From Anaerolineae bacterium (GTDB lineage: Bacteria; Chloroflexota; Anaerolineae; Anaerolineales; Villigracilaceae), in NCBI GenBank assembly GCA_018648685.1, contig JABGQT010000134.1, forward strand, positions 1 through 64,000: 64,000 bases of DNA. Reading direction: 5' to 3'. The translations under genes and the position numbers were made by a program. The notes below the pieces were generated by a model, which had not been told where the DNA came from, searched no databases, and worked only from the letters and a program-made list of their open reading frames with translations. This document shows positions 1 to 64,000 of this stretch, in pieces. Each line of letters opens with the position of its first letter. Within the stretch, counting starts at the first letter, position 1.

Positions 1-87
1 ACCTAAGTGTAACCTTTTGACTGATTTTTTATCCTGTTTGTACGGTAGAGAATCCTAGGAAAGTCATAAAAAGAAAAGGGAAATCTA

Positions 88-516
88 ATGAGTTCTCTAC
101 AAATCCGTGTGATCACTATCTGCATTATTCGAAAAGGCGATTCCATTCTCGTCTTTGAGGGCTATGATCGCGTCAAAGACCAAATCTTCTATCGTCCCTT
201 GGGGGGAGGGGTTGAGTACGGCGAACATAGTTCGGAGGCAATACTGCGTGAATTCCGAGAAGAACTTGGTGCTGAGCTTATTAATTTGCGCTACATGAAC
301 ACATTTGAAAACACATTCACCTTTGAGGGAAATTCTGGACACGAGATCGTCATTATATACAAAGGCGATTTCGCTGACGAATCATTCTATAGCAAGGATA
401 TAATTATTGGTAAAGAAGATAATGGTAATGATTTCAAAGCCATGTGGAAATCTATTCTTGACTTTCGAAATGAACAGCTTCCTTTATACCCTGATAGATT
501 ATTGGAATTATTGTAA
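88..516 (+). CDS. NUDIX hydrolase
   Basis: Nudix box visible: GGGVEYGEHSSEAILREFREELG. Confidence 0.9.
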   Translation: MSSLQIRVITICIIRKGDSILVFEGYDRVKDQIFYRPLGGGVEYGEHSSEAILREFREELGAELINLRYMNTFENTFTFEGNSGHEIVIIYKGDFADESFYSKDIIIGKEDNGNDFKAMWKSILDFRNEQLPLYPDRLLELL

Positions 517-575
517 GTGAACCAAACTTCCTAAGTCAAAATATCCATCTGAAACTTATTAGGAGTAAGGCAAGT

Positions 576-998
576 ATGACCTTCGTTAAAATTGTAATTC
601 TGGGGTTTATTTTATTAGAGCTAGCGAATGTTTTAATGCTATATTTCGCCCCTGGTTCCAAGATGGCAAACGCCGTTGGCGTATTTACCGCTTGGGAAAA
701 ATCAAAGCAATATCCAGAACTCCATGACTTCATTAGATATCTTGTAAGTTGGGTGGCCGGAGCAAAATTAATTTTCCTTTTACTCTTAATAGTGATAGTC
801 ATATTTGCCGATATAAGCACGCAGCGCATGAGCCTTTTGGCTTTAGCTATCGCAACTTTATCCTTTTTCTGGCGATTATTCCCACTAATCAAAAAAATGG
901 ACAAAAGGGGAGAAATTGAGCCAAAGAATTATTCGGTTGTTTTAGGCGTGATGATCTTTGTCTTTATCGCCGTGTTTTTAATTGCGATTATTATCTAA
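576..998 (+). CDS. Small multi-TM membrane protein, unknown function
   Basis: ORF with several hydrophobic segments; no family recognised. Confidence 0.6.
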   Translation: MTFVKIVILGFILLELANVLMLYFAPGSKMANAVGVFTAWEKSKQYPELHDFIRYLVSWVAGAKLIFLLLLIVIVIFADISTQRMSLLALAIATLSFFWRLFPLIKKMDKRGEIEPKNYSVVLGVMIFVFIAVFLIAIII

Positions 999-1028
999 TA
1001 ATCTGATGGATGTCCAACAGATACACAC

Positions 1029-1130
1029 GGGCTAAAAGCCCTTCCTTAGTACATGGAAGCCCTGCGGGCTGGGTGTTTTTAGCCCCAGAGGGGCTTTCAC
1101 GAGCTGAGGCAGGACTTAAGTCCGCCGAAA
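1029..1130. repeat. Intergenic multi-palindrome (GGGCTAAAAGCCC...GGGCT...TTTTAGCCCC...GGGGCTTT...GGACTTAAGTCC)
   Basis: Nested complementary GGGCTAAAA/TTTTAGCCC arms plus GGACTTAAGTCC palindrome in non-coding DNA. Confidence 0.6.
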
Positions 1131-1158
1131 ATTGCTAAACAGAACTCAGGTAATGTCC

Positions 1159-1581
1159 ATGAAACAATCTATCGTACATATCGCATTAGTCGTCCGAGAC
1201 TATGATGAAGCAATCGCTTTCTATACCAAAAAACTGAATTTCGAATTGCTCGAAGATACTTACCAACCCGAACAGGATAAACGCTGGGTCGTCATCGCGC
1301 CTCCTAAAACCAATGGTGCGACACTTCTCTTGGCGAAAGCATCGAAACCTGAGCAAGAAGCTTTTATTGGCGATCAAACTGGTGGTCGCGTTTTTCTCTT
1401 CCTGAACACCGATGATTTTTGGCGCGACTATAATGCGATGAAAGCCAAAGGGATAAAATTTATCCGAGAGCCAAAGAAAGAAGAATATGGCACGGTGGCA
1501 GTCTTTGAAGATCTATACGGAAATCTTTGGGATTTACTGGAATTGAATGACGATCATCCAATTTCAAAGCGAGCGGTCTAA
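1159..1581 (+). CDS. VOC/glyoxalase-family protein
   Basis: HIALVVRDYDEAIAFYTKKLNFELLED and C-terminal VFEDLYGNLWDLLE pattern; start chosen downstream of the ORF-track start. Confidence 0.85.
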   Translation: MKQSIVHIALVVRDYDEAIAFYTKKLNFELLEDTYQPEQDKRWVVIAPPKTNGATLLLAKASKPEQEAFIGDQTGGRVFLFLNTDDFWRDYNAMKAKGIKFIREPKKEEYGTVAVFEDLYGNLWDLLELNDDHPISKRAV

Positions 1582-1688
1582 TGGTTTTCTTCCGCGTTAG
1601 ACGCGATTGCTTTGTTGTCCTCATAAGGCAACACTCAATACAGGTCTCAAAATTTGGTGCTAATAAATAGACAGGAAAAACACTTATT

Positions 1689-2414
1689 ATGATGAAAAAA
1701 GAACCCAAAAACACTTCTATACAAAAAAACGAGCCTGACACTTCAAGTGTTATCGACCAAACTATTATGAGCGTAGCAGAAGGCATTACAGGGATTGCTG
1801 CATCTGAGAAAACAGAATGGCTACGCTCCGTTGGTTTTCTATTACAAAGAATACGTAGTGGCAGATTTCTTGAGACTTTTAAGAATGAATGGGATGCTTA
1901 TCGAGAAAAAGGTCAAGTAAAAGACGATTATTTGTTCACCGACCAGCATAAAGAGTGTTTACAAGAATTATTAGATTTTCTTGATGGAGACGTACCTGAC
2001 CAAACTAGATTTACCGTTCTGAAACAAATATTTTTTACAGCTGCGTCTGAAACAATATCAAATCGAGATAGCGCAATTCCACAACAATATATGAAAATAG
2101 CCCGCTCTCTTAGCTCAGGAGAAGTACTTGTTTTACTAGCCGTTTCCCAATTAGCAGAAGAGAAGGCAGTTTTGCCACCGAATAATACTTCAGCAAATGA
2201 ATGGCTCAAAATAGTAACTGAAAAATCTGATTTGGTAGATAGCGAGTTAGTTGAATTGCACGAACGCGGTCTAGTTGAAAAAAATCTCATAAAACCACGC
2301 ACACATAGCGATAAAAGTGGAGTAAGTTTAGGAGAATATTTTAGGCTTACTGGTTTGGGTGTGAATTTATGCGAATTCATAAAAACAGATACGACAGGTA
2401 AAGATGAGCAATAG
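1689..2414 (+). CDS. Hypothetical protein
   Basis: Long ORF, soluble, AT-rich by eye, no family recognised. Confidence 0.6.
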   Translation: MMKKEPKNTSIQKNEPDTSSVIDQTIMSVAEGITGIAASEKTEWLRSVGFLLQRIRSGRFLETFKNEWDAYREKGQVKDDYLFTDQHKECLQELLDFLDGDVPDQTRFTVLKQIFFTAASETISNRDSAIPQQYMKIARSLSSGEVLVLLAVSQLAEEKAVLPPNNTSANEWLKIVTEKSDLVDSELVELHERGLVEKNLIKPRTHSDKSGVSLGEYFRLTGLGVNLCEFIKTDTTGKDEQ

Positions 2415-2477
2415 GATAATCACGCAACTGCTAATAATGCAAACTGTTAGGCTGCTATCATATTATTAGGAAAAATA

Positions 2478-2909
2478 ATGCCCCCCAAACAAATCCGCGT
2501 CATAACCATCTGCATCATCCGAAAAGGCGATGCGATTCTCGTCTTCGAAGGCTACGATCCCACTCGGTCACAGACCTTCTATCGGCCATTGGGTGGGCAG
2601 ATCGAATTCGGCGAGTACAGCCTCGATGCGCTCCGGCGCGAATTCCGCGAAGAAATAAATGCAGAGCTAGCCAACTTGCGCTACGTGCAGACCTTCGAAA
2701 ATATCTTTACCGCCTATGACAAACCCGGGCATGAAGCGGTTTTTGTCTATGAAGGTGACTTTGCAGATAAAAGCTTCTATAATAAAGACCTGATTATCGG
2801 CAAAGAAGATAATGGTGAGAGCTTTGAAGCAAAATGGATGCCAATCGCTGATTTTCAAGCAGGAAAATTTCCCCTATACCCAGATGGCTTATTAGAATTG
2901 CTATTATAG
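2478..2909 (+). CDS. NUDIX hydrolase, paralogue of 88..516
   Basis: Nudix box GGQIEFGEYSLDALRREFREEIN; near end-to-end similarity to the first NUDIX protein. Confidence 0.9.
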   Translation: MPPKQIRVITICIIRKGDAILVFEGYDPTRSQTFYRPLGGQIEFGEYSLDALRREFREEINAELANLRYVQTFENIFTAYDKPGHEAVFVYEGDFADKSFYNKDLIIGKEDNGESFEAKWMPIADFQAGKFPLYPDGLLELLL

Positions 2910-2918
2910 GAATAAAAA

Positions 2919-3344
2919 ATGACCAAAGAATACAAACTCGTTCACATTGAAAAACCTGAAGAATCCGCCTGGGGTATCATCGGCGGCGGGCTTTCCACAT
3001 ATAATATAGAAAAAGCTGGCGACAATAAGTTTGAACGCCTTTGCTACGCCATCCAAAACGAAAGCGATGAAATCGTTGGCGGCATCCTTGGCGAGATTTA
3101 TTGGGGCTGGCTCTATGTCGACTTACTCTGGGTCAAAGACGAGCTACGCGGTCAAGGCCACGGTCATAAGCTCCTTAGCAAGCTCGAAGAAGAAGCCCGT
3201 CAACGCGGCGCAAAACACGCCTACCTCGACACCTTCAGTTTCCAAGTTCCTGATTTTTACAAAGATCACGGCTACGAAGTCTTTGGCGAACTAACCGATT
3301 TCCCCCCAGGGCATCAACGTTATTTCTTCAAGAAAGAGCTTTAA
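2919..3344 (+). CDS. GNAT-family N-acetyltransferase
   Basis: VKDELRGQGHGHKLLSKLEEEARQRGAK acetyl-CoA motif. Confidence 0.88.
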   Translation: MTKEYKLVHIEKPEESAWGIIGGGLSTYNIEKAGDNKFERLCYAIQNESDEIVGGILGEIYWGWLYVDLLWVKDELRGQGHGHKLLSKLEEEARQRGAKHAYLDTFSFQVPDFYKDHGYEVFGELTDFPPGHQRYFFKKEL

Positions 3345-3348
3345 ATTT

Positions 3349-3705
3349 ATGTCAGAGAAAATAACACCGCATAAACTCGCACAAAGCCTCTTCTCGCTCA
3401 ACGCCCTAATTTGGGCAATACTTGCTATCCTTACCCTGCTGCGCCTTAACCAAACCTCCCCACAGCAAAAAACCATCATGCTCATCATTGGCATCATGAT
3501 GCTGGGCAACGCGGGCACAATGCTCCTCTCTGGCTGGCTCTTGAGCAAAAAACGCAAGCCCTTCTATTTCTTTGCGCTGGCAGTATTGCTCGTCAACATC
3601 CTCCTGACTTTTACCGACCAGTTTGGATTGCCCGACTTGCTCACTCTCCTCCTCGACCTAATCTTGCTCACCATCCTGCTCATCAAACGAAAATCATTTT
3701 ATTAG
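3349..3705 (+). CDS. Small membrane protein (about 4 TM)
   Basis: Hydrophobic ORF closely following the GNAT gene. Confidence 0.6.
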   Translation: MSEKITPHKLAQSLFSLNALIWAILAILTLLRLNQTSPQQKTIMLIIGIMMLGNAGTMLLSGWLLSKKRKPFYFFALAVLLVNILLTFTDQFGLPDLLTLLLDLILLTILLIKRKSFY

Positions 3706-3710
3706 GATTT

Positions 3711-4991
3711 ATGGAATCACCGCCAAAAAAAACCCTCGCAGATAAACTAAAAGCACTGGGTGTAAAAAAGGGAGTATCGGAACGCCCTCAGCCCAAACTT
3801 GCTGCGCGTGTCCCCATCGAGCAGGTGTTAAAAGGCGACTACCGCCAAACACACTATGGAGAGAGCTTTGTTTACGAGCAACGTTTTCCGCTAAATCATC
3901 CGCATGGACATATCTCTTTGCGCCCGATAGCCTTCCCAAAAGTTTTGGCAGAATGGGCTAAAGATGAACACATCAGCAACATGCCCATCGAGAAATTTCT
4001 CTTCTTCGACACAGAAACCAGCGGCTTATCAGGCGGCACAGGCACATATGCCTTTATGGTTGGGGCAGGGCGTTTCGAAGGGGGTGAATTCGTCCTAGCT
4101 CAATTCTTCCTGCGCGACCCCGCTGAAGAGCCAGCCATGCTGGAATCACTGGCAGAATTCATTGCACCTTGTGAAATTCTCGTTAGCTATAATGGCAAAT
4201 CCTTCGATGCGCCACTTTTGCAAACACGCTATAAATTGCATGCAATGCCCATCCCTTTCGAAGGTTATGCGCATCTTGATCTTCTGCATCTCGCACGCCG
4301 CTTGTGGAGAGACAGACTCACCTCGCGCGCACTACAATCCATAGAAGAACATATTCTCGGCGTGGAGCGCACATCTGAAGAAGTGCCCGGATATGAAATC
4401 CCCTATCTATATTTCGACTATCTCCGTGATAAAGACGCGACCCCAATAAAAGGCGTTTTTTACCACAACGAGATAGATATCCTTTCTCTAGCAGCCCTGC
4501 TCAATCACGCCGCGGCGATGCTCTCCGATCCCTTTGGAAAAAGCGTTCAACACGGCTTGGATGTCATCGCCATCGCCAAGCTTTTTGAAGATATGAAAAA
4601 ATGGGATGATGCTGCAAAGCTCTACGAGCATGGCTTACAGCAGACACTCCCGGAAAAGGATTTCGCCAAAGCAGTGAAAAGATTGGCAGTATTGCAACGA
4701 AGACGCGGAGATATTGCCGAAGCTGTCAGGTGGTGGGAGCAGGCAGCAGGCGAGGGGCATATTTACGCTCATGTTGAGTTGGCAAAATATTACGAGCACC
4801 GCGCTCGGGATTACGATTTAGCGGAAGATGCCACTCACCGGGCACTCAGTTTGGTCAACGTGAGCCAGCTTCAGGATTACGAGCGAAACCACTGGGAAGA
4901 TGAATTATCGCACAGGCTAAATAGATTAAAACGCAAGATGAGCAAAGACAAAGATCTACCGATCAGGAAAAGAGATGAAACCACAAATTAA
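3711..4991 (+). CDS. RNase H-like (DEDD) exonuclease with C-terminal TPR region, YprB/MrfB-like
   Basis: FFDTETSGLSGGTGTYAFMVG, YNGKSFDAPLLQTR and YHNEIDILSL exonuclease motifs; TPR-like C-terminus. Confidence 0.75.
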   Translation: MESPPKKTLADKLKALGVKKGVSERPQPKLAARVPIEQVLKGDYRQTHYGESFVYEQRFPLNHPHGHISLRPIAFPKVLAEWAKDEHISNMPIEKFLFFDTETSGLSGGTGTYAFMVGAGRFEGGEFVLAQFFLRDPAEEPAMLESLAEFIAPCEILVSYNGKSFDAPLLQTRYKLHAMPIPFEGYAHLDLLHLARRLWRDRLTSRALQSIEEHILGVERTSEEVPGYEIPYLYFDYLRDKDATPIKGVFYHNEIDILSLAALLNHAAAMLSDPFGKSVQHGLDVIAIAKLFEDMKKWDDAAKLYEHGLQQTLPEKDFAKAVKRLAVLQRRRGDIAEAVRWWEQAAGEGHIYAHVELAKYYEHRARDYDLAEDATHRALSLVNVSQLQDYERNHWEDELSHRLNRLKRKMSKDKDLPIRKRDETTN

Positions 4992-5754
4992 ATTAACAAC
5001 AACCAAAACACCCGACGGCGGGGAAATGGGACTTTATCAGCATGACCAGGATTTTGCGATCAAGGTCAATGGCCAGCAATTAATGAGCAGCAGGCAACAC
5101 GAATCTGAATTGGCACTGGCACGTTTGGGATGCGCCCATCTTTCTGCCCGCAAAGCGTCGTGCGTCTTGATCGGCGGTTTGGGAATGGGCTATACCCTGC
5201 GCCAAACACTGGAAATGCTCGGCACAGACGGAAAAGTGATCGTGAGTGAGCTTTTGCCCGAAGTGGTCGAATGGAACGGTACTTTTCTCAAAGAACTTAA
5301 TGGGAAATCTCTGAAAGATGAACGCACCGAGATCAAAATTGGCGATATAAACCTCTTACTCGCTAACTCAGTAGACAGCTTCGATGCAGTTTTGCTCGAT
5401 ATTGATAATGGTCCCAGCGCGATAACGGATTTGGGAAATGATCAGCTTTATACGCGTGCTGGCATGGAAAATTGCAGGCGCGCGCTCCGCGACAAGGGAT
5501 GCCTGGCTATTTGGTCGGCTGAGCCAAGCAAAGAATTTGAACAGCTTTTGATGAGTTGCCATTTCCATGTGCGGCGCTACAAAGTTCCAGCCTATGCAGG
5601 GACACAAAGAAATTCGCGCTTTATTTGGCTTGCCACAGAAAATGCAAAACTCCTGCCACCCGGCGGTGGCGAGCCGCGCCCGGCAAAAAAGAAAACGCCC
5701 AAGGGGAATAAGTATACGCAGCGCAGGGAAGGCACAAAGAAACCAAAAAGATAA
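4975..5754 (+). CDS. Spermidine synthase-like SAM-dependent methyltransferase fold protein
   Basis: VLIGGLGMGYTLRQTLEMLGTDGKVIVSELLPEVVEW; overlaps the preceding gene by 17 bp. Confidence 0.75.
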   Translation: MKPQIKLTTTKTPDGGEMGLYQHDQDFAIKVNGQQLMSSRQHESELALARLGCAHLSARKASCVLIGGLGMGYTLRQTLEMLGTDGKVIVSELLPEVVEWNGTFLKELNGKSLKDERTEIKIGDINLLLANSVDSFDAVLLDIDNGPSAITDLGNDQLYTRAGMENCRRALRDKGCLAIWSAEPSKEFEQLLMSCHFHVRRYKVPAYAGTQRNSRFIWLATENAKLLPPGGGEPRPAKKKTPKGNKYTQRREGTKKPKR

Positions 5755-5861
5755 TTTTCTGATCTTTAACAAGGTGTTCTTTCACATAAAAGTAGTGACA
5801 TCTCCCACAAGCCTGATTTTCCCCTTTTCGATATAGTTAGACAATAAATAAGGAGATAAAA

Positions 5862-6356
5862 ATGACCACAACAACTGAAAATCTGAAAGAAGCCTTTGCC
5901 GGTGAAAGCCAGGCATTCCAAAAATATACCGCTTTTGCTGCCAAAGCCGAAAAAGATGGTTTTGCAAACATTGCCCGCCTTTTTCGCTTAACAGCCCAAG
6001 CCGAACAAATTCATGCAGCTGGGCATTTAAAAGCTCTCGACGGCGTTGGCTCTACTGCGGATAACCTGCAAGCAGCTATTGACGGCGAAACCTATGAAGC
6101 CGAAAGCATGTACCCACCCATGCTTGAACAGGCCGAAGCTGAAGGACATAAAGCCAAACGCATGTTCAAATATGCTGTCGAAGCTGAAGAAGTCCATGCA
6201 GAGCTTTATGGAAAGGCTCTTGAAGCTGTTAAAGAAGGTAAAGACATCGACACAGACTTTTTCCTCTGCCCTATCTGTGGACATATCGAATTTGGTGCGC
6301 CCCCTGAAAAATGCCCAATCTGTAATGTTCCGGGATCAAAGTATATAAAAGGCTAA
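5862..6356 (+). CDS. Rubrerythrin
   Basis: Ferritin-like N-terminus (AFAGESQAFQKY, HAELYGKAL) and C-terminal rubredoxin CPICGHIEFGAPPEKCPIC. Confidence 0.93.
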   Translation: MTTTTENLKEAFAGESQAFQKYTAFAAKAEKDGFANIARLFRLTAQAEQIHAAGHLKALDGVGSTADNLQAAIDGETYEAESMYPPMLEQAEAEGHKAKRMFKYAVEAEEVHAELYGKALEAVKEGKDIDTDFFLCPICGHIEFGAPPEKCPICNVPGSKYIKG

Positions 6357-6375
6357 ATAGAGCCCATTTTATAAA

Positions 6376-6407
6376 AAACGCCGCTGAAATTTCAGCGGCG
6401 TTTTTTT
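6376..6407 (+). terminator. Intrinsic terminator after rubrerythrin
   Basis: AACGCCGCTGAAATTTCAGCGGCGTTTTTTT perfect stem plus T-tract. Confidence 0.9.
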
Positions 6408-6432
6408 GCATTAGAAACTACCCAAGAAATAG

Positions 6433-6528
6433 AAGTGTATCGCACCAACTCGAACAAATGAAACGCTAGTCCTAGGCACTGTGCCCATCAAAAGACTGGT
6501 GTCCATCGTTTTAGGTGCAACGCACTTT
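6433..6528. repeat. ~96 bp inverted-repeat element, copy A
   Basis: AAGTGTATCGCACCAA...TTAGGTGCAACGCACTT ends; internal GCCCATC...CATCGTTTT blocks shared with 40446..40538. Confidence 0.65.
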
Positions 6529-6549
6529 GGCTCAATTTTCGGACAGGTT

Positions 6550-7563
6550 CTAAGCCATCTTTGTTTCTTTGTGATATTTCTTCAAGGCTTCCCAGCCAAC
6601 CATTTTCTTGTTTGATTCATCCCATAAACGCAAACGCAAGGTCTTCAAGCTACTCCAAATATTGAGCGACCTGACCTGAAAGAGCGGATTCTCTTCAAAG
6701 CATTCCTGCAATTTATAGTTCGGGATCCGCGATCCCAAATGATGGATATGATGGTATCCGATATTCCCTGTGAACCACTGCAAAATAGCAGGTAGCTCAT
6801 AAAGCGAACTACCGTTCATTGCAGCTTTATAGAAATCCCAGTTTTCTTGTCGTTCCCAGTAAACGCCTTCGTAATTATGCTGCACGTAGAACATCCACAC
6901 GCCTGCCGAAGTACCAAATAACAAAACAGGTAATTGCACAAGCAGGTAAGTTTTCCAACCTACCAACCAAATCAACCCTGAAACAATCAGAAGTAACGCA
7001 AGATTTGTCCACCAAATACTCGCACGTTCCTTTTTACCATGCGAAGGCAAGGGGATACGCTTCACAATTGCAAAAACAGTCATTGCACCAATTGTAAACA
7101 TTACCAAAGGATGGCGCATGATACGATACCAAACTTTTTTCCAAAAGGGAGCGGCAAGATATTCTTCTACTGTCCAGGTATCTACATCACCAATACCACG
7201 CTTATCAAGGTTACCCGCATTTGCATGGTGAACATTATGTTCGTGCCACCAAAGTTGCCATGGCGTATAGGTCAAAATACCAGTGATAATGCCCACAATT
7301 AAATTTGCGTGTTTCGATTTGAAGAAAGAGCCGTGCCCACAATCATGGAAAATGATGAAGGTACGCACCATAAATCCCGCTGTGGGGATAGAAAGTAACA
7401 AAGTGAGCCAATACGAAACCCCTACGCTCCAAAACATAATCGCCCAAAGCGCAATATAGGGTACAACAGTATTCACAATTTGCCAAATACTACGCCACGC
7501 GTCGGGCTGATATTTCTTGATAATGCTCCGCCAATCCACCCCGTCAAAACGACTCATATTCAT
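6550..7563 (-). CDS. Membrane fatty acid desaturase
   Basis: His boxes HDCGHGS, HEHNVHHA, HHIHHL plus TM segments. Confidence 0.92.
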   Translation of the reverse strand: MNMSRFDGVDWRSIIKKYQPDAWRSIWQIVNTVVPYIALWAIMFWSVGVSYWLTLLLSIPTAGFMVRTFIIFHDCGHGSFFKSKHANLIVGIITGILTYTPWQLWWHEHNVHHANAGNLDKRGIGDVDTWTVEEYLAAPFWKKVWYRIMRHPLVMFTIGAMTVFAIVKRIPLPSHGKKERASIWWTNLALLLIVSGLIWLVGWKTYLLVQLPVLLFGTSAGVWMFYVQHNYEGVYWERQENWDFYKAAMNGSSLYELPAILQWFTGNIGYHHIHHLGSRIPNYKLQECFEENPLFQVRSLNIWSSLKTLRLRLWDESNKKMVGWEALKKYHKETKMA

Positions 7564-7808
7564 AGATGTTCTCCTAATCAGATTTTTTTCACAAAGCTAT
7601 TTTACCTTGTCTTTTCCTGGATAGCATACCGCTGCGCACTTTTTTTTCGCTTGCTGAGGATTTAAGAAAAAACAGATATGACGAGGAGCAGCTTTTCGTA
7701 AAATCTTCCCCGTCAAAAAGATATAACTCATCTCGAATAGGGTAAAATTGGGCGGCGCAAAACACATCCATAGGGTTATCAAAACCAGAAAAGGAAAATA
7801 CAGGCAAA

Positions 7809-9176
7809 ATGGAAGAGAACTTACAAAAAAACATAAAGAAATGGGCTGTAGAATATCGCAGCCATTGGAAAAAATATGTCTACAAGTTGATCGGAGCCGA
7901 AATATCAACCACAACAGAGTTTTCTGATGAATGCGTTCAAATTGCACCGGAAAAACATGATACTGGATTATTGTTTGAGGCAATCACATGCCAATCCAAG
8001 TCATTAGTGAACGACATCAGTGAAATTGAAGAACACCGCCAAGAGAAGAAAAAACGCTACACTTTCCTGATCAATGGAAATTTCAATTATCTATCAGATA
8101 TTCAGGCTCAATTGCAAAAGTTGCACAAGAATCTTTCACGTCATTCACGCCTCTTCCTTGTTATCTACAATCCCTTTTTTGGATTCTTTTATAACCTCGC
8201 AAGTTGGTTGGGAATTCGTAAAGCCCCCAAACCTAATGTTTATATAACTGAAAAAGATTTAAACACCTTTACAAAACTAGCGAAATATGAAATTGTCCGC
8301 ACAAGACCTACTGTTTTCCTTCCCTTCTATATTCCTCTTATTTCTGATTTTCTCAATAGCTTCCTTTCCATAATACCGCTAATAAGAAAATTATCTCTGG
8401 TCTGGTTGGTTGTATTGCGGCCCATTATCCCTGAAGAAGACACCCCTTCCTTGTCAATTATTATTCCCGCTCGTAATGAAAGCGGGAATATAGAAGATGC
8501 GATAAAAAGAATACCAGAATTTCCCAATACTGATATCGAAATCATATTTGTCGAAGGAAATTCAACCGACGACACTTGGGAGCGTATCCAAGAACAGGTC
8601 AAAAACCCAAGAGAGTCTTTTGCCATCAAGGCATTCAAGCAACCCGGTAAAGGGAAAAACGATGCCGTTCGCGTTGGTTTTGACAACGCCACAGGAGAAC
8701 TTGTCACAATACTGGATGCAGATCTAACAACCCCGCCTGAGATGCTGCCGCGTTTCTACAATGCTTATAATCAGGGTCTAGGAGACTTTATTAACGGCAG
8801 CCGCCTTGTGTATCCAATGGAAAATGAAGCAATGCGCTCTCTAAATCGCTTGGGGAATATCTTTTTTAGCAAAGTTTTATCATGGGTATTGGGCTTGCCT
8901 ATTAGTGATTCTTTATGTGGCACAAAATTCTATCCACTTCATGATTATAAAAGATTTATTCTTTGGCGAAATAAATTTGGCGACTTTGATCCATTTGGTG
9001 ATTTTGAAATGCTTTTTGCAGCATCCGAGTTAGCACTTGGTGTCATTGATATCCCCGTTCAATATCGTGCACGAACCTATGGAGAAACAAATATCAGCCG
9101 TTTTCACAATGGTATAGAACTTTCCCGCATGACAACAATCGGATTTTTCCGAGTACTAATGGGAAAGAGGCGATGA
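7809..9176 (+). CDS. Family 2 glycosyltransferase with N-terminal degenerate methyltransferase-like region
   Basis: SIIIPARNESGNIEDAIKRIP, TILDADLTTPPEMLPRFY, DSLCGTKFYP; N-terminus resembles the C-terminal half of MTase-GT2 fusions. Confidence 0.85.
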   Translation: MEENLQKNIKKWAVEYRSHWKKYVYKLIGAEISTTTEFSDECVQIAPEKHDTGLLFEAITCQSKSLVNDISEIEEHRQEKKKRYTFLINGNFNYLSDIQAQLQKLHKNLSRHSRLFLVIYNPFFGFFYNLASWLGIRKAPKPNVYITEKDLNTFTKLAKYEIVRTRPTVFLPFYIPLISDFLNSFLSIIPLIRKLSLVWLVVLRPIIPEEDTPSLSIIIPARNESGNIEDAIKRIPEFPNTDIEIIFVEGNSTDDTWERIQEQVKNPRESFAIKAFKQPGKGKNDAVRVGFDNATGELVTILDADLTTPPEMLPRFYNAYNQGLGDFINGSRLVYPMENEAMRSLNRLGNIFFSKVLSWVLGLPISDSLCGTKFYPLHDYKRFILWRNKFGDFDPFGDFEMLFAASELALGVIDIPVQYRARTYGETNISRFHNGIELSRMTTIGFFRVLMGKRR

Positions 9177-9913
9177 TAGATCTTGACAGCCATATTCGAG
9201 CAAAAGGACTCAGAGAAAAAATAAAAGGAAAAAAGAGCCTATACAGACTTTATTGTGAATTTTATAAGAAATATGAACTTTCACTAAAAAAGTGTCCCAA
9301 AGATGGGATTTCAGTTGAAATAGGTTCTGGAGCTGGTTTCATAAAAGATATACTCCCTAAGGTAATTACAACTGATATCCTCCTCTACGAGACCATAGAA
9401 TTAGCGCTGGATGCAACTAAGCTACCCTTTGAAGACAATAGCATAAAGTCTCTTTTTTTGTTGAATACCTTACATCATATTCCCGATACAGTCTCCTTTT
9501 TTAAAGAAGTCGAAAGATGCCTTAGGCCAGGTGGTAGAGTTTTCATCATTGACCAATATCACGGTTGGATAAGCAAAATAATCTTAAAGTACCTGCACCA
9601 CGAAAATTATAATCCTCAAGCAAAAGAGTGGGCTTTTGAAACTTCAGGGCCTCTTTCTGGCGCAAATGGAGCCCTATGCTGGATCATTTTTTATCGAGAC
9701 AGGGCCTTATTTGAAGAGCTTTATCCATCACTAAAAATAGATAAGCTAACTCCTCACACCCCATTTCGATATTGGCTTTCAGGTGGGTTAAAAAAATGGA
9801 ACCTTCTATCTGGCCCACTATTCCACTTTGCAAGCAAAACAGATCTTTGGCTCAGTAAAAAAATCCCCCAACTAAGCAGTTTTATTGATGTTGAACTTCA
9901 AAAAAGTGAATAG
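9173..9913 (+). CDS. Class I SAM-dependent methyltransferase
   Basis: VEIGSGAGFIKDILP, LLNTLHHIPDTVSFFKEVERCLRPGGRVFIID; overlaps the GT2 stop. Confidence 0.88.
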   Translation: MIDLDSHIRAKGLREKIKGKKSLYRLYCEFYKKYELSLKKCPKDGISVEIGSGAGFIKDILPKVITTDILLYETIELALDATKLPFEDNSIKSLFLLNTLHHIPDTVSFFKEVERCLRPGGRVFIIDQYHGWISKIILKYLHHENYNPQAKEWAFETSGPLSGANGALCWIIFYRDRALFEELYPSLKIDKLTPHTPFRYWLSGGLKKWNLLSGPLFHFASKTDLWLSKKIPQLSSFIDVELQKSE

Positions 9914-10001
9914 AGTAATTATCTAGATAATCAAAGTCAGATTTTTTCAAGTTGTATTTTTTCTTTATGAGATCTGTACGAAAAAAACTTCCGAGATATT
10001 T

Positions 10002-12182
10002 ATGAAAAACACACTCCAAAAATATATCCCTTTATCTCCTTATGCCATCTTCGGTATCCTCATCTTTTTAGGCTCAGGACATCACCTACTTAACTTCTGG
10101 GAGCAACCAGTAATAAAGATGCTCTTGTTATTTCTCTTTTTTGCACCTCTTTATACTATGGGTCTATTTTTCTTTGGAAAATGGATATCACCGCAAGTAG
10201 AGAAAAGCGGCAAAAAACGTTTCTATCTTCTTATTGCTTCTGCTCTTATCGTCGGCTCTCTATTTAGCTTAAAATTCTATCGTAGCCCTGAGGCATATCA
10301 TCTTCTGGAAATTATTCCATCTCTCGAAGGAACTGAACGCATAGAATTAGTGGAAGTCAAGGCAGATAAAAGTGTATTAGAAATTAGAGATAATGAAATC
10401 TCAGAAGCAAATTGGAAAAGAGATGGCGAGTTAATTATTGCGACAGAAAATTCTCAGCCACTAAAAATTTCTTTCAAATCTAAAGCAAATACACCTGTTA
10501 TTATCCTGCTAAGTGCTTTTCATGAAGGCGGGGAAATAGAAGCATTTTTAGGCAAAGAAATAGGTGAGATCAGCACCTACCGTCAAGACCGAGGGCACAC
10601 AACGCTTAGGCTTATAAGTCAATATCGTGTTATCCCCAATTGGCTATTCTCTCCTCTTTTAGCCCTCTCTGATATAGCCTTCTTCAGCAGCATCATACTT
10701 CTTTTATTGCTCATCCAAGAGAGGGGCATGTCTGTATCAGAATCTACAACAAAAGCTTCTGCTAATCACCGCAAAAATCTTCTCGTCCTATTAAGTGCAA
10801 CCCTTATCCTGCACTTGTTTAATAGCCTTACAACACCCCTAATTCTTGATGTAGATACCCCATCCTATTTGTCAGGGGCTGTCCATTGGCTAAAATTTGG
10901 AACTCTCGATGGCACACATGCTGCACGCGGAATAGGCTCTACTTTCCTATTCACACCTATTCTTTTTCTCTTCGGGAGGAACCCATGGGGGATGAAAATC
11001 CTTCTTCACCTTTTTGCAATTTCCTGTGTTCCACTTGCTTATAAAATTGGATGGCAACTTACACAAAAAACGAAAGTTGCTTTCCTTGCAGGCTTTGTTG
11101 CCATGCTAACACCAGATATTATGCTATATGCAAACTACCTCTGGTCTGACTTGATCAATCTGACAGCAGTATTGATATTTACAACAGCACTACTGTCTTC
11201 GCTAAGAAAACCGACCTTTTTTCGTATCTTGGTCTCAATGCTAATTGGTGCAATGGCAACGCTTTTCAGAACAGAAAACATGACTCTTCTTCCAATCGGT
11301 CTCTTTTTTATTCTTTGGGAAGCTATAAAAGTTTTTGATCTCAAAACCTGGAAAAAAGAGAAAAGTCTCAAAATACAGAGAAAAACTTTAGCCATTATTA
11401 ATGCTGCTAGCATATCTTTGGTCATAGCAATAATCCCCTTACTCCTATCAGCACTTCATAACCAAAAGCTTCATGGTTTCTTTGGACTCAGCAACTACGC
11501 CGGAGCAGTTTTTTATGATGGCTGGATTTATTTTGGAGATGCCAGCAAGCTCAGCTTCTCCAACCAAAACTCAGAAGCTATTCAAGAGATCAATGCTGCA
11601 AGAGAAATTTATCCGGCAGAAGCAACAGATAATAGCAATGTACCAACAAGCATAGAAACTGCTGTAAGTCTTAAAAAAGCTGGATACACAGATGATGAGA
11701 TCATGCAGCTCTATACAGATGCAGTACTCGATTCGATCACAAATGATTGGGAACTTACTTTCAAACTTCTCGAAATCAAAATAGTAGATGGGCTAAGTCC
11801 CTTCGTTACCCACATCCAAACCTTCCCCCTTCCTAGCGAACTCCATGATCCAGGCACAACAAAAGAATACTACTACGATCTTGAAAAACTTAGTATTCCT
11901 TTTTTGATCAAGCTTCAAAGAAAAATCAACGCTTTATTACCTGTTTTTTATTTTAAAATATACCCTTATATTGTTTGGGCAATGCTCTCCGCTATTTTCT
12001 TTTCCATATACAGAAAACCCTCAACGCTCTGGTTATTTGTTTTTGTCATTACCACAACGCGAATATTTATACCACTTATCATGGGCGCATCGCTCTGGCG
12101 TTTTGCACTAGCGGGGCTTGTCCCCATGCAAATCCTCGCTATCTCCTGGATTGTAAATCTCTACGAAGGCACTACCAAATAA
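10002..12182 (+). CDS. GT39/ArnT-like multi-TM glycosyltransferase
   Basis: Many TMs; DVDTPSYLSGAVHWLKFGTL motif typical of GT-C enzymes. Confidence 0.7.
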   Translation: MKNTLQKYIPLSPYAIFGILIFLGSGHHLLNFWEQPVIKMLLLFLFFAPLYTMGLFFFGKWISPQVEKSGKKRFYLLIASALIVGSLFSLKFYRSPEAYHLLEIIPSLEGTERIELVEVKADKSVLEIRDNEISEANWKRDGELIIATENSQPLKISFKSKANTPVIILLSAFHEGGEIEAFLGKEIGEISTYRQDRGHTTLRLISQYRVIPNWLFSPLLALSDIAFFSSIILLLLLIQERGMSVSESTTKASANHRKNLLVLLSATLILHLFNSLTTPLILDVDTPSYLSGAVHWLKFGTLDGTHAARGIGSTFLFTPILFLFGRNPWGMKILLHLFAISCVPLAYKIGWQLTQKTKVAFLAGFVAMLTPDIMLYANYLWSDLINLTAVLIFTTALLSSLRKPTFFRILVSMLIGAMATLFRTENMTLLPIGLFFILWEAIKVFDLKTWKKEKSLKIQRKTLAIINAASISLVIAIIPLLLSALHNQKLHGFFGLSNYAGAVFYDGWIYFGDASKLSFSNQNSEAIQEINAAREIYPAEATDNSNVPTSIETAVSLKKAGYTDDEIMQLYTDAVLDSITNDWELTFKLLEIKIVDGLSPFVTHIQTFPLPSELHDPGTTKEYYYDLEKLSIPFLIKLQRKINALLPVFYFKIYPYIVWAMLSAIFFSIYRKPSTLWLFVFVITTTRIFIPLIMGASLWRFALAGLVPMQILAISWIVNLYEGTTK

Positions 12183-12194
12183 CCAGAGATGAGA

Positions 12195-12842
12195 CTATAA
12201 AAACTTACCTAAAAGAAAATCTGATAAGGAATTAAGCCTCATAAACTCACCAGAAAAACTCAACTGGGAAGTAACCGGATTGGGAACCACGACAACGGGG
12301 ATGCCTGCGGAGTTAGCTGCTTTCACACCATTGGGAGAATCTTCAAAGATGATGGCTTGGTCCGCTCTTAATTTCAACTTGCTCAGTGCCAGTAAAAATA
12401 GTTCTGGCGAGGGCTTGGTGCGCGTTACATCGTCTGCGCAGACAATATATTCGAATCTGTCAAAAATGCCGAGGCGTTGAAGGTGGGTATCCACCCACTC
12501 GTGCGGCGAGCTGGATGCAATCGCCAGTTTAACGGCACGATCTTTGGCTCCATCAAGAAGTTCGAGAACACCGGGCAAGATGGGGTTAAGAACGATCCGT
12601 TCATTTGCTTCCTTGCGCCAGCGTTTTTTTATTTCTCCACGGGGGATTTCCACACCTGCGAGATTTTCCAAATCTAGAATCGGATCAAATTCTGTTGCGC
12701 CGCTCCCACCGATGATCTGTCCCCATTTCTGAATGGAAAGTTCTGCATTGTATTCAGCATAAATATCTTGGAGAACGTCAAATTCGGGAGTCTCGGTGTC
12801 GAGGATAAGACCGTCAAAATCAAATATCAGGGCTTTTAGCAT
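12195..12842 (-). CDS. HAD-superfamily hydrolase, beta-phosphoglucomutase-like
   Basis: LIFDFDGLILDTE, IASSSPHEWV, TKPSPELFLLAL, FEDSPNGVKAA motifs. Confidence 0.9.
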   Translation of the reverse strand: MLKALIFDFDGLILDTETPEFDVLQDIYAEYNAELSIQKWGQIIGGSGATEFDPILDLENLAGVEIPRGEIKKRWRKEANERIVLNPILPGVLELLDGAKDRAVKLAIASSSPHEWVDTHLQRLGIFDRFEYIVCADDVTRTKPSPELFLLALSKLKLRADQAIIFEDSPNGVKAANSAGIPVVVVPNPVTSQLSFSGEFMRLNSLSDFLLGKFL

Positions 12843-12850
12843 AGGAAATC

Positions 12851-12877
12851 CAGTGGGCAGTGTTCGGTATTCAGTAA
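12851..12877. repeat. Degenerate short-word repeat (CAGT..CAGT.TTC.GTA.TC.GTAA)
   Basis: CAGTGGGCAGTGTTCGGTATTCAGTAA; similar 27-mer at 29315..29341. Confidence 0.5.
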
Positions 12878-12879
12878 AA

Positions 12880-12910
12880 AAACACTCCTGCCAAGAAATC
12901 TTAGCAGGAG
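12880..12910 (-). terminator. Terminator of the nuo operon
   Basis: CTCCTGCcAAGAaaTCTTaGCAGGAG stem, T-run on the minus strand. Confidence 0.85.
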
Positions 12911-12943
12911 CATAAAAGAGTTTGATTTTCTACTTGTCTAATA

Positions 12944-14383
12944 CTATTTCATCAAGGCTTCGGATGCCCATGCGAAAAGCGACATGGGGATGAAGCTAAA
13001 GACAACTGTGGCAATTGCCATCGCGCCCCAAGTGAGATCAAGCCAGCCTTCAGGCGTGGTCTTTGGCTCACCATCTTTCATAAACATGATGACAATCAGG
13101 CGCAAATAGTAGAAAGCAGAAATAAGCGAAGTAAGCACACCGATAATTGCCAACCAGATGAAACCACCTTCGACAACAACGCGGAAAAGATAAATTTTGC
13201 CGATCAAGCCCAATGTCGGGGGAATACCGGTGAGAGAGAGCATGAAAACGGCCATGGCGACTGCCATCAGCGGATTCGACCTCCAAAGCCCGGCGTAGTC
13301 ATCCAATGCCAAGCCTTTGCCTTCTTTCTCTTCAAGAGAGATAACGATTGCCCAAGAGCCGAAGTTGGTCACAGCATAAGCGACAAGGTAGAAAATGGCA
13401 GCAGAGATAGCGTCATCCACGAGGGCGGGGTTGCCAAAGGCAACAAATGCCATTAGGATATAGCCTGCGTGAGCGATACTGGAATAAGCCAACATTCTCT
13501 TGATATTCTTCTGTGCAATCGCAGCGACATTACCAACGATCATGGTCAGGGCTGCAAGAACAGCGAGGACGGGTGTCAAATCAGTAGCGATGGAGGGGAA
13601 AGCGGTTGAGAAAACACGCATTAGTGCAGCAAAACCAGCGATCTTGGCGCCAGCCGCCATAAAAGCGGTGACGGAAGTTGGTGCACCCTGATAAACATCC
13701 GGGGTCCACATCTGGAAAGGAACAGCGGCAACTTTGAAGCCAAAACCGACCAATATCAGCGCAGAACCAGCCAACATCAACGGGACATTTGCTGTGCCAG
13801 CAGCGGCTGTGGCTGCAATCCCTGCAATGGCTGTAGTTCCAGTTGCGCCAAAGACAAGGGCAATGCCATAAACAACGAAGCTGCCAGAAAAGGCTCCCAA
13901 GAGGAAGTATTTGATGCCCGATTCTTCAGAGGAAGCGTTTGTATTCGCAAAGGCAGCTAAAACATAGAGGGGAATGGAGAGCAACTCGAGGGCGATGAAA
14001 ACCACGATCAGGTCAGCTGCTTGTGTCATTAACATCATGCCAACGATGCTGAATAAGATCAATGAGTAGTATTCACCACGCTCAATGCCCATGCGTTTAA
14101 GATAGCCATAGGCAATGGAGATACCCATCAACCCAGAGAAAAGCAAGAGAATGCTAACAAAGGTTGAAAACCCATCGAGGACAACCATCTCACTAAAGCC
14201 AAGGCTTGTCTGCCCTGTTTGAGAGAGGCTAATTCCCATCGTTAAAGCTAAACCTACAGCAGCAAGGATAGCAGTAATCCCTTTTTTCTCCTTATCAATG
14301 AATAGATCCACTATAAGGAGAAGCGCTGCCCAGACGGTAAGCACAATGACGGGCAAAAGTGTTTGAAAATCGGCTTGGTTCAT
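12944..14383 (-). CDS. nuoN: NADH-quinone oxidoreductase subunit N
   Basis: Multi-TM proton-antiporter-like protein, last gene of the nuo operon. Confidence 0.95.
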   Translation of the reverse strand: MNQADFQTLLPVIVLTVWAALLLIVDLFIDKEKKGITAILAAVGLALTMGISLSQTGQTSLGFSEMVVLDGFSTFVSILLLFSGLMGISIAYGYLKRMGIERGEYYSLILFSIVGMMLMTQAADLIVVFIALELLSIPLYVLAAFANTNASSEESGIKYFLLGAFSGSFVVYGIALVFGATGTTAIAGIAATAAAGTANVPLMLAGSALILVGFGFKVAAVPFQMWTPDVYQGAPTSVTAFMAAGAKIAGFAALMRVFSTAFPSIATDLTPVLAVLAALTMIVGNVAAIAQKNIKRMLAYSSIAHAGYILMAFVAFGNPALVDDAISAAIFYLVAYAVTNFGSWAIVISLEEKEGKGLALDDYAGLWRSNPLMAVAMAVFMLSLTGIPPTLGLIGKIYLFRVVVEGGFIWLAIIGVLTSLISAFYYLRLIVIMFMKDGEPKTTPEGWLDLTWGAMAIATVVFSFIPMSLFAWASEALMK

Positions 14384-14432
14384 ATATTATTCTCTTCTAA
14401 ACTACAGTGAGAAAATCATTTTATCGTTCGCC

Positions 14433-14539
14433 GGTTGAGTAGGCGATGCTTTTCACCGTATCGAAACTAAGAACGACGATAATATCGCCCCGCCTTGATT
14501 TCGATACGAATGACGATAAAGCTGTCATTCTACTCAATC
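14433..14539. repeat. Nested palindromic repeat in the nuoM-nuoN gap
   Basis: GGTTGAGTAG...CGTATCGAAA...TTTCGATACG...CTACTCAATC complementary pairs. Confidence 0.75.
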
Positions 14540-14565
14540 AGCGGCTACGCTACTTTGCTTTGTTT

Positions 14566-16095
14566 CTAGTGCATCATTGCTGCTTGCAAGACTTTCACAA
14601 GGTTGTCAACAGTCGGGGCAATTAGCGCAAAGAAAGGTTTCGGATAGAGACCGATCCAGAAAATGAAGACCAAAAGCGGAACAATGGTAATGATTTCTCG
14701 GACGCTGAGGTCTCGGAGAACGTGTCCATGCTCTTTGACGGTTTGGACGATCGAGCCTTCAGGGCCGAGGAATATCTTCTGGTACATGTAGAGCATGTAG
14801 ATTGCGGCAAGGATCACGCCGATGGCGGAAAGACCAGCATACCAGTAAGAACCCAATACTTCACCGGGCATACCAGCACCCCAAGCACCGAGCAAAATGG
14901 TGAATTCACCGACAAAGCCGTTGAGTCCGGGCAAGCCCATGGATGAGAGCGTCACGACGAGCATAACGGTCCCGTAAACAGGCATGATCTTCCACAAACC
15001 ACCGTAAACATCAAAGTTACGGGTGTGGGTCTGTTCGTAGATCATACCGACCAAGAGAAATAATGCGCCAGTGCTAAGACCGTGGTTGATCATCTGCAAG
15101 ATACCGCCTTGAATACCTTGTGAATTGAGGGCAAAAAGACCGAGCATCACGAAGCCAAGGTGACTGATGGAGGAATAAGCAACCAGTTTTTTGATGTCTC
15201 TCTGGTAATAAGAAACGATCGCGCCATAAATGATACCGACAACAGCAAGACCAGCCATCATGGGCGCAAATTTGACCGCCGCTTCAGGAAAGAGAGGCAA
15301 ATTAAAACGGACAAAGCCGTAAGTACCCATCTTTAGGAGAACACCAGCAAGAATGACTGAACCAGCGGTGGGTGCCTGAACGTGAGCGTCGGGCAACCAG
15401 GAGTGGAGGGGCCACATCGGGACTTTGATCGCAAAAGCAATTGCAAAAGCAAGGAAAAGCCACGTCTGGATGCCAGCGGGGATACCGCCTAATGCAATCA
15501 AATCAGGAACGGCAAAGGTGCCTTGATTGATTCCGAGCCACAGAATAGCGAGGAGCATCAACAAGGAGCCAGCCATTGTGTAGAGGAAGAATTTGATGGA
15601 GGCGTAGATGCGTTGCGGGCCACCCCAAATACCGATGAGGAAATACATCGGGACAAGGGTGAATTCCCAGAAGACGTAGAAGAGGAAGAGATCCTGCGCC
15701 ATGAATACGCCGAGCATCCCGACTTCGAGCATGAGGAAGAAGATGTTGAAGTCTTTTTCACGTTCTTCGATCGCCGACCAAGTGGAAAGGAGAGAGATCG
15801 GGGTCAGGAAGGTGGTCAGGAGGATAAGCAAAATGCTCAATCCATCCACGCCCATATAGTAGGAGATATTCCAATCCGCTACTGTGATCCAAGGCAGGTT
15901 GGTGACCATCTGCAAGGCAGGATTATTAGCGTCAAATTGCTGCAACAACACAAGGGAAATGCCAAAGGTTGCTAAAGCTGTCAGCAATGAAACCCAGCGG
16001 ATGAGTACTTTATTTTCTGGCTTGATGAAGAAAAGAATCAGCACACCTACCAGTGGGAAAAATGTGACTAGATTGGGAAGAAGCTCAAAGTCCAT
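14566..16095 (-). CDS. nuoM: NADH-quinone oxidoreductase subunit M
   Basis: YYMGVDGLSILLILLTTFLTP, PLHSWLPDAHVQAPTAGSVILAG. Confidence 0.96.
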   Translation of the reverse strand: MDFELLPNLVTFFPLVGVLILFFIKPENKVLIRWVSLLTALATFGISLVLLQQFDANNPALQMVTNLPWITVADWNISYYMGVDGLSILLILLTTFLTPISLLSTWSAIEEREKDFNIFFLMLEVGMLGVFMAQDLFLFYVFWEFTLVPMYFLIGIWGGPQRIYASIKFFLYTMAGSLLMLLAILWLGINQGTFAVPDLIALGGIPAGIQTWLFLAFAIAFAIKVPMWPLHSWLPDAHVQAPTAGSVILAGVLLKMGTYGFVRFNLPLFPEAAVKFAPMMAGLAVVGIIYGAIVSYYQRDIKKLVAYSSISHLGFVMLGLFALNSQGIQGGILQMINHGLSTGALFLLVGMIYEQTHTRNFDVYGGLWKIMPVYGTVMLVVTLSSMGLPGLNGFVGEFTILLGAWGAGMPGEVLGSYWYAGLSAIGVILAAIYMLYMYQKIFLGPEGSIVQTVKEHGHVLRDLSVREIITIVPLLVFIFWIGLYPKPFFALIAPTVDNLVKVLQAAMMH

Positions 16096-16143
16096 AGTCG
16101 GTCCTCGTTTTTTTCTTTAAAATCTGCTCTTGTGAGAGCTATA

Positions 16144-18267
16144 TTATTTGAATAGCAAATAGCCTAAAATCGCAACTACGCCGAGTAATACAGAGAGAGC
16201 GTAAGAGCGTACAAAACCATTTTGGAGACGGCTCAAGCCTTCGGATGAGCGTTTGGTCATGTCGGCCAATTTATCGGCGATGGCATTGATAATGCCCATA
16301 TCGACGGGCTCAGATAAGAAGCGGGCTAATCCCTTGAAACCAGCGTAGATAACACTGTCGTGGAACCAATCGTGCCAGAAGTTCCAATCAACGGTAACTG
16401 AAAGGAATTTAGCCAGTTTTTCAAATGGTTTAATAACGAGGGCACCATAGCCTTCATCGACAAACCATTTATTTTCCATGCCCGTGAAGAGGAAGCCAAG
16501 CGGTTTCTTGAGCGGATCTGGCTGCCCATCTTTGAGCGGATTTTTGCCGTAAATCAGCCATGAGAAGAAAATTGCAAGCAATGCCAAAATGGTGGAAATA
16601 CCAGCAACACCAAGATCAAGCGGCAAACCTTCAACATGACCAAGCGTGTGCTCTAGCCAATGCCCAAGGTTATGGAAGCCGTCAAAAGGCAAATTCATCG
16701 CACCGCCCAAAACAGCAAGTACAGCTAAAACCATCAAGGGAACGGTCATTACAGGAGGACTTTCTTCGGCATGTTTAGCAACTTCGGTGCGTTCTTTTCC
16801 GAAGAAGACCATCCAGATCTGTCGTCCCATATAGAAAGCAGTCAGGAATGCGGCAATGGAAAGCAGCCAGTAAACGCCGGGGAAATGCTCAGCGTGAAGT
16901 TTTGCATCTAGCAGAATTTCATCCTTTGACCAGAAACCCGCGAAGGGGAAAATACCTGCAAGGGCCAGCGTACCAGCCATATAAAGCCAGAAAGTGACCG
17001 GCATTTGTTTGCGGAGATTACCCATGTTGCGCATGTCGCCGGGATCGAAAACTTCTTCTTCCTCATCATGATGGGCATCAGCATCGCCGTGATCGTCGTG
17101 TCCGTGCGCAAGGTGATGATGTCCACGTTCCATACCGAGAATAATCGAGCCTGCAGAAAGGAAGAGTAAAGCTTTGAAGAAAGCGTGTGTGGCAAGGTGG
17201 AAAATACCAGCAACGTAAGCACCCATACCAACAGCAGCGACCATGAAACCAAGCTGACTGATGGTGGAATATGCCAAAACTTTCTTAATATCGTATTGCC
17301 CAACAGCAATTGTCGCGGCGAAAAGAGCCGTGACCGCGCCGATCATGGCGACAATATACGAAGCACCATGCACCAAGTTATAAAGCGGTGCAGAACGAAC
17401 GACCAAATAAACGCCAGCCGTGACCATTGTGGCTGCATGAATGAGCGCAGAAACGGGGGTAGGGCCAGCCATCGCGTCCGGGAGCCAGACATAGAGCGGA
17501 ACTTGAGCAGATTTACCGGTCACGCCGATGAGCATGAAAAGGGTAATCGCCGAGATCACGATGGGATCCGGGTGCGCTTCGGCGGCTTTGAAAACAGCAT
17601 CAAATTGGAGGCTGCCGAAATGCCAGAAAGTGGTGAAGATCGCGAGCAGGAAACCGAAATCCCCAACGCGGTTGGCGATAAAGGCTTTTTTGCCAGCTTC
17701 AGCATTTGCGGTGCTTTTTTGTCCGAGGGTGTCGAAATCGTACCAGAAACCGATCAGCAAGAAGGAGCAAAGTCCCACGCCTTCCCAACCGACGAAGAGC
17801 ATCAGATAGGAATCGCCGCTGACCAAGATCATCATCATGGCGATGAAAAGGTTCAGGAAAACGAAGAAGCGGCGGAAGCGTTTTACATCATCCTTGAAAC
17901 GCACATCTTCGTGCATATAGCCGATGGCATAAATATGGATGAGCGTACCAACACCGGATACGACGAGCATCATCACCGTAGAGAGGGTATCTATACGGAA
18001 AGTCCAATCAAGTTGGAGTTCACCAATGTGAATCCACTCTGCAAAGGGGACGGTGACAGTATGGCCGTGTGTGGCAGAAAGAGAATATGCCAGCAAAACC
18101 GAGACGACGAAAGCCATCCCGGATGCAAGGCTTGCTACCGTTCCGATAGCTTTCTCGCTCATTTTCCCACCGAAGATCATGTTGAACAACAAGCCAATCA
18201 CGGGAAAGAAAACGAGCCAAGGTGCTAAGAAGAAATAGCCAGTATTTGCAGCTTCAGAAAAATTCAT
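16144..18267 (-). CDS. nuoL: NADH-quinone oxidoreductase subunit L
   Basis: FVGWEGVGLCSFLLIGFWY, WLPDAMAGPTPVSALIHAATMVTAGVYLV. Confidence 0.97.
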   Translation of the reverse strand: MNFSEAANTGYFFLAPWLVFFPVIGLLFNMIFGGKMSEKAIGTVASLASGMAFVVSVLLAYSLSATHGHTVTVPFAEWIHIGELQLDWTFRIDTLSTVMMLVVSGVGTLIHIYAIGYMHEDVRFKDDVKRFRRFFVFLNLFIAMMMILVSGDSYLMLFVGWEGVGLCSFLLIGFWYDFDTLGQKSTANAEAGKKAFIANRVGDFGFLLAIFTTFWHFGSLQFDAVFKAAEAHPDPIVISAITLFMLIGVTGKSAQVPLYVWLPDAMAGPTPVSALIHAATMVTAGVYLVVRSAPLYNLVHGASYIVAMIGAVTALFAATIAVGQYDIKKVLAYSTISQLGFMVAAVGMGAYVAGIFHLATHAFFKALLFLSAGSIILGMERGHHHLAHGHDDHGDADAHHDEEEEVFDPGDMRNMGNLRKQMPVTFWLYMAGTLALAGIFPFAGFWSKDEILLDAKLHAEHFPGVYWLLSIAAFLTAFYMGRQIWMVFFGKERTEVAKHAEESPPVMTVPLMVLAVLAVLGGAMNLPFDGFHNLGHWLEHTLGHVEGLPLDLGVAGISTILALLAIFFSWLIYGKNPLKDGQPDPLKKPLGFLFTGMENKWFVDEGYGALVIKPFEKLAKFLSVTVDWNFWHDWFHDSVIYAGFKGLARFLSEPVDMGIINAIADKLADMTKRSSEGLSRLQNGFVRSYALSVLLGVVAILGYLLFK

Positions 18268-18273
18268 ATTGGC

Positions 18274-18582
18274 TTATCCTTTCAACAAGTTGATCTGGTC
18301 AACATCAATGCTTTTCTTCGTGCGGAAGATAGCAACGATCAAAGCCAGCCCAACTGCTACTTCTGCGGCAGCGACGGTCATAATAAAGAAGACAAAAATT
18401 TGTCCATCCAAGCTATTATTTACGCTGGAGAAAGCGACGAATGCAAGATTTGCTGCATTTAGCATCAACTCAATAGACATAAAGATAACAAGCGCATTAC
18501 GACGTACGAGTACGCCCAAAACACCGATAATGAAGAGGATTGCAGAAAGCCCGATGTAATAGTTTACAGAAACACCTTCCAT
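18274..18582 (-). CDS. nuoK: NADH-quinone oxidoreductase subunit K
   Basis: [20 protein letters not shown]. Confidence 0.96.
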
Positions 18583-19100
18583 TAGCTTTGCCCTCCTTTT
18601 TTCTCTTTATTTGTCAGCACAATAGCACCAACCATGGCGACCAAAAGCAAAATAGATGTCACTTCAAAAGGAAGTAAGTATTGGTCAAAAAGAAGATTGC
18701 CAATAGCTTGAGGACTCCCAGTGCTTTCAGTTGGGGCATTGTTAATTAAACCTGGTGTTTTTTGGGTAAGTATCAAGTAAACACCTTCAACCATCAAAAC
18801 AACGGCAAGAAAAACTGCCATTGGTTTCTGCCATGGGAGCACAGTCCGCTCAGGCAACTCATCCGTGCCTAAAAGCATGATAACGAAAAGGAAAAGCACC
18901 ATGATCGCACCCGCATAAACGGTAACTTGCGTGATAGCGATAAAAGGCGCACCTAAAAGCAGATAAAAAACAGCGACAGTCGAAAAATTAAGCACAAGGA
19001 ACAAAGCCGAATATACAGCATTTCGGCTAAGTAACATGCCCACGGCCGTAGCAATCGCTACAGCAGCAAGAATTAGGAAGAGAATAAGATCAGTAGTCAT
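18582..19100 (-). CDS. nuoJ: NADH-quinone oxidoreductase subunit J
   Basis: [50 protein letters not shown]. Confidence 0.96.
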
Positions 19101-19107
19101 AGTTCAC

Positions 19108-19614
19108 CTAATAATCCATCGGATCTTTCATCTCAGGAATAGAACGGTCGAAAGTACCCGGTTCTGTTTTCTGCGGCGTAGTTTTCCCATTTGAAGGTAC
19201 AGGAACGATCAGCTTTTCTTTGGGAAAAATTGCCTCAAAGCGGCTGGTGAAGTTGACATCATACTCATGTTCCAAAACAATCGCTTCCGTTGGACAAGCA
19301 TCTTCACAGTAGCCACAGTAGATACAGCGCAAGAAATTAATCTCGTAAGTACTTGCATAGCGGTCACCAGGAGAATAACGTTCTTCATCGGTATTCTCTG
19401 AGGCTTCCACAAAGATCGCATCCGCGGGGCAGGCTGCTGCACAAAGAGCACAGCCGATGCACTTTTCTAAACCATTATCATAACGTTTCAGTTCATGACG
19501 ACCTTTATAGCGTGGGCGAACGGGTCGCTTCACTTCCGGATACTGGATCGTAACCGGTTTTGCTATCATCATCTTGAACGTGGTCTTTAAACCACGGAGC
19601 AACTCAACGAGCAT
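19108..19614 (-). CDS. nuoI: NADH-quinone oxidoreductase subunit I
   Basis: Two 4Fe-4S motifs CIGCALCAAACPADAI and CIYCGYCEDACPTEAI. Confidence 0.97.
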   Translation of the reverse strand: MLVELLRGLKTTFKMMIAKPVTIQYPEVKRPVRPRYKGRHELKRYDNGLEKCIGCALCAAACPADAIFVEASENTDEERYSPGDRYASTYEINFLRCIYCGYCEDACPTEAIVLEHEYDVNFTSRFEAIFPKEKLIVPVPSNGKTTPQKTEPGTFDRSIPEMKDPMDY

Positions 19615-20695
19615 TTGCCTTCCTCCTTAGAGAAAGATTTATTGTATGAACTGCGATTGCACCAGCACCAATGGAAAGAAGTGGTACAAGCCACATCATC
19701 TCCAAAAGAATACCGGTCGCAGCAATAAATACCAAAGCCAAAGCAAGGGGGAGCAAAATCTTCCAACCCAGATCCATTAGACGATCATAACGAATACGAG
19801 GCCAGGAAGCTCGCACCCAGATCATCAATCCAAGAATAATGACAATCTTAACGAACATATAAATCGGACCCAACCACCAATATACGTCTATACCAGGGCC
19901 GCGATAACCGCCCCAAAAAAGCGTCGCAATGATCGCAGACATCGAAACCATCTTCGTATATTCAGCCATGAAGAAGAGCGCAAATTTCATTCCGGAATAT
20001 TCCACGTTAAAACCAGCAGAAAGTTCTTGCTCGGCTTCGGGCATATCGAAGGGACCGCGATTCAACTCCGCCAAAGTCGCGAAGAAAAACACAACTGCCC
20101 CTACAGGTTGCAGAAATACAAACCATAATCCACGTTGTGCTTCAACGATCTCGCTCATTCTCATCGAATTTGCTAGCAAAATAACACCAACAAAAGAAAG
20201 ACCCATAGCCAATTCGTAGCTAACCATCTGAGCCGTAGAGCGTAACCCGCCCATCATGGCGTATTTATTATTGCTCGCCCAGCCGCCCAAAACAATGCCG
20301 TAGACCGCAATCGAAGCTACAGACATAATATAAAGAACGCCTACGTTTACGTCTGCAATGCTCAGCATGACCTCACGCCCGCCAATTGTCACGATACCAC
20401 CCCACGGGACAGTCGCTGTGATCAAAATAGCCGGTACAACGGTGATAATCGGAGCCAAGATAAAAACAAGTCTGTACGCTTGGCCGGGGATAAACTCTTC
20501 TTTGAAGATCAGCTTAACCGCATCGGCAACAGGCTGTAAAAGTCCCGCAGGTCCCGCACGATTCGGTCCCACACGAGATTGAATACGAGCCAATCCGCGT
20601 CGTTCATAATAAGTTAGGTAGGCAAACCCCGTCAAAAGCACCAAGATCAAAATCAGTGATTTGATGACCATTTCCCAAAACAAAGCAGAGTCCAT
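19604..20695 (-). CDS. nuoH: NADH-quinone oxidoreductase subunit H
   Basis: [58 protein letters not shown]. Confidence 0.97.
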
Positions 20696-20706
20696 AAAAG
20701 ATCCTT

Positions 20707-22629
20707 TTACGCCTTAGCAGGGAGCGTTACGCCCAAACCCTGCTTATTTTCGTAGCAAGTGCCGCCAATGAGTAGGCTCTCTTCTGCGCTCACTTTTGCC
20801 AAATCTGCATAGTTCAAATCAGAAAAAGCTGAAAAAACATCTTCTGCATCAATATCCAAAGTTACGCCCATTTTCTCGGCAACTTGCGCCGTGATCACAT
20901 AACCGGGCAAGGCATCGCCTATCGGCTGGACAGCGGAGAAGAAACGTTGTACACGTCGTTCAGCAGATGTGAAAGTCCCCTCAGCTTCTGCAGCAATCTG
21001 GGATGCGAGCGTCACGCCCGCCTTTTCACTTGCCTCCGTCATGGATACAGTTTGCGCAACAACAAAATCTGCCGCTTCAACAGCAGACGCTACCAAAGCA
21101 TCTTTTCCAGCAACGTACACTGTTTTGCCCTTTAATGCAGAGAGATCGGAAATGGCTTCATAGCCCATTTCCCATGCGCCTTGTGTATTCGCCTCTGCCC
21201 AAACACCGATCAAGCTGGTCGGGTTCAGCGCGGCACAAAATTGCGCAAGAGCATCATCTCCGCTATATAAAACAACAGTATTTTCAGCATTAGCAAAAAC
21301 TTCTTCTGCAATCTCTAAACCTTTTCTAACATCACGCACAACTGTCGTTGCAAAAGCATCTAAACGGGTTTCAGCTTCAGTAGCCACGATTAGTTTTGCG
21401 CCACGATCAGCCGCTTGTTTTGCACGCAGCCAAAAGATCGGTGCTTCAGCATAAAGATCACCGCCAATAACCAAAATCGCATCACCAGCACCTGATTTAC
21501 TATAAGAACCAGATTTTGTGGTCAATGCACCACCGCCAACTTCGCTGTAGCAAAGTGCTTTGCCACCAACTTCATCGGCGAGAGATTTCATATTGAAAAG
21601 CTCTTCATTAGAGAGACTGCCGTCAACCAAAAAGACAGCGTCACCTTTGGCTGCGCTCAATTTTTCGGCGGCTTTGGCAACGGCTTCTGTCCATTCTTCT
21701 GGCTTCGGTGCAAGAAGACGACCTTCTGCGCTAAAATCAGCAAACCTACCTTTATCACAGATCCAGGTTTCGTTGACAGCTTCATTCTGGCGGGGCATAA
21801 CACGTTTTACAATAATCTTGCCACCGCTTTTTGCATCGCGGCGCGTGTTGAGAACAGTATTACAGCCAACGGGACATTCGCCACAGACAGAGGCAGTTGC
21901 TTCCATTTCCCAGGGTCGCGCACCAAAACGGAATTGAGCAGTGGTTAACGCACCCACAGGACAAATATCGGTGGTATTTCCTGCAAAAACGGAATCAAAG
22001 CCAGGATCCGAGGTTGTCATGATTTGGGTTTTGCTACCACGCTCTTCAAATCCGAGAACGGCTTCGCCAACAACTTCATCCTGAAAGCGGACACAACGTC
22101 CACATTGGATACAGCGTTCTCTATCTAGCCAGATCAAATCGCCAAGCGGGAAATGTTTCTCAGAATGACGTTTTTCGTTAAAGTTGAAACGACTTTCCGC
22201 ACTTCCATGAGCAAGGGTCAAATCCTGCAAGAGACATTCGCCGCCTTTATCACAAACGGGGCAATCCAAGGGGTGCGATGAAAGCTGGAATTCGAGCATA
22301 TCGTTTTGCCCTTTGACAGCTTTTTCGCTGGTGGTCTTGACGACCATTCCTTCTGAAACGGGGTTGGTACAAGATGTTTCAAGCTTCCAGCCCCAATTGA
22401 TCTTGGGGGAACCATCTTCTTCCAAGACTGCTTCACCAGTCGCACGGTCAAAAGCGGGTCTGCCGATTTCAACGAGACACTGGCGGCACATGCCAACCGG
22501 TTCCATTTTAGGATGGTAACAGAAGACAGGAATATCAATTCCAGCTTTTTTGGCAGCATCCACCACCAAACTACCAGCGGGAACGCTTACTTCTTTTCCA
22601 TCAATCGTGAGAGTAACTTCTTTGGTCAT
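20707..22629 (-). CDS. nuoG: NADH-quinone oxidoreductase subunit G
   Basis: 2Fe-2S VFCYHPKMEPVGMCRQCLVEI; ERCIQCGRCVRFQDEV; CPVGALT. Confidence 0.95.
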   Translation of the reverse strand: MTKEVTLTIDGKEVSVPAGSLVVDAAKKAGIDIPVFCYHPKMEPVGMCRQCLVEIGRPAFDRATGEAVLEEDGSPKINWGWKLETSCTNPVSEGMVVKTTSEKAVKGQNDMLEFQLSSHPLDCPVCDKGGECLLQDLTLAHGSAESRFNFNEKRHSEKHFPLGDLIWLDRERCIQCGRCVRFQDEVVGEAVLGFEERGSKTQIMTTSDPGFDSVFAGNTTDICPVGALTTAQFRFGARPWEMEATASVCGECPVGCNTVLNTRRDAKSGGKIIVKRVMPRQNEAVNETWICDKGRFADFSAEGRLLAPKPEEWTEAVAKAAEKLSAAKGDAVFLVDGSLSNEELFNMKSLADEVGGKALCYSEVGGGALTTKSGSYSKSGAGDAILVIGGDLYAEAPIFWLRAKQAADRGAKLIVATEAETRLDAFATTVVRDVRKGLEIAEEVFANAENTVVLYSGDDALAQFCAALNPTSLIGVWAEANTQGAWEMGYEAISDLSALKGKTVYVAGKDALVASAVEAADFVVAQTVSMTEASEKAGVTLASQIAAEAEGTFTSAERRVQRFFSAVQPIGDALPGYVITAQVAEKMGVTLDIDAEDVFSAFSDLNYADLAKVSAEESLLIGGTCYENKQGLGVTLPAKA

Positions 22630-22653
22630 AAAAATACCTTTAAGTATTTCGTA

Positions 22654-23883
22654 TTATGCAAAATCTTCAGGGAAACGCTCAATGGAACTCACAACAGCCA
22701 TCGTTGAAAATTCGCCGAGAGCGCATAGCGTTGTACCTTGCATCTGCGTGGCAACGTCTTTGAGCAATGCCACATCTTCTTCTGTCCCTTCGCCGCTATG
22801 AATACGCTCAGTGAGCTTTTTCATCCAATAGGATCCTTCACGGCAAGGGGTACATTTACCACAAGATTCGTGATGGAAGAAGTCCATTGTCTTTCTAATG
22901 AGCCAGTCGAGGCTGACCGAATCATCCACTACTATCACAGATGCAGAGCCGAGATCGCCGCCGACATTAGGGACATCCTCGTAAGTCAACGGAGTATCGA
23001 GGGCTTCATCATTTGCCACAACCATCGAAGAGGATGCGCCAGCAGGCATGATCGCCTTGATGGATTTCCCATCAGGAATACCGCCACCATGTGTAAAAAT
23101 CAACTCACGGAAAGTAGTTCCTAAAGGAAGCTCATAGTTGCCCGGTTTATTCACATTTCCCGAAAGGGAGAAAATCTTTGTACCAGGGCTTTTTTCGGTG
23201 CCAAATTTTCTATAGCCATATGCACCGTTATTAATAATATAGGGAACACTTGTCAGAGTTTCAACATTGTTCACAACAGTCGGTTTATTATACAAACCCT
23301 GCGAAGGCGGGAAAGGCGGGCGCACACGCGGTTGTCCACGTTTGCCTTCCATTGATTCAAGCAAAGCTGTCTCTTCGCCGCAGATATATGCACCTGCACC
23401 GAGATGGGTGTAAATTTTCAAGGAACAATCTGTGCCCTGAATATTTTCACCCAAGAAACCAGCTTTTTCCATTTCTTCGATCTTTTCATCGAGAAAATGC
23501 GCTACTTCCCAGAATTCACCACGCAAATAGATATAAGCTGCGTTTGCACCAACGGCATAAGACGCAATTGCTATCCCTTCAAGGAATTGGAAAGGATTGC
23601 TTTCCATGATCTCGCGATCTTTGAAAGTTCCAGGCTCAGATTCATCGGCGTTGGCGACAACATAATGGGGCCAGTTGTTATTGTCCATAAAGGACCATTT
23701 CACGCCAGCGGGAAAACCTGCGCCGCCACGACCGCGTAATCCAGCCGCTTTGACTTCGTTGGTCACATCAGCAGTATCCATCTTGAGGGCTTTCTTTAGG
23801 CCTTCAAAACCATCTTCTTTCATGAAGACATCAATCTGGTTGAGTTTCGGAATATCACGATGACGGAGAAGCATATAGTCCAT
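22654..23883 (-). CDS. nuoF: NADH-quinone oxidoreductase subunit F
   Basis: GLRGRGGAGFPAGVKWSFM, GAGAYICGEETALLESMEGKRGQPR, ESCGKCTPCREG. Confidence 0.97.
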   Translation of the reverse strand: MDYMLLRHRDIPKLNQIDVFMKEDGFEGLKKALKMDTADVTNEVKAAGLRGRGGAGFPAGVKWSFMDNNNWPHYVVANADESEPGTFKDREIMESNPFQFLEGIAIASYAVGANAAYIYLRGEFWEVAHFLDEKIEEMEKAGFLGENIQGTDCSLKIYTHLGAGAYICGEETALLESMEGKRGQPRVRPPFPPSQGLYNKPTVVNNVETLTSVPYIINNGAYGYRKFGTEKSPGTKIFSLSGNVNKPGNYELPLGTTFRELIFTHGGGIPDGKSIKAIMPAGASSSMVVANDEALDTPLTYEDVPNVGGDLGSASVIVVDDSVSLDWLIRKTMDFFHHESCGKCTPCREGSYWMKKLTERIHSGEGTEEDVALLKDVATQMQGTTLCALGEFSTMAVVSSIERFPEDFA

Positions 23884-24389
23884 TATTTTGTCTCCTGCAC
23901 ATCTTTGCGAAGTTCTTCGATCAACTCCATTGTGGTGTCAACAGTCATCTTTTCGTGATATTTGATGCCTTTAGGACTCTGCACTTGGAACATCGGAGCT
24001 TTATCGCAAGCTGCCAAGCATTTCACTTCTTCGATAGTAATCAAACCATCTTCTGTGGTTTCACCGGGTTTTACATCCAGTTTTTCACATAGATCGGCAA
24101 GATATTGATCTGCACCTTTAAGCGCACAACCAATGTCAGTGCAAACTTGAATACGATACTGTCCGGCTTTTTCGTCGTGATACAAAGAGTAAAAACCAAC
24201 AATCGCTGAAATTTCGGTGGTTGTCATATCCAAAATTTGGGCAATATCGGCTTTATCTGCTTTGCTGACATAGCCTTCTTCGCGTTGTGCCATATAGAGC
24301 AATGCCATCACAGCCGAACGCTTATGCTCTGGCGGATATTTTGCCAGAATTTTCTCAATTTCTTGTGGATATTTTTCAGCTAGGCTCAT
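23883..24389 (-). CDS. nuoE: NADH-quinone oxidoreductase subunit E
   Basis: Thioredoxin-like 2Fe-2S: CTDIGCALKGA...EVKCLAACDKAP. Confidence 0.95.
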   Translation of the reverse strand: MSLAEKYPQEIEKILAKYPPEHKRSAVMALLYMAQREEGYVSKADKADIAQILDMTTTEISAIVGFYSLYHDEKAGQYRIQVCTDIGCALKGADQYLADLCEKLDVKPGETTEDGLITIEEVKCLAACDKAPMFQVQSPKGIKYHEKMTVDTTMELIEELRKDVQETK

Positions 24390-25624
24390 CGATCCACATC
24401 TCCCAGAACAATATCAATGCTACCGATAATTGCAACCAAATCGGCAATCAAAAGACCCTCTGTCATATCAGGCAAAGCCTCCAGGTTATTATAGGAAGGC
24501 GTTCGCCAGTGAACACGATAAGGCTTCGGGCCACCGTCACTTTCAATAAATACGCCCAGCTCACCACGAGGAGATTCGACTGCGGCATAAAGGCTACCTT
24601 TGGGCACATCAAAACCATCTGTCCACAACTTGAAGTGGTGAATGAGCGATTCCATGCTTGTGCCGATCTCAGAGCGTGGGGGTGGGACAATCTTACGATC
24701 ATTCGAACGAACAGGTCCGAGCGGAAGTTTATTTAAGGCTTGCTCGATGATCTTCAATGATTCGCGCATTTCTTTAATGCGAACTAAATACCGAGCGTAA
24801 ACATCGCCCTCTGTCTCTGTGGGGACTTCAAAATCATACTGCTCATAGCCTGAGTACGGACGTTTCTTTCTCAAGTCCCAATCTGGGCCGGAGCCACGAA
24901 GAGTGGATCCCGTAACCCCCCACTGAATCGCTTCTTCTGCGGTCATTTTGCCGATACCCAACGTGCGGTCCAGGAAAAGGGGGTTTTTCGTTAGCAAGGC
25001 TTCATATTCATCAATTCGTTTCGGGAAAGTGTTCAAAACATTGCGAACAGCATCATCGAACTCGACAGGGACATCCCGCCAAAGGCCGCCTGGGCGGATA
25101 TAGGTGGTCATCATCCGTTGGCCAGAAACCAACTCAAGAATATCAAGAATAATTTCTCTCTCGCGGAATGCGTAAAGGAATACTGACATCGCAGCAACGT
25201 CCAACGAAGAGGTAGCCAGCCAAATCAGATGTGATGCGATACGTTGTAGCTCAGCGAGGATAACGCGGATGGCTTGCGCGCGAGGCGGAACATCCACATT
25301 AATCATCTTTTCAACTGCCAAGCAATAGGCAAAGTTATTTCCAACCGTATTGAGATAGTCGAGGCGATCTGTCATCACTTCGGCTTTCAAATAGGTTTTG
25401 GATTCCATATTTTTCTCAATACCTGTGTGTAAAAATCCAACATCAGGAACACAAGTAATAATCGTTTCGCCATCTAACTCAAGTAAAAGTCGCAAAACAC
25501 CATGCGTACTGGGGTGTTGAGGACCCATATTAAGGAGGACGGTTTCACCATCAAGCGCGCGTTGAGAAACAAGGTGCTTAATTTGATCTAAGGTAACTTC
25601 GGGAAGAGCATAAGGAGTAGCCAT
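24386..25624 (-). CDS. nuoD: NADH-quinone oxidoreductase subunit D
   Basis: NMGPQHPSTHGVLRLLLELDGE; C-terminal GLLIADLVAIIGSIDIVLGDVDR. Confidence 0.97.
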   Translation of the reverse strand: MATPYALPEVTLDQIKHLVSQRALDGETVLLNMGPQHPSTHGVLRLLLELDGETIITCVPDVGFLHTGIEKNMESKTYLKAEVMTDRLDYLNTVGNNFAYCLAVEKMINVDVPPRAQAIRVILAELQRIASHLIWLATSSLDVAAMSVFLYAFREREIILDILELVSGQRMMTTYIRPGGLWRDVPVEFDDAVRNVLNTFPKRIDEYEALLTKNPLFLDRTLGIGKMTAEEAIQWGVTGSTLRGSGPDWDLRKKRPYSGYEQYDFEVPTETEGDVYARYLVRIKEMRESLKIIEQALNKLPLGPVRSNDRKIVPPPRSEIGTSMESLIHHFKLWTDGFDVPKGSLYAAVESPRGELGVFIESDGGPKPYRVHWRTPSYNNLEALPDMTEGLLIADLVAIIGSIDIVLGDVDR

Positions 25625-26136
25625 TACATCTCTCCTTTTGGTTTGCTAAGATCAATTTCTTCAAAATTGAAGGTGAATTGCGGCTCTTCATAGCCCAAAG
25701 GATAATCTTTACGCAGGGGGTGGCCATCCCAATCATCTGGCATTAGGATGCGACGCAAGTCGGGATGTCCTTCAACCTTGATACCAAACATGTCCCAGAG
25801 TTCACGTTCACGCCAATTAGCGTTTTTATAAACACCAGTCAATGTAGGAATCGTGGGGTTTTCTCCTGCGACAGGAACCCGCAAAGTGAGTTGCAAATTC
25901 TTGCTGAGGGAATTGAATACATACACAATATGAAAGCGCGGAGATTCTTCAGGGAAGTAATCGACGGCCGTTATTGTGGAAAGGAGCGCAAAATCAAAAT
26001 CATCGCGCAATTTTTGACCAGCAGCAATAATATTTTCGGAGGAAAGCACAACTTCTACTTCTCCGAATATTTCTCTCGCTTCTGCGCCAAAATCCTTTTC
26101 TAAGGTTTGAACGATCGGTTGGAGTTTTTTATCCAT
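25624..26136 (-). CDS. nuoC: NADH-quinone oxidoreductase subunit C
   Basis: NWRERELWDMFGIKVEGHPDLRRILMPDDWDGHPLRKDYPL. Confidence 0.96.
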   Translation of the reverse strand: MDKKLQPIVQTLEKDFGAEAREIFGEVEVVLSSENIIAAGQKLRDDFDFALLSTITAVDYFPEESPRFHIVYVFNSLSKNLQLTLRVPVAGENPTIPTLTGVYKNANWRERELWDMFGIKVEGHPDLRRILMPDDWDGHPLRKDYPLGYEEPQFTFNFEEIDLSKPKGEM

Positions 26137-26170
26137 AAATAGTTCTGTCTTTTATTTTAGAGTGTCTTTA

Positions 26171-26653
26171 CTATAATACGTCTCTGATCTTTAGCTTCTC
26201 TACTTTCTCATGTAAAGCCATCACACCGCCAATCAATGCTTCTGGTCGCGGCGGGCAGCCAGAGATGTAAATATCAACAGGAACAATTTCATCAACGCCT
26301 TGCACGACAGCGTAATTATTGAAAACGCCACCACAAGATGCACAATCCCCCATTGCGATAACCCATTTTGGCTCTGCCATCTGATCGTAAAGATGGCGCA
26401 AGACAGGAGCCATTTTTCGACTCACGCGTCCGGCAACGATCATCAAATCAGATTGGCGCGGGCTGGGGCGCATAAGCTCCATCCCGAAACGGCTCATATC
26501 ATAATCGGAGGCTTGGGCAGCCATCATTTCAATAGCACAACAAGCCAAACCAAAAAGCATCGGCCACATCGCCCGCGTGCGTCCCCACCCAACAGCACTT
26601 TCGAGCGTTGTAGTTACTACGCCCATATCAGCGAGTTTTTCTTCTACTCCCAT
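26171..26653 (-). CDS. nuoB: NADH-quinone oxidoreductase subunit B
   Basis: [51 protein letters not shown]. Confidence 0.97.
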
Positions 26654-27015
26654 TCAAAGGCTCCTTTCTTCCACGCATAGACATAGCCTACGAGCAAGAT
26701 GCCAATAAAGACAAGCATCTCTATAAAAATAAAAGTTCCCATCCCGTTTTTAATATATTCACGGAAGGAAACTGCCCACGGCAAGAAGAAGATGACTTCA
26801 ATGTCAAAAAGAATGAACAAAACGGCCACGAGATAAAAACGCACCGGCATGCGGCGCGTTCCTGGTCCAACAGGTACCATTCCTGATTCGTAGGGCATCG
26901 ACTTTCTTTTTGTTTCACGTTTCGGGCCAAAAACAGTCCCTAAAGTGATCGCGATAACCGCTACAGCCGTTGTAAGAACAAGTAAAATTGCGATAGCAAC
27001 ATATTGAGAGAGCAT
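26644..27015 (-). CDS. nuoA: NADH-quinone oxidoreductase subunit A
   Basis: YESGMVPVG...[23 protein letters not shown]; internal Met at 27015 preferred over the ORF-track start. Confidence 0.95.
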
Positions 27016-27070
27016 ATTTCCTCTATATATCCTAAATAATAGGTTGTGATACAACGCACTATTCTAACAT

Positions 27071-27100
27071 AAAAAAGACCTAAAAGGTCAGGTCTTTTTT
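27071..27100. terminator. Hairpin with flanking A/T tracts between fabI and nuoA
   Basis: AAAAAAGACCTaaaaggtcAGGTCTTTTTT. Confidence 0.75.
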
Positions 27101-27196
27101 ACTTTTTTTATAGACAAAACACACATTCAACGCCTTTTTAGGAGATGATAAACTGAGACGCACCTGTCTCGCGGCGTGATACTGGTGATTTGGCTT

Positions 27197-27982
27197 TTAT
27201 ATTGTCTCTATATCTGGTACGCCCATGATGCTATATCCGGAGTCAACATAGAAAATCTCACCCGTTGTTCGAGCAGATAGGTTAGAGCTAAGGAAAACAG
27301 CCGCATTCCCAACATCTTCAATGGTGATATTTTCATTTAACGGAGCCATTTCTTCAAACGCTTTATACATGGCTTTAAAACCACCCACGCCCGCTGCCGC
27401 CAAAGTACGGATCGGTCCTGCCGAAATCGCGTTCACGCGGACTTTTTGCTTTCCAAAATCATAGGCAAGATAACGCGTAGATGCTTCCAAGGCAGCTTTG
27501 GCAACGCCCATCACATTATAATTCGGGGTTACTTTAACTGAACCGTGATAAGTCATCGACAAAATTGCGCCGCCGGGATTCATAAGGGGCTGAAAAGCGC
27601 GTGATAAAGCAACAAAAGAATAAACACTAATATCCATTGCAAGATGAAAACCTTCACGGCTGGTGTTATAAAAGGGTCCCCGCAATTCGTCACGATTCGC
27701 AAATCCGATAGAGTGAACAAGAATATCTATTTTCCCGAAACGCTCTTCGGCTTTGGCAACAACGGCTGCAATATCTTCATCTTTGCTGACATCACATTCT
27801 TCGACAAAATCACAGCCGATCGATTCTGCAAGCGGATTTACACGACGTTCAAGAATTTCGCCGGCGTAGCTAAGACCAATCGTTGCCCCTTCGCGGTGAA
27901 AAGCTTGCGCAATTCCCCATGCTATTGAATTTTTATTTGCGATGCCAAAGATAAGTGCTGTCTTCCCTTTTAATAAACTCAT
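27197..27982 (-). CDS. fabI: Enoyl-[acyl-carrier-protein] reductase (NADH)
   Basis: [71 protein letters not shown]. Confidence 0.94.
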
Positions 27983-28267
27983 TTTTACTCCTTCAATAAT
28001 TCGTTTCTTCGAGAGTATAACCCCATCGACTGGCTGAGAGTGACGCACGAAATAAAAATGGGGTGTAGACTTTGCCAACATAACGAGATTAAGCCAAAAT
28101 CCACAGGTGATACATCCCAGAGAGCTTTAGAAGCATTTTCCAAAGAGTACTCTAAGCCTCTTGATTTCGTTGTCAAGACAAGTATTATGTATCCATGAAT
28201 ATTTTTTGATACTGCAAAACTTTAGAAGTAGACCTTTTTCGTAAAAAACTATTCTTAGGATAATAAA

Positions 28268-29311
28268 ATGCTAAAAAAAACACTCCCCTTTATTTTTTTG
28301 ACAGTTATTCTTCTATCTGCCTGTGGAGCACAAACAGCTGAGTCTACTACAAGCACACCGAGCGCCACCACCTCGCCCGCTACGAATACACCAAAACCGA
28401 CATCTACGCCAGAGTCTGATGAGATGCTGACCCCAACGCTCGAAGCTACAATTGTCCCTACAGCGACTATTCCTCCCCCTGAAAATGCCCTTGATTGTAT
28501 TAACGAAGCCGCTTTTGTCAGCGACATAACCATTCCTGACAATAGCGATCTGAATGCAGGCCAAGCCTTTACAAAAACATGGCAAATCAGGAATACAGGG
28601 ACCTGTATTTGGTGGTCTGGGTATACGTTAAGTCACTATTCAGAAAATGCACTTGGCGCACCAGAATCTGTCCCACTGCCACGAACAAATTCTGGCGAAA
28701 TAGCAGATATTTCTATAGATTTAATTGCACCTGATACAGCAGGAACATACCAAGGGAATTTTGTCGTCAAAAATCCGGATGGTTTAATTATGAAGGTTGA
28801 TAATGATTCCCGTTTGTGGGTTATTTTCAACGTAAAGGATAGTGTAGCTGCAACAAGTCCAGCAAATGGAAGTGATCCTGATCCCAGCAAGGCCGCCTGT
28901 ACCTTTATCCTCGACACAGCCCGCCCCGCTGAGGTCTTATCTGCGATCAATGCATATCGTGCGCAAAACACTTTACCTGCATACACGATGAACGATCAAC
29001 TGGTGCAAGCTGCCCAATCCCATTCGCAAGATATGGCATGCAATAATCTTTTTGTTCATGCAGGTTCTGATGGCTCTACGCCGCAAACGCGTGCAACTTC
29101 TGCTGGATATTCTGGCGCAAAGGTGACGGAAAATGTTTATGGCAGCTACCCACCCCTTTCGCCGGAAGAAGTTAAAGAATGGTGGCGGCTCGACCAAGTA
29201 GATATCAATCATAATAAAAACCTGATCAGCACCCAATACACTGAAGTGGGAATCGGCTACGCGTTCTTTAATAATTATGGTTATTATGTGGTTGTTTTCG
29301 GCGTGCCCTAG
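28268..29311 (+). CDS. Lipoprotein with NBR1/FW-type Ig domain and CAP (SCP/PR-1) domain
   Basis: Lipobox LLSACG; TKTWQIRNTGTCIWWSGYTL...IAPDTAGTYQGNFVVKNPDG; CAP-like INAYRAQNTLP...ENVYGSYPPLSPEEVKEWW. Confidence 0.85.
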   Translation: MLKKTLPFIFLTVILLSACGAQTAESTTSTPSATTSPATNTPKPTSTPESDEMLTPTLEATIVPTATIPPPENALDCINEAAFVSDITIPDNSDLNAGQAFTKTWQIRNTGTCIWWSGYTLSHYSENALGAPESVPLPRTNSGEIADISIDLIAPDTAGTYQGNFVVKNPDGLIMKVDNDSRLWVIFNVKDSVAATSPANGSDPDPSKAACTFILDTARPAEVLSAINAYRAQNTLPAYTMNDQLVQAAQSHSQDMACNNLFVHAGSDGSTPQTRATSAGYSGAKVTENVYGSYPPLSPEEVKEWWRLDQVDINHNKNLISTQYTEVGIGYAFFNNYGYYVVVFGVP

Positions 29312-29314
29312 GAG

Positions 29315-29341
29315 CAGTAGCCAGTTTTCAGTAATCGGTAA
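29315..29341. repeat. Degenerate short-word repeat, second copy of the 27-mer at 12851..12877
   Basis: CAGTAGCCAGTTTTCAGTAATCGGTAA. Confidence 0.5.
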
Positions 29342-29524
29342 ATTTAGTAGGTCACGCTTGTGGCGTGGCTTACTTTTAAATGGCAACCAAGCCCAAATCA
29401 CGAATCATACAATGCTCGCTAAATGGGAATTTGTGTTTCGTTCACATACCTGTTCATTAAAAGGGGGCAAGTTAATTCTACTCTCTAAAAACATCAGAAC
29501 TTTGTAAGAGTCCGTTAACATCCC

Positions 29525-29553
29525 TTGACGTTGGCTATGGGGGCAAGTATTAT
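29525..29553 (+). promoter_or_regulatory. Sigma-70-type promoter of groESL
   Basis: TTGACG - 17 bp - TATTAT. Confidence 0.85.
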
Positions 29554-29564
29554 TTGGGACGAAA

Positions 29565-29591
29565 TTAGCACCTTAGCCTTTAGGGTGCTAA
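29565..29591 (+). promoter_or_regulatory. CIRCE element (HrcA operator)
   Basis: TTAGCACCT-N9-GGGTGCTAA inverted repeat just upstream of groES; matches CIRCE layout TTAGCACTC-N9-GAGTGCTAA. Confidence 0.92.
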
Positions 29592-29619
29592 AATGTTGAA
29601 TAAGGAAGATTTACCCAAG

Positions 29620-31582
<1,963 letters not shown>

Positions 31583-31603
31583 GCCAAAAACTAAAATGAT
31601 TTC

Positions 31604-31635
31604 AAAAACCCCGTTCATCTACGAATGGGGTTTTT
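31604..31635 (+). terminator. Terminator of groESL
   Basis: AAAAACCCCgttcatctacgaatGGGGTTTTT. Confidence 0.85.
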
Positions 31636-31662
31636 GCTTTACGGTATAATTTCAGCCAACTA

Positions 31663-31755
31663 AGATGTGCGCTGCATCTGCTTTTGGATGCGTTGCACAT
31701 CGGGTTTACAATATACCCCGAAGTGCAACGCATTTTAGAAATGCAATGCACTTCT
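31663..31755. repeat. 93 bp inverted-repeat element, copy C (possible family member)
   Basis: AGATGTGCGCTGCAT...ATGCAATGCACTTCT imperfect arms, inner TGCGTTGCACaTCGGG/CCCCGAaGTGCAACGCA. Confidence 0.55.
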
Positions 31756-31790
31756 ATCGCTAATTACCTACACAAGGATATTATTTTCTC

Positions 31791-32672
31791 TTGGATACCC
31801 GAACTGGCTTCCCTTTAATAGCATTTCTCATCATCCTGACATTATCCGCTTGTGGGGCATCTCAGAGCGCTTCTACCCCTACACTTGCTCCCGCTACCGC
31901 GACATCTGCCCCACCCACTGCTACATCTGTTCCGGCAGCAGCAACGGTGAATGGTGAGGTAATTTCTCTCGAAGAATTCAACGCAGAACTCCTCCGCTTT
32001 CAGGATGCGCAGACCGCACTAGGGAAAACTATTTCCGTCGAAGAGGCGGGAGACCGCGTTCTAAAAAATCTCATTGACCAGCTTTTGCTCGCTCAAGCTG
32101 CTGCAGATGCAGGATATACGCTCGAGGATACCGACTTAGATGCTCGGGTTGCAGCATTAGCGGAAGATATTGGGGGCGAGGAAAATTTATCCGCTTGGCA
32201 GGCAAGCCATGACTACACGAACGAATCCTTCCGATCATCCTTGAGAAAATCAATAGAAGCAGCGTGGATGCGTGACAAAATCCTTACAGAACTCCCCAGT
32301 ACCGCCGAACAGGTACACGCCCAGCAAATTTTGCTCTATAATCGGGAAACGGCTGAGGATATTCAGTCCAAATTGCAAAGCGGTGCAAAATTTGGCGATC
32401 TGGCTTCAGCTTATGACCCGAATACAAATGGCGAATTGGGCTGGTTTCCACGAAATTATTTATTGGAAAAAAACATCGAAGATGCCGCCTTTTCTTTGGA
32501 GATCGGATTGCCAAGCGATATTATCGAAACAGAAGTTGGTTTTCACATTATCATGGTCTTGGAAAAAGAGACAGAACGCCCGCTTTCGCCTGATGCTTTG
32601 CTGGTGTTGCAAGAAAAGGCTTTGCTAGATTGGTTAGCAAATGCACGCGAAACGAGTAAAATAGAGAAATAA
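31791..32672 (+). CDS. PpiC/SurA-type peptidylprolyl isomerase lipoprotein
   Basis: Lipobox TLSACGA; VHAQQILLYNRETAEDIQSKLQSGAKFGDLASAYD...GELGWFPRNYL; TTG start. Confidence 0.88.
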   Translation: MDTRTGFPLIAFLIILTLSACGASQSASTPTLAPATATSAPPTATSVPAAATVNGEVISLEEFNAELLRFQDAQTALGKTISVEEAGDRVLKNLIDQLLLAQAAADAGYTLEDTDLDARVAALAEDIGGEENLSAWQASHDYTNESFRSSLRKSIEAAWMRDKILTELPSTAEQVHAQQILLYNRETAEDIQSKLQSGAKFGDLASAYDPNTNGELGWFPRNYLLEKNIEDAAFSLEIGLPSDIIETEVGFHIIMVLEKETERPLSPDALLVLQEKALLDWLANARETSKIEK

Positions 32673-32696
32673 ATTGCTCTTGATGGAGAGTTTCTT

Positions 32697-33458
32697 ATGG
32701 CAGATTTTGATTACACTGACGATAGCTTTGTAGAGGAAGAAGAGGAAAAAAAGTCTTTCAGCATTGATATGCTGGATGTGTTTTCGATTCTTCTTTTGGT
32801 AGGTGCAGCTTGTCTTGGGGCTTATTTCTTGTTGATTTTCATGAACCCTTACACGGCACTAAATCCACTCCCGCCGAATACACCTATCCCACCTGTGGTT
32901 ATTCCTTCTGCAACAATCACTCCACTTCAATTGGACGACCCTTGGACAGAAACCCCCACTATTCAGCCCTCTATTACGCCAACATCACGCGCGACTTTTA
33001 CCCCTATCCCCACGAACACACCTTTGGTTCTTTTTACAGAAACCTTTACGCCAGAACCGCCAACGGCTACGGCAACGCCGCAAATGCCCTTTGAAGCAAC
33101 GGTACAAAAGATCAGCAGCACCGTAATACACTCTGACACTGCTTGCAATTGGCTTGGTGTTGGCGGGACAATAGAAGACTCAGATAAAAGTCCCCTTTGG
33201 GGGGTTCAAGTTCGACTTCAAGGAAATTTGCTTGGAAAAACTGTCGACCAGCTTGTTATTTCAGGGATAAGTCAAGCGTATGGGAGATCTGGATTTGAAT
33301 TTATTTTGGGTGATGCACCCATTCCATCAGATGGTGAGTCTTTGTATATTCGCCTTTTTGATCAGGCTGGTTTACCCCTCTCGGATGAAGTTCGTTTTAG
33401 CACTTCGGCATCATGTGAAGAGAATTTGATTCTCATTCGCTTTACGAAGGTAAGATAA
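32697..33458 (+). CDS. Membrane-anchored protein with Pro/Thr-rich linker and uncharacterised C-terminal domain
   Basis: N-terminal TM then TPIPPVV...TPTSRATFTPIPTNTP linker; C-terminal CNWLGVGGTIEDSDKSPLWGVQVRLQG. Confidence 0.65.
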   Translation: MADFDYTDDSFVEEEEEKKSFSIDMLDVFSILLLVGAACLGAYFLLIFMNPYTALNPLPPNTPIPPVVIPSATITPLQLDDPWTETPTIQPSITPTSRATFTPIPTNTPLVLFTETFTPEPPTATATPQMPFEATVQKISSTVIHSDTACNWLGVGGTIEDSDKSPLWGVQVRLQGNLLGKTVDQLVISGISQAYGRSGFEFILGDAPIPSDGESLYIRLFDQAGLPLSDEVRFSTSASCEENLILIRFTKVR

Positions 33459-33481
33459 TCTTTTTCTAAATTTCAACAAAG

Positions 33482-33519
33482 AAAAACGCCGCGTATTTTG
33501 AAAATACGCGGCGTTTTTT
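33482..33519. terminator. Bidirectional terminator
   Basis: AAAAACGCCGCGTATTTTGAAAATACGCGGCGTTTTTT. Confidence 0.9.
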
Positions 33520-33543
33520 ATTTAGTCTTTCTATTCTTAGAAC

Positions 33544-34863
33544 CTACTTCCCAAACTTCTCTTTCAAAATATCTTCCAGTGTGGGAACGCCGATCTCCTG
33601 GATCTCATAGCGCACACGCTGATAGGGTTTATCTATTTTGATGACGCGCGTCAGGTCGATGGGCGTGCCGATAATGACCATATCTACATCGGCGGCGTTG
33701 ATGGTTTCTTCTAGGTCGCGGGTTTGCGCTTCGCCGTATCCCATTGCAGGGAGAATATTGCCAGTTTCGGGATATTTCTCGAATGTTTCAGCTATTGAGC
33801 CAACCGCAAAGGGGCGCGGATCAACGATCTCAGCCGCGCCGAAACGACGAGCGGCAACGTAGCCTGCGCCGTATTTCATCCCGCCGTGCGTCAGGGTGGG
33901 ACCATCTTCAACGACCAAAACGCGTTTGCCTTGAATTGCGGCGGGATCATCCACAAATAATGGGGATGCGCCTTCAACGACGACCGCGTTCGGGTTCAGA
34001 CTACGCAAATTTTCGCGTACCAAGATGACGTCATCGGGCGATGCGGTATCTACTTTGTTGATCACGAAAACATCTGCAGAACGCGCATTTGTCTCGCCGG
34101 GGTAGAAGGTCAATTCATGTCCCGGTCGAAGTGGGTCGGCAACCACGATCTCCATATCTGAAACGTAGAAGGGCAGGTCGTTGTTTCCGCCGTCCCACAA
34201 AATAATATCCACTTCTTTTTCTGCGGCACGCACAATTTTCTCATAATCTACACCAGCGAAAACAAGCACGCCATTGTCGATATGGGGTTCGTACTCTTCA
34301 CGCTCTTCGATGGTGCATTCGTACTCGTCCAAGTCGTCATAGTCAGCGTAACGCTGGACTTCCTGAGCGACCAAATTACCGTAGGGCATGGGATGGCGAA
34401 TGGCGGCGACTTTATAGCCCATATCGCGGAGGATGAGGGAAACGCGGCGCGTTGTTTGAGATTTGCCACATCCCGTGCGGACGGCGCAAACCGAAACAAC
34501 CGGTTTTGTGGACTTGATTTGGGTTTGCTTTGCGCCTAATAAGCGGAAGTTTGCCCCCAGTGCATTGACTTGCGAAGCCTTGTGCATCACATATTCATGC
34601 GGCACATCTGAATAGGCAAAAACGACTTCTTCGACATCCAATTCTTTGATAAGTTCTTCGAGTTGCGCTTCATCGTGGATGGGAATGCCTTTGGGATAAA
34701 GCTCGCCCGCTAAAACATCGGGATATACACGCCCTTCGATGTCGGGGATTTGGGTAGCAGTGAAGGCAACAACTTCGTAATCCTTATTGCCACGGAAAAC
34801 GGTATTGAAGTTGTGGAAGTCGCGTCCTGCGGCTCCCATGATGAGGGTACGGATAGGGGACAT
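33544..34863 (-). CDS. GTPase / cyclic 2,3-diphosphoglycerate synthetase-like (COG2403-type)
   Basis: IMGAAGRDFHNFNTVFRGNKDYEVVAFTATQIPDIEGRVYP; P-loop VCAVRTGCGKSQTTRRV. Confidence 0.72.
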   Translation of the reverse strand: MSPIRTLIMGAAGRDFHNFNTVFRGNKDYEVVAFTATQIPDIEGRVYPDVLAGELYPKGIPIHDEAQLEELIKELDVEEVVFAYSDVPHEYVMHKASQVNALGANFRLLGAKQTQIKSTKPVVSVCAVRTGCGKSQTTRRVSLILRDMGYKVAAIRHPMPYGNLVAQEVQRYADYDDLDEYECTIEEREEYEPHIDNGVLVFAGVDYEKIVRAAEKEVDIILWDGGNNDLPFYVSDMEIVVADPLRPGHELTFYPGETNARSADVFVINKVDTASPDDVILVRENLRSLNPNAVVVEGASPLFVDDPAAIQGKRVLVVEDGPTLTHGGMKYGAGYVAARRFGAAEIVDPRPFAVGSIAETFEKYPETGNILPAMGYGEAQTRDLEETINAADVDMVIIGTPIDLTRVIKIDKPYQRVRYEIQEIGVPTLEDILKEKFGK

Positions 34864-35062
34864 TGAATATTACTCCTTGAAAGATGTAATTTTCAATCGA
34901 ATTCCGCTCTTGCTCTCGTTCGTTGTGTAGATACGCAACAACAAAGAAGCTCCTGCGCTTTAGTGGAGTTTCTTGGCACAACGCCGCTCTGTGAGCAAAG
35001 CTGTGCAGCCCGCGAGAATAACGGGAACGATTGATTTTCGTAACGGGGCTTTCCCCGCTACG

Positions 35063-36886
35063 TCACATCACTTCTGGGGCTGTGATGCCCAAAAGCGCCA
35101 AGGCATTGGCGAGAGTTTGCTTGGCAGCGGCAACCAGCCGCAACCGAGCATCTCGAATTGCATCTGTTTCGGCTTTTAGCACTGAAACAGCGTGGTAGAA
35201 AGAGTGAAACGCGCTCGCCAGATCGTAAGCATAAGTCGCCATGATCATCGGGCGATATTCATTCGCGGCCTGTTCAACAACAGCCGGGAAACGGGATAAT
35301 AATTCAATTAATGCTATTTCGTGCGAAGTGAGTTCAAAGTTGAAGGTTGCAGGTTTAAGCTTTTCAACATTCAACTTTGAACCTTCAACCTTAAATTTCT
35401 TCAAAATGCTCGCCGCCCTAACATGCGCGTTCTGGATATACGGTCCCGTGCGCCCTTCAAAACTGAGGGCTACGTCCATATCGAAGATGGTGTCGCGACT
35501 GTTGTCTACAGCGAGCATGGCATAAGCGAGTGCGCCTAAACCGACACTTTCTGCGACTTCGGCACGTTGCTCATCGGAGAGATTCGGGTTTTTCTCTTTG
35601 CTGGTTTCTGTAAAACGTCGAATTGCCTCATCTGCTACGTCTTTGAAGATGACCACGCGTCCTTTACGGGCAGACATGGCACCGCCGGGCAAGCTGACGA
35701 ATCCATAGCCAAGATGGTAGCATTTTTCTGCCTGTTCAAACCCCCACAAACCTAAAATGGCAAAGGCTTGCATAAAGTGCATAGATTGGCGCACATCCAC
35801 CACATAAATGGAACGGTCTACGCCGAATTCGTTAAATTTCTTCTTCGCCAAAGATAAATCTTTGGTCAAATATAAAGTCGTACCGTCGTTACGCAAAAGG
35901 ACGTTGGTGCGATATTTCTCTTTTGTCAATCCCAGCTTCTCGTCAATTTTGACGATCACTGCGCCGCCTTCGGGGCGTTCATCGGTGGCGATGTCGAGAT
36001 CAATCAGTTCTTGCACAACGGCTTTCGATGGCTCATCCTCTACGCTTTCGAAGAACCAAGTATCAATATTGATGCCGATTTGCAGCAAAATCTCTTTCAA
36101 CTCATCCAAAGACCACTCGCGTGTCTCAAGCCACAGGTCACGGATGTATTCGTCTCCCGCATCCCATTTTCTATACATTTCACGTCGCTCTGCATCATAT
36201 TTTTCGCGCAGAATCCGCTCATCATCTGTCTCATTTTCTTTTTCGGTGAGCATGTTGGTGGCTTCGACATAAAGGTTGAGCAGCCATTGCCCACGCTCGT
36301 GGATGCCATCTGGCTCCTGCCTTTTGTAAAATTTTTCGTAAATCCACAAAACGGTAATCACGCCCAACCCGATATCGCCGGGATAGGCAGCTCGGATGGT
36401 TTCAAAACCCGCAAATTCAACAAGGCGCGAGAGGGATTCGCCAAGGATGGCGTTGCGATAATGCCCGATGTGGAAGGAGTGATGGGTGTTCGGCTGCGCG
36501 TATTCGACCATGACACGCTCGCCTTTCGACTTACCACGCCCAAAATCACTTTTTTCCTGAAGAATAGCAGCGATGACGCGTTCCGCGAAATCTTCGGTGA
36601 CGAAATAAAGATTGAGATAACCCCGCACAGCCTCGACTCGGCTGATGCCTTTGGGGAGACCAATTTCATCTCTCATGGCTTCTGCAATTTCCTGCGCCCG
36701 CATCGGGACTTTGACACCTTTGCCAGCTTTTGCTTCATTTGCCGCCGTCTGAAAAAATGACGTGGATGTGCCCCACTCCCCGTTAAAGGGAATCGGCTGC
36801 CATTTTAGCTCGGCAAGGGGAATGTCGTTTTCAGCGCAATAGCTGCGGATTTTTTCTTCTATGGCGATGGTTTCTTGGTTGAACAT
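35063..36886 (-). CDS. argS: Arginyl-tRNA synthetase
   Basis: VMVEYAQPNTHHSFHIGHYRNAILGESLSRL (HIGH); C-terminal anticodon-binding DALR-type domain. Confidence 0.95.
   Translation of the reverse strand: MFNQETIAIEEKIRSYCAENDIPLAELKWQPIPFNGEWGTSTSFFQTAANEAKAGKGVKVPMRAQEIAEAMRDEIGLPKGISRVEAVRGYLNLYFVTEDFAERVIAAILQEKSDFGRGKSKGERVMVEYAQPNTHHSFHIGHYRNAILGESLSRLVEFAGFETIRAAYPGDIGLGVITVLWIYEKFYKRQEPDGIHERGQWLLNLYVEATNMLTEKENETDDERILREKYDAERREMYRKWDAGDEYIRDLWLETREWSLDELKEILLQIGINIDTWFFESVEDEPSKAVVQELIDLDIATDERPEGGAVIVKIDEKLGLTKEKYRTNVLLRNDGTTLYLTKDLSLAKKKFNEFGVDRSIYVVDVRQSMHFMQAFAILGLWGFEQAEKCYHLGYGFVSLPGGAMSARKGRVVIFKDVADEAIRRFTETSKEKNPNLSDEQRAEVAESVGLGALAYAMLAVDNSRDTIFDMDVALSFEGRTGPYIQNAHVRAASILKKFKVEGSKLNVEKLKPATFNFELTSHEIALIELLSRFPAVVEQAANEYRPMIMATYAYDLASAFHSFYHAVSVLKAETDAIRDARLRLVAAAKQTLANALALLGITAPEVM
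35332..35382. repeat. Inverted short-word repeat inside argS
   Basis: GTTCAAAGTTGAAgGTT / AACaTTCAACTTTGAAC 17-bp arms, one mismatch, 17-nt loop. Confidence 0.8.
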
Positions 36887-36951
36887 AAGTGATTTACCAG
36901 TCTTTATGGTGGTTATAATTTCTTTGTTTTGCGGACGAAATTATATCATGA

Positions 36952-36980
36952 GGGAGTAACAAGTGAGGAGTGATGCGTGA
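36952..36980. repeat. Degenerate short-word repeat (AAGTGAGGAGTGATGCGTGA)
   Basis: Intergenic GTAACAAGTGAGGAGTGATGCGTGA word repeat. Confidence 0.4.
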
Positions 36981-37171
36981 GCGTTTTATCGATAAAGGGA
37001 AAGAGAAAAAGAAGAATCAAAAAAGCAAAAACTTTCTGGAATGAATATCTCAGGAGGCTTTTTTGTCCGCTTTTGGTAATTCTAAAGGTTTGTGGGGTAA
37101 AGCATGAAGTACAATTGTGGATAGTTGATCGATACAAAAATATTGATTTTATAATGAAGGATGGATAAAAA

Positions 37172-37822
37172 ATGGATATCTTAATATTTCGATATGGTTT
37201 ACCCGGCTTACCTGTATCGCTGGTGCTTTATATACTATTTACATCAGTAGATATAGATTTTGGTTCTGATTTTCTAGGTGTTCCAATAGTAATTTCCTTG
37301 GCCTTGATATTGGGTTATTATATTCATCAAATCTGGTTCCTTCATTTTGAAAAATCATCAAAGAGTTATGCGCATAAAGATCGAAAGGTTCTTGATGAAA
37401 TAAAAGACAAAATTAAAGACGATGATAAATATAAGATGTTTTTTTATGATGGAGATCCTTATCATATTTGGGATACAATGCTCTACTCAGATCTTATCCC
37501 TAAGGGCATCCGAGATAAGGATAGGGGGATGTGGCATTCATATCACGCTAATTACAGTAATGCCATTGGTCTTATGTTTGGAGCATTTGCATCTCTTGCC
37601 TATCTAATTGTCCAATTAGTTATAGTTAGAAACCAACAATTTGGTTCGCTCGAATCAATTTTATTAATCTGTTTCATTTTTTTTTCCATATTCTCTTATT
37701 ATCTTTCAAAAAAAGCAGAAATTACTCGCTATCTTGTTGAAGGATTAGAAGTGTATTGGGTGAAATTGTATTTCAAGCAATATATTTCCGAATTAGTTAA
37801 ACAAGACGAGAAATTTACTTAG
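37172..37822 (+). CDS. Hypothetical membrane protein
   Basis: TM segments at both ends; AT-rich by eye; no family recognised. Confidence 0.55.
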   Translation: MDILIFRYGLPGLPVSLVLYILFTSVDIDFGSDFLGVPIVISLALILGYYIHQIWFLHFEKSSKSYAHKDRKVLDEIKDKIKDDDKYKMFFYDGDPYHIWDTMLYSDLIPKGIRDKDRGMWHSYHANYSNAIGLMFGAFASLAYLIVQLVIVRNQQFGSLESILLICFIFFSIFSYYLSKKAEITRYLVEGLEVYWVKLYFKQYISELVKQDEKFT

Positions 37823-37846
37823 TAAAATTGAACAGTGGAGTTTACT

Positions 37847-38851
37847 ATGGCGAATATTATAGTTACTGGTGGAGCTGGTTTTATAGGAAGTCATCTCGTT
37901 TCAGAACTTATCAAAAACCAACACAAGGTTACTGTTATAGATGATTTGTCGACCGGCAAACGGCAAAATTTACCAGACAACGTGAATTTTATCCATGCTT
38001 CTTTAGAGAACATTGAATCTGGGATATTTAAGGGAATTGATATTGTTTATCACTTAGCATCCATAGCTGGAGAGTCTGTTAGTCTATTTGCGCCAGATGC
38101 CTGTTATAAGCGTAATGTTATTAGTGGCTATAATGTTTTAATGCACTCTCTTAAATTTGGAGTTCGAAGAATTGTTTTTTCATCAAGTATGGCCGTTTAT
38201 GGAAACAAGAGAAAGGCTCCTTTTAAAGAAAAACATATTCCCAATCCAACTGATCCATATGGATTATCAAAATATGAAATGGAGAAACTGCTTGACATCT
38301 ATGGAGGTCATACAGGTTTAGAATGGGTTAGCTTGCGCTTGCATAACGTTTATGGGCCAAGGATAAATCTAAATGATCCCTATAGGGGAGTGGTAGGGAT
38401 TTTTATTAATTTACTTTTGCATGAAAAGGCACCTGTTTTATATGGGGGTGACAACCACGTGAGAGCTTTTACTTACATTGATGATGTAATCCCTTACTTA
38501 GTTCAGTCAGGTTTTGAAGATAAATATAACGAGAAAATATTAAATATTGGCTCTGATGAGAAGACAAAATTGGTTAATTTAGCTTATTTACTTATCAAAA
38601 TGACCGATTTTAGGGGGGAGCCTATTTTTTATCCAGAACGTCCAGGAGAGAAGGCTATAGCATATTCATCCCATAGCCAAGCGAAGTCATTGTTAGGATT
38701 TTCTGCCAAAACACCTCTACGTTATGGTTTGGAGAAAACTCTGGACTGGGCAAAAAAACAACAAATTCCCGAGTTCAATTACTCTCTAATGAGAACAGAA
38801 TTTGAGTTAGAAAACATTATGCCTAAAACCTGGAAAGAGAAATTACTATAG
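37847..38851 (+). CDS. NAD-dependent epimerase/dehydratase (UDP-glucose 4-epimerase-like)
   Basis: NIIVTGGAGFIGSHLVSEL, YGLSKYEMEKLL, RLHNVYGPR. Confidence 0.92.
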   Translation: MANIIVTGGAGFIGSHLVSELIKNQHKVTVIDDLSTGKRQNLPDNVNFIHASLENIESGIFKGIDIVYHLASIAGESVSLFAPDACYKRNVISGYNVLMHSLKFGVRRIVFSSSMAVYGNKRKAPFKEKHIPNPTDPYGLSKYEMEKLLDIYGGHTGLEWVSLRLHNVYGPRINLNDPYRGVVGIFINLLLHEKAPVLYGGDNHVRAFTYIDDVIPYLVQSGFEDKYNEKILNIGSDEKTKLVNLAYLLIKMTDFRGEPIFYPERPGEKAIAYSSHSQAKSLLGFSAKTPLRYGLEKTLDWAKKQQIPEFNYSLMRTEFELENIMPKTWKEKLL

Positions 38852-38980
38852 TTTTTTCTATCATTTAGACCACCAGTGCATTCTTGGATAAAAATAACAA
38901 TGGCATATCAAATCTAATTACTTTCTCTTTTGATTTTATCTCCCATCTAAATAATCTTTGAATATCGGTTTCTTCATTTA

Positions 38981-39007
38981 AAAAAAGCCTCCGCAAGGAG
39001 GTCTTTT
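38981..39007 (-). terminator. Terminator of the cyclase-family gene
   Basis: CCTCCGCAAGGAGG stem followed by T-run on the minus strand. Confidence 0.8.
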
Positions 39008-39018
39008 CATCTCACTTC

Positions 39019-39714
39019 TCACAAATCAAAAACTGCCACGGCCCGCACGGGCGAGCCTGTCCCGCCGCGAATTTTGAGCGGCAGTGCGATAAAACGAAAA
39101 CGTCCGCGTCCGAGCAGTTGATATAGATTGATCATATTCTCGTAATGGGTGAATCCCAGCTCCCCGCAGATATGGTGAACTTCTTTGTTTGAGATTTTGC
39201 GCACGCCAGGGTTCATCGTCTCCACGCCAAAGGCAGAAATCTTCTGCTCACCGAGCCAGCGTACGGCTGATGCGCTGATGCCGGGACCATTTCCCCAATT
39301 CTCTGTGCCAAAGGCACGCCGATAATGATCGGTGTAAAGCAAAACAGTATCTCCTGCTTTGATTTTTAAATTTGCTTTGGCGAGGGCTTTTTCAAGGTCA
39401 ACTATTTCGATCAATTCCCCAAAAGCTTTATCGGAGAGATCAAGGCAAAACCCTTCTGTGTAGAACATTTCCAGCGGCATCGTGTCGATAGATTGTTCAC
39501 GATATTCAGGCGCCATGTGGTTGAGCGCATCCACGTGCGTGCCGGTATGTTCGCCAAGTTCAAGTTTATTGACAGAAGGAGTTTCTATAGCGCTATCGGT
39601 GATTCCATCCCATTCTTCGTGGGAGATATGCATCGTGATCTTTACTTCTGGTAAACGAGAGAAAACGGGCATCCCGCTGTAGATTTCCTGGCTCAAGTCG
39701 ATTATTTCTGTCAT
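39019..39714 (-). CDS. Cyclase-family protein (kynurenine formamidase-like)
   Basis: LGEHTGTHVDALNHM metal-binding motif; LSQEIYSGMPVF N-terminus. Confidence 0.85.
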   Translation of the reverse strand: MTEIIDLSQEIYSGMPVFSRLPEVKITMHISHEEWDGITDSAIETPSVNKLELGEHTGTHVDALNHMAPEYREQSIDTMPLEMFYTEGFCLDLSDKAFGELIEIVDLEKALAKANLKIKAGDTVLLYTDHYRRAFGTENWGNGPGISASAVRWLGEQKISAFGVETMNPGVRKISNKEVHHICGELGFTHYENMINLYQLLGRGRFRFIALPLKIRGGTGSPVRAVAVFDL

Positions 39715-39727
39715 TTTTTACCTTTTA

Positions 39728-40372
39728 TCATCCCGCACTCGGACTCTCTGTTAACGCCAGTCGCACTGCCAAAGCAATCAGCACAGTGCCTAAAACACGA
39801 TCAAGCCAAATCGAAAATTTACGATTTTTGAGGAAAAAGGTCGTCGTTTGAGAAGCGGTTAGGACAATAGCAAACTCAATCACGATTGCGGTCAAATTAA
39901 CAAGAAAGCCCAGCCCTATAAGTTGAAGGGAAGTATTTCCCATCTCAGGACGAATGAATTGTGGCAAAAAAGCCATAAAAAAAATCGCTACTTTAGGGTT
40001 GAGCACATCTATTAGAACACCTTGTCTAAAAGCCTGGCCCGGAGTAGATTCTTTATTTTTTTTGTCAGGAGCATCAAAGGTTGTGCCTTTTGATCTTAAT
40101 GACTTTATCCCTAAATAAATCAGATAGACTACCCCAAAATATTTAACAATACCGAATGCAATCGCAGATGTAGCAAGGATGGCAGAAAGTCCCAGCGCGG
40201 CGGCAAAGACATGCACCAAAGCACCACTGCTCACACCCAAAGAAGATGCAAATCCGATTTTACGACCTTGCGCGATGGTTTTGGAGATGATGTATATCAA
40301 ATCTGGGCCAGGCGCGATGCTAATTGCAATTGCAGCAGACAAAAATAGTAGCCAATAAGATGAAGATTCCAT
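39728..40372 (-). CDS. LysE/RhtB-family amino acid exporter
   Basis: AISIAPGPDLIYIISKTIAQGRKIGFASSLGVSSG; start moved to MESSSYW. Confidence 0.9.
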   Translation of the reverse strand: MESSSYWLLFLSAAIAISIAPGPDLIYIISKTIAQGRKIGFASSLGVSSGALVHVFAAALGLSAILATSAIAFGIVKYFGVVYLIYLGIKSLRSKGTTFDAPDKKNKESTPGQAFRQGVLIDVLNPKVAIFFMAFLPQFIRPEMGNTSLQLIGLGFLVNLTAIVIEFAIVLTASQTTTFFLKNRKFSIWLDRVLGTVLIALAVRLALTESPSAG

Positions 40373-40445
40373 AGTCGATTCCTTTGCGATATGAGTAACA
40401 CACAATCCCTGACGAGATTGTATCACCCGCTTGGTAAGCCTTAAG

Positions 40446-40538
40446 AGAGTGCGTCGCACCAACTCCGACAAAAAGATGCTAATCGACAAGCCTTTTGCCC
40501 ATCAGGCAGATTCTCATCGTTTTGGTGCGACGCACTCT
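40446..40538. repeat. 93 bp inverted-repeat element, copy B
   Basis: Perfect 17-bp ends AGAGTGCGTCGCACCAA / TTGGTGCGACGCACTCT; related to 6433..6528. Confidence 0.8.
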
Positions 40539-40675
40539 AGCCGAGAATTATCCCATTTGACCGACAAGCATTACTTTACTCTTCAACTCAAGAATTCTTA
40601 TAAGAAAACTCTCTTGTTTTACGCCCAAATGCTTTATAATAGGTCAGACCTTTCCCCACATAAAAGAGGTACGAA

Positions 40676-43255
40676 ATGAAATTTATACTTAATGGTCAGG
40701 AAAAAGAATTCAACGGCGATCCTGAAATCACTCTACTAACCTACCTGCGTGAGCATGAAAATATCACATCCGTAAAGGATGGCTGCTCTGGGCAGGCATC
40801 TTGCGGAGCCTGCACCGTCGATATTGATGGAAAATCGAAATTATCTTGCATTACTCCCATGAAAAAGATTGGCGAGGCACAGATCACCACGCCCGATGGT
40901 ATCGGCGAATATAGGCGCGAAGTTTTTGCCAATGCCTTTGCAGAAAAAGGCGGCGTTCAATGCGGATTTTGTACGCCCGGCATTGTTATGCGTGCCGATA
41001 CCCTCATCAAGAAAAACCCAACGCCTTCAGAAGACCAGATCAAGCAGGCACTCACCCCGCATATTTGTCGCTGCACAGGCTACACGAAGGTTGTTGACGC
41101 AATCGGCTATGCAGCAGAAGCCATTCGGGATGAGAAAGAGATTCCCGTGCCAACCAGCGACGGAAAATTGGGATCACGACATCCCAAATATCAGGCGCAG
41201 GATTTGGTACTCGGTGAGCATAAATATACGGATGACCTCCGCTTCGAGGGGATGGTACACGGCGCTCTGAAATTTAGCGAATACCCCCGTGCCAAAATAC
41301 TGGATATCGACACCCGAGAAGCTGAGGCTGTGGCAGGCGTGCTGCGCATCTTCACCGCCGACGATGTGCCGGGTGAGCGTACTATCGGCTTAATATCACA
41401 AGATTGGCCGCTGATGCTAAAGAAGGGTGAAATCACCCGCTATCTTGGGGATGTGATCGCAAGCGTAGTTGCCGAAAGCGAGGCAATTGCCCGTGATGCA
41501 ATGAGCAAGATAAAGGTCACGTACGAAGCGCTGGAAGTTGTCAGCGATATGCACGCGGCAATGAGACCAGAATCCCCGAAAGTGCATGAGGGCGGCAATA
41601 TCCTATCCCACCCCGTTTTTGTGCGTGGCGATATGGAAAGTGCAAGAAAAAATTCTGCCTTCATCTCAAAGGGTGTTTACGAAACACAGCGCATCGAGCA
41701 CGCATTCATGGAAGTCGAAACAGCAGTAGCGATGCCCGACGGCGAGGGCGTAAAAGTTTATTCGCAAAGTCAGGGAATTTATGAAGACCAAATCCAGATC
41801 GCAAAATTGCTCGGATTGACAAAAGAGCAAGTGCGCGTGATTTTAGTGCCTAACGGCGGCGGATTTGGCGGCAAAGAAGACCTGACCGTGCAAGGACACG
41901 CCGCGCTGATGGCGAAATTGCTCGGCTTGCCTGTCAAAGTACACCTGACAAGAGATGAATCAATTATCATGCACCCGAAACGGCATCCGGTTTGGATGAA
42001 TTACGAATTGGGCTGTGATAAAGAGGGGCTGCTGACCTTTATCAAGGCGCGTTTTGTAGGCGACACAGGCGCTTATGCTTCAGTTGGGGCAAAAGTGCTT
42101 ACCCGTATCGCCAGCCACGCGGCTGCGGCATATGATGTCCCCGCGACTGATATTGAAGCCTTTGCAGTTTATACGAATAATTTGCCCTGCGGCGCAATGC
42201 GTGGGTTTGGTGTCAACCAAGCCACATTTGGGATGGAAAGCTCAATTGACGATCTCTGCGAACAAGGTGGTTTCGACCGATGGCAGTTCCGCTACGATAA
42301 TGCGCTTGAAGACGGCTCGATGACCACGACAGGTCAGGTTTTGCTGGGCGGCGTAGGCGTCAAACGTGCCCTTGAAGCGATCAAAGGTGAATATGAAAAG
42401 ACAAAACACGCCGGCTTGGCTTGCGGATTGAAAAATACCGGCATTGGCAATGGCATGCCCGATGAATCATCGGCGTTAGTAACGATTGTTGCACCAGACA
42501 AAGTTGTGATCGACCATGGTTGGACAGAAATGGGGCAAGGCGTAAATACCATTGCAGCTCAATTGGTCTGTAACGAAACAGGTATTCACCCCGACTTGAT
42601 CGAAGTACGCGTAGATACGATTTCTGACCAAAATGCGGGCATGACAACCGCTTCTCGCGCAACATCCCTGCTTGGAAACGCACTTTTGGATGCTTGCAAA
42701 AAACTCAGCACCGACCTAGAAAATAATACCCTTGCTGATTTGGTAGGCAACGAATATTTTGGTGAATGGATCGTAGATTTTACGACCAAACCTGAGATAA
42801 CAGATAACCCCATTACCCATTATTCCTACAGCTATGCAGCACAACTCGTTTCCATTGACGATGACGGTCAAATAGACAAAGTGACCGCCGCCCACGATGC
42901 GGGTAAGATTTATAACCCGATGCTCTTTGAAGGGCAAGTTGAGGGTGCTGTCCACATGGGGATCGGCTATGCAGTTAGCGAAGACTTACCGATGGAAAAC
43001 GGTGTTCCGCTCAGCACGAATTTGCGAAAAATGGGTATTTTACGTGCAAAAGAAATGCCCCCCGTTGAAGTGATCGGTGTTGAAGTACCAGACCCCTTAG
43101 GCCCTTATGGTGCCAAAGGCGTTGGTGAGATTGGATTAGTTCCCACAGCCGCTGCAGTCGCAAATGCACTCTATCAATTTGATGGGGAGCGCAGAACGAA
43201 GTTCCCGATGAAGTTGGCGAAAAAGAAGAAAAAGCCAAATTTGATTAAGCTATAA
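40676..43255 (+). CDS. Fused 2Fe-2S / molybdopterin hydroxylase, selenium-dependent xanthine dehydrogenase type
   Basis: CSGQASCGACTVDIDG, CGFCTPGIVMRA, HICRCTGY; GGGFGGKED; CGAMRGFGVNQ; MGQGVNTIAAQL; GAKGVGEIGLVP; ISP and Moco domains in one ORF. Confidence 0.85.
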   Translation: MKFILNGQEKEFNGDPEITLLTYLREHENITSVKDGCSGQASCGACTVDIDGKSKLSCITPMKKIGEAQITTPDGIGEYRREVFANAFAEKGGVQCGFCTPGIVMRADTLIKKNPTPSEDQIKQALTPHICRCTGYTKVVDAIGYAAEAIRDEKEIPVPTSDGKLGSRHPKYQAQDLVLGEHKYTDDLRFEGMVHGALKFSEYPRAKILDIDTREAEAVAGVLRIFTADDVPGERTIGLISQDWPLMLKKGEITRYLGDVIASVVAESEAIARDAMSKIKVTYEALEVVSDMHAAMRPESPKVHEGGNILSHPVFVRGDMESARKNSAFISKGVYETQRIEHAFMEVETAVAMPDGEGVKVYSQSQGIYEDQIQIAKLLGLTKEQVRVILVPNGGGFGGKEDLTVQGHAALMAKLLGLPVKVHLTRDESIIMHPKRHPVWMNYELGCDKEGLLTFIKARFVGDTGAYASVGAKVLTRIASHAAAAYDVPATDIEAFAVYTNNLPCGAMRGFGVNQATFGMESSIDDLCEQGGFDRWQFRYDNALEDGSMTTTGQVLLGGVGVKRALEAIKGEYEKTKHAGLACGLKNTGIGNGMPDESSALVTIVAPDKVVIDHGWTEMGQGVNTIAAQLVCNETGIHPDLIEVRVDTISDQNAGMTTASRATSLLGNALLDACKKLSTDLENNTLADLVGNEYFGEWIVDFTTKPEITDNPITHYSYSYAAQLVSIDDDGQIDKVTAAHDAGKIYNPMLFEGQVEGAVHMGIGYAVSEDLPMENGVPLSTNLRKMGILRAKEMPPVEVIGVEVPDPLGPYGAKGVGEIGLVPTAAAVANALYQFDGERRTKFPMKLAKKKKKPNLIKL

Positions 43256-43260
43256 GCGAA

Positions 43261-43296
43261 AGAGCGTGGATGAAATTTCATCCACGCTCTTTTTTA
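43261..43296. terminator. Bidirectional terminator
   Basis: AGAGCGTGGATGAAATTTCATCCACGCTCT perfect 30-bp palindrome plus T6. Confidence 0.92.
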
Positions 43297-43329
43297 TTCT
43301 ACAACTTTCAAGAAAGTTTTGGCAAAGAA

Positions 43330-44478
43330 TTATTCTTGCTCCGTATCTTCCTCTGCTACCTTCTCTTTCTCTTCTTCCTTCTGCGCTTCCCACGCTTCCA
43401 ACAAATCTTCGCGTAATTCTGGTTCTGTACCCATGATCCCCGCTCTGAGATAACGCCCGATCACGAGCGTAGAGGCAATTACGGGAATGATCACAATTGC
43501 GCTCAAAATGCCCTGAAGGAGCACAGCCACGATAATGGCAATAAAGACCAAGCCTTCATGCAAGTGAACACTACGCCCCATCAGACGTGGACGTAACCAG
43601 ATATTTTTCAGGTTAATGAGCACCATATAGATCACCAGCACCAGCACGCCAAACCAGAAGTTGGAAAGCGGCAAATAAAGTGATCCTTCAAGCAAAGCCA
43701 CCGCAATGGCCACAATTGCTGCGATCAAGGGGCCAAGATCGGGGATGATGGTCAATATACCTGCCAAGATACCAATGATCAATGCTCCGGGTAAGCCGAT
43801 TGCGAGCCAAGCTATGGTAAAAACAACCCCGACAATAAACATCAGTGCGATCTGGCTGAGCAAATAGGCGGCCCAGAGTTCCTTGATCTCTAAAAAGATC
43901 ATGCGAGCTTCACGCCTATATACTTCTGGTGCTTGGCGGATCAGCAACTCCCGCAATTTTCCCCAATCCAGCAAGAGATAATAAACTGTTACAATAATCA
44001 CAAAAAACCAGGCCGCATTACGAGAAGTACTCTCAATAATATGCAGCGCTTGTTCTGGCAAACTCGTTATAACTGCAAGAACGGAGTTTTCCAATTCACC
44101 AAGATAATCGCTCGCATCCAAAACCAAAAAAGTCCCAATGCGAATCGGTTCGCTCAAAAAGAGCAAGGTCTCTTCATATATTCGCACCAGATCATTCGAG
44201 AAAACCTGAATTTGCGCAATCAACTCAGGGACAAAAAGAACAGGAGAAGCCAACACCAAGCCCAAAGAAAGGAAATAAACCAAATTTACAGCCAGCTTAT
44301 GCTTCAATCCAAAGCGGTTCTTCATCAAATTGACAAGCGGCATCATGATATAAGCAAACAATCCGCCAATGATCAAAGGTTGAAACATCGGGCGCGTATA
44401 CCATCCCAAAGTGACAATAAAAATGATTATCAATATTAATGTCAGATAACGTGCTGGCGTACTCCATTTTTCTCTCAT
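43330..44478 (-). CDS. AI-2E-family (PerM/YdiK) transporter
   Basis: Multi-TM; IPDLGPLIAAIVAIAVALLEGS; LMGRSVHLHEGLVFIAIIVAVLLQGILSAIVIIPVIAS. Confidence 0.88.
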   Translation of the reverse strand: MREKWSTPARYLTLILIIIFIVTLGWYTRPMFQPLIIGGLFAYIMMPLVNLMKNRFGLKHKLAVNLVYFLSLGLVLASPVLFVPELIAQIQVFSNDLVRIYEETLLFLSEPIRIGTFLVLDASDYLGELENSVLAVITSLPEQALHIIESTSRNAAWFFVIIVTVYYLLLDWGKLRELLIRQAPEVYRREARMIFLEIKELWAAYLLSQIALMFIVGVVFTIAWLAIGLPGALIIGILAGILTIIPDLGPLIAAIVAIAVALLEGSLYLPLSNFWFGVLVLVIYMVLINLKNIWLRPRLMGRSVHLHEGLVFIAIIVAVLLQGILSAIVIIPVIASTLVIGRYLRAGIMGTEPELREDLLEAWEAQKEEEKEKVAEEDTEQE

Positions 44479-45716
44479 AGATTTTCTTTAACAGCCTCCA
44501 AAGTCGGAGCGATGATGGGCGCTTCGCTGACAGCTTTTAGCGCGGCGTTCACATCCTTGAGACCGCTACCTGTATTCAAAACCAAAACGGGATCATCCCG
44601 ATTCACAACGCCTTTTGAAATTGCTTCCGCTAAACCAGCGTATGCTGTCGCACCGGCAGGTTCCGCAAAAACGCCAACCTGACCAAGTTCCGCTATGGAG
44701 GCAATGATCGCATCATCATTAACTAAAACGTACTGTCCATTTGTCTCGGTAGCAGCACGAAGCGCACGAACGCCATCGCTGGGCATATCTACAGAAATAC
44801 TATCAGCCGAAGTTGTCGCAGAAATGGCTGCGATTTCTTCAGTCCCTGCGTTATACGCGTTTGCAATCGCGGCAGAACCTTCTGCCTGCACACCGATAAT
44901 ACGCGGCATCTGTTTTAGCCAACCTAATTTCTCTAAATCTTTAAAGCCCTTGTGAATACCAGAGATAATATTCCCATCACCTACAGAAACAAAGACGGTC
45001 AAAGGTTTATCATTTTCTCCAAGTGCTTTAAGAGACCATTCCCAAATCTCAAAGGCAGCAGTCTTTTTGCCTTCAACAGTGAAGGGATTATAGCCTGTGT
45101 TGCGGCAATACCAGCCAAATTCGTTCGCAGCTTTGACTGCTAATTCGACAGAATCATCATAAGTGCCGTCCACAAGCATCACTTCTGCGCCAAAAACGAG
45201 TAGTTGGGCAATTTTTGCCACTGGTGCAGTTTTGGGCGCAAAGATGACCGATTTTTGCCCAACGGCGGCAGACATCCCTGCGAGGGCTGCGCCTGCGTTG
45301 CCTGTAGAGGCAGTTACAATCACTTCTGCACCGATCTCTTTGGCACGTGCGACCAAAATGGCACTGGCACGATCCTTGAAAGAGGCAGTGGGGTTAGAGC
45401 TTTCATCTTTGAGCCAAAGATTATCCAACCCTAGTTTTTCTGCCAATTTTGGCAAAGCATAAGTCGGAGTCCACCCAGCGGCATAGAGAGGTGTCTCTTC
45501 CCCTCCGGGATTTGAAACAGGCAGCAAAGGCAAATATCGCCAAAGGGATGTTTCTGTACGACAAGTGATGTCGTCTGGTTGATATTTTTCTTTGATCGCT
45601 TCGTAGTCAAGAAGGACATTCAAGTTTCCGCCGTCTGCAGGGCAAGTATAAGTCACTTCTTCTGGAGCATATTTTTTTCCACAAAGAGAGCATTCGTAGC
45701 CAAGAAATTTATTCAT
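44475..45716 (-). CDS. thrC: Threonine synthase (fold-type II PLP enzyme)
   Basis: N-terminal zinc-ribbon-like CSLCGKKY...CPADGG; WLKDESSNPTASFKDRAS PLP lysine; ASTGNAGAALAG. Confidence 0.85.
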   Translation of the reverse strand: MNKFLGYECSLCGKKYAPEEVTYTCPADGGNLNVLLDYEAIKEKYQPDDITCRTETSLWRYLPLLPVSNPGGEETPLYAAGWTPTYALPKLAEKLGLDNLWLKDESSNPTASFKDRASAILVARAKEIGAEVIVTASTGNAGAALAGMSAAVGQKSVIFAPKTAPVAKIAQLLVFGAEVMLVDGTYDDSVELAVKAANEFGWYCRNTGYNPFTVEGKKTAAFEIWEWSLKALGENDKPLTVFVSVGDGNIISGIHKGFKDLEKLGWLKQMPRIIGVQAEGSAAIANAYNAGTEEIAAISATTSADSISVDMPSDGVRALRAATETNGQYVLVNDDAIIASIAELGQVGVFAEPAGATAYAGLAEAISKGVVNRDDPVLVLNTGSGLKDVNAALKAVSEAPIIAPTLEAVKENL

Positions 45717-45787
45717 TTTTTCACCTTTGGTAGATTGATTATACAAAAGATTTCAGGAGGTATTTTATCATTGCTTTCTCAAGAAGA

Positions 45788-45822
45788 AAAAGACTTCGGG
45801 ATTCTTAGAACTCCCGAAGTCT
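45788..45822 (-). terminator. Terminator downstream of the 45865..46809 gene
   Basis: AGACTTCGGGAttcttagaacTCCCGAAGTCT, T-rich tract on the minus strand. Confidence 0.75.
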
Positions 45823-45864
45823 ACACTTTCACAAAAATGACATCTTATCTTTTTCTTTGCTTGA

Positions 45865-46809
45865 TTATTGCCTCAGCCAAGTGCAACTGAGACCATTAGA
45901 ATACTGCTCCTCTATGCTTACATCTGTAAAAACAATTGTATTACTATCTCCATCTTCAAATATTGTGTAAGTATTGATGCCAACCTCCTGATAAAGAAAA
46001 GAGGCATCTTCACCTTCATCTTCATATGTCCAATTCACACCGCCTTCAACAAATTCAAAAGTAAGGACCGCCGCCTTATAATCTACGGTCTCACCATCCC
46101 GTGTGCAGGTTATTTCGTACGTATGCGTTCCCTGGTGCGCTAGCTCTTGTGGCGTTAAACCCCCAGAGCTCTCTTCCAGAGGCGGTGTTGGTAATATTTC
46201 AAGCACAGGTGGTGTTTCAGTCAAAGCCGATGCTTCACCTAGAGGCAATGTTTCAACATAAGACAAACGACCATCTTCAAATCCAGCCGCTAATCCTTGG
46301 ATGAAAATGAGTTCTCCTGTGACTAGATTATCATCCACATTCTTGACAAAAAATCCGGTTTCCCCTCGAATGCTAAGGAGCGCATCTAAATTCATTTCGG
46401 CAGTGAATTCTTGCGGCGAGTAGACCGTGCGCCCCAGACCCTCGATTTGGACTGGCTCACCATTTCTCTCCGTGAATTTATCCCCATTCCGAAAAACGAT
46501 CTCATAACCGCGCGCATCATAATACCAACTTTCGTGCCGCATCGAAAACATCTCTCCGTCAGGCAACATTTCATCAAAAAAGAAGATCACAAAGCGGTCT
46601 GGATAACCATACTCATCCACATGCGCCTGTTGCGTTACGCTCAATGTATATTGCGACACGGGTGAAGCAGCAGGATGATAATCTTGAACCAGACCGTCTT
46701 CAAATTGTTTAGGATTCCCCAAAAGAGAAGAGACAAAATTACAGTTCAAAGAAAGAAAGAGCAAAAAAATCAGGGCAACGAAGAGCATAAATCGTTTTAT
46801 TCTTTGCAT
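45865..46809 (-). CDS. Putative lipoprotein with C-terminal GGLTPQELA repeat domain
   Basis: Signal peptide with Cys (LLFLSLNCNF); C-terminus homologous by eye to the neighbouring protein. Confidence 0.65.
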   Translation of the reverse strand: MQRIKRFMLFVALIFLLFLSLNCNFVSSLLGNPKQFEDGLVQDYHPAASPVSQYTLSVTQQAHVDEYGYPDRFVIFFFDEMLPDGEMFSMRHESWYYDARGYEIVFRNGDKFTERNGEPVQIEGLGRTVYSPQEFTAEMNLDALLSIRGETGFFVKNVDDNLVTGELIFIQGLAAGFEDGRLSYVETLPLGEASALTETPPVLEILPTPPLEESSGGLTPQELAHQGTHTYEITCTRDGETVDYKAAVLTFEFVEGGVNWTYEDEGEDASFLYQEVGINTYTIFEDGDSNTIVFTDVSIEEQYSNGLSCTWLRQ

Positions 46810-46811
46810 GA

Positions 46812-48152
46812 TTATCTCCTTATCCCAGTGCAAGTCGCACTATCTTCAGCCCCGGTGATAAGCAAATTGAAACCTGCATTTGTAAAAATAAAGGTATAGG
46901 TAATGGGAATATCAATCTCAGAATAATCATAAAAGTAAGTATTTACGTTAATTTTATTATAAAACCAGCTGCCATTTTCATCCTCAATATTAGCACCGCC
47001 TGCAACAAAATTATAGCTTGTGACCCATGCCTCAGAATTCAAGAGTTCTTCAGTTGGACAGTCTATTCGATAGGTATGCGTCCCCTGATTTGCCAACTCT
47101 TGCGGTGTCAGACCGCCAGCGTTTCCCGATGGTGGCGGCGCGGTCTCCCCACATTTACCATTCGGGTTATTCATACTGCCCGGGTTCAATGTAACAACTT
47201 GTGCTGAGTTCATGTTATCTGTAGATTGTGCCGTCAAAGTCACGTTACCTGTGTTTTTATGAGCATAGTCAACATAGCCGTCATTATTCGTATCTGTACC
47301 CAAATCCCAATAGTAGCAAAAGACATAAGTGCCTATAGGGAGTTCTAAATAGGCTGAAGGGTTGCTGTCCCGAAAGACGACTGTAGAAGCACTGGACATG
47401 CCTGCCGTCGCCCCCTCAGCAGGCGTATAGCTAAAAGCACGAACCGTCGCATCATAAAGGCCATTATTTGCAAATTGTAAGGGTTTCTGGATATTGATTG
47501 CCCCATCGCTATCATTTCCATTACCATCTTGTGAGATAACAGGAGGGGCTGATGAGGGAGGCAGACCCGCATCTACATTATATATTTGTGAAGGTGAACT
47601 GGATGAAATTACCGCGCCGCTTTCTGGAATTTGGCTTGCGATGCGACCATACAGCAGGTCGGTGGCGTTTTGCTTCGTTTGCCTTTGAAGAACCGGTAAA
47701 ATTTTTGCAATAACAGGGTTTGGCTCGGCGGGTATATTCTCGTTCACCACCGCATCTGCCCCATCTCTAAGAACTGTGGAGACGACGGGGGGCATGCTAG
47801 AGTTTGCTTGTCCTTCCATCTCCTCGGCTAACTCCACGCGCTTATTTAAGTATTTCATAAAACCACCGCGAAGCACCTTGACAATGTCGGCAGCGTCATA
47901 AACTTGCCTGTTTTCCCATTGAGTAACCATATTGTCAAAGCTGCGCTGATATGAATCTCGAATACTTCGTAAGGTATCTATATCGTCTTTTCCGTCTAAA
48001 GCATCAGCAAGACCTATTCCCCATTCAAAATAAGTAGCTATCATACCAGCAGCAAAACCATCATCGCCGAATTGGCTAAAAACCCTACTTGATGGAAATA
48101 ACAAAGATACTGATAGCAAAAGAACAAAAAATAACTGCATTCGTTTTTTCAT
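46812..48152 (-). CDS. Secreted protein with C-terminal GGLTPQELA repeat domain
   Basis: Signal peptide MKKRMQLFFVLLLSVSLLFPSSRVFS; GGLTPQELANQGTHTYRIDCPTEE. Confidence 0.65.
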   Translation of the reverse strand: MKKRMQLFFVLLLSVSLLFPSSRVFSQFGDDGFAAGMIATYFEWGIGLADALDGKDDIDTLRSIRDSYQRSFDNMVTQWENRQVYDAADIVKVLRGGFMKYLNKRVELAEEMEGQANSSMPPVVSTVLRDGADAVVNENIPAEPNPVIAKILPVLQRQTKQNATDLLYGRIASQIPESGAVISSSSPSQIYNVDAGLPPSSAPPVISQDGNGNDSDGAINIQKPLQFANNGLYDATVRAFSYTPAEGATAGMSSASTVVFRDSNPSAYLELPIGTYVFCYYWDLGTDTNNDGYVDYAHKNTGNVTLTAQSTDNMNSAQVVTLNPGSMNNPNGKCGETAPPPSGNAGGLTPQELANQGTHTYRIDCPTEELLNSEAWVTSYNFVAGGANIEDENGSWFYNKINVNTYFYDYSEIDIPITYTFIFTNAGFNLLITGAEDSATCTGIRR

Positions 48153-48296
48153 AGCAAAAATCCCTCTACATCTCACAAAAATATATTCAACCAACCATTG
48201 TCAGTGTAGCAAAAAGCAACCCTATTTGCTACGGCTCTTTGTCATATCAATTCAATGTACAAGCTCTCACTGTCATAAGGCTTTAGGAGTTTAAAC

Positions 48297-48333
48297 TAAA
48301 AACGCAGAGATTTTTGAGATCTCTGCGTTTTTT
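48297..48333. terminator. Terminator between the ABC operon and the secreted protein gene
   Basis: AAACGCAGAGATttttgagATCTCTGCGTTTTTT. Confidence 0.88.
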
Positions 48334-48356
48334 CAATTCTAGAATTTACCCTGCAG

Positions 48357-49322
48357 TTACAATCCTCGCTCCCCACGAATATAGGGCACACCGAGCGCGG
48401 CAGGTGCACCAAGTCGTTTTTTCGTTGCTGCACGAGAGCCCCAAACAAGAGCAATGATCGTTAGAACGAAAGGCATCATCTGAAGAAAGAAGCCATAATT
48501 TGAATTGACATAGAGCGGGTTAGCAAATCCAAAGAGCAGGGCGGGACCTTGAAGATCAAGGATGAAGCGGCGGAGCATACCAAAGAGATAACCGCCAAAA
48601 GCTGCCCGGATCGGATTCCACTGAGCAAAGATGACCAACCCAACTGCTATCCAGCCTTGGCCAGATGTAGTTTGGGTACTGTACCAACCCGGGGAAACGG
48701 AAAGGCTGATCGTTGCGCCAGCCAGCCCTGCCAGCATCCCGCCAACGAAAGTGTAAAAGTAACGTACACCATAAACGCTGATACCGAGCGTATCCGCTGC
48801 GGAGGGTTTTTCACCAACCGCGCGGAGGTGCATCCCTGGGCGGGTTTTGTAGACATAATAGGCTGCCATTGGCGCAAATATATAGCCGACATAAACCAAT
48901 AAACTATGTTCAGAGAAGAGAACTGGCCCTAGAAAGGGGATTTGGGAGAGCAAGGGAATATCCACGATGGGAATTGTCGGAGGATGTTGACCTGTGAGAC
49001 CTTCTCCCAAAACGAGAGCAAGCCCAGTGCCAAGAAAGGTCAACGAAAGTCCACTAACGACTTGATCTGCCTGGAAGTGAATCGTCACTAATCCGTGAGC
49101 AAGACTTAAAATCCCACCTGCTAGCATGGCGACGATTAAACCAACCCAAGCGTTTCCTGTGGCGAGCGAGGTGCTGAATCCCGCCATCGCGCCGAGAAGC
49201 ATCATGCCTTCGACTCCGAGATTAAGAATACCTGAGCGTTCGGCAAAGATTTCGCCAATTGCGGCAAAGAGAAGGATCGTACCGGTCGCTAAACCTGCGT
49301 GTAGAATGATTTCTATATTCAT
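48357..49322 (-). CDS. BMP-type nucleoside/simple sugar ABC transporter permease
   Basis: IGEIFAERSGILNLGVEGMMLLGAMAGF. Confidence 0.93.
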   Translation of the reverse strand: MNIEIILHAGLATGTILLFAAIGEIFAERSGILNLGVEGMMLLGAMAGFSTSLATGNAWVGLIVAMLAGGILSLAHGLVTIHFQADQVVSGLSLTFLGTGLALVLGEGLTGQHPPTIPIVDIPLLSQIPFLGPVLFSEHSLLVYVGYIFAPMAAYYVYKTRPGMHLRAVGEKPSAADTLGISVYGVRYFYTFVGGMLAGLAGATISLSVSPGWYSTQTTSGQGWIAVGLVIFAQWNPIRAAFGGYLFGMLRRFILDLQGPALLFGFANPLYVNSNYGFFLQMMPFVLTIIALVWGSRAATKKRLGAPAALGVPYIRGERGL

Positions 49323-50426
49323 TTATGCCTCCTGCTCTAAGCGAACCAGGCGAATTTTATAGCGCAGTAAAACATCGCTGCTAATGACCATGAAAAGGAT
49401 AATGCCTTGCAAGAGATTGGATAAACCTGAAGGCTGAATTTCACGACCGGCAACAATGAGCGCACCAAAGAGAATGGAGACGATGATGACGGCAAAAGGG
49501 TTAAGTTTTGCCAGCCATGCCACAATAATGCCTGTGAAACCGTAGCCCGGGGAAATTTTTTCTTGTAAGCGGTGCACAACACCGCTGATCTCAGACATAC
49601 CAGCCAAGCCAGCGAGAGCACCAGAAAGCATCATCACGAGAATGAGATTTTTGGTGATATTAAGCCCCGCATAACGCGCTGCTTGTGGATTATCACCGAT
49701 CAACTTGATTTCGTAGCCCCAATGACTACGCTCTAAAATCCACCAAATGATAATGGCAGCGATAATGCCAAAAACCACGCCCAAATGCAGGGTAATGCCA
49801 GAGAATGCTTTATACTCTTTTGCCAAGTCCGAGAGGCGGGGCAACCACGCAATTTTCTCGAATTGAGGAGTCATCTGGAAGCCTGCATCGCTCCACTTAT
49901 CAAAAATCCAGAAATTATTCCAATAAAGAGCTATATAGTTGAGCATGAGGGTGATGATAATTTCGTTGACTTGATATTTGGCTTTTAGATAACCAGGGAT
50001 AAAGCCCCAAATTGCGCCACCGATCATGCCCATGATCATCATTAATGCGATAACGATAAATTTTGGCGTGGTTTCCAGATTGACCATCGGGACAAGGACG
50101 ACCAGACTTGAGAAGAAAGCACCCATATAAAACTGGCCTTCTGCGCCGATATTCCAGAGCTTCATTTTGAAAGCAACGGCACAAGCCAAGCCAACCATAA
50201 TGAGCGGGGTTGCTTTTACCATCGTGTCAGAGAACACTGCCCAAGAGCCAAATGTGGCGGTGAAGAAGAATTTCAGAACCCGCAAAGGATCACCACCGAT
50301 TATTTTCAGGACAATACCGCTAATGATAAAAGCGACGATAACTGAAAGAAGCGATGTTACTGCCGGTAACCATTTGGGATAGTCTGCTGTGCGTTTTTCA
50401 AAAATTACTGTGTAGGGGAGATTCAT
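49323..50426 (-). CDS. BMP-type nucleoside/simple sugar ABC transporter permease
   Basis: NIGAEGQFYMGAFFSSL; GYGFTGIIVAWLAKLNPFAVIIVSILFGALIVAG. Confidence 0.93.
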   Translation of the reverse strand: MNLPYTVIFEKRTADYPKWLPAVTSLLSVIVAFIISGIVLKIIGGDPLRVLKFFFTATFGSWAVFSDTMVKATPLIMVGLACAVAFKMKLWNIGAEGQFYMGAFFSSLVVLVPMVNLETTPKFIVIALMMIMGMIGGAIWGFIPGYLKAKYQVNEIIITLMLNYIALYWNNFWIFDKWSDAGFQMTPQFEKIAWLPRLSDLAKEYKAFSGITLHLGVVFGIIAAIIIWWILERSHWGYEIKLIGDNPQAARYAGLNITKNLILVMMLSGALAGLAGMSEISGVVHRLQEKISPGYGFTGIIVAWLAKLNPFAVIIVSILFGALIVAGREIQPSGLSNLLQGIILFMVISSDVLLRYKIRLVRLEQEA

Positions 50427-51958
50427 GAATCGCTCCTTTTCATGCCGGTCATCATCAGACCAATTTCTTTTACTTCTGCGTTTTCGGCATCCAGAATGCC
50501 CATCACTTCACCTTCATGTAGAACAGCAATACGATCGCTAAGCGTAAGTAACTCATCCAACTCTTCAGAAATCAACAAAATAGCTGTCCCTTCTTCACGC
50601 TGAGCTAGTAGCAAACGCTGAATAGACTCAATTGCACCTACATCGAGACCGCGTGTTGGCTGCATCGCAACCATCAGTTTAGGATTCGTCGTAATTTCAC
50701 GCGCCAAGATCACTTTTTGCAAATTACCGCCCGAGAGTTTACGTGCCATTGTCCGCACATTTGGCGCAAGAATATCGTAAGCATCTTTTAGGCCACGTGC
50801 ATGAGAACGTGCTTCAGTAAAATTGATGCTCCATTTATTCCCGATTGGCTTTTCACGATAATTTTTCATGATCGTGTTTTCGGTGATGGTCATATTTGGA
50901 GCAGAGCCAACGCCGGTTCTGTCTTCCGGGACATGAGCAACGCCTCGCGCGATAGCCGCACTTGGCTCCTGGTTGGACACATCTTCTCCGTTGATCAGAA
51001 TACTGCCCTCACAGCCGCGCATCCCGGTTATTACCTCTGCCAATTCGCTTTGTCCATTCCCTGCAACACCGGCAATGCCCAGAATTTCACCTTCGCGCAC
51101 ATCTAACGAGAGTTTATTAAGCGCGCGAACACCTTTATTATTCTCAGCACTCACTTCACGTACATCAAGAACTACGGCACCTGGTTCTTGAGCCTTCTTT
51201 TCCACACTGAAGATGACTTTACGGCCAACCATTAATTCGGCTAATTTCTCACCCGTAAGTCCTTCAACATCAATCCCTTCCGCCGTTGCCACACCTTTAC
51301 GAAGTACAGTAAGGCGATCAGCAACAGCGGTTACTTCATTGAGTTTATGACTAATGAAAATGATCGACTTGCCCTGCTCTGTCATCGACCGCATCGTATT
51401 CATTAACTCATCAATTTCCTGTGGAGCCAGCACAGCTGTCGGTTCATCCATAATAAGGATATCTGCACCGCGATAGAGTGTTTTCAAAATCTCCACACGC
51501 TGTTGCTCACCCACAGACAATTGCCATATCAAAGCTGTAGGGTCAACACGTAGGCCAAATTGATCCTGCAAGTCACGAATTTTCTGGTCATATTTAGCTA
51601 AATCCATGAAGAACTTGGGTTCGTCTAAACCAAGCAAGATATTCTCTGTCACCGTTTGAGTTGGTACCAGCATAAAATGCTGGTGAACCATCCCAATTCC
51701 CTTGGCGATGGCATCTTTAGGCGAGCTAAAGTTAACCTCTTCTCCATGCACCTTCATAACCCCGGAAACAGGTTTATAAAGCCCCGCTAAGGCATTCATT
51801 AGCGTGCTTTTTCCTGCACCATTCTCACCTAAAAGCGCATGAATTTCTCCATGTTTTAGCGTGAGATTTACATGATCGTTCGCCAACACACCAGGGAAAC
51901 GAATAACAATATCTTTCATTTCAACGGCATTTGGGGGAGGAGATGAAGTCATAGGCAA
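50423..51958 (-). CDS. ABC transporter ATP-binding protein, two nucleotide-binding domains (BMP/nucleoside type)
   Basis: LLGENGAGKSTLMNALAGLYKP; LSVGEQQRVEILKTLYRGADILIMDEPTAVL; second domain KLSGGNLQKVILARE. Confidence 0.95.
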   Translation of the reverse strand: MPMTSSPPPNAVEMKDIVIRFPGVLANDHVNLTLKHGEIHALLGENGAGKSTLMNALAGLYKPVSGVMKVHGEEVNFSSPKDAIAKGIGMVHQHFMLVPTQTVTENILLGLDEPKFFMDLAKYDQKIRDLQDQFGLRVDPTALIWQLSVGEQQRVEILKTLYRGADILIMDEPTAVLAPQEIDELMNTMRSMTEQGKSIIFISHKLNEVTAVADRLTVLRKGVATAEGIDVEGLTGEKLAELMVGRKVIFSVEKKAQEPGAVVLDVREVSAENNKGVRALNKLSLDVREGEILGIAGVAGNGQSELAEVITGMRGCEGSILINGEDVSNQEPSAAIARGVAHVPEDRTGVGSAPNMTITENTIMKNYREKPIGNKWSINFTEARSHARGLKDAYDILAPNVRTMARKLSGGNLQKVILAREITTNPKLMVAMQPTRGLDVGAIESIQRLLLAQREEGTAILLISEELDELLTLSDRIAVLHEGEVMGILDAENAEVKEIGLMMTGMKRSDS

Positions 51959-52190
51959 AGCTCCTTTATTGAGTTAGAAGTGGCAAGTTACAAGGTTCTA
52001 ATTCTTTGCGAGATTGAAATCTCTGCTCAAATAACAAGCCCGATAACGGACTTATGAGCTCAGCAGAAAATTCACTTTTCTTTCAACAAGAAACCCGAAA
52101 GGTTTTATTAGAGCGTTTTTTCCATCAAGCCTTTGGAAGCATACTCTTTGATTTTATGGCGAACGATGAAAATCTTTCGGGTCTTCTGCA

Positions 52191-52229
52191 TAAAAATGAA
52201 GAGGCGACCCTTCATAGAGCCGCCTCTTC
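52191..52229 (-). terminator. Hairpin/terminator downstream of the BMP lipoprotein gene
   Basis: GAAGAGGCG...CGCCTCTTC; ATTTTTATG follows on the minus strand. Confidence 0.75.
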
Positions 52230-52241
52230 ATCATTCAACAA

Positions 52242-53513
52242 CTAGTCAAGTTCCGGCAATTCAGCAGTAATGTTCTCGTTCCACCAGTACATACAGGTTT
52301 CGCAAGGAACACCGAATTGAGCAAAGCCGTCAAGATCGATCTGTTCAAGGCTGACACCATCTTCGAGGACAACATTGCCCTGATTGTCGGTGATCGGTCC
52401 TTTGAAGACATCGAAGCGGGTGAATTCACCAGCTAACATGGCAGCCAATGTGTCTTCGATCAGAGCCAAATCTTCCGCAGGGAGATCTTTTACGCCAGGC
52501 ATCATTTCTTCACCTTCCATAAAGCCAAGCAAGCCCATAGCACCAGTGTCAGCATCGAAATATTCCCAACCGCCAACCCAGGTTCCAGCTCGGGATTCTT
52601 CTACAATACGACCATAGACAGGACCCCAGTTCCAATACATGGAAGTGAGACAGGCATCTACAACACAGTTGCCGCTATAGTCATAAGTGATGCCCCATTT
52701 GCCCTCGGGAGCAACTTCTGCGGGAGCGGGGGTATCAGCACCAGTCATAACGACCTGTGCGCCACCATCAAAGAGGGAGGATGAAGCTTCTTTTTCGAGG
52801 ATAGGATCATGCCAGGTGAAGATCCAGCGAACGTCAACTGTACATTCGGGGCAGGTTTTCTGTGCGCCCAAAGCAAAAGCATTACCCAAGCGAAGTTCTT
52901 CGGGGATGGGGAAAGTGGCAATATAACCCAGTTTGGGGTTGCCATCCACTTTTGCGCGGGAGCCAGCTAACATGCCGGCGAGATATTTCATATCTTCCAT
53001 CGCGCCCATCAAGTTACCAAAGTTGGCTTCATTCGATTTGAAACCACTGATGTGAATGATGTCAATATCAGGGAACTCATCGGCGACAACTTCAGAAGCA
53101 TCCATGTAGCCAAAGGAAGTGGTGAAGATTACATCGAAGCCTTTGCGGGCCAAAGAGCGGATAACCTGCTCTGCATCGGCGCCTTCAGCAACGATTTCAA
53201 CATAAGCTGTGTGAACGTCTTCTACGTTCTCTTCAACCCACATACGACCAACATCGTGAGCCTGTGTCCAACCACCATCATCATGGGGTCCAACATAGAC
53301 GAAAGCAACATTATATTTGCCATCTTCAACGGTCGGAATTTGATAAGCACCCTCTTCAGCGGGAGCTTCTTCTGCAGCGGGAGCCTCTTCGGCTGCGGGA
53401 GCTTCTTCTGCTGCCGGTGCTTCTTCGGGGGCTGCTGCACCACCGCCACAAGCGGAAAGCACAAAAGCTGCAATCGTTAGAACACTAAAAATCCACAAAA
53501 CTTTCTTATTCAT
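52242..53513 (-). CDS. BMP-family (PnrA-like) substrate-binding lipoprotein
   Basis: Lipobox VLSACGGG; YNVAFVYVGPHDDGGWTQAHDVGRMWVEENV. Confidence 0.93.
   Translation of the reverse strand: MNKKVLWIFSVLTIAAFVLSACGGGAAAPEEAPAAEEAPAAEEAPAAEEAPAEEGAYQIPTVEDGKYNVAFVYVGPHDDGGWTQAHDVGRMWVEENVEDVHTAYVEIVAEGADAEQVIRSLARKGFDVIFTTSFGYMDASEVVADEFPDIDIIHISGFKSNEANFGNLMGAMEDMKYLAGMLAGSRAKVDGNPKLGYIATFPIPEELRLGNAFALGAQKTCPECTVDVRWIFTWHDPILEKEASSSLFDGGAQVVMTGADTPAPAEVAPEGKWGITYDYSGNCVVDACLTSMYWNWGPVYGRIVEESRAGTWVGGWEYFDADTGAMGLLGFMEGEEMMPGVKDLPAEDLALIEDTLAAMLAGEFTRFDVFKGPITDNQGNVVLEDGVSLEQIDLDGFAQFGVPCETCMYWWNENITAELPELD
53351..53440 (-). repeat. 18-nt-period tandem repeat encoding the EAPAAE linker
   Basis: EEAPAAEEAPAAEEAPAAEEAPAEE directly after the lipobox. 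Confidence 0.9.
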
Positions 53514-53631
53514 TTCTACTCCTTACTAAATAGGTTTGAAATTTCAACAAGCTTCTGGCAAAACTGTTCTTATAAAGCTACCTCCTTCAAAAGTTAGCGT
53601 CATTATAAAGGAAAAGACATGCAAAGGAAAA

Positions 53632-55644
53632 TTACTTACAACCTAAATCAGCCATGACAAGCGACAAAACTTCCTCTTTTTCTGGACTATTGGATGTTTC
53701 CGCAGCTATACGCTCCCACAGAGGACAAAGCAAAGGCTTCATATAGGATGGAGAAACCCGCTTCGCACTTGTGGATAGTTGCCCGGCGTTTTCCCAATCA
53801 TTTGTGTGAGCATAAGCCTCGATAAAGACGAAATTCTCCGTTGGGTCATTGGGATGGTCTCCAGAAGCGAAAGCTTTCTTGCCTAGAGAAACTACCTGCG
53901 CCCAATCACCGCGCTGCCGAGCTAAATCTGCTTTCTGGAAGTAGTAGCACCACCCATGCTTGGGTTCAGGGGCATAGATTTCTGGCAAAACTGGTTCACC
54001 ATCTACCAAAATCAACTCAGGACGAGAAAAAGATGCAGCATCTCGCAAAAGAAGGTCTGCGATAAATTTATTTTCAGAATCAATCTCAGGATCAACGATG
54101 TGGAGACATCCCGGCGGAGAGAAATTAATCAAAAGCATCTGCGAGGTATTGCCGTTAAATTCTCCAGCAATAAAATTATGTTCAAGAGGCATATCTGCTT
54201 CAAGTTTTTCTCCATCCACGCCAAAGCGCGTGCGCGGATAAAAGAGCATATAGGGAATTTCTTCTGCGTTGGTCTCTGGCGCGTAAATCCAGTTGAGGGG
54301 TGCACTCAGAGAATTATCGGCATAAAATTTGAGTGCGCCTTCGTTAAGCAAAATAGTTGTATTTTCTTCCAAGTCAGGGATGCGCCAAGACATCTGCCAA
54401 AAGAGATTTTTCTGCACCTTCCAATCTCGTCGAAACTCATCTGCCCAGAGGAACTGCCTACCCGCAGAGAATGCGATTAAAAGAGCGAAAAAGGCTATAC
54501 GCAGATTTCGGCGAGGAATTAAAGAAATTAGACCGAGAAGAATTAAAACGCTTCCCAGAATAAAGGGCAATGTCGCTCTATTTGCAGGAAATCCTAAAGA
54601 GACGGGTAACCCCGTCAGCCAGAAAGGGATGCCCGCCAAGAGAGCGGAAAAAAGCCCAAGGGTGAATAATCGGCTTCTAATACCACTTTCTATCTTATTA
54701 TCGTTTGCTTCTTCTCGTGTATTTTTGTAAAGAGCAAAGAAGGCTAGCATAAAAGAAATGAAAATAATGCCAAGATAAATAGTGATCGTAACTTTGCCCT
54801 GCAATTCAAAATCGGGTGGGATAAATGCTTGCCCCCATGCGGCAATGAGCGTTGTCCACAAGCTCAGAAGAATCGTTTTGGTCAAATTCCAGAGAGTCAA
54901 GAGGGGCGCGATCCGTAATTCAGAGAGAAGGCTATATTCATAGGTCTCGTTGATGATAAAGAAGATACGTCCGATGATGGCGGCGAGGAAGATGATGAAA
55001 TAAGGGAGGCAAGTTAAAAACATGCGGCGTATCCGCTCTTTGAATTCAGCTATATTTTCGAGCATAATCCATGCAATCGGGATGCGGAGCAATTCCAAAA
55101 GGAAAAAATATTCCCCAAGGAATAAATTCGCGGCAGAAGAAAGCATCCCAAGAATTGCCCAGAACTTTGAGAAACGCGTCTGCTCAAAAGATTTAAGCAT
55201 GGCAAAGAGAGAGAAAAGAAAGAAAATAAGTGCAAAAAAATGAGAGCTATAAACAAAAGAAACGAATTGTTGGTTAAATCCGGGATAAAGAAGGAATAGT
55301 AAGCTCGCCATGAGGGGGAGCGTTTTCTGACGAGGGAAAAGTTGAAAGAAAATTTTCCAGACAAGAACGCCACTTAGCCAACGGAGAACGAGGGCAAGGA
55401 TTTGCCAGGCAAAAGGTTTATAAGGCAGGAATGACGTGAGGCTTTGATATAGGATGCCAACCACAGGGCGATTGGTAGAGAAATAACGAGTGAGAGCTTC
55501 TGCGCCAAGTTGATAGCGAATCCAGCCGATGGGGAGATCATCCCAGTAGAAGCCAAGTTGGGGCGCGAGAATACCATAAGCAAGCGCGGTAATGGCTGCG
55601 AGGATAAAAGGCGGGGATTTTATGAAAGCGAGGAGGCGTTTCAT
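53632..55644 (-). CDS. Large multi-TM membrane protein (possible GT-C-like)
   Basis: Many TM segments; likely start MKRLLAFIKS at 55644, because the upstream extension translates a hairpin repeat. Confidence 0.6.
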   Translation of the reverse strand: MKRLLAFIKSPPFILAAITALAYGILAPQLGFYWDDLPIGWIRYQLGAEALTRYFSTNRPVVGILYQSLTSFLPYKPFAWQILALVLRWLSGVLVWKIFFQLFPRQKTLPLMASLLFLLYPGFNQQFVSFVYSSHFFALIFFLFSLFAMLKSFEQTRFSKFWAILGMLSSAANLFLGEYFFLLELLRIPIAWIMLENIAEFKERIRRMFLTCLPYFIIFLAAIIGRIFFIINETYEYSLLSELRIAPLLTLWNLTKTILLSLWTTLIAAWGQAFIPPDFELQGKVTITIYLGIIFISFMLAFFALYKNTREEANDNKIESGIRSRLFTLGLFSALLAGIPFWLTGLPVSLGFPANRATLPFILGSVLILLGLISLIPRRNLRIAFFALLIAFSAGRQFLWADEFRRDWKVQKNLFWQMSWRIPDLEENTTILLNEGALKFYADNSLSAPLNWIYAPETNAEEIPYMLFYPRTRFGVDGEKLEADMPLEHNFIAGEFNGNTSQMLLINFSPPGCLHIVDPEIDSENKFIADLLLRDAASFSRPELILVDGEPVLPEIYAPEPKHGWCYYFQKADLARQRGDWAQVVSLGKKAFASGDHPNDPTENFVFIEAYAHTNDWENAGQLSTSAKRVSPSYMKPLLCPLWERIAAETSNSPEKEEVLSLVMADLGCK

Positions 55645-55651
55645 ATATAGG

Positions 55652-55678
55652 TAGGGGCGGGTCTCAGACCCGCCCCTA
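55652..55678. repeat. Operon-embedded palindromic hairpin repeat
   Basis: TAGGGGCGGGTCT-C-AGACCCGCCCCTA perfect 13-bp arms. Confidence 0.85.
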
Positions 55679-55690
55679 TAAGAAAGGAAA

Positions 55691-56635
55691 CTACGGAACA
55701 ATCCAGGTGCCGGTTTCACCGTTCAAAGCACGTTGAATATTCGGAGGATCGGTAACGAGGGCTTTTTTGCCACCTTCTTTCAGGAATTTGACAATTGCCT
55801 GAACTTTAGGAAGCATACTGCCGGGGGCAAAGTGACCTTCTTCGATATATTTCTCGGCTTCAGCGACGGTCATTTCATCGAGCCATTCTTCGTTGTCTTT
55901 GCCAAAGTTGATGGCGATTTTTTCAACCGCAGTAGAAATGATGAGCAAATCTGCGTTGATATTATTCGCCAATAAACCAGAGGCAAAATCTTTGTCGATA
56001 ACGGCTTCAACGCCGCGCAGATCGCCATTTTCTTTCTCGACAACAGGAATACCACCGCCACCAACTGCGATAACGGAGAAGCCGCCTTCGATCAGTCCTT
56101 TGATGGCATCCACCTCAACAATATTCATGGGCAAGGGTGAGGGAACAACACGCCGCCAACCGCGCCCAGCATCTTCAACAAAATCCTGTCCTAATGCCAT
56201 ACGCTCTTTTGCAGTTTCCTCGTCAAGAAAAGAGCCAACCGGTTTGGCTGGTTTCTCAAACGCAGGGTCATCTGCGCTGACTTCAACTTGCGTTACAACG
56301 GTAACTGCTTGTTTGTTAATGCCACGTTTCTTGAATTCGTTACGCAGGGCTTTTTGCCCCATATAACCAATGGCGCCTTGTGTATCTGCACCAGCGTAAT
56401 CCATAGGAACGGGATGTAACTCACCAGCAGCAAGCTCGGAACGACGAAGGATAAATCCAACTTGTGGACCATTACCATGCGTGATGACAACGTCCCAACC
56501 GTCTTCGATCATCCCGGCAATATGACCCATCGTCTCTTTGATGGCGTCAAATTGATCAGGAATAGATTTTCTTGTTTTGTCAACAATAAGGGCGTTTCCG
56601 CCAACTGCGACAACAGCGACTTTTTTTTCTGCCAT
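55691..56635 (-). CDS. arcC: Carbamate kinase
   Basis: VVAVGGNAL; VITHGNGPQVGFILRRSELA; MDYAGADTQGAIGYM; AVGGGGIPVV. Confidence 0.94.
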   Translation of the reverse strand: MAEKKVAVVAVGGNALIVDKTRKSIPDQFDAIKETMGHIAGMIEDGWDVVITHGNGPQVGFILRRSELAAGELHPVPMDYAGADTQGAIGYMGQKALRNEFKKRGINKQAVTVVTQVEVSADDPAFEKPAKPVGSFLDEETAKERMALGQDFVEDAGRGWRRVVPSPLPMNIVEVDAIKGLIEGGFSVIAVGGGGIPVVEKENGDLRGVEAVIDKDFASGLLANNINADLLIISTAVEKIAINFGKDNEEWLDEMTVAEAEKYIEEGHFAPGSMLPKVQAIVKFLKEGGKKALVTDPPNIQRALNGETGTWIVP

Positions 56636-56638
56636 TTC

Positions 56639-57619
56639 CTACCTCATCGTCAAAGCCATAACGGCTTTCTGCGCGTGCATACGGTTTTCAGCCTGGTCAA
56701 AGACAACCGAGTTGGGGCCATCCATAACTTCACTGGTAACTTCAACATCGCGGTCAGCTGGAAGCGGGTGCATATAAATCGCATCCGGTTTCGCCAAATC
56801 CATTTTGCGCTGATCGGTGATCCAGTGCGCGTATTTATCTTGGATAGCTTTACCTTCGGCAGGATCTTGGGTGGTCAACAGAGGACCCCAGGATTTTGCG
56901 TAAACGACATCTGCATCTTTGAAAGCGGCTTCCATATCATCGGTGACTTCAAAACCAGCACCAGCGATACGCGCTTGTTCTTTAGCTTGCTCCATGATCT
57001 CAGGCATTAGTTTAAATTCTGGTGGATGCGCGAGAACTACATCTAAGCCGAAACGGGGCATTTGCAAAATCAAGGATTGCGGCACGGAGATCGGTTTCAG
57101 GTAAGAAGAAGCATAAGCCCAAGAAACGACCATTTTCTTGCGTTTCAGGTTGCGACCTTTCTTCTCGATGATGGTCATAATGTCTGCCAAACATTGGTGC
57201 GGATGATAAATTTCGCACTGCATGTTGAGCACAGGAACGCGGGATGCGCTGGCTACCAAGTTCAAATAACGGTTACCAATGCCCCAATCCACGTGACGGA
57301 TGGCGATGCCGTCGAAATAACGACCGAAAATTTCTCCCATTTCTGTCTCGGTATCACCGTGGGAAATTTGTGTGGTGCGGCTTTCGATGAAAGCTGCGTG
57401 TCCACCCAGTTGAGCCATACCAGACTCAAAGGAGCCGCGTGTGCGGGTGCTGGAGAAGAAGAAAAGCATCGCCAGTGTCTTGTCGCGCAAATAAGCATGG
57501 GATTCACCAAGTGCGCGTTTGCGCTTTAAGTCCCAAGCTACATCCAAGATGGTGTCGACTTCTTCTTTTGTGAAGTCAAGGTCACCGATTAAATCTCGCC
57601 CTCGTAAATCTGATTGCAT
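56639..57619 (-). CDS. ygeW: YgeW-like knotted carbamoyltransferase
   Basis: FFSSTRTRGSFESGMAQLGGHA; HPHQCLADIMTI; WAYASSYLKPISVPQSLILQMPRFGLDVVLAHPPEF; MHPLPADRDVEVTSEV. Confidence 0.8.
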   Translation of the reverse strand: MQSDLRGRDLIGDLDFTKEEVDTILDVAWDLKRKRALGESHAYLRDKTLAMLFFFSSTRTRGSFESGMAQLGGHAAFIESRTTQISHGDTETEMGEIFGRYFDGIAIRHVDWGIGNRYLNLVASASRVPVLNMQCEIYHPHQCLADIMTIIEKKGRNLKRKKMVVSWAYASSYLKPISVPQSLILQMPRFGLDVVLAHPPEFKLMPEIMEQAKEQARIAGAGFEVTDDMEAAFKDADVVYAKSWGPLLTTQDPAEGKAIQDKYAHWITDQRKMDLAKPDAIYMHPLPADRDVEVTSEVMDGPNSVVFDQAENRMHAQKAVMALTMR

Positions 57620-57644
57620 AATTATTCTCCTCTTTTATATATTC

Positions 57645-57673
57645 GTTGGGGCACGACACTATCGTGCCCCAAC
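57645..57673. repeat. Operon-embedded palindromic hairpin repeat
   Basis: GTTGGGGCACGA-CACTA-TCGTGCCCCAAC perfect 12-bp arms. Confidence 0.85.
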
Positions 57674-57693
57674 GGGATAACTGATTTTTGGAA

Positions 57694-58647
57694 TTACTCC
57701 ATTTTGCCGCTGACCAATGCCAGCAATGCCATGCGCATGACAACACCGTTAAAGGCTTCCTGCCAATAGCGAGACCAGCGGGTAATGTCAACATCAGCAG
57801 GGATTTCGTCCATACGGGGCAGGGAGTGGAGCAAGATCGCATCCGATTTGGCTTTGTTCTTGAGCAAATCAACAGTGATTTTGTAGTTGGCGGGGGTCAT
57901 GCCCTCATCACCGGTGCGTTCGTCGCGAGCTTTGGTATAGTCAGGTTGGACAGTCGGTTCAACGAGAATCACATCCGCATCGCCGATCACATCGCCAACA
58001 TGCTCGGCGTAGCTGTAATCTAATGCCATTGCGTCGAAATCTTTTTCGTACTCTTCGGGCATTTCCATGCCAGGAGGTGATACAAAAGTGATCGGGCAGT
58101 CAAATTGTGTAAGTGCGTGACCAAGCGAGTGCATGGTGCGCATACGCATATCGCCAACGGCAACCCAGCGCAAACCGTCAATAGTTCCTTTTTCCCGTAA
58201 AACGGTATAAAGATCGGTCAAAATCTGGGTAGGATGTTCGCCCCATCCATCACCGCCATTAATAACAGGGATAGATGCCCATTTGGCTGCTTCTTGGGGA
58301 GCGCCTTTCTGGAAATGGCGCATCACGATCATATCGCCATAGAATTCAAGCATCTTGACGGTATCTTTGATCGATTCCTGATAGAAGTCACCGGCGCGGG
58401 TCATCTTTGCGTCAGAGAAACCGGTTACATGACCACCCAGACGATGCATGGCGGCTTCGTGTGCCAAGCGGGTGCGGGTGGAAGGCTGATAAAAAGCTGT
58501 TACCAGCGTCTTGTCAGCCAAGAGATCGGTATTCTGGCGGTTGCGAGCGATAGGCTCCAACTCTTCAGCGATCTCGAAAACACGGAAGAATTCATTACGT
58601 TCGAACTCTTTTAAAGAAAGAATGTCACGACCTGCAAAACTACGCAT
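57694..58647 (-). CDS. Aspartate carbamoyltransferase-like protein, acceptor specificity uncertain
   Basis: YQPSTRTRLAHEAAMHRLGGHVTGFSDA; NGGDGWGEHPTQILTDLYTV; 80s-loop and RxQ acceptor motifs not canonical. Confidence 0.85.
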   Translation of the reverse strand: MRSFAGRDILSLKEFERNEFFRVFEIAEELEPIARNRQNTDLLADKTLVTAFYQPSTRTRLAHEAAMHRLGGHVTGFSDAKMTRAGDFYQESIKDTVKMLEFYGDMIVMRHFQKGAPQEAAKWASIPVINGGDGWGEHPTQILTDLYTVLREKGTIDGLRWVAVGDMRMRTMHSLGHALTQFDCPITFVSPPGMEMPEEYEKDFDAMALDYSYAEHVGDVIGDADVILVEPTVQPDYTKARDERTGDEGMTPANYKITVDLLKNKAKSDAILLHSLPRMDEIPADVDITRWSRYWQEAFNGVVMRMALLALVSGKME

Positions 58648-58695
58648 ATTGAACCTCCTAAGTTCAAGAAAAACGATTTGTTTTGAAACTTACGC

Positions 58696-59937
58696 TTATC
58701 CCTCTTGCATTTTCTCCAATAACATATTGGGGAATAAAGCATAGAACTCTGTAGCATCTACAACTTCCTTCAGCGGCACTTGTTCCATACCCCTGTGCGC
58801 GAATTTCTCATCGCCAGGACCAAATCCGATCGAAGGAATGCCAGCCTTACCAGCCCAGTAAGTACCATTGGTTGAGAAATCCCAAGTATCCAACTCACGT
58901 TCTTCACCCCAAAGGGTTTTGATCGTATTTTGACCTGCTTGGGTCATGGGGTGGTCATCTGCCTGTAACCAGGCTGGGTAATATTTCGAGACAGGGAATT
59001 TGAACCCTGTATAAGATGGTTCATCATAAAAGAGTTCTTCTACTTTGATCTCATCTTGTAGATAATCAGGAATCAACCCTTTGATCTGCGCGATCACATC
59101 ATCATGGGGTTCATTAGATGTGATTCGGCGATCAAGGTAGATCGAAAATTCATTAGGAACTGCGTTAAGCGACCCAGTGGTTACTTTAAGGTCAGTCACA
59201 GCAACGGTAGGATTGCCTTGTAATGGATGGGAACCCAAACCAAGGCGAAGGCGACGGTCTAACTCACGAATGTGTGTAATGACGGCTGCCATTTTATATA
59301 CTGCATTATCGCCTAGATAATGAGTTGCCGCATGGGCAGATTTCCCGGAAGCCGTGATTTTCAGTTCGATACGACCTTTGTGACCGCGATAGACTTGCAT
59401 TTTGGTCGGCTCACCGATGACGACAAAGTCGGGGCGGATGCCTGGGTCTACTTCCACGAAGGTATTCGGGGCGATACCGTCACACCACTCCTCCATATTG
59501 CCGAAATACCAAGCTGTTATGCCATCGAGCAAACCCAAATCACGGGCGAAGCTTAGTCCGTATACCATACCAGGCGTGGAGCCTTTTTCATCTACTGCAC
59601 CGCGTGCAAAAAGGACACCATCTTCAACCTTACCAATGAAAGGATCCCATTCCCAATTATCTGGGTCACCGATGCCGACGGTATCAATATGCGAATCGTA
59701 AACGATCACTTTTTCGCCATTCCCGATACGCCCCATGATATTGCCCATTTTATCGAAGCGGACTTCGTCGAAACCCAGTTTATTCATCTCGGCTGCGATG
59801 CGCTCTCCAACTTCTTTCAGCTCGCCATTCATACTGGGAATAGCAACAATATCTCTCAAAAATTGGATGATATCGTCTTGCGCGGCATCAACACGCTTCT
59901 TGATCTCTTGAACAGCTTCTTCTCTTGAAAGTTCCAT
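58696..59937 (-). CDS. ygeY: M20-family hydrolase, YgeY-like (selenium metabolism-linked type)
   Basis: VYDSHIDTVGIGDPDNWEWDPF; GAVDEKGSTPGMVYGL; MEEWCDGIAPNTFVE; located beside the ygeW-like gene. Confidence 0.8.
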   Translation of the reverse strand: MELSREEAVQEIKKRVDAAQDDIIQFLRDIVAIPSMNGELKEVGERIAAEMNKLGFDEVRFDKMGNIMGRIGNGEKVIVYDSHIDTVGIGDPDNWEWDPFIGKVEDGVLFARGAVDEKGSTPGMVYGLSFARDLGLLDGITAWYFGNMEEWCDGIAPNTFVEVDPGIRPDFVVIGEPTKMQVYRGHKGRIELKITASGKSAHAATHYLGDNAVYKMAAVITHIRELDRRLRLGLGSHPLQGNPTVAVTDLKVTTGSLNAVPNEFSIYLDRRITSNEPHDDVIAQIKGLIPDYLQDEIKVEELFYDEPSYTGFKFPVSKYYPAWLQADDHPMTQAGQNTIKTLWGEERELDTWDFSTNGTYWAGKAGIPSIGFGPGDEKFAHRGMEQVPLKEVVDATEFYALFPNMLLEKMQEG

Positions 59938-59969
59938 TAGCTTAAAAAATCTCCTAAATAATAAATATT

Positions 59970-59994
59970 TATCAACGATAACGAAACGTTGATA
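59970..59994. promoter_or_regulatory. Candidate operator: inverted repeat between gntR and ygeY-like genes
   Basis: TATCAACG-N9-CGTTGATA. Confidence 0.45.
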
Positions 59995-60711
59995 TTAACG
60001 TTGTATGTGCCCCAAAATATGAAAATCGAAATAACCCGGTAAGAAATAGCCTAAGCTGTAGTCGATCACCTGATCTGAGTCTAAATAAATTCTTGAGCTC
60101 AGGCGCAGCAAAACATCGCCACGCTGAATTTCAAGAGCTTTTGCTACAGAAGATGAAGCACTGCTTGCATTTACACCGATCTTTGCAACCGTTGGCAAAT
60201 CTCCGCGCCCGAGCATAAAATCCAACACAGAGCCGTTGAATTGCTTCGGTAGATCATCAACCGCCAGAAATTCAGTAGGCAGAATATCGACAAGATAAGC
60301 TGCTGCGCGCTCGGTGGTACTGATCACACGAGAGACCCGCGTGAGGGATGTGTTCAACGGAACGCCCAACTTTTGGGCTTGCTTCTCGTTGGCCAGCACT
60401 GTCTCGACCGATAGATTTCCGACTGTAACCGACAACCCCATACGCTTTGCCATTGTCTGGATGCTTTCTAGTACCTCAAGACCGCTCTCTAAAACTGGCG
60501 CATCCCCGACCACAAAAGTCCCCGCCCCCTGCCGACGACGGATCAGCCCTTGCGTCTCAAAAGTACGCATCGCCTCACGCAAGGTCGCGCGTGACACGCC
60601 TAATTGCTTTGCCAACTTAGGCTCCGAAGGCAAACGCTCCCCAGCAGGGACCGAAGCGATCAATGCGCCTAGATCAGCTTGCAATTTCTGAAAAGGTGAA
60701 ATTAAAACCAT
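59995..60711 (-). CDS. GntR-family transcriptional regulator
   Basis: wHTH AGERLPSEPKLAKQLGVSRATLREAMRTFETQGLIRRRQGAGTFV; UTRA/HutC-like C-terminus. Confidence 0.92.
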   Translation of the reverse strand: MVLISPFQKLQADLGALIASVPAGERLPSEPKLAKQLGVSRATLREAMRTFETQGLIRRRQGAGTFVVGDAPVLESGLEVLESIQTMAKRMGLSVTVGNLSVETVLANEKQAQKLGVPLNTSLTRVSRVISTTERAAAYLVDILPTEFLAVDDLPKQFNGSVLDFMLGRGDLPTVAKIGVNASSASSSVAKALEIQRGDVLLRLSSRIYLDSDQVIDYSLGYFLPGYFDFHILGHIQR

Positions 60712-60739
60712 AATAATTCCTGTAACATGTTGCGTGATG

Positions 60740-60775
60740 CGTGTTGCGTGACTTTTTCACCAAACACGCAACACG
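60740..60775. repeat. Short-word inverted repeat
   Basis: CGTGTTGCGTG-N14-CACGCAACACG; flanking direct repeats of TGTTGCGTGA type. Confidence 0.65.
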
Positions 60776-60784
60776 AAACACACT

Positions 60785-62575
60785 CTATTTTTCTATAATC
60801 GGTACAAACTCAAAGTTCGTCACATCTACCAGCCCAAGATCAGAAATCCGCAATTCGGGAATAACGACCAAAGCTAATAAAGACAACTGCATATTTGGAT
60901 TATTCAACGTAGAGCCACAAGCCTTGAAAGCATCCAAAACAGTGGATGCTTTTTTCGCCACGATCGAAGCCTCTTCTGTGGACATCAAGCCCGCGATCTC
61001 CAATTCAACCAAACCAATGACCTCGCCATCTTTGACGACCACTTGTCCGCCGCCGATCTCAGCGAGTTTATTAGCTGCAATCGCCATATCAGCTTCGCTT
61101 GTGCCTGTCACGATCATGTGATGGCTATCGTGTGCAACTGTTGAAGCGATGCCACATTTTTCAGTGAAGCCAAATCCACTCACCAATCCTACCGTCACAT
61201 CACCTGTGGCCTTGTGTCTTTCGACAAGAGCCAATTTTGCAATATCACGCTCAATATCAACATGGATCTCACCATCTTTCGGCTGGATTTTCAACTTTAG
61301 ATGCTTGGTCGGTGCCTGATTTTCGATGACACCAATCACATTCGCCGTAACGCTCTTGCCCGACTTTGCTTCCGTTACGAGAGCAAAATCTTCGGCTTTG
61401 AGCGGGTGCCCCAAATGGACAGAACCCCGTGCCCAATCTGGATAGGCAACTTGCGGCATCTGGATTGTCATCTCTCCGTTTTGAGCAATCACCTGCCCTT
61501 TGGCAATGACCATCTCCGGGTGAAAATCGTTCAAATCGTCAACGATGAGTATATCTGCCCAACGACCGGGAGCGATCATGCCAATTTCACGGGATAAGCC
61601 GAAGTGCTCGGCGGTGTTTATCGTCATCATCTGAAGTGCGGTCATTGGAGGCAAGCCCACATCAAGTGCGTGGCGCAGCACTCTGTCCATATGCCCATCA
61701 TTAACGAGCGTGCCCACATGAGAATCATCCGTACAAAGCAGAAAACGGCGCGAATCTAATTTATGCTTGAGAATGGCATCCACTTGGGTTTCAACATCCA
61801 GCCAGCCAGAACCATAACGGAGCATGGCTTTCATGCCCTGACGAACACGGGCAATAGCATCTTCGGGGCGCGTGCCTTCGTGGTCATCTTCGATGCCCGC
61901 GGCAACATAACCATGAAAATCTCTGCCCAAATCGAGGTTGGGATAATGTCCACCGATGATTTTTCCCGCATCACGCGTGGCGGCGATTTCAGCCATCATC
62001 TTCTCGCTGGCATTGAAAACACCGGGAAAATCCATCACTTCGCCAAGACCGATAATGCCATCCCAATGCAGGGCTTCGGCAACATCGTCGGGTGTGATCT
62101 CTGCGCCCGGAGTCTCAAAGCCCGGCGCGGAGGGAACACAAGAAGGAATTTGCACCCAAACGTGGATGGGTTGCTCGGCGGCATCATCTACCATTAGCTT
62201 GACACCTTTAAGACCGAAAACATTGGCGATCTCATGCGGGTCAATGAACATGCCCGTTGTGCCGCGTTTAGCAACAGCGCGTACAAATTCTGTTACTGTA
62301 ACCATCCCCGATTCGACATGCATGTGACCATCGAGCAAGCCGGGGACAAGGTGTTTACCGCCGGCGTTAATGATCACTGTATCTTTCGAAACACAATGTG
62401 AAGCATCTTTGCCAACATAGGCGATATGTCCATCTACAATGGCGATATCGGTTTTCAAAATAAATTCACCCGACTGAACGCTGACCCAAACACCGTTACG
62501 AATGACCATATCGGCAGGGACGCGCCCCATGGCGACGTCAACGAGTTTTTTTGTGAGTTCGAGAGAAGTTTTCAT
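60785..62575 (-). CDS. ade: Adenine deaminase
   Basis: LVPGLLDGHMHVESGMVTVTEFVRAVAKRGTTGMFIDPHEIANVFG; CTDDSHVGTLVNDGHMD; TVAHDSHHMIVTG. Confidence 0.93.
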   Translation of the reverse strand: MKTSLELTKKLVDVAMGRVPADMVIRNGVWVSVQSGEFILKTDIAIVDGHIAYVGKDASHCVSKDTVIINAGGKHLVPGLLDGHMHVESGMVTVTEFVRAVAKRGTTGMFIDPHEIANVFGLKGVKLMVDDAAEQPIHVWVQIPSCVPSAPGFETPGAEITPDDVAEALHWDGIIGLGEVMDFPGVFNASEKMMAEIAATRDAGKIIGGHYPNLDLGRDFHGYVAAGIEDDHEGTRPEDAIARVRQGMKAMLRYGSGWLDVETQVDAILKHKLDSRRFLLCTDDSHVGTLVNDGHMDRVLRHALDVGLPPMTALQMMTINTAEHFGLSREIGMIAPGRWADILIVDDLNDFHPEMVIAKGQVIAQNGEMTIQMPQVAYPDWARGSVHLGHPLKAEDFALVTEAKSGKSVTANVIGVIENQAPTKHLKLKIQPKDGEIHVDIERDIAKLALVERHKATGDVTVGLVSGFGFTEKCGIASTVAHDSHHMIVTGTSEADMAIAANKLAEIGGGQVVVKDGEVIGLVELEIAGLMSTEEASIVAKKASTVLDAFKACGSTLNNPNMQLSLLALVVIPELRISDLGLVDVTNFEFVPIIEK

Positions 62576-62605
62576 AAAATTATCCAGTACCAAATAATGA
62601 TTTCG

Positions 62606-64000
62606 TTATTTTTCATTATTCGGCGTTTCTATATACTTTTCAATTAGGTAGTCATACTGTCCTGTATTGAGTTTATATATTTCAATAAAACGTTGGCTGT
62701 CCCAAAGAGGTCCAGATATGACATAGGAAAGCTTTTCATAATATTGAGCCAAGTTCGGTTCTTGGATTTTTATTTCTCCAGATTTTAAAGTTTCGTGGTA
62801 TCCGGTGGGAATTTTTCGCCAAAAATGACCAATTCTCCAATTCACTTTGTCCTTTGCTGGTAATCTTGCCAATAATGGATCTGATAACGCGAGAAAATCA
62901 TAAGCATAGGTGTTTGGTCCTTGTTCATATGCAGGCCTTCCAAGCATGCCAAACATTTCGACATTTTCTTTTTCTGTATATATCCATTTTTTGCCTGCAT
63001 ATTCCGACCCATATTCAGCAGTATGGCGAATACCATATTCGGTCAAACCAGAAAAGTTCTCATGAACAGCTTTTTCATCTTCAATACCATTGAGATCAAC
63101 TTTTATCGCAATACTCTTTCTGGCCACAATATTTTTTATTGGAGAATAATCAGTATATGCAACAAATAAAAGGATAATGGCAAGACTTATAAGAAAAGTT
63201 TTCTCTGAAAAGAAAGAAATTCGTGAGAATAAAATAATTGCAATAAAAAAGGGAGCTGCAAAAAATCTGCCTGACATAAAATCCCCGCCAATAGAAAGAA
63301 TATAGGCCAAATATAAAAGAACACCTATATAAGAAATGATCTTTTTTTTGTCTTTTTCAATGAAAACCGCAACACCGGCAAAAGCAATTATTAATAAAGT
63401 CACAGGGTCAAGTGCTATGGAATTTAAAAAATAATCAATGCCTTGCCCAATGAGCGAAATTTTAGGAACACCTGTATTTAATTTCGCATAAGCTGTATTT
63501 GGGAAAGGGAAACCATAATAGAATATTGAAAATAACTCCCAAAGAATTAAAGGCGAGAAGCCTAAAACAAGCTCCCGGATTTTGGTTTTCCAACTCTTCG
63601 AAACTGAAAGAAAATGATAGACAAGGGCGGGTAAAACAAGCAAAATTGCGTCTTGACGATTTACTGTGATCAAAGCTGCGCTTATTGTTAACCCCAAAAG
63701 ATTTTCTTTAGAACTCAAGAAAATCAAAAAGAAAAGAGCTAAGAGGAAGTAAGTCAGAGGGTTCTCTAACCCAGAAGTCGAATAATCTATAAAAGCTTTT
63801 GAAGAAATTATCGCAACTCCAAAAACCAATTTTGAATATATTTTGTTTGTTTTACTAAAAACGATATAGACAGATAGCGTAGAGACAAAAATGGAGAGAA
63901 ATATAACTAACATATACAATCCATTATCTCTGCTTAAATCCAGCAGTCTTGTTTGAACAAAATAAATAGCCGATATTAGCAGTGCCCAAAGCGGATGAGT
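62606..64000 (-). CDS. Multi-TM glycosyltransferase-like protein (arabinofuranosyltransferase-like), truncated by the window end
   Basis: LWELFSIFYYGFPFPNTAYAKLNTGVP; the reading frame stays open to base 64000 (THPLWALLISAIYFVQTRLLDLSRDNGLYM...). Confidence 0.65.
   Translation of the reverse strand, partial: THPLWALLISAIYFVQTRLLDLSRDNGLYMLVIFLSIFVSTLSVYIVFSKTNKIYSKLVFGVAIISSKAFIDYSTSGLENPLTYFLLALFFLIFLSSKENLLGLTISAALITVNRQDAILLVLPALVYHFLSVSKSWKTKIRELVLGFSPLILWELFSIFYYGFPFPNTAYAKLNTGVPKISLIGQGIDYFLNSIALDPVTLLIIAFAGVAVFIEKDKKKIISYIGVLLYLAYILSIGGDFMSGRFFAAPFFIAIILFSRISFFSEKTFLISLAIILLFVAYTDYSPIKNIVARKSIAIKVDLNGIEDEKAVHENFSGLTEYGIRHTAEYGSEYAGKKWIYTEKENVEMFGMLGRPAYEQGPNTYAYDFLALSDPLLARLPAKDKVNWRIGHFWRKIPTGYHETLKSGEIKIQEPNLAQYYEKLSYVISGPLWDSQRFIEIYKLNTGQYDYLIEKYIETPNNEK

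Follow-up and report, generated by a model that had tools for sequence, protein, structure and literature searches.

A candidate module for reductive purine degradation with two carbamoyltransferases in an Anaerolineae genome

Which pathway is served by a gene cluster that places a xanthine dehydrogenase of the selenium-dependent type beside purine deaminases, carbamate kinase and two different carbamoyltransferases? The cluster occupies positions 40676-62575 of the window, the 64,000-nt stretch analysed here (JABGQT010000134.1, positions 1-64,000), from a MAG of Anaerolineae bacterium (GCA_018648685.1; 88.5% complete, 4.25% contamination). Every gene listed in a preliminary description of this DNA was recovered as an intact ORF at its place. 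The window end falls inside the module, and the contig runs on to 73103. Our best reading is that the module forms part of the reductive uric-acid pathway in a Chloroflexota variant; we put the probability at about 0.75 that its genes encode reductive purine or urate degradation with ATP formation driven by carbamoyl phosphate.

The carbamoyl phosphate branch lies on the minus strand, as do all window genes below except that of the xanthine dehydrogenase. It comprises a YqeA/ArcC-type carbamate kinase (55691..56635; TIGR00746, 374.9 vs. a cut-off of 358.25), a YgeW-related carbamoyltransferase (CTA; 56639..57619), a second carbamoyltransferase (CTB; 57694..58647) and a YgeY-family M20 hydrolase (58696..59937; TIGR03526, 450.3 vs. 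321.5). The parallel drawn earlier with the E. coli ygeW-yqeA region holds, with identities of 35% to YgeW, 40% to YgeY and 52% to YqeA. A GntR/UTRA regulator (59995..60711; PF00392, PF07702) and adenine deaminase (60785..62593; TIGR01178, 518.9 vs. 472.5) follow. Next comes a membrane protein gene (62606..64000 in the window, reaching 64174 past its end), separated by 12 and 3 bp from its flanking genes, and then, beyond the window, an 8-oxoguanine deaminase gene (contig 64178-65560). On the other side, a membrane protein without a Pfam match (53632..55719) is inserted in the operon, its gene overlapping that of carbamate kinase by 29 bp. The four-component BMP/PnrA-like importer was likewise confirmed, with a substrate-binding lipoprotein (52242..53513; PF02608, 131.6 bits), an ATPase (50423..51958; PF00005 (ABC_tran) in two stretches), permease 2 (49323..50426; PF02653 (BPD_transp_2)) and permease 1 (48357..49322).

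The grouping was assessed in 92 distinct CTA-bearing loci flanked on each side by at least 3.5 kb, counting as neighbours all genes within 9 kb of CTA. Carbamate kinase was found in 89/92 loci, GntR in 64/92, CTB in 63/92, 8-oxoguanine deaminase in 51/92, adenine deaminase in 50/92 and YgeY in 39/92. The importer genes recurred in 47 (ATPase), 45 (BMP), 44 (permease 2) and 42 (permease 1) of the 92, and the operon-inserted membrane protein in 19/92. Because these neighbours recur across the 92 loci, the grouping is not due to chance. A ThrC-like PLP enzyme gene (44475..45746), left out of the preliminary description, lies within 9 kb of CTA in 42/92 loci and is therefore a module member. Both deaminases, GntR, YgeY, CTB, CTA, carbamate kinase, the PnrA-type importer and the ThrC-like enzyme thus form a neighbourhood kept across Anaerolineae; scattering in relatives, named beforehand as evidence against a module, was not seen. 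Among 298 sampled Anaerolineae genomes, 228 have a CTA match at E ≤ 1e-60; the weaker of these matches could represent different carbamoyltransferases.

By its score (TIGR03311, 940.7 bits vs. a cut-off of 830.45), the fused [2Fe-2S]/Moco hydroxylase (XDH; 40676..43255, plus strand) belongs to the family of selenium-dependent xanthine dehydrogenases; that the protein itself contains selenium is a prediction. The genome holds selD (348.5 vs. 125 bits), with an in-frame TGA at the catalytic position, i.e. of the selenocysteine type, as well as yqeB (TIGR03309, 319.7 vs. 220; 46% to E. coli YqeB) and selB, which lies on a contig other than the module's. The suspected selenium link is thus borne out by family membership and by these genes, whose absence would have spoken against it. 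As noted earlier, XDH has no adjacent FAD subunit, which is encoded on another contig. The selenium-dependent molybdenum hydroxylases of E. faecalis (EF2570) and the C. difficile xdh loci (PMC2276186, PMC11448449) share the fused TIGR03311 Moco/FeS protein without FAD subunit and the presence of selD and YqeB in the genome, although XDH here is not encoded beside either. XDH had no match in nine sampled genomes of the same family and is missing from most module-bearing relatives. A 90% orthologue lies beside AI-2E and ThrC-like genes in the congener G305, and orthologues of 64-66% lie 3.6, 6 and 10 kb from CTA in G181, G084 and G094, respectively. XDH is therefore sporadic in the class, yet linked to the module where present.

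CTA had been described as a YgeW-like carbamoyltransferase. This holds for its identity to E. coli YgeW (35%, vs. 24-26% for the genome's own OTCs) and for its pocket: of the eight second-substrate residues of YgeW (PMC4581275), Q98, Q160, S200, K203, K270, D334 and E344 are kept in 39/39 aligned sequences, while D124 is replaced by C or V (7/8 residues). It does not extend to the YgeW equivalog cut-offs (TIGR03316, 186.8 vs. 500; PRK07200, 194 vs. 453) or to other YgeW hallmarks, namely additional helices, a long 240s loop and the motifs HP[TMF]Q and H[AVC]LP. CTA sequences carry HPHQ together with HPLP (115) or HCLP (22), and have a shorter 240s loop and ends. With CTA joining YgeW in the tree at SH-aLRT 97 on a long branch, sequence comparison places it as a sister group of YgeW, not a YgeW equivalog.

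Further pathway parts (SsnA, HyuA, an F420 reductase, XdhD and the FAD subunit, in addition to YqeB, selB and selD) lie elsewhere than on the module contig. A search for a hydantoinase, suggested earlier, found HyuA (D-hydantoinase TIGR02033, 539.5 vs. 393.25; 37% to E. coli HyuA) on the same contig (C117) as SsnA (TIGR03314, 498.6 vs. 455.5; 36% to E. coli SsnA), which adjoins the NADPH:F420 reductase. Another contig, C201, encodes an XdhD homologue (36% over 1012 aa to E. coli XdhD) with Glu606 aligned, in a segment present only in this one of the genome's three Mo hydroxylases; like its E. coli counterpart, this homologue has lost most of the FeS cysteines, and it scores below the TIGR03313 cut-off (697 vs. 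1101.9). An FAD_binding_5 protein is encoded nearby on C201, and the genome has a YgfM homologue (27%). Neither YgfK nor a UacX-type paralogue or LLM F420 enzyme was found in this MAG; C201 breaks off ~135 bp beyond the FAD gene, at the place expected for YgfK. The pathway is thus spread over at least three contigs, with C117 tied to the rest by binning only.

Two distant relatives unite most of these parts at one locus. In G094, ~25 kb hold carbamate kinase, GntR, CTB, CTA, the ThrC-like and PALP488 proteins, F420 reductase, permeases, BMP, ATPase, XDH, SsnA, 8-oxoguanine deaminase, FAD subunit, XdhD, YqeB and an LLM F420 enzyme. The G181 locus combines YqeB, carbamate kinase, YgeY, CTA, F420 reductase, XDH, SsnA, a deaminase, FAD subunit and XdhD with YqeC and MocA, which adjoin the module there. 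Congener G305 has a full-length YgfK (1347 vs. 835 bits) together with CofC, CofD, CofE, FAD subunit and XdhD.

The E. coli cluster (xdhD, ygfM, ygfK, ssnA, hyuA, ygeW, yqeA, ygeY, ygeX) converts urate via yanthine, ureidomethyl-hydantoin and albizziin to pyruvate (PMC12507026). Homologues of XdhD, YgfM, SsnA, HyuA, YgeW (CTA), YqeA, YgeY and YqeB occur here, and YgfK in the congener. In contrast to E. coli, the genes are split over several contigs, YgeX was not found, and CTB, both deaminases, the PnrA-type importer, the F420 reductase and the ThrC-like and PALP488 PLP proteins are additional. The same study (PMC12507026) noted an F420-dependent dehydrogenase in the neighbourhoods of Chloroflexota SsnA, matching the SsnA-F420 reductase pair here and the LLM F420 enzyme and YqeB at the SsnA loci of G094 and G181. 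It described Chloroflexota as lacking YgfK/UacX, whereas G305 does have YgfK; neither CTB nor the half for purine uptake and deamination is part of its description. The Rabinowitz xanthinase pathway of clostridia shares XDH and anaerobic purine use, but the module enzymes appear to fit the urate-reductive route instead.

In the working proposed here, which draws on what the pathway enzymes do in E. coli and C. difficile (PMC12507026, PMC12990295), the importer would take up purine nucleosides or bases. Adenine deaminase would yield hypoxanthine and the 8-oxoguanine/guanine-type deaminase would supply a guanine branch, with XDH, by family, interconverting hypoxanthine, xanthine and urate. XdhD, which keeps its specific Glu606, and its FAD subunit would reduce urate to yanthine, which YgfK (seen only in the congener) and/or an F420-linked enzyme would then reduce. 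Ring opening to 2,3-diureidopropionate by SsnA and then HyuA most likely comes after urate reduction, as in the published route (PMC12507026). This modifies the earlier proposal, whose anaerobic purine catabolism with carbamoyl phosphate passed to carbamate kinase is otherwise supported by the E. coli homologues. CTA, given its homology and kept pocket, would phosphorolyse one ureido group to carbamoyl phosphate for ATP formation by carbamate kinase, and YgeY would hydrolyse the second. The 4 electrons released when hypoxanthine is oxidised to urate would match the 4 consumed in urate reduction, and the pathway could accordingly operate as a fermentation.

For the last step, a PLP lyase would yield pyruvate and ammonia. 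The preliminary description saw no ygeX homologue in this stretch, nor did our search across the incomplete MAG find one among its 10 PALP proteins. We therefore tentatively propose the module's ThrC-like protein, the best match (26.5% over 226 aa), at odds clearly below even. It keeps the PLP lysine, lacks YgeX Asp120 and is a paralogue of the housekeeping ThrC; the genome encodes another ThrC-like protein, beside a thrB-like gene.

Where CTB is present, it may instead phosphorolyse the second ureido group for a second ATP, a possibility we rate at somewhat under an even chance. CTB carries all four motifs of pseudo-ATCase group 3 (STRT and HPTQ in 16/16 sequences, HSLP in 85/89, VEP in ~80/89). 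Group 1 is a ureidoglycine carbamoyltransferase, group 2 lies beside ygeW in Nocardioides, and group 3 is marine (PMC4016543, Table 1). Like the Nocardioides protein, CTB adjoins a YgeW relative; unlike published group 3, it is not flanked by a Na+ symporter, asparaginase or HyuC, the first two also being absent from its neighbours in the window. Across the 92 loci there is a tendency for CTB and YgeY to alternate: 49 have CTB without nearby YgeY, 14 have both and 4 neither. This alternation suggests, without proof, that a second carbamoyl phosphate comes from CTB. Heimdallarchaeota loci point the same way, with CTB-CTA-carbamate kinase and a selenium-type XDH but no nearby YgeY, as does the restriction of CTB to the HPLP form of CTA (63 loci; 0/21 HCLP loci), though this is a single clade split. 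Nearly as probable is that, within the same purine module, CTB acts elsewhere, e.g. on allantoate, ureidoglycine or another ureido acid, with YgeY or another hydrolase always removing the second ureido group and one ATP gained per purine. The group 1 protein Rxyl_2847 is a ureidoglycine carbamoyltransferase (PMC4016543), YgeY and CTB co-occur also in this genome and in G305, and the alternation does not reach significance when phylogeny is taken into account (only 2-3 informative pairs in an independent-pairs test along the CTA tree).

At 83-85% identity, the CTA proteins of Heimdall archaea suggest that Asgard archaea acquired genes of the purine pathway by transfer. A fuller scenario, which we consider rather doubtful, is that a fermentation in which CTA and CTB phosphorolyse both ureido groups of 2,3-diureidopropionate, yielding two ATP per purine, arose in Anaerolineae and passed to Heimdallarchaeia, able then to ferment purines with selenium-type XDH.

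Arginine- and agmatine-type pathways also use a carbamoyltransferase and carbamate kinase pair. The module might accordingly hold two systems, with deaminases and transporter for salvage beside an amino-acid or ureido-acid fermentation of that type, and the top-scoring PDB matches of CTA are indeed archaeal ornithine and acetylornithine carbamoyltransferases. We regard this as improbable: CTA has the pocket residues of YgeW and not those of OTC, the genome has two other OTC-like proteins, the module has no deiminase gene, and relatives encode SsnA, XdhD, XDH and YqeB within this very cluster. Degradation of reduced pyrimidines by HyuA, YgeY and the carbamoyltransferases is less credible still; HyuA belongs to the dihydropyrimidinase family and the chemistry overlaps, but the genome has a single DHO_dh-family gene, likely PyrD, and the two deaminases and XDH/XdhD are purine enzymes. 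CTB is hardly the genome's biosynthetic aspartate carbamoyltransferase: it passes TIGR00670 (247.7 vs. 236.95), in line with its earlier description as ATCase-like, and the incomplete MAG yielded no other PyrB, but five sampled relatives (congeners G302 and G305, and G307, G309 and G315) each hold a CTB-like protein (246-251 bits) and a PyrB (369-374 bits) in separate clades, and CTB lacks the marks of genuine ATCases (S80/K84, replaced by R/Y in 16/16; RXQ and HP[LG]P motifs; standing as sole PyrB-like protein), so that by sequence it is a group 3 pseudo-ATCase paralogue.

In anoxic sediments, Anaerolineae rank among the most common bacteria; to our knowledge, nitrogen-rich substrates are known for few of them. 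The reductive pathway proposed here predicts purine fermentation in these sediment bacteria, would extend reductive urate degradation well beyond gut bacteria and offers a candidate function for pseudo-ATCase group 3. It also touches on the assignment of the two ureido cleavages to their enzymes, an open question (PMC12990295). Should CTB prove to be a second phosphorolytic enzyme, twice as much ATP would be gained from carbamoyl phosphate per purine.

Reanalysis upheld overall, in our final judgement, the core idea of the preliminary description, an anaerobic purine catabolism module, whose listed genes were all found intact and at their positions. The source contig (C172) is 73103 nt long, with the window covering positions 1-64000, and belongs to a metagenome-assembled genome (MAG) of 3.56 Mb (completeness 88.5%, contamination 4.25%). 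Judged by the carbamoyltransferase CTA (56639-57619, minus strand), its closest named relatives are Anaerolineae. Thirteen consecutive minus-strand genes, mostly overlapping or separated by small gaps, run from an 8-oxoguanine deaminase gene (64178-65560), beyond the window end on the same contig, to ABC permease 1 (48357). Two large membrane proteins within this purine operon (53632-55719 and 62606-64000) have no Pfam match and a glycosyltransferase-like look; both were seen again in some relatives. The gene of an AI-2E-type membrane protein (43330-44478) and that of a ThrC-like PLP enzyme (44475-45746, minus strand) share 4 bp, and in a few relatives the former comes after the latter. Directly upstream of XDH, a fused [2Fe-2S]/Moco hydroxylase of the Se-dependent xanthine dehydrogenase family (40676-43255, plus strand), a putative cyclase (PF04199) and an RhtB/LysE-like gene occupy 39019-40489, with no conservation with the module seen.

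We mapped 40 neighbourhoods of 20 kb around CTA in genomes of the class, together with nearer relatives, XDH-orthologue regions and 80 loci of named public genomes. The recurring gene order is 8-oxoguanine deaminase, adenine deaminase, GntR, YgeY and/or the second carbamoyltransferase CTB (57694-58647, minus strand, in the window), CTA, carbamate kinase (CK), a BMP-type ABC importer and the ThrC-like gene, often followed by a glycosyltransferase-like gene and then PALP488, and in some genomes by SsnA, NADPH:F420 reductase or HyuA. Over 92 distinct CTA loci with both flanks, CK was nearby in 89, GntR in 64, CTB in 63, 8-oxoguanine deaminase in 51, adenine deaminase in 50, the ATPase in 47, the ThrC-like gene in 42, YgeY in 39 and PALP488 in 30. 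Levilinea saccharolytica KIBI-1 carries the module too (L293). On a Spirochaetales contig, CTB and CTA (83%; L263:8900-10903) lie ~9 kb from a homologue of SsnA (49% identical to the E. coli protein).

The ring-opening chemistry initially proposed did not stand; SsnA and HyuA, the hydantoinase sought outside the window, lie ~15 kb apart on another contig of the genome (C117), which also holds PALP488 and an NADPH:F420 reductase (TIGR01915, 205.1 versus 149.8). Further contigs contribute an XdhD homologue with its FAD subunit (C201) and a second XDH set with YqeB (C140), likewise searched for. The selD gene, also sought, is present (L021:8686-9747) with an in-frame TGA at the catalytic position, from which SelD is itself a predicted selenoprotein, and selB lies at L027:6225-8129. 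The related genomes G094 and G181 have almost all of the outside parts, including SsnA, XdhD, the FAD subunit and YqeB, in one locus with the module, which is the strongest evidence that the window genes, XDH included, serve a single pathway. Orthologues of XDH (61-71% identity) occur in ~17 of 199 genomes, not counting the source genome, and in three of these carriers lie 3.6-10 kb from CTA; in genomes of ~4-8 Mb this is far above chance (~0.1 expected by our estimate). An aminotransferase start resembling ureidoglycine-glyoxylate aminotransferase (L191:9493-9999) adjoins the G094 purine locus. Three genes stand in a row at L026:4876-8331: one AroM-like, one for a second D-hydantoinase and one for a PLP protein resembling diaminobutyrate decarboxylase.

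A genome search of the MAG found no YgfK, and Chloroflexota were described as lacking it (PMC12507026). That statement is, however, qualified by the congener G305, which encodes a YgfK of 1037 residues (1347 versus 835 bits; 44% to E. coli) together with CofE, CofD, CofC, the FAD subunit and XdhD (L214:2227-19998, contig C109). The last two are 76.5% and 85% identical to those of the source genome, where C201 carries XdhD, the same methyltransferase gene as in G305 and the FAD subunit before ending ~135 bp further. YgfK is thus likely missing through an assembly gap. The single DHO_dh-family gene was read as PyrD rather than UacX. No LLM F420 enzyme was found in the source genome, and its CofD-family match was provisionally discounted as an F420 marker: E. 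coli matches the model too, and a YvcK-type relative is likely.

Two gene labels required revision. CTB is not PyrB, given its pseudo-ATCase group 3 motif (PMC4016543), the loss of S80 and K84 and the true PyrB carried alongside it by relatives; it is a pseudo-ATCase. For CTA, an ornithine carbamoyltransferase was ruled out by pocket residues and the genome's own OTCs, and score, motif and length do not make it YgeW. Nevertheless, with 35% identity to YgeW of E. coli and 7 of 8 YTCase second-substrate residues (PMC4581275) retained in 39/39 sequences, most of them absent from ornithine and aspartate enzymes, CTA very likely has a substrate of the type used by E. coli YgeW, which was shown to phosphorolyse diureidopropionate (Li et al., PMC12507026). 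AlphaFold2 models were poor (mean pLDDT 58 for CTA, 62 for CTB).

By content, 14 CTA loci hold YgeY and CTB, 25 YgeY only, 49 CTB only and 4 neither, absence being scored within 9 kb of CTA only. As a raw count that ignores kinship, this alternation gives a Fisher p of 8e-9; a relatedness-aware test retained just 2-3 informative pairs, all opposite, and was not significant (p 0.25-0.5). All 63 loci with CTB have a CTA of HPLP form, and none of the 21 HCLP loci has CTB. In the best YgeY tree, CTB-associated YgeY cluster apart from the rest, with L207 as outlier (2 changes, some forks unresolved). Within the window's genus, G299, G300 and G303 have YgeY, a CTA at 79% and no CTB; G302 and G305 have CTB and a CTA at 97-98%. 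Deaminases and GntR stay at 75-91% throughout these five, and the CTA-CTB/YgeY cassette was thus apparently exchanged as one unit. CTA and CTB might each release carbamoyl phosphate from one ureido group of 2,3-diureidopropionate, with CK making ATP; with so few informative pairs, we put this at little more than one chance in three.

A YgeX homologue was sought and not found in this incomplete MAG. Among its PLP proteins, the module's ThrC-like protein is nearest to YgeX but lacks Asp120, the base for the D isomer. Another ThrC-like protein adjoins a thrB-like gene, so the module's copy is a paralogue. It is a candidate only for the final lyase.

Nine Candidatus Heimdallarchaeota loci (L242, L246, L247, L253, L254, L256, L261, L264, L266) carry CTB-CTA-CK (CTA 83-85%) and an XDH 45-47% identical to that of the window, eight of them with a divergent hydantoinase. 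The one XDH scored (TIGR03311, 876 versus 830 bits) lies beside a MocA-like gene, with an AN1 zinc-finger gene nearby; GC is ~35%. The arrangement is distinct and repeated in separate assemblies, and the CTA tree nests the archaeal clade (SH-aLRT 99) within Anaerolineae. In searches short of most subscription papers, we found no published report of purine degradation by Heimdall archaea, nor of the module in Anaerolineae beyond Chloroflexota remarks in PMC12507026. Transfer from Anaerolineae, not mis-binning, likely explains the archaeal module. In our judgement, the kind of system is already known, and several features of its Chloroflexota variant are newly described here.
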